From Adineta ricciae (lineage: Eukaryota > Rotifera > Eurotatoria > Adinetida > Adinetidae), in NCBI GenBank assembly GCA_905250025.1, contig CAJNOJ010000415.1, positions 1 to 64,000 on the forward strand: a DNA stretch of 64,000 nt, written 5' to 3'. Below, piece by piece: positions 1 to 64,000 of this stretch. The first letter of the stretch is position 1, and each line of letters starts with the position of its first letter. The notes beneath the pieces were generated by a model, which was not told the origin of the DNA, searched no databases, and worked only from the letters and a program-made list of their open reading frames with translations. The translations under genes and the position numbers were made by a program.

Positions 1-330
1 GGATATACTGGTAAAATCTACTATTTTACGATTATTTACTGGTAAAGCTGGTGTAGTCGGTCGGTGACCCCACTTGTCTTACACCATTCGATGCGGAATG
101 ACGAGATCTATATATCCCAGAGGTTTCAGAGATATCCCAAGTAGTGGGGCGAATATCAGCAGGATATACTAGTAAAACTCACTATTTTACTACTATTTAT
201 CGGTAGAAGCCTCACTTATGGGCGATGACCCCCACCTATCTTACACCATTCGATGCGGAATGACGAGATCTATCCATCCCAGGAGTTTCACACTCATCCC
301 AAGTACTGGAGCGAATGTCAGCAGGATATA
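1..330. repeat. Tandem repeat, about 161-bp unit, two copies plus start of a third
   Basis: The motif ggatatact starts at 1, 162 and 323. The two full units share a stretch (ttacaccattcgatgcggaa) and a run of similar blocks in the same order. The array is cut by the left edge of the window, so its true length is unknown. From 331 to 1081 I see no further gene or repeat. Confidence 0.75.
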
Positions 331-1081
331 CTCGAATCCGCTGCTAACTTCCATTACGTAACTTTTCAATTAGTCTACTGTATATCGTCCGTCTATGAGT
401 AACTTAGTAAAGCATTTATGAAAATTTCCATGCGCGTGATGTGAAAATAGAAAAATAGATGACAAAGGTCAATGGTTGGCCGTGAGTGGCCGTCTGACTA
501 GCCGTTGACCGATGAATTTTTCAGTCAACATAGTTAGTGCTGGAGAATTATTCACTAACAAATGGCCAATCGGTCTGATTCCTAAAAAGACTTTTGCATC
601 CTATTGATTCTAGTGTGTGACATAGTGCCATGATTCAGTTGAGCACTAATAGCAATCGCAGTGCATTGTCTCTCTTTCGGAGTCTCTGAATGTGTTCAGC
701 ATTCGGAAAAGTCTTTCAGAAAAGGGTCAGCGAATCCAAAGGATGAGCGTTACTTGTTTATAAAGCATACGAAGAAATTTTCGTGTAATAAATTGATCAC
801 GAATTAGTTTTGCTGTAATTTCTTGAAAATGTACGATATCCTCTATTATGTTTGATTATTTCCATTTCGAAGGTGAGGGTGACCATTTCATCATCAGAGC
901 AATAGTCGTTACTCTCACCCAAAATGTAGAATGCATATTTTTTTTTCTTTTCAATTATTACAATATTTCACAACAAAGAAGAAAATTTGTTTTCTCTTTG
1001 TCATTTGAACTTCACCATCACAACGCAACTAATGTCTTGCGACGAGAAAGAAAAAAACATTTATATTATTGCAATATTTCA

Positions 1082-1570
1082 ATGGCTGACAACGACCTTC
1101 GAAAAACAATCGCTGAATTGAAGAATGAATCAAACTGGAATTTAAATGCTCAAAATTTGACCGATGAAGATATAAAATTGCTTGCAAATGAATTGAAATC
1201 AAACGAAGACTGTCATGTACTTCATCTTCATTTAAATTTCATTACTGATCATGGAATTGGTTATCTTGCTGAAATGTTAGCAATAAACAACACAATCACA
1301 GATTTATATTTGGGGGCGAATAATTTCGGTGATAGTGGAGTGATGAAATTATGTGAAGTGTTGATGGATCAGAACAAAACACTTGTAGTTATTGATTTAA
1401 CATTTAATCAAATTACAGATAGTTCGATCGATTTCATCATGAATATGTTGAAAAGAAATCAATCAATAAAGGGATTTATGCTTATTGGAAATCCAATGTC
1501 GGAAGAAAGCAAAGACAAATTACGCAGTACAGCTGAAGTGAGAAACATTCGCCTGGGCGTCGATTTCTAA
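1082..1570 (+). CDS. Small leucine-rich-repeat protein (RNase-inhibitor/NLRC3 type)
   Basis: This 162-residue protein begins MADNDLRK and carries about four RNI-like LRRs of roughly 28-30 residues (LHLHLNFITDHG, LYLGANNFGDSG, IDLTFNQITDSS, FMLIGNPMSEES). The frame is open upstream to 848, but that part is low-complexity Phe/His-rich and looks like 5' UTR, so I chose the ATG at 1082. No intron, signal peptide or effector domain is visible. Such proteins normally act as cytosolic protein-binding scaffolds; no partner can be named. It is much shorter than NLR proteins and has no NACHT domain, so it may be an LRR-only gene or a remnant of a larger one. Confidence 0.65.
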   Translation: MADNDLRKTIAELKNESNWNLNAQNLTDEDIKLLANELKSNEDCHVLHLHLNFITDHGIGYLAEMLAINNTITDLYLGANNFGDSGVMKLCEVLMDQNKTLVVIDLTFNQITDSSIDFIMNMLKRNQSIKGFMLIGNPMSEESKDKLRSTAEVRNIRLGVDF

Positions 1571-1587
1571 CAGCTGAAAGGCGAAGT

Positions 1588-1848
1588 ATGACTTGGAAGC
1601 AGACTCCATCCTTTCTTCATCCTCGAATTCTGCGTATTGGGTCAGTTGTTATACAACAGGTGGAAATGAGTTCGTTGGCTAACTAATTGATTCGTAATTT
1701 TTTGCAGTATCTCACACAGAAGAAACTGCCAGTCAGAAAGGAAGGCCAAGCTCAACAGTTTGAGAGATTTAAAAAGCAACCTGATTATGATTTATTGGAG
1801 GTCGGCATGATGAGCACTTTCTTTTTTCTTGTATACATAAATTTATAA
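1588..1848 (+). other. Possible small two-exon gene or 3' gene fragment
   Basis: An ATG at 1588 opens a frame to 1659. A plausible 48-bp intron (1660-1707, gtggaa...ttgcag) joins it in phase to 1708-1848, giving 70 residues with a basic Lys/Gln-rich middle (LPVRKEGQAQQFERFKKQ) and a hydrophobic end. I do not recognise the family. It lies directly behind the LRR gene in another frame. It could be a real short gene, a gene remnant, or chance; the clean splice sites are the main argument for it. Confidence 0.28.
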
Positions 1849-1885
1849 CAAAAGGATAGTACACTTCATATAAAAAATATTCCGT

Positions 1886-3123
1886 TCACAGTTCGGATTT
1901 TTTATTTTTGGCCTTGGCACCATCATCGTTTGATTCATCGAAAATACTCTGCATATATTTCAGTTTTTTATCGGCCCATGAACCTTCTTGTTCTGTGCTA
2001 ACCGCACCACTACGTAAAGGATGTAATTGATTGTCAATCTCACGTATTCTTTTCTCAAATCCCCGAATTCTCTCTTCGCATCTATTCGCTTCAGCTAACA
2101 GAACCGCCACTGTAATGGGACACGCAATGGGGATCAATACCGTAGCTGGTATTTTTATGTTTATGATTTTATTAATACGGGCCTGATTGTAATCGATGTC
2201 ATTTACCAATCCCCTTCGCTCCCCCTCGAGCTGACTTATTCTCCACTTAACAGCAACATCTGCTGAAATCTTCCCGTTGAGAACGTTCTCGTAATGTTTT
2301 AACGTTTCGGTCCATGTTTTCAGTCCTTCTTTATCTACTTGCCCTGAAGATCTGATCATTTGCGAAATATTTTCTACTGCTGATTTCCATGTCTGCGCAT
2401 CGGCAAGCAGTGGGATTATCACAATATTACTCAAAGAAGAACAATTCAATGCTGTGAAAACTACACTTTTTACTTGAGCTGTCAATTCTTCTACAGTTTG
2501 AGGCCCATTTACATCTTCGCGCAATTGCTCTTCAGGTGTCACTTTGTTCACAATCAGGATTGTTTGTGCATCATTGAAACGAACTAAAGTTTCTTTCAGT
2601 GCAGTCAAATACTTTCGAAACGGTTCGTTTATTTTATCTGCAAAAAAAACGAACATGTTGCAAATTCTACACAAAATCTCACGAATACTAACCGTGTTTT
2701 ACAACAATCGCGATTGTATTGATATCGTGCGTTCTGATATACTCTACAATCTTATCCAGAAATTCGCTTGACCTCCCATTGGTATCGCCGATGCCTGGAG
2801 TGTCGACAACTGTCAATTCTAATAGACCGGTGTCAGTTGATAATTGAATTCTTTTCGTATAAGCTTCAGTCTGATTTGTCGTTGAATTGACACCTCCGGA
2901 TGTATTAAACTTTCTTTCTGCAAGTAATTTATTACCAATAAAACTCTTTCCAACTCCAGTTTCGCCAATAAGCAATATCGTCTTTTCAGTAACGGTTGAT
3001 TCTAACAGAGAAAAAACAATTGTAAAGTATTTTGAAAAAGAAATATTCACCGCAGTGACATAGACCGAGTATTAGTAGAATCAGCCAGATCAGTTTCACC
3101 ATCAAATTCGGTGTACTTAACAT
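1886..3123 (-). CDS. AIG1/GIMAP-like GTPase with N-terminal hydrophobic leader
   Basis: Three exons (3051-3123, 2693-3001, 1886-2637) with introns of 49 and 55 bp encode 377 residues. The G domain shows the P-loop GETGVGKS at 37-44, a Thr-rich switch region and DTPG at 91-94. The later NKVT is a candidate G4 motif, lacking the Asp of NKxD. The C-terminal half has a hydrophobic stretch (ATVLIPIACPITVAVLL) followed by a charged, probably coiled segment. Residues 1-24 look like a signal peptide or membrane anchor (LIWLILLILGLCHC), which is unusual for a cytosolic GTPase. AIG1/GIMAP and related septin-like GTPases assemble on membranes; the exact subfamily is uncertain. The first exon is the least secure part of the model. 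Confidence 0.7.
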
Positions 3124-4731
3124 CTTCAGTTAAGCTTTGGAGAGTTTTGAGAGTGCAGTAGTATTTATAATGTTAACATGAATAGATAAGAGAATTTTTG
3201 CTTATTACATCTTACTAGGGGAATAAACACAAGATGATGTTAGTATGATGCAATGTTCGTCTAGTTCGCAGCTTTATAGATAAAGAAAAGGTATCGCCAC
3301 ACAAATCTGATAGTTGGAAATTTTCGAGATTCTTGTGTGTCAAGTCCTTATATAGGAATACTTTGAAAACTATCGGGTAATACAGCTCTAGCGATGTTAT
3401 AACCTACGATTAATTTGTGGAGCTCTCTAATTATCTTTTACTGCATAATCTCAACTATTCGCTTGGCTTCAATGCAACAAAAAATATTTTTGAAGCTAAC
3501 GAATTGAGAAAAGGCAGAAATTCATATATATAGTAGTGCGACATCACAAAAATTTATGCGATGAGTGACAAGTAACTTGCCGATTATAGTTCTTCAGCGA
3601 ACAACGTTGTGTAATTTTACGTCACAATTCACCCAATTTTCTCTAAACAAATCCAGTCAGTGATCACTCGGCCTTCAATGAACTTACATAATTCAGCGAT
3701 CAATGGTTTCAAAATTAATCATACTTGTGTAAGGTAGAATTCTCTTCCTCTAATCACAACAATAGTTCTCAATAATCCTCATTCTTGAGTACATGACTTT
3801 CAGCGCCCATTCAGTTTGAATTGTATACTGATTTACTAAACAGTGGACATATTTTTGGTAAAATGCGATGTGTCATACGTAGAGATCTGGATTGATTTCG
3901 GAGAAAAGATATTCGTGAAGTATTGGTAGAACCAATAATCTCTTTCGTTCAGACGAGCGATTCTCGTGACTTTTATCGCGGTTTGATTTCCTGAAAATGC
4001 TTAGCTGTTGAATAAGCCTTCCATTTATCACGAAAATAGATGTGAACATCGAGAAAGTCATTTTCATCATGGGATAATTCAACGTGTTCTGTAGACAATA
4101 GATTCTCTATGTAATTCTCAATCTATTTTTTCCTATGCGAATACCGATCACATAATTGTTTACCAACGACTATGACGAAAAGTATGTTTAAGAATGTAAA
4201 AATGCACAGAAATCTCTTCGAATCCAATTTTCTCCTTCACTAAATTGGTCTGCAGCACCAACACAAATTGAAACTCATCTCTTAGACAATCGTAAGTAAA
4301 TTCCTGCGATATGAAACAATCGAGTCTATTGGAAATTATCGGCCTGCCATAGAAAAAAAGCTCAAACAATTTGCACTGTCATCGTGCGCAGTCTTTTTTT
4401 CTCACTCTTTTCTTGTTCTCTTAATAAAGTTCACTTTCAGTAAGGTCATAGAACTGCACGAGGAAGAAAGTTAACAACGAGCGATTGATAGAAACGTAAA
4501 TAAACCAAACGAAAAGTATTTTACTGAATAAAGGTATCTGAATATGTACTAAATTTATTCATAATATGCTCAGTCCATCGAAGTTCAATCGTAATTGCCT
4601 TATGTTGGAAAATACCAAGTGCGCCGATCGTCTCCATGGCACCAACCGATAAATAAAAGAGAGCAGCGAACGTTTTTCGCCGTTTAGAACACGCACAACT
4701 CACACGTTAAACAGTTACTTACAAAACGCAA
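3124..4731. other. Intergenic region; duplicated block starts at 3704
   Basis: No gene could be supported. From 3704 (aatggtttcaaaattaatca) onwards the sequence is repeated with few differences at 13075, marking the left edge of the duplicated segment. Short open frames here, such as one at 3873-4082 on the minus strand, persist in both copies but look like no known protein and show no clear splice structure. Confidence 0.6.
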
Positions 4732-5696
4732 ATGCCGGTATTTCATACAATAGCATCAAAAGATATATGGTTGGGTGATCATGTATACATTTGGTCTTCT
4801 GTTTTTCATCAACATCACGGCATTGTAATATTTGTCGACAGAAACGATCCTGATGAGTCACAAGTTCTGGAATTCAGCACATATGATGGCAGTCGTAAAC
4901 CAAATCGTGCTCGTATTCAAGTTGTTAGTTTAAAACGATTTCGAAAAGATTGCAGCTTGAAACGTGTTGTTTATGGCTCTCGATATGCTCGATTTAAAAG
5001 AGCTGGTACCGCTTATGAATCACAATGTCTCGCTCCGGAAATTGCTGTTGACAATGCTCACCTCGTTCTCGAACAAATCAACTATGGTGATGGTTTCATA
5101 GAGCCCAATAATCTGACAAAGCCATGGACTGCAGAAGAAGCTCATGGATACAACTTATTCATAAGGAATTGTGAATGTCTTGCTTATTGGTGTAAAACGG
5201 GCCGGTGGATTAGTGCACAAGTAATACAGTTAGTTGAAAATGTTAGCAAATATCTTCTTGCAATTATCAAAGCGATTATCGACTCATTAGTACGTGAAAA
5301 ACTCATTCCAAGTATTGGCCAAGAAGCTTTAAGGTTAGATAATTAGAGAATCGTATCGCTCATCATCTTATTTTCTAGTGAAATGATTGAATCGATATTA
5401 CCAGCATGTTCATCGAAATTCTGTGAGATTCTGAATGATAGTGTAGGAAATGCTATTGCATTCATTGCTATCGAAGCAATCAAACCTTGGCCAGTGTCGT
5501 GAAAAGTTTTACCATAGGTGTGTTTGCATTTGCTATTCAAGCTCTGCTCACTTACTTGACGTACGGCGCTGCAGGAATTACGCCTTGGATTGGAGGATTT
5601 ATCGGAAGTTTGATTGGATTCGTTGTCGGTGATTTTCTTGGTCGTTTAGTTGTTAATGGCGTTGCACAACTAAACGATGCATTCTTTGCCAATTAA
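4732..5696 (+). CDS. LRAT-domain protein (NlpC/P60-like thiol fold), copy A
   Basis: Exon 1 (4732-5333) holds an LRAT domain: the GDHVYIW start, a His-rich HQHHGIV motif near residue 30 (catalytic His) and an NCECLAYWC motif near residue 145 (catalytic Cys). LRAT-type enzymes are membrane-associated thiol acyltransferases or phospholipases. Two small introns fit well: 5334-5378 (gttaga...tctag) and 5423-5517 (gtgaga...catag). They join a short second exon and a third exon (5518-5696) coding a Gly-rich, very hydrophobic tail ending QLNDAFFAN. An alternative donor at 5441 also keeps frame. Without splicing the protein would stop at 5346. The hydrophobic tail resembles the membrane anchor of other LRAT/HRASLS proteins. 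The substrate cannot be told from sequence. Confidence 0.75.
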
Positions 5697-5986
5697 AAAT
5701 CAATATTTATCAGTTTTTTTATTATTCAAGACTTTAGTCTAGATTTCGATACAAATGCATTGACTTTCTTTATCAGAATAAACTGGATTGATGACTCATC
5801 AAGGTTCTTGCATCATCGAGTGACGTCATTTATGTTGAAACTATATTTCTATTTTCTTTTCCTTTATTCTTCGACATATCAACTTTCGATTGATTCGCTA
5901 CCGAATGTGTTGGACAAAGGTAAACATTTGAATTTGAAATTCAATCGCCGTTCAGTACTTCATTTTAATAAGAATTTCATGAAACA
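5697..5986. other. Short intergenic region upstream of the eIF5-like gene
   Basis: No gene or clear element was seen. It separates the LRAT-like gene from the same-strand eIF5-like gene and should hold the latter's promoter. Confidence 0.4.
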
Positions 5987-7296
5987 ATGACGCTAACGAA
6001 TATCAATCGTGCAATCGAAGATCCATTCAATCGATACAAAATGCCGAAACTTGTCGTTCAAGTATTTTCGTTTTTGGGTAGGAAAATTCGTTAGAAAAAT
6101 TGTTCTTTTTCCTGTAGGTGATCAAAGAACGAAGTTCTTTTCGAACGATTTTGGTTAATCTATCAGATATCGGCAAAGCTCTTCGTCGCTCACCACAGTG
6201 TAAGTGCAATTCTTTGGAATGTCGACTCATTTCTTCGAAATTCTTCTCAGATATCATCAAATATTTGGCTTTAGAATTAAATTCCTCGATGAAAGTCAAT
6301 AACCATTCGAATCAATACATCATTCTAGGAAATTACAATCCGGAAACATTACAAAATGTGTTGGATGGATTTATTAAACTATTTGTCTTATGTAAAACTT
6401 GTGAAAACCCTGAAACAGATTTAGTAAGTGAAACTTGACATCGTGCAAACAGTTTTGTTTGTTCTTTTAGGATTGCGATGAGAAGGGACTTTGTCAACGA
6501 TGTTGTGCTTGTGGTAGTACAAGAGAAATCACAATCGAATGCCATGAATTAGTGAAATTTATTCGTCAAAATTGGTCGGAAGATGAAAAGAAGAAGAATC
6601 AGTACTATTGGAATCAAATAATCAGTTTTCCAGAAGAAATCGATGAAATTTCTTCACAGAGTATTTCTTCTGATGAAGATTGGGATGATGATGATGATGA
6701 ACAATTCGTTGCTTTATTTCAAGTTTGTTTGTGACGAAATTGAAGTTCGCGTTTAATTCAATGAATTTAGAGAAAGAAATTGTCGGACCAATTGAATGAC
6801 TTGGTTTCAATTGAAGAATTAATCAACGAAGCAAAAAGATTGAACATGACGACAAAGGCTCCGTGTCTCATCGCGAGAAACTTATTTACAAAGGAAATTC
6901 TCAAAGAAATTGATGTATATGAGGTGTTACTATCTCATTTTTGTCAAAATCATGAACAACAATACTCGTTATTAGACGGAATCGCAATGTTCATCTGTTC
7001 GAACGAAGAAATTCACGAAATCTTCTCGAACGAAAAGCAAATTTCCACGATTTTTTATAAATTATACGAAAAAGACCTGATCGACGAAGACGTTTTCTAC
7101 GATTGGTATGAAAAGGTAAAAAAACGCATCTCTGAGCGATCCTGTTCGATTCCAATTGTTTGTGATTTAGGAGTCCAATCGAACAATTCAGAAGACCATA
7201 GAAACAGACACTCATGAATATGCAGAAAAGTTCATCCAATGGTTAAGAACAGCTGACGAAACAGACGATGATGAGACTTCTATAGAAGTTTCTTAG
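5987..7296 (+). CDS. Divergent translation initiation factor eIF5 homologue
   Basis: Six exons (5987-6077, 6128-6199, 6251-6423, 6471-6722, 6771-7115, 7171-7296) give 352 residues. The N-terminus has the eIF5 signature DPFNRYKMP, with Arg16 matching the GAP arginine finger of eIF5. The zinc-ribbon lead-in DGFIKLFVLCKTCENPETDL is nearly invariant in the family and is followed by a second Cys pair (CCACG region). An acidic linker (SSDEDWDDDDDEQF) precedes a C-terminal W2/MIF4G-like HEAT domain ending in DEDVFYDWYEK and FIQWLRTADE. eIF5 stimulates GTP hydrolysis by eIF2 and then holds eIF2-GDP. The protein is shorter than the roughly 430-residue animal eIF5 and quite diverged, so it may be a second paralogue. 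Its last 17 bp overlap the end of the convergent amine oxidase gene. Confidence 0.85.
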
Positions 7297-9077
7297 CAAC
7301 TTCAACACCAGTTTCATACGCTGCATTGACTATGCCATAAGAATCTTCATGAGTCGCTTCGCCAGCAAAGAAAATCCTCGGAACCTTAAACAAGATAAAT
7401 TCATCTATTTACTCAGAGAATTTCCTTTTAAAATCTTACTCCATCCGGTGCATATGGTGTTTTTAATTCTCTTCTATGTTGTTTAGTCGAATTCAATGCT
7501 TGATAAGAGTAAGATCCTCGGATATATTTGTTATTGAACCATTGACTCCTATGAAGAAGAGAATAAAATGTTAATGAAGAGAATGTCTTTGATTTTGACG
7601 TACCGGAACACTTTTATTGGTTTGTATTGATTTTGATCGAGGCGAAGATATCGACAGAGAACTTCATGACAAATTTGTCCGAGGGTTTGCTCGTTTAGGT
7701 TCTCAATTTTGATTGCTAAGGAATCGGCGAACCAACAAGTTAAGATTGGAATATGTGTTGATGATAAACCTCCATAAAAGTGAAGTGAATTGGCAATTTC
7801 TTCAATCAGATGTTGACCAACTTGTTGAGAATGAAGTTCTGCTCGTAATTGAGGAGATAAATCGTCGAGTCGATACGGTTGAGTATGTAATAGTTTCATA
7901 TAATTAATATTATTTGGCCAAAATCTCTCTTTGTAAATGATAACTACCTGAAAAAGAAAATTTTTATCGAGAAAAGCACGAGTCTTCATGTTGAACTTTG
8001 TTTAAGATTCCAAAACCGATTTGATCAATTGCATTTTGTTTTTGTTCAATAAGTAACCGTTCACTTGCAAAGATTCTTTGAAAATTTTCTTTCAAAAATC
8101 CCAATGAAGTTGTCCAAATGATTTGATCACACAACATAAATTTCTTCTCTTCAGTTCGAAGATCAACCATCTCAACGAGTAATTTCCTTTCTCTTTCCAT
8201 GTATTTCACACGTTGAACTTCGCAATTCAAACGAATTTGTTTCTCATCGGGTATAAACGACCTGAGATAGTTTATAAACGGTCGATAACCACCATTTTTC
8301 AATTCGTTTTCATATTCACCCGGTGGATCTCCATATCCGTTGTATTCTATTGAAACGATAACAATCGTATGTATATTTCAGGATGAAATTTACCGAGTAG
8401 ATTCAAATTCGACAGGGAACAAGCACTATCGATCATCTCTGAATTGATAAAACAGTGAACAATTGGTTCGATGAGATCCCGAGGAAACCGTGAGGATGAC
8501 AATAATCGCTGTCGGAATTGTTGTGGAACGAAATCCGCAAAAGATACTGGATGTTTCACTTTTCCACCACGAAACTTCTCATCGACATCATCAATCGATC
8601 GTTCCCAGAAATCTTCGGCTTTATCATTCCATTCCGAATCAAAAGTTCTCCCATCTGTCGTGATGACCATTGTTTCTATATGAAGAAAATAGAGGTGTTT
8701 TTGAGAAAAATGACGATTATTGATATACCATCGTTGATGCCTTTGTCATTCAGAAGCATGTGTAAGTCTTTACAGATCTTATACAGTTTCGATTTATTCC
8801 CAACAACATATTGAGCACCCTGAAAATACAAATCGACTTTTTCTTGCAAATTTGATTGTTATTTTACCATATCGAGAAACAAATTCGATCCTACAAATGA
8901 AATATAGAAAGAGAAAGTTTTATTTCAATAAGTTTTACCGGCATCGATTGTAGAAATTCGACCACCGAGATAATTTTGTGCTTCGATTAATACAAAATTA
9001 ATTTTATTCGATAAAACTTTCGCTGCAGCAAGACCAGAAACACCTCCGCCCACAATAATCACTTGAGTTTCCTCCAT
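7280..9077 (-). CDS. Flavin amine oxidase (spermine/polyamine oxidase-like), copy A
   Basis: Eight exons (8939-9077, 8868-8890, 8729-8819, 8394-8675, 7997-8346, 7604-7947, 7440-7548, 7280-7384) splice in phase to 480 residues. The N-terminus has the FAD-binding GGGVSG motif at residues 10-15 followed by LIEAQNYLGGRI. DMGAQYVVG matches the substrate-channel start of SMOX/PAOX, and the C-terminus has RGSYSYQ and the FAD-contacting FFAGEATHE. These enzymes oxidise spermine or acetylpolyamines with O2, releasing H2O2 and an aldehyde. Exon 2 is only 23 bp. The stop codon lies inside the last exon of the convergent eIF5-like gene. I cannot separate spermine oxidase from N1-acetylpolyamine oxidase activity. 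Confidence 0.85.
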
Positions 9078-9463
9078 AGTTTAACAAAAATATTTTACAC
9101 TTGTATCAATCATACTCATTTCATTCTTTCCTCCGTCTAAACATGATTTGACAGGAAGGTAACCAATCGAAGTATTTCATTACCATTAAGGTCTCAACAG
9201 TAGATGAACATTTACAAAATCAATTTCATGTATTCAATATTAAACTTTTACTGAAAGATACTTCTTATGTAATACAGTGTGATCTTTTCTTTTCTTTTCA
9301 TCACTGCCACGTGCGTTCGAGTTTGTTATTCTTTTTTCTCTCTTCTACAAAACGAAAGAACGTCATCAAACCTTTTGCGTTCTCTTGCTGTTACATAACG
9401 AGGGAAAAACAGCGTTACGTGATATAAATATGTGCCGTGCGGTACATTAGTGTGATTTTCATC
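9078..9463. promoter_or_regulatory. Shared divergent promoter between amine oxidase and DHRS12-like gene
   Basis: A 386-bp gap separates two divergent start codons. It contains a palindromic E-box CACGTG at 9310-9315 and a TATA-like tataaata at 9423-9430, 34 bp before the ATG at 9464, which suggests a very short 5' UTR for the plus-strand gene. The regulatory role is inferred. Confidence 0.4.
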
Positions 9464-10642
9464 ATGTCGTTTTATCGCACTGCTGTTTTTGGAGCTAAAG
9501 GTCTTTCGGAGTATACTCGGTCTGGTTTTGAATCGGCTGCTAAACGGTTCAATCAGGCCGATACCGAGGTCGATTTAACTGGGACACATGTAATGATTAC
9601 TGGAGCGAATTCGGTATGTTTTCTTTTTGAGAAGAAATGTTCGAATAGTTACATGCTTGATTATAGGGCATTGGCAAAATAACTGCACTGGAATGCGCTA
9701 AACGACAAGCTCATGTTTATATGGTTTGTCGGGATGAGACACGAGGAAAAGAGGCTCAAGAGGAAATTATACAAAAGTCGAACAATCGTAATGTTGATTT
9801 ACATATTTGCGATTTGTCGCAACCGAAAGAAGTTTTGAAATTTGCGAGAAACTTTGTTCAATCGAAAAAACCGCTCAACGTAAGATATTTTCTGAATGAC
9901 TCAAAAAGAATTTAGCTGATTTTCTTTAAAGATTCTATGCAACAATGCTGGATGCATGGCCAATGAGCGACAATTGGTTGACAATGAATATGAAGTGAAC
10001 TTCGCGACGAATACACTGGGAACGTACATTTTAACAAGCAATTTCATACCAATCCTTATGAACAATCAACCTGCTCGCGTGTTCACAACAAGTTCAGGAG
10101 GTAAGTGGAAAACATTCTTTTGAAATTCGAGAGGCTTCTTCGTTTCGAATTAGGCATGTTTATGTGTCGACTGGATCCTGATGACTTGAATTCAACGAAA
10201 ATGAGTTCGTTCAACGGTGATCTCGTCTATGCACAGAATAAGCGACAACAAGTGGTGATGATGGAACGATTTGCACAACGATATCCATCGATCTTCTTTG
10301 CTAGTTGGCATCCCGGTATTATATTGTTAACAATATAACAGACTTGACGGAATTATTTTCTTTGTTTCAGGTTGGGTAGATACACCAGCTGTGCGTACAT
10401 CAATGCCATCTTTTTACTCGAAGATGCAAAATCGACTTCGCACACCCGAACAAGGGGCGGATACACTCGTATGGCTTTGTTGCTTGAAAGATATTGCGAA
10501 TCGATTTGCCAATGGTGAATTCTTTCAAGATCGAACTGTTGTTTCGAAACATTTACCATTAGCATGGACAAAATCGAGTGTCGAAGACGATGAGCGACTC
10601 ATGAACAATCTCGAGGAAATCTGCAAGAAATATTCCCAGTGA
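9464..10642 (+). CDS. DHRS12: Short-chain dehydrogenase, DHRS12-like, copy A
   Basis: Five exons (9464-9613, 9667-9879, 9932-10100, 10154-10315, 10371-10642) encode 321 residues, close to the length of animal DHRS12. The N-terminus MSFYRTAVFGAKGLSEYT is typical of that subfamily. The NAD(P)-binding TGANSGIGK is completed across the first intron, followed by CNNAG, the active-site serine region TTSSGG and the catalytic YAQNK. The C-terminal part GEFFQDR...HLPLAW also fits. It is an oxidoreductase whose physiological substrate is not established. It shares a divergent promoter with the amine oxidase gene. Confidence 0.88.
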
Positions 10643-10897
10643 TGTGCAGATTCTTCGATAAATATGTTTTTCTTATATCTATACCTTTGTGTCGAACATA
10701 GATTAATCGCGCAAATAAACATTGAAAGATCATCTTTATTACTTTAATTCAATTTGGATCATATGTGTATAGGAATTCAGACCTGGCAGCCATACGACTT
10801 TTCTCCGTCAATCTGAATTTTCAAAATGTCACATGAAAAGTGCAAAAGAAATGTTTATATCTCGAGTATATGTAGTTGATAAACGAAATTCATACAG

Positions 10898-12907
10898 TTA
10901 CTCTGAGTGCATCATTTCAGTGTTATAGAGAAGCAATGTATCGATTCTGTTCTCGCGAAGATTTAACGAAAGAAGTCGCTAGATGAAAAATAGCAATAGA
11001 TTCATTATAATTAATTAACAAAGATAATACGCTATACCCTATTTTGTCGTAATAGACTGATAAATTTTTGTGCCCCAGGTTCCTCAATAGAATTTCCACG
11101 TAGATCAAGTGATTTCAGTGACTAAGTCAGCGAAAAGACCAAAAGATACACAGACTAAAAGAAATGAAACATAGTATTACTGTATTAGATAATAATGCAA
11201 TTGCTATGGCTTGACTTCCTTGGTCTAATACTTGAGTTTTCGATATATTTAATGTGATAAGTGTCTATATCGATTGAAAACGAAATGAAGAGTGAAAGAA
11301 CTCAAATGTAAAGTATATCTATACTGTTGTGTAAGGTAACGCATCAGCTAAGAACTCTGCTCCTTTAATACCAAGGTTATTTCCACTTAGATCCAATGTG
11401 ATTAGTGTCTATCAAAAGAAATCAAATTGCATAACAAGATGTTCGAAAACACCGATGATACGAACGTTATTTTGCTTTAATGCATCAGAAAGGTATTGCG
11501 TTGCAGTTACTCCAAAATAATTATTACTCAGATTTAACGACTGAAGTGTCTAATTGAAAGAAATATGGAATGATATTTAGGAAAAAATACTACACGATGA
11601 ATACTACCGTACTACACATAAACATTGACGCAATGTATTGCATTCCGCTATCTTCAATCTCAGTAAATTGAAGATTCAATGTAGTGAGTGTCTATGGGCA
11701 GAACAAAGGAGTGTCAATAGAAATCTTTCTAGATGTACTTTATTGTCTTCTAATGTTTCGATTATGTATCGTATTCCGTCATTTCTGATGCTGTTGAATG
11801 GAACATGAAGTGTCTCGATTGTCTAAATAAGGAGAAGTGAAACTATCGAATTTTGAGAGTAAATTCAATCATTTTCACTAAATTGGATTGTAATAGTGTG
11901 GCTAAATGTTGTACGCCCAGTGGTCCAAGCTGATTATTTCCAAGGTGAAGCGTAGTAAGTTGCTAGAATAGACAATCACTGGTAAACGAAAAAAAAAGGG
12001 CACATGAGAAAATGATCTTTACTGTGCATTTTGACAAGAGATCAATCAAATTTTGCAGCATATCGTTTTTAAGGCGTGAGTCGTGAAGATCGAGTGTTTT
12101 GATGGTCTACAGACAAAAGTCATCAATTTACGTTCAGAAAATGTGGAAAACTCCAATTTACGATATCATCAGATAATGCATCCGCTAAATCTTGGATTAC
12201 TTGTTTATCAATGTGACATTCGCTAAAATTCAGCGTCATCAGAGTCTATGTGAAAAAAAGTTCACAAAGATCACAAACGCATAAGCAAGAATGATTTCAT
12301 ACCGTAGTTTCAATATCGTTCGAATTTTCAATTAAACGACAGACACTGCTTACTGGCACAGCTTCACATCTAATCAATGGTCCATCCTGATTCACACAGA
12401 TTGATTTAGTATAAACCGCGATCTGCTTTGATTTTATAAAATGATCGCAAATAGTAAACCATCGTTTGTCCTGTAACCAAAATGATGTTCGAAATGAGGC
12501 AATAATTGAATTAACACTGTGCACAATGCCATTATCTCGAATAGGATAAGTAAAACGAAATTCAAAAGTTTTCAGTTGCGGAAAACCAATTTGAATAAAT
12601 TCTTCCCAAAATGAACCATTAAACACAGGACCATACACTGATCTCGTAGACATCAATTTCAGATAGGTTAATGATGGCACTGTGGTAAGTACTAAGCGAA
12701 AATGTTCCATTAACAGATTGCATTTAGAAATAGTTAACGACGTTAATCGTTCATATTTTTGAACTGAATTAATAGTTTCATTAGCGTTTTCCAGTTGAAA
12801 ACAATCGATGACAAATGTCTTTAAATTTGGTAAGGTACGAAGAATAAGATGATATTGAAAATAATTGCAATTCGAAAGTTGTAAATATTGAAGTGTAGAA
12901 TGAACTG
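10898..12907 (-). pseudogene. F-box/LRR gene 1, copy A, 3' part, interrupted by an insertion
   Basis: Read leftwards from 12907, this is the second half of the F-box exon (to 12303) and then ten LRR exons. Nine are 84 nt long, in phase 0, each coding one 28-residue RNI-type repeat (TLxTLxLxxNxIxxxGxxxLxxxL). The gene is cut at 12907 by a GC-rich element; its 5' part lies at 26864-27268. Compared with the intact copy at 16580-19011, the last exon lacks 24 bp (8 residues) between two ATCGAT motifs. If the scaffold order is wrong, this is a single allele broken only by the element. F-box proteins normally link Skp1-Cul1 ubiquitin ligases to substrates. Confidence 0.7.
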
Positions 12908-13073
12908 CCCATGTGAAATTTTTTTGAGTGTAAACGCGTTTAAAACGCGTTTGGGATGCGTTTCAAACGCAAGGCACAAACGCACCAAACGCGATGGAAA
13001 TGAAACATTTCATGCATCTAGATGCGTTAATCAAACACATCCAGACGCGTCTTTCAGATGCGTTCAACCGCGT
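12908..13073. mobile_element. Left half of a GC-rich foldback/MITE-like element
   Basis: The sequence starts cccatgtgaaa at 12908 and is dense in acgcgtt-type motifs, unlike its AT-rich surroundings. The matching right half (26684-26863) ends ttacatggg, so the termini are inverted repeats (CCCATGT). The dinucleotide TG precedes the left end (12906-12907) and follows the right end (26864-26865), whereas the intact copy B has a single TG at this point, as expected for a 2-bp target duplication. No coding capacity is visible. Confidence 0.65.
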
Positions 13074-13074
13074 N
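13074..13074. other. Assembly gap (single N) inside the insertion element
   Basis: A lone N joins copy A's insertion element to the start of copy B. The sequence right of it matches 3704 onwards, not the continuation of the F-box gene. Confidence 0.95.
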
Positions 13075-14105
13075 AATGGTTTCAAAATTAATCATACTTG
13101 TGTAAGGTAGAATTCTCTTCCTCTAATCACAACAATAGTTCTCAATAATCCTCATTCTTGAGTACATGACTTTCAGCGCCCATTCAGTTTGAATTGTATA
13201 CTGATTTACTAAACAGTGGACATATTTTTGGTAAAATGCGATGTTTCATACGTAGAGATCTGGATTGATTTCGGAGAAAAGATATTCGTGAAGTATTGGT
13301 AGAACCAATAATCTCTTTCGTTCAGACGAGCAATTCTCGTGACTTTTATCGCGGTTTGATTTCCTGAAAATGCTTAGCTGTTGAATAAGCCTTCCATTTA
13401 TCACGAAAATAGATGTGAACATCGAGAAAGTCATTTTCATCATGGGGTAATTCAACGTGTTCTGTAGACAATAGATTCTCTATGTAATTTTCAATCTATT
13501 GTTTCCTATGCGAATACCGATCACATAATTGTTGATCAACGACTATGACGAAAAGTATGTTCAAGAATGTAAAAATGCACAGAAATCTCTTTGAATCCAA
13601 TTTTCTCCTTCACTAAATTGGTCTGCAGCACCAACACAAATTGAAACTCATCTCTTAGACAATCGTAAGTAAATTCCTGCGATGTGAAACAATCGAGTCT
13701 ATTGGAAATTATCGGTCTGCCATAAAAAAAAAGCTCAAACGATTTGCACTGTCATCGTGCACAGTCTTTTTTTTCTCACTCTTTTCTTGTTCTCTTAATA
13801 AAGTTCACTTTCAGTAAGGTCATAGAACTGCACGAGGAAGAAAGTTAACAACGAGCGATTGACAAAAGCATAAATAAACGAAACGAAAAGTATTTTACTG
13901 AATAAAGGTATCCGACTATGTACTAAATTTATTCATAATATGCTCAGTTCATCGAAGTTCAATCGTAATTGCCTTATGTTGGAAAATACCAAGCGCCATG
14001 CGATTGTTTCTATAACATCGACGGCGAAACAAAAAGAATCGTGAGCATTTTTCCCCGTTTAGAACACGCACAACTCTCACTTTAAACAATACTTACAAAA
14101 CACAA
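13075..14105. repeat. Copy B of the noncoding region upstream of the LRAT-like gene
   Basis: This is collinear with 3704-4731, with scattered substitutions and small indels; the last 120 bp before the ATG are more diverged. No gene was seen. Confidence 0.85.
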
Positions 14106-14723
14106 ATGCCGGTATTTCATACAATAGTATCAAAAGATATATGGTTGGGTGATCATGTATACATTTGGTCTTCTATTTTTCATCAACATCACGGCATTGT
14201 AATATTTGTCGACAGAAACGATCCTGATGAGTCACAAGTTCTGGAATTCAGCACATATGATGGTAGTTGTAAACCAAATCGTGCTCGTATTCAAGTTGTT
14301 AGTTTAAAACGATTTCAAAAAGGTTGCACCTTGAAACGTGTTGTTTATGGTTCTCGATATGCTCGATTTAAAAGAGCTGGTACCGCTTATGAATCACAAT
14401 GTCTCGCTCCGGAAATTGTTGTTGACAATGCTCACCTCGTTCTCGAACAAATCAAATATGGTGATGGTTTCATAGAGCCCGATAATCTGACAAAGCCATG
14501 GACTGCAGAAGAAGCTCATGGATACAACTTATTCTTAAGGAATTGTGAATGCCTTGCTTATTGGTGTAAAACGGACCGGTGGATTAGTGCACAAGTAATA
14601 AAGTTAGTTGAAAATGTTAGCAAATATCTCCTTGCAATTATCAAAGCGATTATCGACTCATTAGTACGTGAAAAACTCATTCCAAGTATTGGCCAAGAAG
14701 CTTTAAGGTTAGATAATTAGAGA
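14106..14723 (+). CDS. LRAT-domain protein, copy B, cut by a gap
   Basis: This is the first exon of the LRAT-like gene (coding to 14707, donor gttaga at 14708). By hand count it differs from copy A at 16 of 602 nt, 12 of them changing an amino acid. The catalytic His region (HQHHGIV) and NCECLAYWC are unchanged. Exons 2 and 3 are missing because the sequence stops at the N at 14724. Confidence 0.8.
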
Positions 14724-14724
14724 N
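14724..14724. other. Assembly gap (single N)
   Basis: The left flank matches copy A up to about 5350 and the right flank matches copy A from about 7666, so about 2.3 kb present in copy A (LRAT tail, the whole eIF5-like gene and the amine oxidase 3' end) is missing here. Confidence 0.95.
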
Positions 14725-15865
14725 CATGACAAATTTGCCCGAGAGTTTGCTCGTTTAGGTTCTCAATTTTGATTGCTAAGGAATCGGCGAACCAACAAAT
14801 TAAGATTGGAATATGTGTTGATGATAAACCTCCATAAAAGTAAAGTGAATTGGCAATTTCTTCAATGAGATGTTGACCAACTTGTTGAGAATGAAGTTCT
14901 GCTCGTAATTGAGGAGATAAATCGTCGAGTCGATACGGTTGAGTATGTAATAGTTTCATATAGTTGATATTATTTGGCCAAAATTTCTCTTTGTAAATGA
15001 TAATTACCTGAAAAAGAAAATTTTTATCGAGAAAAGCACGGATCTTCATGTTGAACTTTGTTTAAGATTCCAAAACCGATTTGATCAATTGCATTTTGTT
15101 TTTGTTCAATAAGTAACCGTTCACTTGCAAAGATTCTTTGAAAATTTTCTTTCAAAAATCCTAATGAAGTTGTCCAAATGATTTGATCACACAACATAAA
15201 TTTCTTCTCTTCAGTTCGAAGATCAACCATCTCAACGAGTAATTTCCTTTCTCTTTCCATGTATTTCACACGTTGAACTTCGCAATTCAAACGAATTTGT
15301 TTCTCATCAGGTATAAACGACCTGAGATAGTTTATAAACGGTCGATAACCACCATTTTTCAATTCGTTTTCATATTCACCCGGTGGATCTCCATATCCGT
15401 TGTATTCTATTGAAACGATAACAATCGCATGTATATTTCAGGATGAAATTTACCGAGTAGATTCAAATTCGACAGGGAACAAGCACTATCGATCATCTCT
15501 GAATTGATAAAACAGTGAATAATTGGTTCAATGAGATCCCGAGGAAACAGTGAGGATGACAATAATCGCTGTCGGAATTGTTGTGGAACGAAATCCGCAA
15601 AAGATACCGGATGTTTCACTTTTCGACCCTCAAACTTCTCATCGACATCATCAATCGATCGTTCCCAGAAATCCACTGCTTTATCATCCCATTCCGAATC
15701 AAAAGTTCTTCCATCTGTCGTGATGACCATTGTTTCTATATGAAGAAAATGCAGGTGTTTTTTGAGAAAAATGACGATTATTGATATACCATCGTTGATG
15801 TCTTTGTCATTCAGAAGCATGTGTAAGTCTTTACAGATCTTATACAATTTCGATTTATTCCCAAC
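14725..15865 (-). CDS. Amine oxidase, copy B, internal fragment
   Basis: This fragment covers most of exon 6, all of exons 5 and 4, and part of exon 3 of the polyamine-oxidase-like gene, with conserved splice sites. The FAD-binding N-terminus and the C-terminal FFAGEATHE are missing because gaps cut both ends. The exons carry no frame damage, so this is a gapped intact allele rather than an evident pseudogene. Confidence 0.8.
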
Positions 15866-15866
15866 N
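15866..15866. other. Assembly gap (single N)
   Basis: It joins sequence matching copy A up to about 8807 to sequence matching copy A from about 10219, dropping about 1.4 kb that includes the divergent promoter and the starts of both genes. Confidence 0.95.
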
Positions 15867-16290
15867 GATCTCGTCTATGCACAGAATAAGCGACAACAAG
15901 TGGTGATGATGGAACGATTTGCACAACGATATCCATCGATCTTCTTTGCTAGTTGGCATCCCGGTATTATATTGTTAACAATATAACAGATTTGACGGAA
16001 TTATTTTCTTTGTTTCAGGTTGGGTAGATACACCAGCTGTGCGTACAGCAATGCCATCTTTTTACTCGAAGATGCAAAGTCGACTTCGCACACCCGAACA
16101 AGGGGCGGATACACTCGTATGGCTTTGTTGCTTGAAAGATATTGCGAATCGGTTTGCCAATGGTGAATTCTTTCAAGATCGAACTGTTGTTTCGAAACAT
16201 TTACCATTAGCATGGACAAAATCGAGTGTCGAAGACGATGAACGACTCATGAACAATCTCGAGGAGATCTGCAAGAAATATTCCCAGTGA
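15867..16290 (+). CDS. DHRS12: DHRS12-like dehydrogenase, copy B, 3' fragment
   Basis: The end of exon 4 (to 15963) and exon 5 (16019-16290) are present, including the catalytic YAQNK and the C-terminal HLPLAW region. It is almost identical to copy A (for example T to A after VR, N to S after KMQ). The 5' exons are lost in the gap. Confidence 0.85.
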
Positions 16291-16579
16291 TGTGCAGATT
16301 CTTCGATAAATATGTTTTTCTTATATCTATACTTTTGTGTCATCGATGTTAAAGAAACAAACATTGTAGATTAATCACGCAAATAAACATTGAAAGATCA
16401 TCTTTATTACTTTATAGGAATTCAGATCTGGCAGTCATACGACTTTTCTCACTTTCTATTCTTTATCTTTGTTGTTTATCTTTTCTCCATCAATTTGAAT
16501 TTTCAAAATGTCACATAAAAAGTGTAAAAGAAATGTTTATATCTCGATTATATGTAGTTGATAAACGAAATTCATACAG

Positions 16580-19011
16580 TTACTCTGAGTGCATCATTTC
16601 AGTGTTATAAAGAAGCAATGTATCGATCGTTTGTACAGTAATTGGATCGATTCTGTTCTCATGAAGATTCAACGAAATAAGTCGCTAGATGAAAAATAGC
16701 AATAGATTCATTATAATTAACAAAGATAATACGCTATACCCTATTTTGTCGTAATAGACTAATAAATTTTTGTGCCCCAGATTCCTCAATAGAATTTCCA
16801 CGTAGATCAAGTGATTTCAGTGACTATGTCAGTGAAAAGACCAAAAGATACACAGACTGAAAGAAATGAAACATAGTATTACTGTATTAGATAATAATGC
16901 AATTGCTATGGTTTGACTTCCTTGGTCTAATACTTGAGTTTTCGATATATTTAATGTGATAAGTGTCTATATCGATTGAAAATGGAATGAAGAGTGAAAG
17001 AACTCAAATGTAAAGTATATATATACTGTTGTGTACGGTAACGCATCAGCTAAGAATTCTGCTCCTTTAATACCGAGATTATTTCCACTTAGATCCAATG
17101 TGATTAGTGTCTATCAAAAGAAATCAAACTGCAGAACAAGATGTTCGAAAAAACCGATGGTACGAACGTTATTTTGCTTTAATGCATCAGAAAGGTATTG
17201 CGTTGCAGTTACTCCAAAATAATTATTACTCAGATTTAACGACTGAAGTGTCTAATTGAAAGAAATATGGAATGATATTTAGGAAAAAATACTACACGAT
17301 GAATACTACCGTACTACACATCAACATTGACGCAATGTATTCCACTCCGCTATCTTCAATCTCAGTAAATTGAAGGTTCAATGTAGTGAGTGTCTATGGG
17401 CAGAACAAAGAAGTGCCAATAGAAATCTTTCTAGATGTACTTTATTGTCTTCTAATGCTTCAATTATGTATCGTATTCCGTCATTTCTGATGCTGTTGAA
17501 TGGAACATGAATTGTCTCGATTGTCTAAATAAGAAGAAGCGAAGATATGAAATTTTGAGAGTAAATTCAATCATATTCACTAAATTGGATTGTAATAGTG
17601 TGGCAAAATGTTGTACGCCTAGTGGTCCAAGCTGATTATTTCCAAGGTGAAGCGTAGTAAGTTGCTAGAATAGTCAATGACTGGTAAACGAAAAAAAAAG
17701 GGCACATGAGAAAATGATCTTTACTGTGCACTTTGACAAGAGATCAGTGAACTTTTGCAGCATATCGGTTTTAAAACGTGAGTCTTGAAGATCGAGTGTT
17801 TTGATAGTCTACAGACGAAAATCATCAATTTACGTTCAGAAAATGTGGAAAACTCCAATTTACGATATCATCGGATAATGCATCCGCTAAATCTTGGATT
17901 ACTTGTTCATCAATGTGACATTTGCTAAAGTTCAGCGTCATCGGAGTCTACGTGAAAAAAACCCACAAAGATCACAAACGTGTAACCCAGAACGATTTCA
18001 TACCTTATGTTCAATATCGTTCGGATTTTCAATTAAACGACAGACACTGCTTACGGGCACAGCTTCACATCTAATCAATGGTCCATCCTGATTCACGCAG
18101 ATTGATTTAGTATAAACCGCGATCTGCTTTGATTTGATAAAATGATCGCAAATAGTAAACCATCGTTTGTCCTGTAACCAAAATGATGTTCGAAATGAGG
18201 CAATAATTGAATTAACACTGTGCACAATGGCATTATCTTGAATAGGATAAGTAAAATGAAATTCAAAAGTTTTCAGATGCAGAAAACGAATTTGAATAAA
18301 TTCTCCCCAGAATGAACCATCAAACACAGGACCATACATTAATCTGGTAGACATCAATTTCAGATAGGTTAATGATGGCACTGTGATAAGTACAAGGCGA
18401 AAATGTTCCATTAACAGATTGCATTTAGAGATAGTTAACGACGTTAATTGTTCATATTTTTGAACTGAATTAATAGTTTCATTAGCGTTTTCCAGTTGAA
18501 AAGAATCGATGATAAATGTCTTTAAATTTGGTAAGGTACGAAGAATAAGATGATATTGAAAATAATTGCATTTCGGAAGTTTTAAATACTGAAGTGTAGA
18601 ATGAACTGGTTGTATTATTTTGTTGATCAGAATATTGGATTGAAAAGCTTGGCTTCGTAATTCACTCGATCTCTCACTGACCTTAAAACTCAATGACTTC
18701 AGACGCGAAAATCGTCGTATGTCGAAGTTTTCGAAAAATGGATAGATTCCAAAATCTGTAAATATATCACTATCCGAGAAAACGATCGAACTAACGTTTT
18801 CAAATGGAATTTTTTGGGTGATAAGTAACTGATCGCTCCAATAAAACGACGAGAAAATCAGTTGAAATCTATTATAAGACTTTATCATACTGTATGTTCT
18901 TTTACATACTGGACGAAGGGTATAAATAATAGTCATTGCATCGAGTCGATCGAGAATACTGTGAAATAGTTCAGTTGGTAGATCAACAAGATTGATATTC
19001 ATCGTGGACAT
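16580..19011 (-). CDS. F-box/LRR protein 1, copy B (intact)
   Basis: Eleven exons encode 622 residues. The first exon (18004-19011) carries an F-box (LPTELFHSILDRLDAMTIIY, residues 9-28) followed by irregular LRR-like sequence. Nine 84-nt phase-0 exons follow, each one 28-residue RNI-type LRR, and a last exon (16580-16684) ends MMHSE. The expected role is substrate recognition in an SCF-type ubiquitin ligase, with the LRR arc binding the target; the target is unknown. It lies head-to-head with the ASC-type channel gene. The exon-per-repeat layout makes gain or loss of repeats easy. Confidence 0.8.
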
Positions 19012-19510
19012 GATTTTTTTAATGTGAATAATTGGATTTGTGCGAAAAAATAACGTATACGACGGTTTAAATAATCAGTAAAAGACCAACGTGATGCAAG
19101 AATAAAGTTACTATTGAGAAAGAGAAAGTTGTTTTTCTTCTCCCGACTCTTTTTAATAACAGAGGAAGAAAAAAAATTACATACGCACGTGGTATCAGAC
19201 CGTTATGAGTAATATTGTGCAATACTAGAATTTCCTATATTCAAAGAAGAAAGTAGTACGAAAAAATGGAGATAGGGCGATCTTTCGATTTGATTCCGTA
19301 TTCATTTTTAACCTAAGTTCGATATATTTTTTTCCGGGATGCTTCGTATTATTTATTCATTAACTCTTACAAATAGGATGCATAGTTCCGAATGTTTGTG
19401 TAAATAGCTCGAACAAGACAAAACATGATTGAATTTGTTCAGAAAACAACGCTGTTTATATTGATCATTCCGCTTCGATCCTTCCATTTACAGGTGTGTT
19501 CACTATAGTC
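19012..19510. promoter_or_regulatory. Divergent intergenic region between F-box/LRR 1 and channel gene, copy B
   Basis: About 500 bp separates the two start codons. It is conserved in copy A at 27269-27752 apart from small indels. A tract ending atttacag just before the channel ATG may be a splice acceptor after a noncoding first exon. No clear TATA box was seen. Confidence 0.35.
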
Positions 19511-21178
19511 ATGGAAAGCGTCATCGGTGAAACACAACCAAAGTCATTTGTACAGCAGCGTCGTCGGTCAATTGTCGTTGATTATCTGCTTGCCACCTCA
19601 ACACATGGATTACGAAGTGTGGGTCGCGCCTATTCTGCTTGGAATCGTTGCTTCTGGATACTGATATTTATGACTGCTTTTGGTCTCATGCTTGTTTTTG
19701 TCGTGTCATCCATTATCGAATATTTTCACTATCCGACACAAACAAGCACTCTAATTCGTCTCGATCGTAAGATGCCCTTTCCAGCCGTTACTGTTTGCAA
19801 TACGAATCCATATCGACGAGATAAACTGAATGAATCACTTGTCAAGTACTATTATCAACAATTTCCGTCAAATTCATCGATTAATTTGAGTGTTTTCGAT
19901 ACGCTCGCAATAGCACTCATCGTTGATTTGTTCAATAGTAATAAAATGGAAGAACTCTCGTCCATTGGTTTTCAACTTAGCGACATTTTACTTGGCTGTC
20001 AATTCAACGGTATTGACTGTTCGAATTCATTCACACGTTCGCTTACATCGGGTCTCGGTAATTGTTTTACGTTTACTTGGAAAACATCATCACCCTTGTT
20101 TACACTAGCTGATTTTGGCAATAGTTTTCTCTTGAAAGAAGCTCTTCAACTAACATTTTATGTTCCGCGCGAATCCAGTTTTCCCGCTGATTATTTCAAC
20201 ATCGGTATCAATTTGCTGCTACATGACAACGAAGAATTTCCATTGAACATCGAAAATGGTCTTACTCTTGCCCCTGGCTTCGCGCACTTGAGCNTTCGCT
20301 CACTTGATCACTTACCGTCAAAGTTCAGAAACCTTTCTTCCACATCCATATAGTGCATGCACATCAGCAGTACCTGACGACTTGCGTGCTCTCTACAAAA
20401 CTACGTACGGTGACACCAACATATCAGAGACGATTGTTTACTCCGAGTCAGCGTGCAACGAACTGTGCGGGCAAGCTTATATTTTTTCACAGTGCGCATG
20501 CATTCTACCAATACCATTCTTCGCGCGTTACGTTTTCAAACTCGACGGAAGTCTGGCATATGCGCGTACGTGCCGTCCCATTGCAACCGAGTTTGCATGT
20601 GCACTTGGTGCTAAAAAGCAATTTGCAGCTAGTGATGACTTACAAACCCTGTGGTGTGCTCATTGTACCTCTCAATGTAAATATACACATTTCACCATGG
20701 ACATCAGCGCACAGGCCGCACCGTCCGATGCTGTGAAAGCAAGTTGGGCGACAACTCTTTTGAACTCAAACAATACGACCTCCTTTCTGGCACCTCCAGA
20801 CTTTGCTCAACGTTACGATTATTATATGAATCAGAATTATTTAAGAATAGAAATTGCCTGTGGAAGTAAATATGTTATGGAATACACACAAGAACCCACG
20901 GTGTCATTTACTGATGTCTTTTCTTCCATTGGTGGACAGACAGGCTTGTAAGTCGATTCATCGATATGTTTTTTCATTGAATCTCTTTTTTCTCTTGAAA
21001 AATATCTAGATGGATTGGTTTGAGTGTTCTGAGTATGATCGAGTTGGGCGAACTTCTCTTTCGACTCTTATGGAAACATATTGTACATTGGAAGAATAAG
21101 CAAAAAACTAGCGTTACACAAGTCGTTCAGTTTAACAATCAGAAGTCGTCAGAAACACCTGTTTGCACACTAGAATGA
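19511..21178 (+). CDS. ASC/ENaC-family sodium channel subunit, copy B, broken only by an assembly join
   Basis: This matches the intact copy A gene. Exon 1 is 19511-20947 with an N at 20294; exon 2 is 21010-21178 and ends in TGA. Around the N, cttcgcgcacttgagc and ttcgctcacttgatcac repeat about the same 15 bases, so two contig ends overlap and the frame break is an assembly effect. TM1, FPAVTVCN, the Cys-rich extracellular domain and the TM2 entrance GLWIGLS are all present. About 15 residues differ from copy A. Confidence 0.85.
20294..20294. other. Assembly gap (single N) with duplicated flanks
   Basis: The bases on both sides repeat each other, so the true gap size is negative: the contigs overlap. 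Confidence 0.9.
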
Positions 21179-21440
21179 ATATCAAAATAGTTTTTCAACC
21201 ACTCATTTATATTTTATGCTTGATGTAATCATATGAAGTGTTGCTTTTCTACACTGAAATTGTTCTTTTCGTTCGAATTGTAATGCAACGTTGCAATAAA
21301 TATCGTATAAATTATTCTAGAGTGCCATTCGTGACTAGTTGCTTCACATATGTAGAGCAAAATAAGTAAAATACAAAACTAGCTTGGAATTATTTCATTA
21401 GTTATCGTAAATATTGGCCAAAATAAACAAATTATTCGAT

Positions 21441-24400
21441 TCAATTATCTTGTCTTTTCAATTCTTTTTGGACGTCTGAAGAAATACCATTTAAGAGAAA
21501 GATGTTCAAAGTCTCGACTGTCTATATGTAGAAAAGGATATCAATGCAACGGCAACAAAAATCGGATAAAACCTACCGTGTTATATCTTAAGGCATCAGC
21601 GAAGTGTTTCGCTCCGATATCTTCGATTTTATTTGAGTCGAGAACGAGTGTAGTGAGTGTCTACATGCATAGAAAGTGACTAATACGGCAAAGACGTTTT
21701 TCGTATAAAAATCACTGTGTTCTTTCTTAAGGCATCAGCAAGATATTGCGCTCCATTAGCTTTGATCGAATTGTTCGACATATTCAATGAAGTAAGCGTC
21801 TATTTGTAGACGAAATGATAAATACGAGTGAGATAGAATAGGCATAAAAACTACCCGATTGTCCCACAGTGCATCAGCGATATATCGAACTCCAGCAGTT
21901 CCCATATCATTCGTATCAAGATTCAAGGTGGTAAGTGCCTATATGTAGAGAGTAAGATATATTTCTCACGTAAGAAAATATGACGACAATCACCTTGTTG
22001 ACTAGCAGCGCAGTAGCGAGATACTGTGCTCCAGTTGCTCCAATATCATTGGCTCTAAGGTTCAATGTAGTGAGTGTCTGAATGTACACAATATGATAGG
22101 TATATGAGAGGTGAGAACAGGATTACAATTACCTTGTTAATCCGTAAGGCATCAGCGAGATGTTTTGCACCAGTGCTTCCGATTCGATTAAAGTAAAGGA
22201 TCATTGTGGTAAGGGTCTATATGTAGAGAAGAAGACAAGTATGAGAGAGAGACGAAAGCAACACGAGTCCAACTATGTTGTTTCTTAAACCATGAGCGAG
22301 ATATGCTGATCCAACATGCCCAAGTTTATTCATGTGAAAGACCAGTGTGGTAAGTGCCTATGTGCAAGAGACCTGATCAATATTTGAGCGAGAAAAATAG
22401 AATACAAATTACCTTGTTAGCCCCTAAAGCATCACCCAGACGTTTTGCGCCAGCGTTGCCAAATTCGTTCCATTCAAGATACAACGTAGTGAGTGTCTTT
22501 GCATAAATAAGAAGATACATGTAAGAGACAGATGAAAATAGAATAATAATTACTGTATTCTCGATTAGGGCATCGGCGAGATGTTGTGTTCCAGCCGTTT
22601 CGATTTTATTGGCGCTAAGGTTCAATGTGGTCAGTGTCTACATATAGAAATGGATACAAACGAGAAAAATATCAAAACCGAATGAAGATCACCGTGTTAA
22701 TAGTTAGCGCATCAGCAAGGTGCTGTGCTCCAGAATCACCAATGAAATTACCATCGAGGTTTAGAGTGGTGAGCGTCTATATGTCAAGAACAAAGAAAAC
22801 AAGTGTCAGAGACAGCCGCCAATAAAATAATTTCACTGTGTTATTTCTCAGAGCATCAGCAAGATGCTGTGCTCCAGCTTTTCTGATCTTGTTCCGATGA
22901 AGGTTGAGTGAGGTAAGTGTCTATAAGTAGAGAGCTAGATGGATGCTTTAGAGAGGAAAATACGATAGGACATCACTTTGTTATGTTGTAAGGCATCAGC
23001 GAGATGCTGCGCTCCAGTATTTTCAATTCCATTCCATTGTAGATTCAATGTGATCAGTGTCTGTGTATAGGAAAGAATATTAATATGACTGTTACAAAAA
23101 TAGAACGAAAATCACCGTGTTAGTTTTTAAGGCGTCAGCAAAATATTGTGCTCCAAGATCTTCGATAGAATTGCCATCGAAGTGCAATGTAGTAAGTGCC
23201 TATGCATAGAATACAGTGAAGTGCCCGAGATGAAAATAGAATGAAAATCACCATATTATTTCGTAAACCATCAGCAAGATGCTGTGCTCCTACGGAATCG
23301 ATTCGACAGTAATTAAGATTCAATGTAGTAAGTGTCTATGTATAGAGAACAATCTGTGTATATGAGAAAAGATAGGAACAGAATCACCTTATTATTCTGT
23401 AAGGCACCACTAAGATGTTGTGCTCCGACATTGCCAATTGTATTATTTTCGTTGTTTGAATTATTACTGCCGATGTCCAATGTGGTGAGTGACTATGTAT
23501 AAACAAAATGATGAATAAGAGAGAGAGAGACGAAAAAAACAGAGCGAGCATCACGTTATTGATTCGTAAGGCATCACTGAAGTGTTGTGTCCCCAGGGCT
23601 CCAATTAGATTGCAATTTAGGTTTAGTATGGCAAGTGTCTATGTTTGAAGTAGATGATGAATATAATTGAAATGAATGATGGCTGAGAATAACCTTGTTG
23701 TATCTTAGAGCTTCGGAAAGATGTTGTGCTCCGACATTTCCAATTGCGTTGTGTGATAGGTTCAGTGTGATCAACGCCTATGTTGAAAGACCAGGATGAG
23801 GAGACAGAGAAAAATAGGATGACGATCACCGTGTTATTTCGTAAGGCATCAGCAAGATGTTGCGCCCCGATATCTCTAATTGCGTTGTGTGACAGATCCA
23901 TTGTGATCAATGTCTACGTAGAAAAACGAGGATGATATGAGAAATCGTCAGATAGAGGGAAAATTACCGTGTTATTCTTTACACCAATTGCAATATATTG
24001 TACGTGAGCATCTCTGATATCTTTCTGGAAAAGCACCAGTGTGGTCAATGTCTATGACGAAACGCCAAAGTTTTCAAGATCAGTAAACTAGTTGGTTTCT
24101 GAATTTCTACAAATTGACGTCTTTGATTTAGTACCTACTTGATCTAAAGCGTGATCAATCATTCTGTTCAGAGGTCGTTCAGTTAGACGCGATGTGTTGT
24201 CCATCGACGATATCTCAAATCTGAGTACACTTTGTCGGTCAATAATGGGACTAGGTACTGTGTAAAGCCAGACTTCATTCAGGATTGGCACGTAGCCCCA
24301 AGATACAAACCATTGTTTCTCGTTGAGCCAGAACGGTGTACGAAACGGGTCGATAAGGGAGTCGAAATCGATAAATTTTCTGTTGATGTGGTTGTTGTTA

Positions 24401-25296
24401 TATGAAAAGAAGAATTCGAATCGATCTATCTTCAACATTTGGCCATAATTGAGCTGTTCCCAATAGGAACGATGGAACACAGGCTCAGATAGATCGAAGA
24501 TAGAAATTAGTCTCAGACGACTAAGCGAGGATATCGGCGAAAGTATTAATTCCAATTGTTCTGGAGTACGTAAATACGAATCAATAGTCAGAGATTCCAA
24601 CGAGCAATAGATTGTGGGAGTAGGCAACACTACAGCTTTGTTCTTTTCATTCATAATACAGTTCTGCATGACGAGCGTTCGTAATTTTGGCAACTGGTGC
24701 AGAATAAGAAGATATTTGCTATAGGCACAATTCCCGATGCTCAAGTGCTCTAAACTGCATTGATCTGGCCATGGCATATGTTCCTCCATGTAGTCAATAT
24801 AACGCATGTATAACTTTTGAAGGTTCGCACGTATGATCGCTTCTAAGACAATGATCCATGTTTGATCATACTTTTTCTCGTCTGAGTGAATCGAGAGCGA
24901 GACTAACGGCACACCACTCATACTTTGTAGCAGACGTTTCAAATCGTTATCTTTGATGTGCTTGAGAGTCAGCGAATGGAGACGAGTAAATTCTACGTTG
25001 GTGAACAATGAAAAGAATAATTTGGTTCCAATATCACACCAAGAAAAACGTTTACTATCATAATCCGCAATAGTAAGTGAAATCACTTGTTCAGATCGAA
25101 CGATTCGGGAAACAGATTTCATGGTCCAGGCAGATTTGGAATTGAGTGTAATTGCGAGTCGATCGTAGCTGTTGACCATGGCATAAAGTATTTGGCACAC
25201 ACCACGAACAGACAAAAGAATCGTTCGAATATCACAGTAGTCAAATATATGATAAATCAGTTCTGGTGGCAGCGTGGTAAGAGGCGAATTTTCCAT
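21441..25296 (-). CDS. F-box/LRR protein 2 with 18 repeat exons, copy B
   Basis: The first exon (24139-25296, 386 codons) begins MENSPLTTLPPELIYHIFDY, an F-box at residues 8-50, followed by diverged LRR-like sequence. Eighteen LRR exons follow leftwards (the first at 23968-24051), nearly all 84 nt, phase 0, each coding one repeat such as TLITLNLSHNAIGNVGAQHL, separated by 50-60-bp introns. One exon (around 23386-23490) is about 21 nt longer with an Asn-rich insert. A final exon ends with TGA at 21441. The total is about 920 residues. The likely role is an SCF substrate receptor. It lies convergent to the channel gene. Confidence 0.78.
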
Positions 25297-26275
25297 TCTA
25301 ATATCGTTCAGATTTTCCTACTTTGATCGTGCAATGCTCTACAACAACAACAACAGAGATTTGAATCACGACTTTTGATTTACTAAATACAGCATGGAAA
25401 TTATGTGTAATTTTCAGTGTAACTGGAATGAGGTTGCGTCAGAGAACGATACCATCATTGTATTTTCACCCTTATCCTTAAGAATAATCGTAGATGTATT
25501 TGTGTGTGCGTTTGATAAATGAAACTGAAAACTTTTGCGAGTTCTCTTTCTTTCTCTCATATTTGAATAGAAACGTATGTATCGTATCGTAGCTTTCAGT
25601 CATCGTTTTCTCTAATAAACAGATGTCACTACCGATCATAAATTTTATTTCTCGAATGCTGCATTATTCTCTTCTCTCAAGACGTCTCCTATCATTGATG
25701 TGTAATGTTGCGAATGTAGATGTACCATCATCATCCCTTTTTCTGTTTCTTTGCCTTCTCGTACATGTCAACCTAGTATAAATGGACGAGAAAAATCGAT
25801 GTTCTTCGTTTTCGATAAAATAATTAAATATTCAAAATATGTGGATGAAAGATTGAGAAATAGTTAGTTTTGCTGAACATTGTTCTTGATATTTTACGTA
25901 GATGAAGAATTGTGTAACTGTCTTATGTCTTTCACATGCATTATTAAAACACTTTTTCCATGGAAACGCGGAAATGCCGTGTGATTGTCCAAAGCCGCAT
26001 ATTGTATCATGCCGCGGCTTTGTAATACTTTCAAGATCTGCCCTACTTATCTATTTGCGTTTCAACATAATAGCTTAAACGCGATAGAGATGGAAAATTC
26101 GATGTATTACATCGGGTTTTTTCCAACATATTTTTTCTCAATCTGAATTGCGTTGCATCATCGTCAATTGCGGAATACGATAAGAACAGAAGAAAATTTT
26201 TTCAACGACGAATACGAGTGTTGGAGAGAACTATTCTTTTCATTATATTCTTTTTCATCGAAAACAAAGGCATAC
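25297..26275. other. Intergenic region, copy B
   Basis: This is collinear with 33537-34509. The sequence is AT-rich with tracts such as tctttctctcat; no gene or clear motif was found. Confidence 0.5.
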
Positions 26276-26596
26276 ATGTCTTCTACCGTGTCAGAACTAC
26301 ACCGAAAGAGAGGAAATCAATTTTTCGCTAAAGTAAAACAAGAAGAAAATGCTGCACCGGTACTTCGTCGTGGTCGTCTCGATGATGCTTTAAAATCCTA
26401 TAATCAAGCATTAGCTACAAGTACTACCAATGACGAATATGCGTCGGCCTATAAAAATCTTGCTGTACTACACGCCTATCATGTTAATAATCCAGTCAAG
26501 AACTTAACAACTGAAAAAGATGTTCAATATTGTCAGAAAGAGTGCATCAATTCATTCGGACAAGCATACACATACGGTAAAAAGACTCATTGTTAG
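26276..26596 (+). CDS. TPR-type protein, first exon, copy B
   Basis: The ATG at 26276 opens MSSTVSELHRKRGNQFFAKV, then a TPR-like helix pair (DDALKSYNQALATSTT, YASAYKNLAVLHAY). The exon probably ends at 26576 before gtaaaaag; otherwise the frame stops at 26596. The rest of the gene is missing because copy B ends at the N at 26683. After about 26637 the sequence no longer matches copy A. Copy A of this exon carries a 55-bp deletion, so only this copy has an intact start. Confidence 0.6.
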   Translation: MSSTVSELHRKRGNQFFAKVKQEENAAPVLRRGRLDDALKSYNQALATSTTNDEYASAYKNLAVLHAYHVNNPVKNLTTEKDVQYCQKECINSFGQAYTYGKKTHC

Positions 26597-26682
26597 AAAG
26601 TATACAGTGATCTAGATTCTAGAACGCACATAGGCAATTTTTTTTTCACTACTGCCCTGGTTTTCACAGTTATTACGAAGCC

Positions 26683-26683
26683 N
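26683..26683. other. Assembly gap (single N): end of copy B, return to copy A
   Basis: Left of the N is the end of copy B; right of it is the second half of the GC-rich element that began at 12908. Confidence 0.9.
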
Positions 26684-26863
26684 TCTGGCCGCGGTTCTTA
26701 GGTTCTACCGCGTTCAGATGCGTGCATAGGATGCGTCTGACCACGTTTGATAATTCTATCGCGTTCGGACGCGTTCATAGGATGCGTCTAGACGCGGCAC
26801 TACACTATGTGAAACACCAAACGCGTCCAAACGCGTTTTTTTTGCGTTTCAGAGTTACATGGG
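26684..26863. mobile_element. Right half of the GC-rich foldback/MITE-like element
   Basis: The sequence is dense in acgcgtt and ggatgcgt motifs and ends agttacatggg, the inverted complement of the left terminus at 12908. It is followed by TG (26864-26865) and then the missing 5' part of the F-box gene. Confidence 0.65.
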
Positions 26864-27268
26864 TGGTTGTATTATTTTGTTGATCAGAGTATTGGATTGA
26901 AAAGCTTGGCTTCGTAATTCACTCGATCTTTCACTGAACGTAAAACTCAATGACTTCAGACGCGAAAATCGTCGTATGTCGAAGTTTTCGAAAAATGGAT
27001 AGATTCCAAAATCTGTAAATATATCACTATCGGAGACAACGATCGAACTAACGTTTTCAAATGGAATTTGTCGAGCGATAAGTAACCGATCGCTCCAAGA
27101 AAACGACGAGAAATTCAGTTGAAATCTATTATAAGACTTTATCATACTGTATGTTCTTTTACATACTGGACGAAGGGCATAGATAATAGTCATTGCATCG
27201 AGTCGATCGAGAATACTGTGAAATAGTTCAGTTGGTAGATCAACAAGATTGATATTCATCATGGACAC
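26864..27268 (-). pseudogene. F-box/LRR gene 1, copy A, 5' part
   Basis: This begins MSMMNINLVDLPTELFHSIL at 27268 and runs to the insertion at 26864. The sequence continues exactly where 12907 stops when aligned to copy B. Joined to 10898-12907, it makes one F-box/LRR gene split by the element. Reading on into the element ends the protein after about 137 residues, so a product without LRRs is all this allele could make if the element is not spliced out. Confidence 0.7.
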
Positions 27269-27752
27269 GATTTTTTTTTAGTGTGAATAATTGGATTTGT
27301 GCGAAAAAATAATGTATACGACGGTTTAAATAATCAGTAAAAGAGCAACGTGATGCAAGAATAAAGTTACTAATGAGAAAGAGAAAGTTGTTTTTCTTCT
27401 CTTGACTCTTTTTAACAACAGAGGAAGAAAACAAATTTTACATACACACGTGGTATCAGACCGTTATGAGTAATATTGTGCAATACTAGAATTTCTTATA
27501 TTCAAAGAAGAAAGTAGTACGAAAAAATGGAGATAGGGCGATCTTTCAATTTGATTCCGTATTCATTTTTAACCGGAATGCTTCGTATTATTTGTTCATT
27601 AACTCTTACAAATAGGACGCATAGTCCCGAATGTTTGTGTAAACAGCTCGAACAAAACAAAACAAAACATGTTTGAATTTGCTAAGATAACAACGCTGTT
27701 TATATTGATCTTTCCGTTTCGATCCTTCCATTTACGGGTGTGTTCATTAATC
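27269..27752. promoter_or_regulatory. Divergent intergenic region between F-box/LRR 1 and channel gene, copy A
   Basis: The counterpart of 19012-19510, slightly shortened by a small deletion near 27570. No defined element was recognised. Confidence 0.35.
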
Positions 27753-29403
27753 ATGGAAAGCGTCATCGGTGAAACACAACCAAAATCATTTGTACAGCAG
27801 CGTCGTCGGTCAATTGTCATTGATTATCTGCTTGCCACCTCAACACATGGATTACGAAGTGTGGGTCGCGCCTATTCGGCTTGGAATCGTTGTTTCTGGA
27901 TACTGATATTTATGACTGCTTTTGGTCTCATGCTTGTTTTTGTTGTGTCATCCATTATCGAATATTTTAACTATCCGACACAAACAAGCACTTTAATTCG
28001 TCTCGATCGTAAGATGCCTTTTCCAGCCGTTACTGTTTGCAATACGAATCCATATCGACGAGATAAACTGAATGAATCACTTGTCAAGTACTACTATCAA
28101 CAATTTCCGTCGAATTCATCGATTAATTTGAGCGTTTTCGATACGCTCGCAATAGCACTCATCGTTGATTTGTTCAATAGTAATAAAACGGAAGAGCTCT
28201 CGCTCATTGGTTTTCAACTTAGCGACATTCTACTTGGCTGTCAGTTCAACGGTATTGACTGTTCGAATTCATTCACACGCTCGCTTACATCAGGTCTCGG
28301 TAATTGTTTTACGTTTAATTGGAAAACATCATCACCGTTATTTACACTAGCTGATTTTGGCAATAGTTTTCTGTTGAAAGAAGCTCTTCAGCTAACGTTT
28401 TATGTTCCACGCGAATCCAGTTTTCCCGCTGACTATTTCAACATCGGTATCAATTTGCTGTTACATGACAACGAAGAATTTCCATTGAACATCGAAAATG
28501 GTCTTACTCTTGCACCTGGCTTCGCTCATTTGATCACTTACCGTAAAAGTTTAGAAACCTATCTTCCACATCCATATAGTGCATGCACATCAGCAGTATC
28601 TGACGACTTGCGTGCTCTGTACAAAACTACGTACGGTGACACCAACATATCAGAGACAATTGTCTACTCAGAGTCAGCCTGCAACGAACTGTGCGGGCAA
28701 GCTTATATTTTTTCACAGTGCGCATGCATTCTACCAATACCATTCTTCGCGCGTTACGTTTTCAAACTCGACGGAAGTCTGGCATATGCGCGCACGTGCC
28801 GTCCCATAGCATCCGAGTTTGCATGTGCACTTGGTGCTAAGAAGCAATTTGCAGCTAGTGATGACTTACAAACCCTGTGGTGTGCTCATTGTACCTCTCA
28901 ATGTAAATATACACATTTCGCCATGGACATCAGCGCACAGGCCGCACCGTCCGATGCTGTGAAGGCAAGTTGGGCGACGACTCTTTTGAACTCAAACAAT
29001 ACGACCTCCTTTCTGGCACCTCCAGACTTTGCTCAACGTTACGATTATTATATGAATCAGAATTATTTAAGAGTAGAACTTGCCTGTGGGAGTAAATATG
29101 TTATGGAATACACACAAGAACCCAAGGTGTCATTTACTGATGTCTTTTCTTCCATTGGTGGACAGACAGGCTTGTAAGTCGATTCATCGATATGTTTTTC
29201 ATCGAGTCTCTTTTTTCTCTTGAAAAATATCTAGATGGATTGGTTTGAGTGTTCTGAGTATGATCGAGTTGGGCGAACTTCTCTTTCGACTCTTATGGAA
29301 ACATATTGTGCATTGGAAGAATAAGCAAAAAACTAGCGTTACACAAGTCGTTCAGTTTAACAATCAAAAGTCGTTAGAAACACCTGTTTGCACACTAGAA
29401 TAA
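27753..29403 (+). CDS. Amiloride-sensitive (ASC/ENaC/DEG) sodium channel subunit, copy A
   Basis: Two exons (27753-29173 and 29235-29403) encode 529 residues. The order is a cytosolic N-terminus with STHGL near residue 30 (the HG gating motif of the family), TM1 at about 47-69, FPAVTVCNTNPYRRDKL just outside it, a large extracellular domain with many Cys (CNELCGQAYIFSQCACILP; CAHCTSQCKY), then GGQTGLWIGLS, where G-L-S fits the GxS selectivity filter at the start of TM2. Such channels are trimeric Na+ channels gated by protons, peptides or force; the ligand is unknown. I chose MESVIGE as the start because it is shared by both copies; the frame is open 28 codons further upstream in copy A only. 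Confidence 0.88.
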
Positions 29404-29651
29404 ATATCAGAACAGTTTTTCAACCACCCATATATACTTTATGCTTGATGTAATCATATGAAGTCTTGCTTCTCTACACTGAAAGTGTTCTTCCTCGTTC
29501 GAATTGTAATGCAACGTTGCAATAAATATCGTATAAATTATTCTAGAGTGCCATTTACGACTAGTTGCTTCGCACATGTAGAACAAAAAAAATAAAATAC
29601 AAAAATAGTTTGGAATTACTTTAATCATAAATATTGGCCAAAATAAACAAA

Positions 29652-32600
29652 TTATTCGATTCTATTATCTTGTCTTTTCAATTCTTTTTGAACATCCGAA
29701 GAAATACCATTTAAGAGAAAGATGTTCAAAGCCTCGACTGTCTATATGTAGAAAAGGATATCAATACAAAAGCAACAAAAATCGGATAAAACCTACCGTG
29801 TTATATCTTAAGGCATCAGCGAAGTGTTTCGCTCCGATATCTTCGATCTTATTTGAGTCGAGAACCAGTGTAGTGAGTGTCTACATGGATAGAAAGTGAC
29901 TATAATATGACAGAGACGTTTTTTGTATAAAAATCACTGTGTTCTTTCTTAAGGCATCAGCGAGATATTGCGCTCCATTAGCTTTGATCGAATTGTTCGA
30001 CATATTCAATGAAGTAAGCGTCTATTTGTGGACGAAATGATAAATACGAATGAGATAGAATAGGCATGAAAACTACCCTATTGTCCCACAGTGCATCAGC
30101 GATATATTGAACTCCAGTAGTTCCTATATCATTCGTATCAAGATTCAAGGTGGTAAGTGCCTATATGTAGAGAGTAAGATACACTTCTCTCATAAGAAAA
30201 TAGGGCGACAATCACCTTGTTGACTCGCAGCGCAGCAGCGAGATACTGTGCTCCAGTTTCTCCAATATCATTGGCTCTAAGGTTCAATGTAGTGAGTGTC
30301 TGTGTGTACACAATATGACAGGCATATGGGAGATGAGAACAGAATTACAATTACCTTGTTAATCCGTAAGGCATCAGCGAGATGTTTTGCACCAGTGTTT
30401 CCGATTCGATTAAAGTAAAGGATCATTGTAGTAAGCGTCTAGATGTAGAGAAGAAGGCAAATATGCGAGAGAGACGAAAGCAACGCAAGTCAAACTATGT
30501 TGTTTCTTAAACCATGAGCGAGATATTCTGATCCAACATGCCCGAGTTTATTCATTTGAAAGATCAGTGTGGTAAGTGCCTATGTGGAAGAGACCTGATG
30601 AATATTTGAGCGAGAAAAATAGAATACAAATTACTTTGTTAGCCCCTAAAGCATCACCAAGACGTTTTGCGCCAGCGTTGCCAAATTCATTCCATTCAAG
30701 ATACAATGTAGTGAGTGTCTTTGCATAGATAAGAAGATGAATCTAAGAGACAGATGAAAATAGAATAATAATAATTACTGTATTCTCGATTAGAGCATCG
30801 GCGAGATGTTGTGTTCCAGCCGTTTCGATTTTATTGGCGCTAAGGTTCAATGAGGTCAGTGTCTACATATAGAAATGGATACAAACGAGAAAAGCTCAAA
30901 ATGGAATGAAAATCACCGTGTTAATAGTTAGCGCATCAGCAAGGTGCCGTGCCCCAGAATCACCAATGAGATTACCACCGAGGTTTAAAGTGGTGAGCGT
31001 CTATATGTCAAGAATAAATGTGAGAGACAGCCGACAATAAAATAATTTCACTGTGTTATTTCTCAGAGCATCAGCAAGATGCTGTGCTCCAGCTTTTCTG
31101 ATCTTGTTCCCATAAAGGTTGAGTGAGGTAAGTGTCTATAAGTAGAGAGTTGGATGGATGCTTGAGAGATGAAAATACGATAGGGCATCACTTTGTTATG
31201 TTGTAAGGCATTGGCGAGATGCTGCGCTCCAGTATTTTCAATTCCATTCCATTCTAGATTCAATGTGACCAGTGTCTGCGTACAGGAAAGAATATTAATA
31301 TGACTGTTACAAAAATAGAACGAAAATCACTGTGTTAGTTTTTAAGGCATCGGCAAAATATTGTGCTCCAAGATCTTCGATAGAATTGCCATCGAAGTGC
31401 AATGTAGTAAGTGCCTATGCATAGAATACAGTGAAGTGTCCGATATGGAAATAGAACAAAAATCACCACATTATTTCGTAAACCATCAGCAAGATGCTGT
31501 GCTCCTACGGAATCGATTCGACTGTAGTTAAGATTCAGTGTAGTAAGTGTCTATGTATAGAGAACAATCTGTGCATATGAGAAAAGATAGGAACAGAATC
31601 ACCTTATTATTCTGTAAAGCACCGCTAAGGTGTTGTGCTCCAACATTGCCAATTGTATTATTTGCGTTTTTTGAACAATCACTGCCGATGTCCAATGTGG
31701 TGAGTGACTATGTATAAACAAAATGATGAATAAGAGAGAGAGAGCCGAGAAAAAAAACAGCGAGCATCACGTTATTGGTTCGTAAGGCATCACTGAAGTG
31801 TTGTGTCCCCAGGGCTCCGATTAGATTGCAATTTAGGCTTAGTATGGCAAGTGTCTATGTTTGAAGTAAATGATGAATATAATTGAGATGAATGATTGAT
31901 GAGAATAACCTTGTTGTATCTTAGAGCATCGGAAAGATGTTGTGCCCCGACATCTCCAATCGCGTTGTATGATAGATTCAATGTGATCAACGCCTATGTT
32001 GAAAAATCAGGATGATGAAACAGAGAAAAATAGAATGATGATCACCGTGTTATTTCGTAAGGCATTAGCAAGATCTTGCGCACCGACATCTCTAATTGCG
32101 TTGTGTGACAGGTCCATTGTGATCAATGTCTACGTAGAAAAACGAGGGTGATGTGAGAGATCTTCAGATAGAACGAAAACTACCGTGTTATTCTTTAAAC
32201 CAATTGCAATATATTGTACGTGAGCATCTCTGATATCTTTCTGTAAAAGCACCAGTGTGGTCAATGTCTATGATAAAGAAAGTAGATAAGGGCGATGACG
32301 AAACGCCAAAGATTTCAAGATCAATAACTAGTTGGTTTCTCACTTTCTGCAAATTGAAATATTTGATTAGGCACCTACTTGATCTAAAGCGTGATCAATC
32401 ATTCTGTTCAGAGGTCGCTCAGTTAGACGCGAGGTATTGCCCATCGACGATATCTCAAATCTAAGTGCACTTCGTTGATCAATAATGGGATTAGGTACTG
32501 TGTAAAGCCAGATTTCATTCAGGATTGGCACGTAGGCCCAAGATACAAACCATTGTTTCTCGTTGAGCCAGAATGGTGTACGGAATGAGTCGATAAGGAA

Positions 32601-33536
32601 GTCGAAATCGATAAATTTTCTGTTGATGTGGTTGTTGTTATATGAAAAGAAGAATTCGAATCGATCTATCTTCAACATTTGGCCATAATCGAGCTGTTCC
32701 CAATAGGAACGATGGAACACAGGCTCAGACAAATCGAAGATAGAAACTAGTCTCAAACGACAAAGCGAAGATATCGGCGAAAGTATTAATTTCAACTGTT
32801 CTGGAGTACATAAATACGAATCAATAGTCAGAGATTCCAACGAGCAATAGATTGTGGGAGTAGGCAACACTACAGCTTTGTTCTTTTCGTTCATGATACA
32901 GTTCTGCATGACGAGCGTTCGTAATTTTGGCAACTGGCGCAGAATAAGAAGATATTTGCTGTAGACACAATTCCCGATGCTCAAGTGCTCTAGACTGCAT
33001 TGATCTGACCATGGCATATGTTCCTCCATGTAGTCAATATGACACATGTATAACTTTTGAAGGTTCGCGCGCATGATCGCTTCTAAGACAATGATCCATG
33101 TTTGATCATACTTTTTCTCGTTTGAGTGAATCGAGAGCGAGACTAACGACACACCACTCACACTTTGTAGCAGACGTTTCAAATCGTTATCTTTGATGTG
33201 CCTGAGAGTCAGCGAATGGAGACGAGTAAATTCTACGCTGGTGAACAACGAAAAGAATAATTTGGTTCCAATATCACACCAAGAAAAACTTTTACTGTCA
33301 TAATCCGCAATAGTAAGTGAAATCACTTGTTCGGATCGAACGATTCGGGAAACAGATTTCATGGTCCAAGCAGATTTAGAATTGAGTGTAATTGCGAGTC
33401 GATCGTAGGTGTTGACCATGGCATAAAGTGTTTGGCACACACCACGAACAGACAAAAGAATCGTTCGAATATCACAGTAGTCAAATATATGATGAATCAA
33501 TTCTGGTGGCAGCGTGGTAAGAGGCGAATTTTCCAT
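29652..33536 (-). CDS. F-box/LRR protein 2 with 18 repeat exons, copy A
   Basis: It has the same structure as 21441-25296: an F-box exon (32379-33536, 386 codons, donor gtaggt), eighteen LRR exons of about 84 nt in phase 0 (the first starting at 32267), and a short last exon. A substitution removes the TGA used in copy B, so this copy ends a few codons later at TAA (29652-29654). All repeats can be paired one to one with copy B, so repeat number is unchanged between the copies. The frame appears intact. Confidence 0.78.
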
Positions 33537-34509
33537 TCTAATATCGTCCAGATTTTCCTACTTTGATCGTGCAAAGCTCTACAACAACAACAACAACGGA
33601 GATTTGAATCAGGACTTTTGATTTACTAAATACAGCATGGAAATTATGTGTAATTTTCAGTGTAACTGGAATGAGGTTGCGTCAGAGAACGATACCATCA
33701 TCGTATTTTCACCTTTATCCTTAAAAATAATCGTAGATGTATTTATGTATGCGCTTTATAAATGAAACTGTAAACTTTTCTGAGTTCTTTTTCTTTCTCT
33801 CATATTTGAATAGAAAACGTATGTATCGTATCATAGCTTTCAGCCATCGTTTTCTCTGGTAAACAGATGTCACTGCTGATCATAAATTTTATTTCTTGAA
33901 TGCTCCATTGTTCTCTTCTCTCAAGACATCTCCTATCATTGATGTGTATAATGTTGCGAATGTAGATGTACCTTCGTTATCCCTTTTTCTATTGCTTTGC
34001 CTTCTCGTAAGTGTCAACCCAATATAAATGGACAAGAAAAATCGACGTTCTTCGTTTTCGATAAAAGAATTAAATATTCAAAATATGTGGATGAAAGATT
34101 GAGAAATAGTTAGTTTTGCTGAATATTGTTCTTGATATTTTACGTAAATGAAGAATTGTGTAACTGGCTTATGTCTTTCACATGCATTATTAAAACACTT
34201 TTTCCATGGAAACGCGGAAATGCGATGTGGTTGTCCAAAGCCGCGTATTGTATCGTGCCACGGCTTTGTAATACTTTCAAGCTCTGCCCTACTTTTCTAT
34301 TTGCGTTTGAATATAATAGCTTAAACGCAATAGAGATGAAAAATTCGATGTATTACATCGGGTTTTTACCAACATATTTTGTCTCAATCTTGAATTGCGT
34401 TGCATCATCGTCAATTGCGGAATACGATAAGAACAGAAGAAAATTTTTTTCAGCGACGAATAAGAGTGTTGGTGAGAACTATTATTTTTCATCGAAAACA
34501 AAGGTATAC
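33537..34509. other. Intergenic region, copy A
   Basis: Collinear with 25297-26275. Nothing recognisable beyond AT-rich and pyrimidine tracts. Confidence 0.5.
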
Positions 34510-36485
34510 ATGTCTTCTACCGTGTCAGAGCTGCACCGGTACTTCGTCGTGGTCGTCTCGATGATGCTTTAAAATCCTATAATCAAGCATTAGCTACAAG
34601 TACTACCAATGACGAATATGCGTCGGCCTATAAAAATCTTGCTGTACTACACGCCTATCATGTTAATAATCCAGTCAAGAACTTAACAACTGAAAAAGAT
34701 GTTCAATATTGTCAGAAAGAGTGCATTAATTCATTCGGACAAGCATACACATACGGTAAAAAGACTCATTGTTAGAAAGTATACAGTGATCTAGATTCTA
34801 GAAGCACATAGGTGTCATCAAATTCGAGCTATTATACTGTGATTTCTAATCACATACCATACGGACGGAATCTCTATAGTTTTTCTTCGTTGCATTTTGT
34901 ATACAAAGCTAATCGTTCGATTTTAAAAGTACAAAATCAAAGCGAAAGGAAGAGGGGAAAACAGTACAAATTAAAATGTAAAAGGAAACAAACGCAGACT
35001 TATTATGAATGCAATAGTAATAATGACAGAAAAGTGAAATACAGCAACCAGAAATACGAAAAAAGAGATGATCAAGTAATAGAGGCAGGTATAAGATGCC
35101 AACTCACAGCATATTAAAAGAAAATACTAACGAAGTTCGATATCATATGTACATTGAAGAGGTATTATAGATATTCTTCTTCTCTGCATTCGTATCCTCT
35201 TGTGTATTTTTAGGAAAATTATGCAAGTCGCAAGAATGGTTAAGTGTTCTGTATTGTCAAGTTGATGAGATGGTGTATGACCAGCACGCCGCTACGCTAA
35301 ACCTGCCTCTTGAACAACGTTTCAAAGTCTTGGATACGTTCGTGCGTTACTTTGAGTCTACTTCTCTCGCGGGGCAAGATTCAATAGCTGTTGTGTACTA
35401 CACACTAGCTAAACTATTGTTCAAGAAAGCAATCATGAATTCTGAACAATCACCTCGACTAATTTATGAATGCCAACCTTATCTTGAACGAGCTGTTTAT
35501 TGGGCAAAATCGCCGGATAAGTTTCAAACAGACGAAGTGGCTGAGTTGCGTCATAGTATTTGGTTGCATCAATGTACGTATGAAAGCGCAAACGCTCGGC
35601 GCGCTGGAAGCCGTATGTTAGAAGCACATCTTAATGGAGATGAACATTTGGATATGGATGTGATTTGGATAGTCATCGACAAATTTCGAGAATCGATTTT
35701 ACTCTCTCGTGAACAAGATGTTGAAGGTAAAATGAAATAGAACAATTGCTTAACGAGAAAATATCTAAGTACGAATCACGACTTCAACTTACATCCTTAT
35801 CCGTCAATGCTAAATAAGCAGCATTCATTATTTAACACCAGCGCAGTTTTACGCGGTAAAAAATATTGAGCAGAGTTTTTCTAGCTTATCCAATTTTGTA
35901 TTTGTTGATTGACTATTCCTCGCGAATTAGGCTCCATTTTTTAAAAGTCAATTTACACCATTTTATTTTATAGGTGAAGCAGAAGCTTGGCATCTTTCAG
36001 CCAAAGTTTATCAAAACGTTTTGAAAATGACCGACATCGCATACACATATCACTTACGTTGTGTTACATTAGCACAAACAATGGTGCCGCGCAATTTGAC
36101 TAGTATTAGCTGGTACGTATCAAGCAGCGCTTTTGTTCAGCAATACCGCCAGCGAAAGGTTCAAGAAGAAGAACTGGCAACTGAAACTGCCACCAAACAA
36201 TTACGCCTTGAATTAGCGTCAGAATTAGCTGCACTTCAAAAGCATGCTACAAGTGGTATTTCTGCATTTTAATGCCATATCTATAAAGCACACCCACCAA
36301 CTAAAGAAAATGCTACATTGGGCTCAACGGATGCCTCAGAGTTACAGAAAACGACCAAAAAGGCACTTCTGCATTATCATCCGGATTCACAGCCGATCGA
36401 CATGGACAAAAAAGCGAAATACTTGTGCTCTGAGATAACCAAAATACTTACTGTAAAATACACGGAATTGAAATTAAGCAGTTGA
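34510..36485 (+). pseudogene. TPR protein with C-terminal J-domain-like segment, copy A, probably broken
   Basis: The first exon starts at 34510, but a 55-bp deletion relative to copy B (after LHR) shifts the frame at once. Later exons include 35213-35728 (helical repeats around residues VYYTLAKLLFKKA and LIYECQPYLERAVYWAK, donor gtaaaatg) and one starting at 35974 (GEAEAWHLSAKVYQNVLK). The frame then meets TAA at 36270-36272. Beyond it the same frame continues with LQKTTKKALLHYHPDSQP, where HPD is the J-domain signature that stimulates Hsp70, and stops at 36485. A 36-bp intron could remove the TAA but would be unusually short. Part of the middle (34780-35210) could not be resolved. Confidence 0.5.
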
Positions 36486-37396
36486 TTTTGCTTTGAGTGA
36501 AGAAAGCGAACTTGATTAAATGTGATCTATACTATAGAATCTAACTTCTAAACTGTCTCGAATGTCAATCAATATACCTATAGAAAAACATCTAGTTAAC
36601 TTAATACACATGATCAGACTAATCCGTAAAAACTGAGATGTTCCTTCCAGAGGATATCGCATTAATGATTGTTGGATAAAAGAATCAAGTTTTATCCACG
36701 AAAGCTGTCAGAGTGGAAGTATGATGGACAAAAATACGTACTAAAAGAGACGCCATAAAGCACCTACGTATAGCTTTCGCAATGTGTCGTTTCTCAAGCA
36801 CAACTAGTTGCTCGCACATTTCTATCTTCTGATGAATGCAAGAGAAGTTTTTAGTGATGATATTTCTAAAAGTCCCATTTTTAGACATAATAGATAGGAT
36901 TATTGTGAACTTTTCAGGGTAAAAAAGTCCTAAACATTATAGGTGTAAGATTTTTCAGCACTGCCCAGACGTTTCGACCACAGTATGTGCATATAGAAGG
37001 TTCAGGCTTTACATTTATACGATTAATTCTTCCAGAACTTTGCAAAAACTCTCTTCTTATCAACGCGCGGTAGAACAAATAACGTTTATTAATATTTTCA
37101 CTTACGTTTGTATTGTAGCGATATCATATCTGTGAATTCTCGTAAAAGAATCCAAAAAACCAGACGCATGATCATTTTCTATCTCTTCTTGCCCTACTAT
37201 AAGCCTTCAAGTGAGAGACTGGCATGTATCTCACTCTCACTTCCGCCCCTCAGAATAGAGACTGCTGATCAACGACAGTTTTGCTCGATTATTGAAATTT
37301 ATTTCCGAGAAGATACTACGAACGTAAAAAAATATGATTTCTTGAGTATGAAATGAAATGATCGAGTGTCATCATCATGATCTATTAGTGGATAAA
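36486..37396. other. Intergenic region
   Basis: No gene could be supported. A 67-codon minus-strand frame at 36685-36888 has no recognisable motif. Confidence 0.4.
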
Positions 37397-37591
37397 CTAA
37401 CGGCGACTAAATTGTTCCCGATTAAGCCTATTATTTAAGTTAATTTGTTCTTGCATTCTTCTATTCATCTCTTGAATTGCTTGATACTGATTAAGTTGTT
37501 GAGTTAAATTGTTCGTGGGTGGTGGCTGTCTTTGTGAAAGTGGAGCACTATTGTGATGCATTCGACGACCAGAAGAAGAGTTTTGACCCAT
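37397..37591 (-). CDS. Small Q/N/R-rich hypothetical protein
   Basis: This 64-residue frame begins MGQNSSSGRRMHHNSAPLSQ and ends LNREQFSRR. It is rich in Gln, Asn and Arg, has no Trp or Cys, and is predicted to be disordered with a helical second half (QAIQEMNRRMQEQI). A TATA-like TATTTATAA lies about 90 bp upstream of the ATG (37678-37686 on the minus strand), which supports a real gene. No function can be assigned. Confidence 0.45.
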   Translation of the reverse strand: MGQNSSSGRRMHHNSAPLSQRQPPPTNNLTQQLNQYQAIQEMNRRMQEQINLNNRLNREQFSRR

Positions 37592-39507
37592 CTTGTTAGT
37601 ATTATAGAAATTAAAACAGTGTTGTTATTGAAGAAACACGCAATGCAAAGATGAATGCCGTACGTTAATTTACCTCTTTATAAATACTAAGAGTGGACTT
37701 CCTTTCTTGTGATTATTCAACTGTGAAAAGTATTACGAAAACAAAATAATGTCACGTTTTTTATAGCTGTATCTCCAAACACTTCCGTTCTTATATATTA
37801 TGAGACTTGCCCGATTCTGAACGAAATTCAAAACTGAAAACGTTTTTAACTTGTTTTTTAAATCATGTTTGCAATTTGAACTAGTTAACGTCCTATGAAC
37901 CACTCTATTTTACGACGCCTGCTATAGGGTGTAGGTGTGGATAACGAGAGAAAACACTCAACTTCAAATTCGTTATCATATTACATCCGACCCTTGTCAA
38001 TTTTTCAGACGTACAGGTTTCTGTTGTTCACCATTATACCAAATTCTAACTGTGTTTACCGTTGTTATTATTAGTGGCAGGTAGAATTTTAGTTTCAAAA
38101 GCAAAATGTAATAAACAAGTCTTTATAAGGGAATAACGAATATAAAAATCTAAGATAGTTCAATATCATTTTTATGTTTATACGAAATGCTTGTTCCTCG
38201 TTTACCTACAGTCAAGTCGAAAAAAGATTATGAAAAAAATAATTGAAAATCCTTCGCGATCACGACAAAGACAATTACAACTGCTAGCGTGACAACTAGT
38301 AAACCTAAAATAGTTCAGATGTGTATGACCACTTTGATCTCATTAGTTTCAAATCGAATTTGACATATTCTCGATTCTAAGCATGTCATTTTTCATCTGT
38401 TTTTGATTGCTCTCAGGAGATAATACGGTTTCGGATTTTTAAGGGCATAGTATGAAATGTCAAAACTTTCCAATAGTCAGTGATATGAAATATGTTTCAC
38501 ATTCCATAAATGTACCGACAGAAAGGAGAGAGAAAATCATCTGATTCACATCACGATTGTTACCCAAGATTGCGACTGAAACCGTTTTTATGAATATGTG
38601 GATATGCAGAAAAAGCCACAGGCGTCTTTGCCTCTGTTCGAATAACTCATCAGATTTGGTAGGAATTTCCTTTATTGTTGTGGTTTTTGGTTCCCACACT
38701 TTACACTCTGATGTCTATGGCACGATTAGTTAATCTCACATCACTTACGAATAATGAAATTGAAAAAGTTGACCATGGAATACATCTCTTGACATCGTTA
38801 ACCATCTCTCTTTTGATTCGCCAATTCAGTTGATCTACTTGTGAAAGTTTTCCTCTGCTGTTATAATGCTTGTGTCGCTATTGAATGGGTAATGTAAGTT
38901 TTTAAAAGTTTTTAATTGAATAGAAATAAAAGTACACATACTACTCGATGAATTATTTTTCTTTTTTCTTATTGGACATCATGATAAGCCTGATTCATCA
39001 GCGATTAAATCGACAAATGTTTGGATATGAAACTAGAATTTAAAATAAGGATAATGTATGGGGATCTTGATTACAATCAAATTATGACTGGAAAATATTT
39101 TGAATTGATAGATATCTGATGAACATCTTTCACCATAATGTTATATTTGACGATTGACAATTGTTTACGGCTCAGGTCAAAATCTGTACATCGGTTCCGA
39201 CCGGATTCCTAACAAGCGTATTGTTCGACTAAGATAGTTTCACATGAAAAGCAAAGATTTGCTTATGTGAAGAAAATAAATTTCTTCCGTCAAATTATTT
39301 GTTACATGTTGACAATGGATTCTCAGATGTTGTATGCGTTTATTGTAAATGAGAGATCAAAAGAAGATTGGAACGGAAATTGAATGGCTAGAAAAAAATC
39401 TCTTTCCTAGTTACATTTTCTTAATCTATTTTCAGACTTCAAGAGATTTCTTGATACTATTATCTTTTTTGATAGACTAAAACTAAGTTAATCGTAACAA
39501 ACAACGA
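37592..39507. other. AT-rich intergenic region with an LRR-like remnant
   Basis: Apart from the short LRR-like frame at 38711-38833, listed separately, I see no genes, repeats or RNAs. Confidence 0.45.
38711..38833 (+). pseudogene. LRR fragment
   Basis: A 40-codon frame starts MSMARLVNLTSLTNNEIEKV and continues HLLTSLTISL. The spacing of Leu and Asn resembles one canonical leucine-rich repeat of the SDS22 type. It has no neighbouring repeats, so it is at best a remnant of an LRR gene. Confidence 0.25.
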
Positions 39508-40428
39508 ATGATGGAGAATCAAAATCTTTCAGCATTCTTCGTTGAAACTTGGTATATTCCAGTGAATGTTATTTCGATGATAACACTTCTCATAACAATA
39601 TTATTGTCACTAATTTATTTATGTATTATAATCAAAGATAAAACATGTCATTCAGTTTCAATGTTATTAGTCGCAAATTTATGTTTGTCTACATTTCTAT
39701 TTGCAATGGATCTTTTTGGAATGGCTTTATTTATGTTACACAATGATTTAGAACAAATCTCTTATGCAGATTCATTTTGTCCAGCCCGTATTTATATTGG
39801 TTACGTAACATGTAGTGTCATTAATTTTAGTTTACTTTTACAGGCATTTCATCGTTACTTATGTACTCTGTATCCATTTCGTTTGTTTTATCGATCATGG
39901 AAATTTCAGTTGATTCTTCTCATTTTGATATGGATCATAAGTATACTCAGTCCATTGGAATATTACCTTCGTAATGAAATTATTTATGTTGTTGATAATC
40001 AAGTATGTATTGTGCCATTTCGATTGTCATTTTCAATTATTTATATGATGTTTTCGGTTTACCTGTTTCCTTTAACATTGTTAATGATGATTTATTTGAA
40101 ACTAATTCGATACGTCAAAATAATGAACCGTCGAACGACGCCTGTGAATATATTATTACGTAATCAGAGAGATTTGGAAATGGTCCGACGTACGGTCGTT
40201 CTTGTGAATATTCTATTGACTTTTGGAATTCCATATGTCATTTTTGTCGTTATTTCATTTTTCATGGATCTGCCAAAATATTATCACCGTATTGTTTTTT
40301 GCTTTCTTGCTGTTTCTCCGACATTTTTAATGATCATAATGTTCAGATACACAGATCCACTTAAATGCGCTATAATGAGAAGAATCAAGCAACAGCCCAA
40401 TCGAATACTACCCATGATAATAGTATGA
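39508..40428 (+). CDS. Rhodopsin-like 7TM receptor (rotifer-type, orphan)
   Basis: A single-exon gene of 306 residues with seven hydrophobic segments, roughly at 17-40, 52-75, 92-115, 130-148, 170-195, 228-252 and 260-280. The third segment ends AFHRYLCTLYPF, where HRY replaces the usual DRY. The seventh ends FRYTDPLKCAIMRRI in place of NPxxY. Basic loops face the cytosol. It fits the large, intron-poor class-A-like receptor families seen in bdelloids; ligand and G protein are unknown. Confidence 0.75.
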   Translation: MMENQNLSAFFVETWYIPVNVISMITLLITILLSLIYLCIIIKDKTCHSVSMLLVANLCLSTFLFAMDLFGMALFMLHNDLEQISYADSFCPARIYIGYVTCSVINFSLLLQAFHRYLCTLYPFRLFYRSWKFQLILLILIWIISILSPLEYYLRNEIIYVVDNQVCIVPFRLSFSIIYMMFSVYLFPLTLLMMIYLKLIRYVKIMNRRTTPVNILLRNQRDLEMVRRTVVLVNILLTFGIPYVIFVVISFFMDLPKYYHRIVFCFLAVSPTFLMIIMFRYTDPLKCAIMRRIKQQPNRILPMIIV

Positions 40429-40781
40429 AACAAACACGAATCTATGGTTAAAAAAATCCGACTTGATGAGAAATTTAGAAGTGGCTGATATAGAAATTTT
40501 TCCAGAGCATGACTTCATGAGTTATTAGATAAGAAGATTTTCTTAATCATTCTTCGAGATGAAATTGACTTTTGATGGATGAAAAAATCCTTTGAAACAT
40601 GTATTAGTCGAATTCAAGTTTCAAGTTATACAGCTAGGCTTAATATCGAGAATAAATGCGACTGATGAGATAAGTAAATTCGAAAAAGAAAGAGGGACAA
40701 TTTGATAGGGAGAAAAAAAATGACGATTTTTTTATCTCGACAGTTACACTAACGCTCCGACCTCATACTTAGTTATCTTAT
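40429..40781. other. Intergenic region
   Basis: About 350 bp between the receptor and the MerB-like gene; nothing recognisable. Confidence 0.4.
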
Positions 40782-41468
40782 ATGGAGTTAAGTTTATCAC
40801 GCATCCATCATATTATATTAAAAGATATCATTCAAAATGGTTTTGCTCCTTCCATTTTGAGTCTTTCAACTGTATTTCAGCGTTCACAAGAAGAAATAAT
40901 TCAATATCTGAAAGATCTTCAAGAATATCATGGTGTTGTTTTACACCCTAAAACATTTGAAGTGTGGATTGCGCATCCATTTTCGTTATCACCAACAAAT
41001 TTCTGGGTTGAATCCTCCAGAGGACAATGGTGGGGAAATTGTGCTTGGTGTAGTTTAGGAATCGCTGCACTTCTCAAAGAAGACACAACCATCACTACAA
41101 CACTCGGTGGTGAATTCAAACAGATTAGAATTCATATTAAAGATGGACACTTAATTACTAATGAATGCGTATTGATTCATTTTCCTATTCCAATGAGACA
41201 TGCTTGGGATAATGTTGTTTATACCTGTAGTGTTATGCAAATGTTTACATCGGAAATAGAAGTCGATATTTGGTGTCAACGACATCAAATAGCAAAAGGT
41301 GATATTCAACCAATTGAAAATATTTGGAAATTCGCTCAAAAATGGTATGGAAATCATCTGAATGAAAATTGGACAAAATGGACGAATGAACAAGCTAAAT
41401 CTATTTTTGAAGAATTTCATTTAACGCATGACGTGTGGACAATTCCGCAAACTAGTTCAAGATTTTGA
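40782..41468 (+). CDS. MerB-like (alkylmercury lyase family) protein, intronless
   Basis: The 228 residues resemble bacterial alkylmercury lyase-family proteins. There is an N-terminal winged-helix-like part (residues 8-60), then the hallmark AHPFSLSPTNFWVESSRGQW, then WWGNCAWCSLGIAALL and VVYTCSVMQMFTSE. Cys87 and Cys149 are 62 residues apart, matching the MerB pair Cys96/Cys159 (63 apart). The residue at +3 from the first Cys, Asp99 in MerB, is Cys90 here, so mercury-carbon cleavage is not assured. MerB protonolyses the C-Hg bond. The gene has no intron, unlike most neighbours, which suggests acquisition from bacteria; base composition looks like its surroundings, so transfer would not be recent. 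Many family members have no proven activity. Confidence 0.75.
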   Translation: MELSLSRIHHIILKDIIQNGFAPSILSLSTVFQRSQEEIIQYLKDLQEYHGVVLHPKTFEVWIAHPFSLSPTNFWVESSRGQWWGNCAWCSLGIAALLKEDTTITTTLGGEFKQIRIHIKDGHLITNECVLIHFPIPMRHAWDNVVYTCSVMQMFTSEIEVDIWCQRHQIAKGDIQPIENIWKFAQKWYGNHLNENWTKWTNEQAKSIFEEFHLTHDVWTIPQTSSRF

Positions 41469-42278
41469 TTTATTTCAAATATAATACGTACATAAGAAAA
41501 ATATCTCATCTGTTGATTTTATTATCGAAACAATCAAATAGATATAATCTTCAGATCATTTATGTTTTCATGCATCATTATTAATTGTTTAAAAATCTTC
41601 ATTTGATAGATGACTATTTTCGTTTATATTGGAGCAGTGTGCAGATTTCCAAAAAAAGAAATTTTCGAGGATGGAGGCGAGGGTGAGTGACAAGTTTCTC
41701 AATCCAGACCCCGACTCTCATCCCTCGGATTATTGAAATTACCGAAAATATCTCGAAATTTCTTGATTTTCCTTCGTCTCTTTACCCTGCCCTTTGCTCT
41801 TGTCTATTATCCATGATGAATTATATGATATCGATTTTTCGGAAATTTCTTTTTTTGGAAATCTGAACATACCTCACTACTCTTCAAACTTGAAATAGAC
41901 AATTCATGTGTGTATATCACTCTTATCCTCTTATCACCGTCATAGCATACAGATGATTTTTTTCTCGTGGAAAAAAACCCACTTTTATTGTGGGTAAATG
42001 ATTCTTAATAGATTAGTAGAAAAGAACAAAGATATGTTTGAATAATAAAACACTATTTTTGTTCGTCAATACAAGAATAAATTACGCTTACACGCAATAC
42101 TTTCTTGTGCTTAGAATATTTGAGAAACAAGAACTCGTCATTCTATATGAATCATTTCTCAAGGTTTTTTTCCTTCTTGAATAATTACACAAGATAATTA
42201 TGAAACTGCATAATATATAAATCAACAAATTCTACTTTTCGTTACTCACTTTGCTACTTTTGAAAGCAAGAAGCATTC
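41469..42278. other. Intergenic region holding an inverted repeat
   Basis: Apart from the inverted repeat at 41642-41865, I see only AT-rich sequence. Confidence 0.5.
41642..41865. repeat. Inverted repeat, MITE-like
   Basis: The arm at 41642-41668 (cagatttccaaaaaaagaaa...) is complementary to 41841-41865 (...tttctttttttggaaatctg) over about 22 bases. The interior is relatively GC-rich (gaggcgagggtgagtg, ccccgactctcatccctc). The size (about 225 bp) and long arms fit a small nonautonomous element. No target duplication could be fixed. Confidence 0.5.
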
Positions 42279-45200
42279 ATGGCGGCATATTTCAAATTAC
42301 CACTTTTTAACCAGCAAAACTATGTAGAAATCAAACTTTCACAACCGGAAGGAACCAGTCACTTTGCTGTTGCTACTGGAGGTGACATGGACATCGTCTG
42401 TTGTGTTGACGTCAGCGGTTCGATGTCTGGTAGTCCTATAAACAATGTTTGTGAAGTCTTACGTGATATATATCAACGTACACAAAAAGACTATCGTCTA
42501 TTCACGTACAATACTCAGACAGATGGCAAACGTACATTAAAGACATTATTTGAACGAAACGAAAGTTTGCATGCCAGTGGTGGAACTTCATTTGCCAGTA
42601 TATTTACTGCCATCAAAGATTATCTTCTACAAAATGCATCAGCAAAAAAGCCAATAACCTTCATATTTATGACTGATGGACAAGATAATGAGCCAAATGG
42701 GTCAGCGTTGCAAAAGAGTATTCAAATGTTAAAATTGATATTGAGTGGAATGACAAATGTAGGTCATCTATAGTAAAGCTATTTTTTCGAATAATTTGAC
42801 GCTTTGTTCCCTTTCAGCTGCCTCCCATTACGTTCCATGTGATCGGTTTCGGTGAAGTGAACGACGCATTTCTTAATCAAATCCGAACGTTTGGCACTCG
42901 TCAAGGTCTCTTTCGTTATTCGACAGAATCCAAAGAATTACAGAATAATTTTAATGATATGTTCGAATGTGCATTGAATATTCGTCAATTCACTATCAAG
43001 TTCCCAAATGGGAAAACTTATATTGCAAATAGTATTGATAACGAAACCGTTGGCTTTCTTACAAACGATGGTGACGATCTCAGTGCAATGACCGAACTGA
43101 CACTCATTGATGATACAACAACAGCAACACAATTTCCTCTGCTACCGATGAAGGACATCCGCGCGATACATCTTCTGCATGCGCTGAATCTTATTCAGCC
43201 AGAAAACGAAGAACAGGTCAAATCAATTCAAGCCTATTTGAATGATATTCGAATAACAAATAGCAAAAATTTTGCGGAACGTCTGGAAGCCGAAGAAATT
43301 TACAAGGAAATCGATCAACGCATGATGGAATATCGACAGTTATTCACACAATTGAATATGACTCAAGTACCCGAACGTGTCAAATTGCAATTGAGTGCAT
43401 TGAGACATGATCCAATATTTGCGAATACCCAACGAAAGAAGAAGTTGGACTTGAGAGTCTACAAGAATGTCAATTATTTCAAAAAAACAGATATCAGTGG
43501 GATATTACAAGGATATAAAGATTCTATTACGCCGAATACATGGCAACAGATTAAAGAACAGAAACAGGATTGGGTAGATATCTATTCTAATGAAGATATC
43601 TATGAAGTTATGAGAAAATCAACCGATAATATCTTATGTTTGGGTATTTTTGTTCAACGTGACGAAGAAGTCATCAACAATCCCGCGAAAGGTTTAAAAC
43701 TTTTGAAAGTGACCAACACTATAATTTCTTACGACTCATTTATCAATGGAATGAATGTAGCAAAAAATAATCAACAAGCTCAAGGACAATTCACTACTTT
43801 AAATGATCTCTATTCTATTTCTGGTGCTCTCGCCGACGAACAAATCAATGCAGTCATACCTTTGTATATCAATGATGAACATATGAAACGAATACGTATA
43901 CTTGAAGGTATTTGGCTTGGTTATCTCTATACGTTAGATAGTTACGGATATGATAAACAACAAGAAGTTGCACTTTTAAAATTACTCTTTGAAATTATTC
44001 AACAAAGTCCAAATACCCAACGACAAAAACAAATCTTAATCGAATTAGAGAAAGTATGTCGATTTATAATCGATGAATCCCAAGGTTTTAAAACTGCCGA
44101 ACCATTTGGTGAAAAGACCCATGAAAAACTATTGAATCGATTACCCATTGCGAATACTCAAGATTATGATTTATCTATACCATTAATGATTGGTTATTTA
44201 AGAAACGATCTTACATCTGTTCTCGTACCAATTTATTATGAATATCTTCGACAAGAATATCTAAAGAAATATCCAAAAAATTCAACAAAAGTGAAAACAA
44301 TTGTAGAAAATCTTATCTATGGTTGTAATGTAAAAGATTTACCAACTACTTCAAGTGAGAATAATTCAAACACATTAGTCGAAAACAGCGTACCGGATTT
44401 TATTGAAAGATCTTTTATCGATTATTTTCATGAAATATTGTCTGAACCAATTCGATTAACATCAAAAAAAATAATGGAACAAACTCAGGCACGAACAATA
44501 CGTAAGGAAATCGAATTGGATTATATTAAAAGTTTGCTCTTACCATTACCCGATTTCATTCGAGCTATGTTAATTCGTTGTCAAATCGATGAAGATTACA
44601 TTGAAAAACATTTTGATTACGATACTTTAAGATATGAATTCTTAATTACATTTTATTATTTGATATATTCCGATACAAATAGTGGAGGACTTTTATATTT
44701 ACCAAAGAAAGAAAATATTTTATCTATTATTGATGGAAAATTCCAATGTGAGTAGTCAACTCAAGAAAACTAAATGGAAAAAAAATGAGATCTGATGTCT
44801 ATTTTAGGTGAGAAACAATCTACTGTAGTTCATAATTACGGAGTAGATTCCCATCTCGTTATTTATGTTGCTCTGAACTGTAAGACATTGGAAGGTTTTG
44901 CTGGTGTCATGCAAAAATATTGCCCAGACCGTCGTGATTATATATTTAGTCAGGTTTTTATAGAATTACTTGAATCGTTTGATAAAAACGAAGATGATGC
45001 CGTTGACGGAGCAACTAAGAAAGAAAAATTAATGGCTTTGCTAAAAAATCAAATTCCAACAACAATGTCCACTAAAGTAATTTACAAGGATATGGAAGAG
45101 TGTCATTCATTACCATCCATAGATGAACAATTATGTAAATTGCGACGATTTATTGATGAAAAGGAAGTTGAAGAGGTTACATTACAAAATCAAGGAAGAC

Positions 45201-45301
45201 TAATAGTTTATTGTCGCAGAACACTTTTAGAAGATCGACAATGTCGAAGAAAGAGAAACTATCGATTTTTCTTATACCCAATTTATGAAGATTCCTTTTG
45301 A
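42279..45301 (+). CDS. Large protein with N-terminal von Willebrand A domain
   Basis: Three exons (42279-42758, 42818-44747, 44808-45301) encode 967 residues. The VWA domain spans about residues 35-210: the metal-site motif DVSGS at 44-48, GGTSF further on, and FIFMTDGQDN near residue 130. It lacks a signal peptide, so it is probably intracellular. The remaining ~750 residues are alpha-helical with no domain I recognise. The domain order (VWA first, long helical tail) resembles cytosolic VWA proteins of protists and rotifers that act as adaptors. It could bind ubiquitin-related or other partners through the metal site; this is a guess. Confidence 0.75.
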
Positions 45302-46788
45302 AACAATTAAGAATTAACTCAACGACTATAATATTAGTTAAACTTATTGAGAGTATAGCTGAGTGTAAATAATTAATTAACATAATCGATTTCGTCTTAA
45401 TTACAAGGACTAATCAGATAGTTTTGATAATCTACAAAACCAAAACTATACACGGAATAAAGTCGAGAACATAGTAGATAGTCAATAGTTATAACCTGAT
45501 TATTTTCGAATCGTTTAGTTCACCATCATCTAAAATATGACAGAATGTTTTATTTGATGTATCTTCTCATTTAATTCTCTTATTAATTGCAATCATCATA
45601 TTCCTAAATAACTTGACTAATCTAGTCGGCTTAATTTCTTTAATACGCATATGTTTTTGTAGTTGAGAATCATTGATGATTGATTTGAAAATAAAACATT
45701 ATTATTAAACTCATGTTTTTCTCTCTCTTGAGATAGTCGATTCAATTAATAATCGAGTCAACATGAATTACTCGGTGACAAATTGATCATCCTGACGATG
45801 CATTTCAAACGGATAGAGAAACAAAAACAGAGAACTAAAATTGGTATGCAACGAGAGAGAAGGCAGATAATTACAGCAGTATTATGTTTAACATGTGTCA
45901 TTATATTAGTTGTTAAATACTGTTTTTCACACATGAAGGAGTCTGTTAAATACATCGAATACGTGTCTATCACATGTAACATAAATTTATTAAGAAAATG
46001 TTTTTCAGATGTTTCAATGCATTCCTTATGAACGAGAGTAGCACGTATTAAAGCTTACTATCATCTTCTAATATGATATTTCGTCTGATGAGTTCTTGTT
46101 TATCGATTAGTTCGGAATATAAATTATATTTTAAAGGAAAAAGACTGGTATCACTTAATCCTTTCATTATCAATAAACAACAGTTATTATCGTTGTTTTA
46201 TTAATCTGCTCACTTCTGTTTATTAATTGTTTAATACATTCATTTTTCATATTATTCAGCTATAATTGCATTGCGAAAGTTGACGTTTCAGCGTGTACTC
46301 CCAATTTAATCGATATAAAGTGAAAGACGATTCTTTTTCGCGTTACGCAATTTCTTTGGTAGTCAACATTTTCTCTTTACGTATTCATCACAATTAGATT
46401 TTTGAAAAGATCTCTTTAAAGAATCTATTTCAAGATGAAAGTTTTCATTCCCGCGCTAAAATAGCACTCGAAGAAAAAAAGGAACCTGAACTCTTCTGTG
46501 AAATCGTAAATTTATGCATCTATACTTATTCGTTTGAAATATTGTATAGAATAACATTTGCATTAAAAGTAATTCTTTCTTTTTTATTCTTTTCAAAGTG
46601 AAAGTGACGTTCGACGTGATTCATAATCTCTTTTACATAGTAATAATGAGAATTATAATTTATCCTATCTACTTTACATTAAAAAATAATCTACTTGCTT
46701 CTTTTTTCGTGCGTAAATTCTATTATTATGAAAAAGTATAAAAGGATCGAATTATTTTGATTTCGATATCATTGAAAAATATTTTCTA
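45302..46788. other. AT-rich intergenic region with one arm of a degenerate duplication
   Basis: 45712-45975 and a second patch at about 46165-46230 resemble 47542-47713 and 47785-47845 beyond the peptide gene. Shared strings include the caattcaattaa-type block and acatg(tg)aaggagtctgtt. No gene was supported. Confidence 0.45.
46737..46744 (+). promoter_or_regulatory. TATA box of the defensin-like gene
   Basis: TATAAAAG stands 45 bp before the ATG at 46789, a good distance for a core promoter with a short 5' UTR. Confidence 0.5.
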
Positions 46789-47082
46789 ATGGCTCGTGCT
46801 CTCATTTTTCTTGTTGTACTTGTGCTGGTTTTCGGAATGACATTAGGTAAGTTAAAAATAATAAGAAATATTTGAATAATACGTCAATTTATGTGTATTT
46901 GAATAGATTCCGTTTCAGCTGGTACGTGCGGATGTCCATGGAATTCAGCACGTTGTGAAGCTAATTGTATGGGAAAGAATATTGGTGCTGTAACTGGTTC
47001 ATGTCGCGGTTTTGCTTATGCGTCTTGCAAATGTAAAGTCAATGGAAGTTGGCAATCCATTGCTGGCAGTTGTTCGAATTAA
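46789..47082 (+). CDS. Secreted cysteine-rich defensin-like peptide (CS-alpha-beta type)
   Basis: Two exons (46789-46846 and 46907-47082; 60-bp intron, gtaagt...aatag) encode 77 residues. Residues 1-24 are a clear signal peptide (ARALIFLVVLVLVFGM) ending SVSA, leaving a 53-residue mature peptide. It has eight Cys at 27, 29, 36, 40, 52, 60, 62 and 75. The inner set C36-x3-C40...C52...C60-x-C62 matches the CS-alpha-beta signature of invertebrate defensins; the outer Cys pair is additional. Such peptides are usually antimicrobial and act outside the cell. The gene has its own TATA box and a polyadenylation signal. Other Cys-rich secreted peptides remain possible. Confidence 0.7.
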
Positions 47083-48453
47083 ATGCTTCTTTTCCTAATT
47101 TTTTCTGACTAATGTTTCCTCTATTCTGAAAAATTTCGTTTAATTAAGTTAACCCTTTCGATTTCGACGTTTTCTTGCGGGTGTGAGAAATGCAGGCGAA
47201 TCTTAAAAACGAAGAACTTTCCCATTTTTGCTATTTATTGTTTCAATAAAGATGTTGACGTCGGTCAAAAATGAGAGTTCTTCTGTATTCATTTTTTAAC
47301 AAGATATCGGTTTTATATACTGAATAATCTATTCTATAGTTGAAAACTAAATCAGAAGTTTCATTAAAGGATAAGAAGAAGAGTAAATCTGATGTCAAAG
47401 GTATATCTATTGAACTTATATCTAATAATAAATGTTGTCTGTCTTAACGATACTATATATCACTTTGTTTTAAATTTTCATTAACTCAAATACCAATCGC
47501 ATATGCAGTAATGTCTGGATTCATACCTTTCTTTGCATTTTCGTGTTTTTTTCTCTTGAGGTGGTCAATTCAATTAAGAAGGAGAAGAGGATAAATTATA
47601 GTAGTATCGTTTTTTTTTTAAATTTATTGATTTGGTTGTCGTCGTTGTAAAATATGGTTATTTACATGTGAAGGAGTCTGTTGAATACATCGATATATAT
47701 CTGTCATTCCTATTTTTAGGAGTATATGTCGAATGAAGAAAATTTCTTTTATTCAATAAAATATGAACTTAATCAAGAATAAAATTGAACAAGAGTTGTT
47801 ATTCGTGTTTCATTAATCTGTTCACTTCGTCTATAATTGTGTCAAAATCTCTCTAAAGCTTAAAGGAGTAAATGACGAATCATAGTATGGTGCAAAAATT
47901 CTACTAGTTCATCGACGAGAGCCTTTGTTCAAATGCTTTATGTACAACAATTTATGAGAAGTTGAGTTGATGTGTGGGTTATTCAATCATTCTACGAACG
48001 AAGAAAAAAAAATGTTCGGTCATCTGAAGAATATCAAAGAACGAGAATAAGAATGAAAAAAGTACATTTGTACTACAAGATATATTGGATGATTGAATAT
48101 AGAATCCAGGTTGATAGAAAACGGAGCTAGTTGCATAGATTTAAATTAGTTTTACTTGAGAAAATTTATTCTAGAACCTTCAGTATGTTAGATGTGTTCT
48201 ATTTTTTCAATCAAAGTAATGATCTCCTTGAATTTTTTTCAATAATTGACTCAATTCAGCACTTCAATATATGTATAGAATCAATTTTTTTCTCTCTCTT
48301 GGCTTCTTATAACGAAAGACATTGACCTTCGTTTGAACATAGACTGTCGATAGGCACATTCTTCTTTTGACCTTGTTTTCATACAGAAAGTTTCTCCTTT
48401 CACTCCTATTCAAACACCCTATTCGATGAATTTATCAAGCTCAATAAATCAAA
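47083..48453. other. AT-rich intergenic region with second arm of the degenerate duplication
   Basis: It contains the 47542-47713 and 47785-47845 stretches related to sequence upstream of the peptide gene. No second peptide gene was found after them. Confidence 0.45.
47245..47250 (+). promoter_or_regulatory. Polyadenylation signal AATAAA after the peptide gene
   Basis: AATAAA lies 163 bp after the stop codon, on the coding strand. Confidence 0.4.
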
Positions 48454-50095
48454 ATGTATCCAAGAAAGTATCGTTTAGCCGATCCGCTCGATGTTAATCA
48501 AAGAGAGAAATTGTTTCAATCAACGTCATCGAAATCGCGTAATGATAAAGCAACAGTTACTTCAACTCCACGTTGGTGGCTTGTTTTACCATGTTTAACA
48601 TTGATAATTTTGATTCAGTCATCAGATCCACTTCTTATGAATGATTTTATTATACGTCATTATGAGCGTCGTTATGGATTTGATACATCACCAGGTTCAC
48701 AGCATAAAGATTGTATAAAATCTCAAAGAACAACTTCTTCATCTCAATCCTATTGGCAATTTTATTCTAATGATCAAAATCATCCTGATTATTCGAAAGT
48801 TCAACAAGATGCAGCTAGTTTTCATACAAAAAATTCCCTTGTTGGACTTATTCCTGCAGGTTTAACATTTATTTTACTTGGTGCAAATTGCGATCATATT
48901 GGACGTCGGCCATTGATCATTTTACCACTCATTGGAAAGATTATTTGGTATTCATCAATGTTAATTATTGTTCATCGTGATCTATCTGATACATGGATCT
49001 TAAGTGCTCGCGCGTTAGATTCTATATTTGGTTCAGGTGGTTTAATCATGTTAGGTGCACTTGCGTATGTTACTGATTGTACAAATACATCAAATCGACC
49101 ACGAGCATTTTTGTTAACTGAAGCTATTATGTTTTTAGCTCGTATAATACCAGTATTAGCAATAGGAATTTGGTTGCGTTACTTTCAGTATACTGTACCA
49201 TTGAGTGTTTGTTTGAGTTTGAGTGTAATTGCTCTAATCTATGCAATATTTATACAACCAGAATCAATCGACAACGTGTGAGAATACAAATAGTATTCAT
49301 CGTTTGAGAAATTTTCCTTTCTTTTGTTTTAGACGAAATATGTCTTTTTTCAAACAGTTAACACTTATTCGTTTAAAATATCTTATTAATATTGTAACAG
49401 CATACACAAAAAAACGATCTGACAATAAACGACAACTATTGCTATTAATAACAATTATAAGTATTTTAATTCAAGTTGCAGTATTTGGATATTTATCTGT
49501 CCTTTCACTTTATTTATATGGACAACCTTTATGTTTGGATGCATTACATGTTGGATTACTTTCAACTGCTCAAGCTGTACTTGTATTTCTTTGGAGTACA
49601 ATTACTGCATTGATTAATAAGCCATTTGATAATTCATATTTACCATTATTTATGGGAATCTTTGCTGTTATTGGAAATCTTATTATTTTAGCTTTTGCAA
49701 AGACGATTTGGTTACTTTATATTGGCGTTTGCATTGGAAGTTTAACTTTCATGATTATGCCTATACTTCGAGCTAAAATAGTGAAACAGATTGAAATAGA
49801 TGAATATGCAATTGTATTTATAGCTGCTGGTATTATTGAAACAGTTGGCCATTCAGCAGTGGGTGCTGCTGCGAATAGTATTTACAATGCTACACTTAAC
49901 TTTCTACCAGGTTTAGTCTTTTTGGTGTTTGCAGGTATCGCTATTATTTCACTATCAATTCTATCGTAGGTTTTTTTCCTATGGATTTTATTAGCATCTC
50001 GATTATTTTGTTTTAGGTCTCTAGCATTCGTGGAACAAAAGATCTCGAAAAACACAAATGCAAAATTGATGAGAAACCGCCGTGACACGATATAA
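48454..50095 (+). CDS. Major facilitator transporter, SLC46/folate-transporter-like
   Basis: Three exons (48454-49277, 49333-49965, 50017-50095) encode 511 residues. Twelve hydrophobic segments can be counted, with the MFS loop 2-3 motif as LGANCDHIGRRPLI near residue 150. A long first extracellular loop follows TM1, as in SLC46 proteins (proton-coupled folate transporter and relatives), and exon 2 carries the second six-helix bundle. It probably moves a small organic anion or metabolite across the plasma or endosomal membrane with protons. The subfamily call rests on overall shape and a few motifs. Confidence 0.7.
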
Positions 50096-51334
50096 ACTAA
50101 ATCAAAGGATGAGGTGAGGGTGCGAAAATTCGTCAGGATATTGGAGGAATGATCCTAGCGAGAACATTAGCGATGGAATGACTTCGACTATTCCTAAACG
50201 ACGGCATCTTCGCCAGATAAGGCGATTATTTTGTATTTATTGTTTTTGCTAGATCACTCGTAGAGTCTGGTTTTTTTACGGTAAAATTGAAATTGATGAT
50301 CAATTTATGGTGTGTTATATGATGTAATGCTAAACTTGATGCTAAGACACATGCTGACATACTTAACACAAGAACACGAGAAAAACAAGTTCATTGGTGC
50401 AAGCTAAAATTATTAACATTATATAGTAGTTGGACTATCATAAATACCGATGTTGAGATCGCGAAATTTGTGAAAGATTGCCATCTAAACTTTGTTTGTG
50501 TAGCAAATTGTTAAAATTGAACATGTAGTTGTTCGAGGATCATCTTTATGAACTCAACAAACATACTCACTCTCAATCGATTGTTGATTATGTCAAAGTC
50601 ACATTGGAAGATTTAATAAGAATGAAAATAATCGACCTATTGAAATCATTAACCCGTACTATACGGACATTAAACGCATCTGAAATGAAAAACTTCTCTT
50701 CAGTCAGAAATCATTGAAAGTGCGTTTTCAGTCATGCTTTATTTTCCGAACTTAACCTGTTTATTCTACTCACTCTTATCTCTTTCATATCGAAACTGTA
50801 GACTTGTTCGTTCGACATTTTTTTTCTATCAGAGATTCGCATCCCAATTACCAAAACTATGGTCCAAGTCCTCATCAGTGATCATTAACGATAGGAATAA
50901 CAAATAATTTGTCACTCAACAAATGAATATTTCACTAATAGTTAAGGTTTTGTTTTTTGCAATGTGTTATAATTATTAGAACCATCTAAATGTATGTATA
51001 AAAATTCAATCAATGTTTTATTCGAAGTATCGAAAGAGATTACCATCAGGAGAGAATGATGATGACACAGGTCAAAGGTGCGGGCATGGGATGCTATATT
51101 TTCAGCAAAAGAATATGATGCGCGTGTATACTAAAACGTGATTTCACGCGGAAATGAATATAATAGAAAATACTTTGAAAACGACGAGTGCTACTTGCTT
51201 TTTGTCCGTTGTAAAACATATATGTCTTTTATCAGTGTCAGGGTGAAACTATGTCACTCTGATGCTTTTTTTTTGTAAAACAAAACAGAACAACATTAAT
51301 TGAAATGTAAATAAAACGTTTTTGTTGGATTAGT
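50096..51334. other. Intergenic region
   Basis: A 62-codon frame at 50529-50717 (LFEDHLYELNKHTHSQSIVD...) looks protein-like but has no ATG start at its 5' end and no recognisable family; it may be a gene remnant. Nothing else was seen. Confidence 0.35.
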
Positions 51335-52243
51335 TCAAGCTGCTTTATTCGTTGGTGCGGTTTTCATTGCTAAAGGTATAACTATTGCTGTATGATGCGC
51401 TTGTCTTGGTATGAATTGAAAGAGAAAAATAACAAAATAGCCAAGAAAAAAGAAATAAAGTTCAGCCTGTACACCACAGTCTGGTGGTAAACCACAGAGA
51501 CGAAGGATGGGTATAAAATAAATTGGTAGATTGAAACTCATATTTAAACCAGATACCAAAAATAGCTGAATAATCATTCGTCGTTGTTTGCCCCATTGAG
51601 CTGATTGATAAAGACGCCGCCTTTGTACTTGTACACGAATAATAAGACCTACACTAGCTATACCTTCTAGGAAAATTGGTATGCTGCCATTGACAATCAA
51701 TTCCCACATTGTAAAAATACCATACGATTGATAGCATGGTGAGGCATTACATACTGGTAATGTGTAATCATAAGTATCTTCACACGGTGGAAAGAAAATA
51801 ACTAGTGGTAGATAATGAAATAAGAGCCGCCCAGTCCTAGTTGAAAGCCAACGATCATGAAATATTATAATGTGTCGCTCAATAGCTAACCAAGCCATCA
51901 AAATAACACCTCCAGTATAAAAGCCCAAATCAGTAAACCACCATAAAAGACAAACACTATGTGTAGGTGGTTGTACAACACCATTATGATAGAAAGCAAG
52001 ATAAAAATTGATATCAATAAATTGAATAGGTAAACCAAAGATTAATATAGCAAGAATAGTATGATTGTGTAGTGCTTGTCGCTGTGTTCGAGTTATAAGT
52101 ATATAAGAAACAAGACACATACTACAGATTGTTGATGGAATATTAAAGAGAAGCATCAACCAAAAACGAGCTATACGTGGCAAAGAGATTTCTGAATTAA
52201 TAAACATAGTACCGCTATTATTAACATTACTATCGGTAGACAT
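51335..52243 (-). CDS. Rotifer-type 7TM receptor with shortened fourth helix
   Basis: A single exon of 302 residues. Segments at about 27-50 (TM1), 62-84 (TM2), 97-120 with WLAIERHIIIF (TM3), 171-198 (TM5), 222-248 (TM6) and 265-285 (TM7) are clear. The N-terminus has Asn-glycosylation sites. Between RLLFHYLPLVIFF and PPCEDTYDYTLPVC only about a dozen hydrophobic residues remain where TM4 should be. The ERH in place of DRY and the CEDTYDYTLPVCNASPCY loop fit orphan bdelloid receptor families. The frame is otherwise intact, so either TM4 is very short or this allele has an in-frame deletion and is nonfunctional. Confidence 0.7.
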   Translation of the reverse strand: MSTDSNVNNSGTMFINSEISLPRIARFWLMLLFNIPSTICSMCLVSYILITRTQRQALHNHTILAILIFGLPIQFIDINFYLAFYHNGVVQPPTHSVCLLWWFTDLGFYTGGVILMAWLAIERHIIIFHDRWLSTRTGRLLFHYLPLVIFFPPCEDTYDYTLPVCNASPCYQSYGIFTMWELIVNGSIPIFLEGIASVGLIIRVQVQRRRLYQSAQWGKQRRMIIQLFLVSGLNMSFNLPIYFIPILRLCGLPPDCGVQAELYFFFLGYFVIFLFQFIPRQAHHTAIVIPLAMKTAPTNKAA

Positions 52244-53302
52244 TTGTTGACAGAAGCGAAACGAATTCTAAAAAAGAAAAGTATTATTTTATTTTGTTAC
52301 AAAAACAAATAGACGACGATGAACTCGCTTGAGCAATTGGTTAGTATTCAAGAAGATTTCTTAAAGAGAAAAAAGAACTTGCTAAGTCAAGGCTCTGGAT
52401 TATGTTTCAATTAGATTGAAGTAATCCTCAGTAATTCTTTTCTTGCAACGACAAAGAAAAACTAATCATACCTTCTATACTTATATCACACTGAGGGTGT
52501 GTGGGTGAGGGCACCATTCGGTCATAGAAAGTTACTTGACGAGGAAATTAGTCTTATATAAGTTTAAGTAACATTAAATGTGATGTCAATTTTGTTTGGA
52601 ATGAATCGTAGTGATCATTGGTTTTTACGCTATTATAACAGAATGTTGTAATATATTATTAATTGAAGTACGAAAATCTGAGAGCCGAATTGAAAGTAGT
52701 TTGTCATATTGCAAAACACAGATTTTTCATAGATATGGAAAGAATTCTCAAAATGAAAGTTTTCTGTACTCCATAAGTAAACGCTTCAATTTATTTTAAA
52801 TATTCATATGGTTTTTACAAAAAAGTTATGAAACACGAGTACCCGAAATTCCTATCATGAAATCTCAGGATCTGCTGTCAAGTTTCGCAGTCTCCTAAAT
52901 CTTGGAATCATGGTGTCGGCAGATGTTCTGAAAGATTTTGTGACAGAATATTTCTAAGCTTCACAAATAGTTTAAACTTTGTTTAGTCCATGCCTTAGAT
53001 TTTCTTCAAAACAAATATCTTTCTACTCATTTCTCGTAATCCTATTGTCATTGTCTACCAAAATTGATTGGCCATAGATATTTTATAATTTGACAGTAGA
53101 TGCAATTTTCTTCCTTTCGAATATGTTTAATAAAAACCCAATAGAATCATGAAAAATTATTTATACTCATTTTAGCAGATTAAAGTATCTAGAGAGAGTA
53201 AAAGATTTTACATGTAAAATATATGAGAAAAGAATAAAAAAATACAATGACAAAAAAGATAGTTGAATTGTTTGTATTTTTTATGGACTAACTTTTTGTT
53301 GA
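52244..53302. other. Intergenic region
   Basis: AT-rich; no gene, repeat or RNA recognised. Confidence 0.4.
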
Positions 53303-56300
53303 TTAAATTTTACATGTATTTAAGAAAATAGATATAGTACTAGCAAGTGCATCTGTAATAACTAAATCTAAACGTTCATCGCCATCAAGATCACCTGCCA
53401 ATATGAAACTGGGATCAACACCAGTTGAAAGACTTTTAATTTCTTCAAAAGTTCCATCGCCATTACCAAGGTAAATGTTTACAGTATTTTCAACGTAGTT
53501 TGTTACTGCTAAATCGACATATGTATCATTATTTAAATCATATGATATAATAGAAGACGGACCATTATCAACGGTATAATTTGCTGAAGTAAAAAATGTT
53601 CCATCTCCTTTACCAAATAAAAGCGTAATCGTATTATCATTTTGATTAATAACAGCTAAATCTAAATAATTATCCTTATTGAAATAATTTGCTGTTATAT
53701 ATACCGGATATTGTCCAACTTTATATGTTTGTTTTGATATAAATGTTGCATTTCCGTAACCTAGCCAAACAGTAATTGAATTATTATTTCTATTAACTGT
53801 AATAATATCGAATAGATTATCTCGATTAAAATCATTTGATACTAATGCAGACGGTTGATACCCAACGGAAAAATCATAATAATGATTAAAATATCCATTT
53901 CCTCTACCTAATAAAATACTTATACTATTACTGGCCGTATTAGCTATAGCAAGATCAAGAATGTTATCGTTATTGAAATAATTGGATAGAACAAAATCAG
54001 GTTTAAGGCCAGTTTTATAGATTTGTTGTCCTATAAAGATTTTATTTATGTCACCATAGATTAAATTAATAGTACTAGTATTCGCACTAACGATTGCTAA
54101 ATCGAGTTTATCATCATTATTAAAATAATTGGATATGATAGAAGTAGGAGCAATACTAGTTGAATATTGTGAATAACTCTCGAAAATTCCATTTCCTAAA
54201 CCAACCAAAAGAGTAATTGTACTGTCAATATAATTAGTAACAACCAAATCAAGTTTTTTATCATAATTAAAGTCATTAATTGTAAGTGATTGTGGACTAT
54301 TTCCAACCATGTATGAAACTTTAGATTTGAATGAATTGTTTGTATCACTTAAAAATATATTAATGGTATTATCTCCATTATTAACAACAACAATATCTTG
54401 ATGCTTATCATTATTCAAATCATTTGATAAAACAAAATATGGTAATTCACCTGTTGGATAAATAATTTGATCTTGAAATGTTCCATTATTATTACCGAAA
54501 AGAACGCTAATTGTATTATTAAGACTATTTGTAACAACTAAATCTAAGTTATTATCGTTATTAAAATAATTTGATGTTATTGATATTGGCCCCTGACCAA
54601 CAAAAAATATTTTTAAATCCGAAAATGTTTTATTTCCGTAATTAAGTAATATGCTAATAGTATTTGTATTACAATTAGTAACTGCAATATCCAAATAGCT
54701 ATCATTATTAAAATCATTTGATGTTATTGAACATGGTTTCGAGTTAGCATAATAACTAATTGGTTCACCAGAAAAATCACTATTATTATTAAAAAAAATA
54801 TAAACCGCATCGTCATATGGACAAGCTACAACTATATCTTTTATACCATCATTATTAAAATCACCAGAGAGTAATGAAGAAGGATATGAACAAGCACTAT
54901 ATGCTACTTTTTGTCCAAAAGCTCCATTTTCATTTCCTAGAAAGACATTGATATTATCATCATATGTAGTCACAGCTAAATCTAATATTGTATCGTTATT
55001 AAAATCATCTGTGATAATAAATTGAGGAGATGGATCGGTTGAACAAGTTGTTAATTTCGGAAATGTACCATTACCAAGACCAAGTAAAATACTAACAATA
55101 CTTTTATCGTTACTTGTCACTGCAACATCTAATATCGTATCATTATTAAAATCATTTGATATGATAAATGTTGGTTGAGATCCTACTATATATCTTGGCG
55201 ACGAAGGAAATGTCCCATCTGAAGCACCAAAGAGTATACTAATTGTATTATCACCATTATTAATAACAATAATATCATTTATATCATCAGAATCACATTG
55301 ACCTGATGCAACACCTATCGGTCGTGTTCCGACATTATAAGTGACTTGCACCTGAAAAGTACCGTTTTTATTACCAATCAATATACTAATAGTATCATCT
55401 CTACTATTTGTAGTAACTAAATCTTCATAGCCATCATTATTGAAATCACTTAATGTGATGAAAATTGGACCACCACCAACATTATATTTAGCTGCGTTTG
55501 TAAATGTGCCATTGTCTTTACCAAAGAGTATATTGACAATATTATTGCCAATATCAGATATCGCTAAATCAGTATGATTGTCATTATTGAAATCACTCGA
55601 CGTAATTGCATATGGTGTAGAACTAATATCAAAAGAATTTATTAATACAATTGAACCATTTCCAAATCCATAATACACCATCATCTCACCAAAGATGTAG
55701 TTTACTGCTATCAAATCCATGTTGTTATCATTATTAACATCGTAAACTACCACATCTGATAGACCAATGTCAGTATCGTATTTTACCTGTGAGTCAAACG
55801 ATCCATTGCCAAAGCCAAGTAGTATACTGATGAAATTGGCATTATAATTGATTACTACTAAATCTACTACATTATCATTGTTCAAATCACTTGATACAAT
55901 AGCCTGTGGCGTAGATCCAACCTGTAATGTAGTTGAACTAGAAAAAATTCCATATCCCGAACCGAGCAATATGCTCACAGTATCACCAATTTGGTTGATT
56001 ACTGCCAAATCCTGTATATTATCACCATTGAAATCGTTCACTGTTACATCTACTGGATATGATCCAACGAAATAAGCTTTTTGTGTTTGAAATGATCCGT
56101 CACCATTACTAAGCATTACATTCACTGTATTATCAGATTCACAGACTACCAGTACATCACTTTTTTTATCGTTGTTTAAATCAGAAAATACTATTTGGTT
56201 CGGGCGATAACCTGTTGCAATTGTAGTTTGAGATCGAAATCTTCCTTTCCCACGGCCAAACATCATAGTTACATCATTATCTTGCTGATTGACCACGAAA

Positions 56301-57801
56301 ACGTCTAAGAATGTATCATTATTAAAATCGTTTAATGTTGCACCGACAGGATTAAGACCAGTAGAATACCATTGTCTACTACCTAGATAAGGTGTTTTAC
56401 ACCGTTGTACTATAGAAGAAGATGAAAATTAATATGTACATAGATCTGTAACGCATACCTTCATTAACGTTAGCTTTAGCTCTTATAGCTAAAATAACGC
56501 CAACAATAGCGCCTACTACTGCTAAAGTTATAAATGAGAAGAGTGGAATGGCATATCGTTTTTTCCTATACCAACTTCGTCTAACAAAACAAATAAACAA
56601 ATTGAACCAAAATATAGATGATACAAAGATGGAGAAAGTACTCGAAAGAGTCCGTCTTTGTCCATCTTTCTCTATATATGTATAACTTACCTCTTCTTTG
56701 GGTATATGTGTGCACCTAAATAAGTAGTATAGAACAATAAAATTTTACTATGTGTATATGAATACCCTCAAATGGTGGTTGAAGAAGAGTATCTTGTGGA
56801 ATAACTTGTTTCATATGAATAATATACATTTGAGGTGCTGGACTAAATTGTGATTGAACTATCATGTGTGTACCAGGTAAGAGAAGAAGTTCATCTTCAG
56901 TAACAAAATGTGAATGTTCCCGAACTGTTCGACCATTAATAGCTTCGACAGAAAATAATGTTCGAGATCCACTATTACCCAAATACATGTTATTTTCTAA
57001 TACAGTTAATTCAGTCGTACATGATGAAAATGCCCACCATGTTACTGGTGTACCTGGCGGAAATTCTTTACTCAAATCTTTTGTTACACCTCGCCAAATA
57101 GTACATTGTGGAACACATGGCAATTTAACAAGAGCAGTAATGAATAATTTCATATATTTGAAATAAGGTCGAAGTTCTTCACGATTTAAATTTTTAAGAG
57201 TATAATTAAGCATAGAATAAAGACTTCGATGTGGAGCATCCCATTCAATAGTGTATAAACGAATAGCAGCACTTTCATCGATAGTAAGATTATTAGGTGG
57301 TTGTGGAGGTGTTTCATTTAAAGCTAAATCAACATAGAATGATAGATTATGTAGAATATCATTAAGAGGAGCACATGCTTCAGCAAGTGGTAAGATTAGT
57401 TCGTTCGCATATTCAATAATAGGATCTGATGGTAATTCATTTTCATTTGCAATATTAACAGTTGTCTCAATTTGCTGATCGCCATTCATGGGTGGAGTTG
57501 ATGTTGCGATAATTTCATTTTCCATAAATTCGCTTTGATCGTCAAATGTTTTATATGTCCTGCTGGGCATGGCTGATGAATCATTGAGAATTTGAAGTGG
57601 TACCTTTCGTTGATGTCGATCATGGGATATTATTTCATTATTAAATCCATCGAACATTAATTTAGTTCGTGTACGAACATTTTTATTGGCAGGTGATGGT
57701 CGTTGATATTTTCTCACTTCATCATCCAATGGAATAGCCGTTTCCATAGTTTGTATGCGAACATTTTTCATACGCGGTTTTTTTGGTTCATCAGAATTCA
57801 T
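53303..57801 (-). CDS. ADP-ribosyltransferase - transmembrane - VCBS/FG-GAP repeat fusion protein
   Basis: Four exons (56766-57801, 56691-56715, 56459-56580, 53303-56409) splice in phase to 1429 residues. Residues 1-120 are disordered. An R-S-E type mono-ADP-ribosyltransferase domain spans about 125-340: Arg237 in IWRGV, Ser259-Ser260 in WAFSS, and the catalytic E302-D-E304 in TEDELLLLPGT, an ExE typical of arginine-specific enzymes. A 25-bp exon leads to a basic stretch (KKRRSWYRKKR) and one TM helix at 364-386. Twenty-one VCBS repeats of about 46 residues follow (DFNNDxxxDLAVxNxxxNTISILLGxGNGTF), with Asp/Asn loops that should bind calcium. The positive charge before the helix predicts type II topology: ART inside, beta-propeller-like repeats outside. 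A receptor that passes an outside signal to an ADP-ribosylating domain is one reading. Confidence 0.75.
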
Positions 57802-60086
57802 AATTTTGTTCTTGTGGTTGAATGTTAATGAGACGTTTTCGATAAACTAAAACAAAATTAATTGTTGATAATGAGAAACAGAGCGACGCGGGGCAACCAT
57901 AAACTCGTCCCAGCTCGCTTCATTTTCTATTGTCTGTTTTAGCCGAAATCATTCATTTTAACACTTAATAAGATCACCGACCATTACTGAAAAAGTTTTC
58001 GATATTTTTCGTTTGAACAGGAAATAATTAAAGATGTGCTAATCTAAATAGAGAGTCTTGTGCTCGTTCGCCGTAGGAGTCGATCAGTCTTTAGTGAGTT
58101 TAAACCAGGTGAAATTGATCAGAAAAGTATCGTTTTTGTTCAGAATTGCTTTGTAAATTCTAAGTTATGGCACCTAAAAGCTCAATGTCCAAGAGCGTCG
58201 GACTTCGTTCCAGACTGTCGAGATCGAAACTTATCGGGGGTCGAGCAGAGTCAAGTCGGAAATTAGAGACTCAAGTTTGGGCGTCGATAGGAATTAACTT
58301 GAATACTACTCATCCATTCACGTATGCTCAATTTGTATATGTTACCGGACACTAAAGTGGAGCTGTTGGTCCTGTCCTGCTTATAGCTTCAATTTCATCG
58401 TCCCATCTCGTCTTAGGACGGGATGTATCCCGCATCCCGCGGAACTCTAATGAGAAAGTATAAAAAGAAATAAACAACTAAGTATTGCAGTATGTCATAG
58501 AAATTAAATGAAATACAAAAAATTTATTTCGTTTTCATCTATCTAACAGAAGTTGGTAAATTGAAAAAAGATTTGACGATCAATCAAGGCGTGAGTGAGT
58601 GTGCATATATGTGCATTTTATTATTTGTTCGTTTATTTTATGCATATATTCTTAATGATGTCACATTCTTTTAATTATCAAAAGGGAGTGTAAACAAAAA
58701 TCGATGAATGTCAGTTCTTTAGATATAAAACAGTAGCATAACACAAAATGATTTTTTTTATGTAGAGTAAAAATTACACGGAAGAAAATTTATTCGTTCA
58801 GTACGATCTGGAAAAGAGTGTTAAAGTGTTTAATGGTTGAAATGTGCACACTTCTCCCTACAGACGGTGATAGATGCACGTGTAAATTGGTATGATCACC
58901 ATAGCTGTGCTCAAAGGGAAAAAAGACTACATGATAATACCGTGTCCTCTATTCATCGTCTCCTTCCTCATCCTTATATTTGTATTAATTTCAAACGAGA
59001 AAAGTATTAATCAAGGTATTGCAGGGTGTGTCACTTTTATTGTGTTTCGAATTTCTAATTTCGTGTGGGATTGCGTTGCAAGCTCTCGTTATATATTGGT
59101 AAGCTGCAGCAATTATGTGAAAACAGTTCACACTTAGTTGAAAAGTTGTATAGATGTATATTTTTTTCATTTCTTGTATACCAAGAAAGTATCGATACAT
59201 TTATTGTTGATGTATTGCCACACATGAGTAAGTTGTTTATGAGATGAAACCGTTTATATATCCATAACTATTTCGCATTTGTTTTGAATACGTAACGAAA
59301 TATTTTATAATTACTTTTTTCTATGAGTCTTTGTGACATACTTGTAGATATATTTTGAGGGTGAAAGTGATTTTTAATAGAAAAACTTGAGAATTTGCAT
59401 GGTGGGCGTATATATGCGAGTAAATGAGACAACATGCAATGAATTCGAATGATATTTCATTTGACCCCGAATGCATAAGATGATTTAGTTCATGGATCGT
59501 TCCATGGGAAGTCAACCACAGAAAACACGAGATTCTCAAATTTTTTTTCATACATGGTTTTATAGAGCATTTAATGGTGATCATTTTAGTAAAACAATTT
59601 TCCTTATCGGTCAATTTTTACCTATTTTATAGCCAAAATACCGTCAAAACCTTCGCAAGTTTTCAAACCCGAATTTTCCGCGTTTTGGCTCTAGCACCGT
59701 ATAGATAGGGTCGATTTTCAAAAACTTTTCTATCAAAATGATCAGCTCGAAGAGCTCTACGAGGTAGACTGTGTTAAAAATTGTCGGTTTCAATTTTTAC
59801 TATTAGGTTACTAGCTTACTAGTTTTATGATGAAATAGCTTTAAAATTTTTTTCTTTTACAATTGAATGTGATATGAAAGGTTCATATGCGTAAGAATAT
59901 ATAATCTATGGCTGTTAAAACATACTGAGACATCAGATATGCGCCATCCGCGGAACTATGAGAAGCTAGAAATAGTTTGATGAGAAAATTTTTATTATTA
60001 TCAAATGATAACCAAAGAAATCATGTTCAAATTGATTTTGTATTCGAGATCAATCATAATTATATGACTCGACAAAGATCAATACT
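57802..60086. other. Intergenic region
   Basis: No gene could be supported. A Ser/Arg-rich frame around 58167-58355 and others near 58892-59200 lack motifs and splice context. The stretch 59640-59800 (ccgcgttttggctctagcac, gctcgaagagctctac) is less AT-rich than its surroundings and could be an old repeat. Confidence 0.4.
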
Positions 60087-60879
60087 TTACGCATAAGGTT
60101 TCTGAATATCTTGAAATTGTTCTTTCGACAGTGATAGTTGATTTCGTCTACCAAATACTGATGAACAAATAAAGTGTGCAATAATATTTTTGTACGGGAT
60201 AGTTGCCTTTGTCTTGGCTTTGCTGGAACACCTTATATATGATGATAAAGAGAGACAATGTTCATAACGTTCGAGAATTACTTCCTCCATAGGTTCTCTC
60301 ACATCGATCACTTTAGCAAGAAAGTGCTTGTCATCCTCGTTAACAATCACGATATGATCAATCGAAATATCTTCTATTCTTTTGATTTGTTCATCAGTAG
60401 TATTAGTTCGAAGAGTGAACTCATCGTCAGCGAAAGAGCTTGATGTTTTCCGACAGAAAATATTAAATTCATCTTTAGGATCGAATTGATAAACTTGCCG
60501 AATATCTTTGATTCGTCCTAGAAGAAATGTTTTCTACATCGTATCAAAACAATAAATGCCTTACCATTTAATTCTTTGAACCGACCAGAAGAAAGTAACG
60601 CTTGATATACATTCTCGATGGTTCATTTGAGATTCTTAATGCAGCAGCTTCTTCATTTATTCTCTTCGTAAAATTAAAGAAGTCTTCGGTCGATGAAAGA
60701 ATTGTGCCTGACGAGAGTGTTGATCGACTGGCACTTGATTTGGCTGTAGCTCCTATACCAAGAGAAGGTCCTTTTCCATGTCCACTAGCAGAGGATGGCC
60801 AGCTTGCTTCAATATTAAAATCACTTTTATGATGAATCAAGTTTATTTTCTTTCTCGTAGAGAAGAGTCTTAGAAACAT
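60087..60879 (-). pseudogene. Hypothetical protein, two exons, apparent frameshift
   Basis: Exon 2 (60087-60517) reads as an acidic, intact-looking sequence (DEQIKRIEDISIDHIVIV...REPMEEVILERYEHC...KEQFQDIQKPYA). A 47-bp intron (60518-60564) joins it in phase to ENVYQALLSSGRFKELN. Upstream, the long frame from 60879 (Ser/Gly-rich, then STEDFFNFTKRINEEAAALRIS) is in a different register; the switch falls at about 60610-60625, where one frame stops and the other begins. No splice site resolves this, so a 1-base indel (mutation or sequencing error) is likely. The family is not recognised. Confidence 0.4.
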
Positions 60880-62492
60880 AAATTGTTTGTTTGATTGCTC
60901 GCTTGCTTGTATGTCTGCACTTCACTGATTGGTCTAAAACTAAAATATAGCCATTAAAAACTATTCTCGTAAAAAACTTGACCAAAGGGTTTTTGTGATC
61001 GGGGAACTTGAATCTGATGTTAGTTTTTAAGGTGCACATAATGCAAAATTACAGCATACATGATTCTATTCAGTTTTTGATGCTGATCATGAATATATTC
61101 TTATTTTTTTTATCTGATTAGTTTTTCCAGAAAAAATAGTAAAACGCTAATGATGCCTCAATATCTGTACATAGTGCTAGGCTGGAAAAAATCAAGTCGT
61201 ATTTTGATAACAATTAGTTTTTCGATTATTGCGATGTTTTTTTGATTCTCCATGTAAAACTGAGTCTAGAATTGTTTTTTAGATCTTAATCACATATTAC
61301 ATAGCCATTCTGAAACAAAGGCATGCCCTAAAGGTCTTGAGGGCGCGGGTGCGCAACCTTGCAACTCTATCTAGTTTTTTGTTTTTAGGGTTATAGCCTT
61401 CATTTCAATGGCATTCGAATCGTTGTTTGATCAATAACAAAGATATGAATTGCTTTTTCTCATTTTCTTTTCTTATCCGTAGAAAATGAGCCAACCTTAG
61501 AGCATATGCGACAAAGATCGGGGAGTTGATGCTCAGAAAAAAAGCTTTATCATTCTTCCAACACTCCTGAAAATGCATTAGAATAGGTTTAAAACGACGC
61601 AGAATTCACTGGAGATAGTTGCGACACGAATAGAATATCTTGAGAACCGACAAACAATCCGACGTAGATCAATGGCATGATAAAATAATCTATAAATGAC
61701 GTCTTTTTCACTATAAAAGTACAATGTAGTACAGCGCCATTATTCGTCGATGTCTAAGTGAACGTCTCGAACACCAACGAACATCGAATTCCGTTATATA
61801 GTCAAATTAATGCTGGTACACAACAACTACCAAACGCAAAGGCAGCTGATACAATGCAAAAGCGAATCGAGACTTTAAATAGTCGATATAACAATCAGGA
61901 TATCAATAGTGAGCAATTGTTAAATGCCTTATCATTATTGGTCGGAAGGAAAAAGTAAAAATCGGTGTGAAACTTGTGATTTAGGACTGCACACATTCTT
62001 TCATATTTTTTTAATCGTGTATCGTCTTTAATAAAAATTTCCTAATACAGAATAAAATATTTACTACAACAATAATACGTCTTTTTTTGTTTTTCGTCGT
62101 TTTCCCTATGCATCTTTCTGTAACTCCCTCTTTTTACTTCGATATTAATTTTTCGACATTTTGACTTTCGATCTTTTTCAATTATACCGAATACCCGACC
62201 AGTTATCGGAGGATGTCTGTTTGAGTCTTGCTTTGATTTTATGATCTTCTTCTAAACCGATAGATTCGTGGACAGATGAAAATATTTCTAAAATTCTATT
62301 CTTTTATACCTATACTCAAGCGCACCCGCCCCCTCACATCCATACACATTTATGACAGGAAAAATACCATGACTCAAGTTGAGATGGTTATTGCGACACG
62401 TGTGAAGAAAGAAAAGACATGAAAGATATTAATATACAGGTGCATGCTGATCTACAATACTCATATCGATTGTCGTAAAAAGAAGAGGAGAA
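60880..62492. other. Intergenic region
   Basis: Mostly AT-rich sequence without features. A 66-codon frame at 61758-61958 (GTG start, ...NSRYNNQDINSEQLLNALSL) could be the last exon of a small gene but has no ATG at its 5' end. Nothing else is supported. Confidence 0.35.
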
Positions 62493-64000
62493 ATGCCTTT
62501 GGAATCTCTCGCTAATGAATTACTACTCGACATATTCGAGTGCATTAATGCGATCGATCTCTTTCGTGCTTTCTATGGTCTCAACACTCGGTTCAACGAA
62601 CTTCTACTGGTTCACGCTCGTACATACCATGTTGACTTTCAGCTAGCATCACAACACGATTTCAATCACTTCTGTCGTGTTTATCTTCCATTGATTAGCC
62701 GACAAGTCGCCACGTTGCACCTGTCCGATGATGATGGTGAATTCTTAATCAATCAAATTCGTCATGCTGATTCGATCGAACCCGTCATGAAAATTCTATC
62801 TAACTGTGATCAAATGTCCTCCCTGACTCGTTTGAAAATAACATACTGCTCCTGCCGTAACACGGACAAGTTTTCCGACTTAATCCATCACGTTTGGCTT
62901 TTGCCCAAATTGACTCACTGCCATCTCGATTTTACTGCGATGCTTTCGCCTTACTCTTTCCGACAACCATTGCGAACATCCAAAACGATTGAATATTTAT
63001 CGATGAAAACTGTGAAGTTTACCTTCAAAGACTTGTTCGCATTGCTTCTATGTACACCAAATGTTCGACATGTTCACGCCACACTCTTCGATCGACATGC
63101 TTCTTCCGAAACGCTCCCTATCCTTCCATCCATCAGCAAACTCAACTTATCGACTGATTCGTCACTACATCATCTGAACAATATTTTCCAAGCAATGCCG
63201 AATTTATCACATGTCACATTGGAACTGGCCGAGACATCCGACCGGAAATATTTAAATGGTCATTCTTGGCAAGCGCTCATCCTTGCTTCTTTATCGAAGA
63301 TCAGAGTCTGGCGATTTTTTACGACATATTCCTTTCATGAAGAGATGATCATCGAAGATCACGTCGAGCAAATACTCGACACCTTTCGAACACCATTTTA
63401 TCTCGATGAACATCGCTGGTTCGTTCGATGTGATTGGAATCGACAAATCACAGGTCAACGACTCTTTCTTTACACGATGCCAAGTTGCTGTCGGGACATC
63501 TATGTTGTTCATCCATCGTTCCAGTCGAAATCGACATATCCTGAAAATCCAAATGTTTCTTCGTTGGATCACATATGCTATCCGATTGGTTCCGACCTTC
63601 TCTTACGTAACGGAAACCTACATTTAGTATTTCCTAATCGAATAGAATATTTACTCTTTCGCAACCAAATACCATGTGTATTCTTGCCGAAGATCGGTCA
63701 TGTCACAATTCGACTTCCAACGGAAACTCCGATTTGGTCATTCATTTCAACATTGACTTGTCTCAGATCATTGAATATCTCACTAAGTTATAAGACCAGT
63801 CTGGGACAGCTGCAAGCCTTAATCAATCAAACACCACGTTGTCACTCGCTCACGGTTAACAATGTGTCACCTGAACAATTGGCGCAATTAGATCGTATTC
63901 CTGCTCCACTTCATCGAATTTCAATCAAAGATTATTGTAGCAACGCTGTTGAATGTTCTGTTTTCGCTGCGTCGCCATTAGGTCGTCAATGTAAAGTTCT
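62493..64000 (+). CDS. F-box protein, 3' end beyond the window
   Basis: The ATG at 62493 starts MPLESLANELLLDIFECINA, an F-box (residues 2-45), and the frame stays open to the window edge, at least 502 residues with no intron. After the F-box come irregular LRR-like strands (VATLHLSDDDGE, LTRLKITYC, ISKLNLSTDS, LSHVTLELAE, LRSLNISLS). A section with TFRTPFYLDEHRWFVRCDW parallels the SFRTPFWLNEKQWFVSW part of the two F-box/LRR genes elsewhere in the window, so all three belong to one rotifer F-box family. The likely role is substrate choice for an SCF ubiquitin ligase. Confidence 0.8.
   Translation, partial: MPLESLANELLLDIFECINAIDLFRAFYGLNTRFNELLLVHARTYHVDFQLASQHDFNHFCRVYLPLISRQVATLHLSDDDGEFLINQIRHADSIEPVMKILSNCDQMSSLTRLKITYCSCRNTDKFSDLIHHVWLLPKLTHCHLDFTAMLSPYSFRQPLRTSKTIEYLSMKTVKFTFKDLFALLLCTPNVRHVHATLFDRHASSETLPILPSISKLNLSTDSSLHHLNNIFQAMPNLSHVTLELAETSDRKYLNGHSWQALILASLSKIRVWRFFTTYSFHEEMIIEDHVEQILDTFRTPFYLDEHRWFVRCDWNRQITGQRLFLYTMPSCCRDIYVVHPSFQSKSTYPENPNVSSLDHICYPIGSDLLLRNGNLHLVFPNRIEYLLFRNQIPCVFLPKIGHVTIRLPTETPIWSFISTLTCLRSLNISLSYKTSLGQLQALINQTPRCHSLTVNNVSPEQLAQLDRIPAPLHRISIKDYCSNAVECSVFAASPLGRQCKV

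Follow-up and report, generated by a model that had tools for sequence, protein, structure and literature searches.

Contigs of one putative allele placed within a transposon-associated break of the other on an Adineta ricciae scaffold

The question raised by this locus is why a block of sequence at 13075–26682 repeats, directly and in the same order, the sequence that surrounds it on both sides. A preliminary description had proposed that one haplotype was scaffolded inside a gap of the other. The window analysed here consists of bases 1–64000 of scaffold C415 (77,706 bp), and searches were carried out against a genome set of 130,461,839 bases in 1033 contigs, seemingly those of at least about 10 kb. 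The window contains exactly five Ns, each of them single (13074, 14724, 15866, 20294, and 26683), which are the breaks that had been listed for the repeated block, and two further Ns follow past the window (70621 and 72218). Six of the eight contigs of the scaffold are pieces of the second copy (B1–B6) and keep the order of the first copy (A); four of them lie inside the break of A, and B5 and B6 come after the end of contig A2 (Table 1). The pooled G + C content of C415 and the 60-kb samples of C1 and C416 is 34.8%.

Table 1. Contigs, copies and element features in the window. Identities refer to the comparison of copy B with copy A.
Feature	Position	Strand	Remarks
Contig A1, left part of haplotype A	1..13073	+	N 13074 bounds right end; ends within transposon (5' end from 12908)
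Contig B1, putative allele of A 3702–5349 (LRAT-domain exon)	13075..14723	+	95.9% over 1651 columns; full contig covered
Contig B2, putative allele of A 7665–8804	14725..15865	+	97.2% over 1141 columns; full contig covered
Contig B3, putative allele of A 10219–12907 and 26864–28533, spans A break point	15867..20293	+	93.0% and 93.7%; 4425/4427 bases covered
Contig B4, putative allele of A 28521–34812	20295..26682	+	93.5% and 99.3%; 6294/6388 bases covered
Contig A2, right part of haplotype A	26684..64000, continuing to C415:70620	+	next N at 70621
A sequence with B copy (B5) at C415:70622–72217	39918..41505	+	95.1% over 1600 columns; 1596/1596 bases covered
A sequence with B copy (B6) at C415:72219–77585	44606..50064	+	four collinear pieces, 84.7–93.2%; 4984/5488 bases of contig 72219–77706 covered
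Transposon 5' end in A (CCCATGT)	12908..13073	+	164/166 bases identical to complete C433 copy; 17 genome match rows, self included
Transposon 3' end in A (ACATGGG)	26684..26863	+	29 genome match rows, self included, several from one copy; ends 1508 bp apart in C433
Unoccupied insertion site in B, with a single TG; in A the element has TG on either side	18607..18608	+	sequence comparison
Intact F-box gene in B, open frame of 358 aa between stops	17998..19074	-	F-box PF00646, E 2e-06
F-box gene C-terminal part in A, beyond element	12297..12907	-	30/606 nt differ from B
F-box gene N-terminal part in A	26855..27277	-	16/396 nt differ from B; F-box E 4.9e-07; frame enters element two codons, then stop

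When the window was compared with itself by blastn, all B matches in 13075–26682 were direct and in the order of A. The matching pairs were 13075–14723 with 3702–5349 (95.9%), 14725–15865 with 7665–8804 (97.2%), 15867–18608 with 10219–12907 (93.0%), 18607–26304 with 26864–34538 (93.4%), and 26351–26634 with 34530–34812 (99.3% over 284 bp); the last 48 bases of the block (26635–26682) had no blastn match in A. The repetition of the gene order of A that had been described for this block therefore holds contig by contig, but it is incomplete, as A 5350–7664 and A 8805–10218 are absent from copy B. Without the B block, A 3702–34812 comprises 17,501 bases, of which 13,426 (77%) are covered by B, and the presumed twofold inflation of gene counts applies to this fraction but not to the remainder. 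Nor is the duplication confined to 3704–34807, as had been assumed, because B copies of 39918–41505 and 44606–50064 occur further along C415, where contigs B5 and B6 are displaced by 28–31 kb from their homologs in A. Pieces of the six B contigs are 84.7–99.3% identical to A, most of them 90–97%, and every repeat pair of at least 200 bp in C415 is in direct orientation.

Open frames are kept in A and B alike across the stretches compared. Protein identity between the copies is 90–98.5% across eight coding stretches, and dS over seven coding stretches ranges from 0.031 to 0.143. Some genes look constrained and some hardly so, since dN/dS spans 0.07 (sodium channel) to 0.82 (LRAT exon), with 0.74 for the C-terminal part of the F-box gene. 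In the LRAT exon 16 of 602 nucleotides differ, exactly as counted by hand before; the LRAT domain match itself is weak, just over the cut-off in both copies. The view that a divergence of a few percent fits bdelloid alleles agrees with the median of 4.55% that the relevant section of the 2018 A. ricciae paper gives for homologs of this species (PMC5916493). Some stretches exceed this median (85–93% identity in B6; dS 0.03 to 0.14).

According to the same paper, bdelloid genomes do contain ohnologs, and A and B might accordingly be descendants of the ancient tetraploidy instead of alleles. Ohnologs are marked by high divergence and degraded gene order, however, and those of A. vaga differ by a median of 24.9% according to that paper (PMC5916493), whereas A and B are 93–97% identical with their gene order kept. 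Other matches to the stretches searched reach at most 81% (apart from one of 60 bases at 85%), and there are none for 800–5349 and 16000–18000; the ohnolog reading is thus scarcely credible. It is just as hard to credit that the sample was a mixture and that B stems from another clone or individual and not from the homologous chromosome. Such a mixture is compatible with the sequence alone, but the divergence is close to the published value for A. ricciae homologs, and 39% of the eukaryote BUSCOs of ARIC003 are complete and duplicated in the part of the assembly report concerned (PMC7943196), which indicates that two copies are common in that assembly. Divergence and order together demonstrate that A and B, as apparent alleles, were assembled apart.

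A third copy as close as B was not found in the stretches searched (the C-terminal part of the F-box gene and A 10219–10351 were not searched separately). For 18607–26682, the next best match after B had 81% identity over about 1 kb in C898, followed by C444 with 70–77%, and the 60-base match at 85% was the only exception above 81%. Nothing above 66% except B2 was obtained for 5350–10218 (the others had 64–66%; all five candidates scored). No third-copy match was found for 800–5349, no other match for 800–3701 (both candidates scored), and no third copy for 16000–18000. B5 alone exceeded 90% in the search with 34813–44000 (all 25 candidates scored), and none of the best 40 of 117 candidates for 50065–58000 exceeded 82% outside that stretch itself. 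The stretches missing from B were not found elsewhere at >90% in the contigs searched, seemingly those of at least about 10 kb. Among the best 40 of 200 candidates for 62189–66734, a copy in pieces (90–98%) was located near the end of C524, with one piece of 138 bases inverted and adjoining an N. For 66735–68894, matches of 84–89%, partly inverted, occur in C431. A repeat at 360–760 dominated one genome match listing (best 40 of 425 candidates).

The end of A1 and the start of A2 both lie inside one repeated element with the ends CCCATGT...ACATGGG, and the halves of A thus meet within one element and one F-box gene, as had been recognized before. The left flank in A reads ...GAACTG followed by CCCATGTGAAA..., and the right part reads ...TTACATGGG followed by TGGTTG.... 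Across the corresponding site B reads ...GAACTGGTTG..., with the element absent and a single TG. As the element in A is flanked by TG left and right and B has a single TG, 12907 and 26864 are most likely the two sides of a single insertion in the same molecule. A1 and A2 would then most likely belong together, with B as the uninterrupted allele. Among the matching loci compared, four others have both ends within 150–2200 bp, and in three of these the 2-bp flanks match. The copy in C433 (1508 bp, flanks TG/TG) is alone among the four in having no N inside; those in C143 (459 bp, flanks TA/TA) and C552 (376 bp, flanks TG or CA by strand) contain an N, as does the copy in C621 (658 bp), which has a differing 3' end and flanks without a match. 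Among the matches listed, element matches at or no more than 14 bp from a contig end were present in C359, C564, and C290. The element is multi-copy, judging from the 17 and 29 match rows of its ends; this would account for contigs ending there.

Inverted ends, a 2-bp target duplication and the empty site together point to an allele-specific DNA-transposon insertion in A, of which the element middle is unassembled. The element interrupts the F-box gene in A, and the frame in B is intact. This insertion is the sole biological by-product of the analysis and is of an ordinary kind. Another gene is divided in B: at the N at 20294, B3 and B4 overlap, as both cover A 28521–28533, and the sodium-channel frame, uninterrupted in A, is divided at this point.

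Under a true tandem or insertional duplication, the B block would really sit within the transposon of copy A, on the same chromosome, and the direct orientation of the copies and the open frames kept in both would agree with this reading. A simple tandem duplication, however, would yield A1A2-B1B2 and not the observed A1-B-A2. The junctions at 13074 and 26683 are Ns and not gap-free sequence, although an assembly gap alone is no proof of a chromosomal gap. In addition, B itself is fragmented and lacks parts, two more B contigs lie 28–31 kb off after the next Ns, and A2 starts within the other, complementary end of the element and carries the TG that matches. That each copy sits at a gap also argues against a real duplication, which gives no reason for such a placement. 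A true duplication is therefore very improbable. Still less probable is a true linkage of the two alleles on a single chromosome in direct order, similar to the linked homologs reported from the early A. vaga assembly; it would imply that ordinary chromosome pairing is hindered here.

The relation between Ns and repeats was assessed by counting single Ns no more than 10 bp from an edge of a direct repeat within the same contig (at least 200 bp, at least 85%), with longer N runs left out. The sample comprised all of C415, the first 60 kb of C416, and 60 kb of C1, that is, 3 of the 1033 contigs. C415 is the starting case and so not independent, and C416 was picked as the next contig number before inspection. 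Five of the seven single Ns of C415 are at a repeat edge (0.058 on average for random points, with 5 reached in none of 10,000 trials). Those not at an edge are 20294, at the overlap of B3 and B4, and 26683, which is 49 bp from the closest edge. All seven Ns border a contig that copies another part of C415, and each B contig is separated from A by an N. Apart from those within contigs and at the end of the scaffold, no repeat edge is more than 49 bp from an N. The C416 sample has 5 of 8 single Ns at a repeat edge (random mean 0.053; 0 of 10,000 trials). The repeats are allele-like at three of these (242 bp, 93.8%; 307 bp, 95.4%; 1154 bp, 94.3%, the last clipped by the end of the sample); the other two have 221-bp overlaps on either side of the N (99.5% and 100%) and are not allele-like. 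The sample of C1 yielded 0 of 1. Single Ns are left by some scaffolding and gap-closing programs. The methods of the assembly report give SPAdes contigs and several scaffolding routes, with the route for the ARIC003 sample unnamed (PMC7943196).

A model in which B contigs are bubble arms that end where the alleles turn identical explains some ends at most and was rejected. Identical bases at contig ends number 170 at the start and 93 at the end of B1 and 124 at the start of B3, as opposed to only 13 and 18 in B2 and 8 at the start of B4, and the model also fails at the right ends of B3 and B4.

The most plausible explanation, with a probability of about 95%, is a false haplotypic (heterotype) duplication by scaffolding, in which pieces of B were put into the break of A. 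It is favored by the A1-B-A2 nesting, the N junctions, the empty site and the displaced B pieces, all of which support the original proposal of one haplotype in a gap of the other. The animal would carry two alleles of the region, a few percent apart, which the assembly kept as separate contigs. Allele A would have broken at the multi-copy transposon, about 1.5 kb long, that interrupts its F-box gene; that A was broken at this repeated element, which B lacks, is demonstrated by the comparison of the two copies. Scaffolding would then have placed B contigs, in correct mutual order, into this break, and B5 and B6 behind A2, the A contig that follows. The Ns and the order demonstrate this joining as far as assembly sequence can. 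The true order would be 12907, element, and 26864 on one chromosome, with the B contigs on the homolog. We infer that the scaffold links came from reads common to both alleles and that the B contigs all derive from a single haplotype; the length given for the element in A, whose middle is unassembled, is an inference too. The two alleles may be collapsed where A has no B copy, perhaps in 5350–7664. Double coverage throughout 36500–64000, as had been predicted, is excluded by the separate B copies of 39918–41505 and most of 44606–50064, and these two stretches should be of single depth, too. The case is an assembly error of an ordinary kind, which the preliminary description had correctly caught.

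B pieces were most likely pasted into the break of A, so that the genes there are counted twice. Gene counts as well as calls of tandem duplicates and collinearity breaks are unsafe beside single-N gaps in this assembly. In the portions of the 2018 A. ricciae paper considered here, many detected collinearity breaks span scaffold gaps, two linked homologous blocks are given, both tandem, and linked alleles are taken as evidence for ameiotic evolution in bdelloids (PMC5916493), so that false joins can mislead on a real question.

Among known systems, the closest is the heterotype false duplication, or false gene gain, for which the pertinent passages of PMC9516828 name gaps between copies, haploid depth, discordant pairs, and one-copy k-mers as marks. 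As there, C415 has two alleles on one scaffold, collinear and a few percent apart, with gaps between them and doubled and split genes. The cases in those passages were confirmed by read depth, k-mers, and linked reads, whereas the case of C415 is known from the assembly sequence. C415 differs from them in that its second allele lies within a break of the first at a transposon, with further pieces displaced by 28–31 kb. Uncollapsed haplotypes in Adineta assemblies, as treated in parts of PMC8178825 and PMC5916493, represent the same kind of error in the same genus; they concern long-read A. vaga assemblies and the 2018 A. ricciae assembly and not the C415 scaffold. The palindromes and linked homologs of the 2013 A. 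vaga assembly, as recounted in sections of PMC5916493 and PMC7749112, resemble C415 in having homologous blocks on one scaffold, but those blocks are mostly palindromes, whereas the repeats of C415 are direct and its B copies are set off by Ns.

At the single N at position 20294 of the window, the two flanking contigs of copy B (15867-20293 and 20295-26682) overlap by 13 bases of copy A that are common to both, and this point cuts in two, in B, the reading frame of the sodium channel (ASC) that runs unbroken in A. The final 48 bases of the second contig (26635-26682) had no match in A when compared by blastn; they may be an insertion specific to this allele, or an error of gap filling. Two single Ns in C416, the next-numbered contig of the assembly, lie between direct repeats of identical length (see table), which would fit contigs that overlap at their ends and were linked but left unmerged. 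The long N run of C416 greatly exceeds the other gaps seen and may be a real gap.

Positions of repeats, N run and transposon
Feature	Location	Size	Remarks
Interspersed repeat	window 360-760	roughly 400 bp	
Direct repeat either side of single N	C416:32867-33309	exactly 221 bp	99.5%
Direct repeat either side of single N	C416:42501-42943	exactly 221 bp	100%
N run	C416:46849-55509	8661 Ns	
Transposon	window 12908-13073 and 26684-26863; copy in contig C433	~1.5 kb	multi-copy, inverted ends

The region C415:66735-68894, which adjoins the end point of the copy in contig C524, matched C431:34938-36568 at 84-89% with one part inverted; no N was found within the examined C431 stretch.

The transposon at the break of A has inverted ends of 7 bp, in most cases target duplications of 2 bp, and 17 ACGCG motifs. 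It is probably non-autonomous, because only one of its open frames reaches 80 aa, and that one encodes 101 aa. The interspersed repeat near the window start had at least 39 other matches (40 of 425 candidates scored), and the 92-95% identity of those listed suggests a fairly recent spread.
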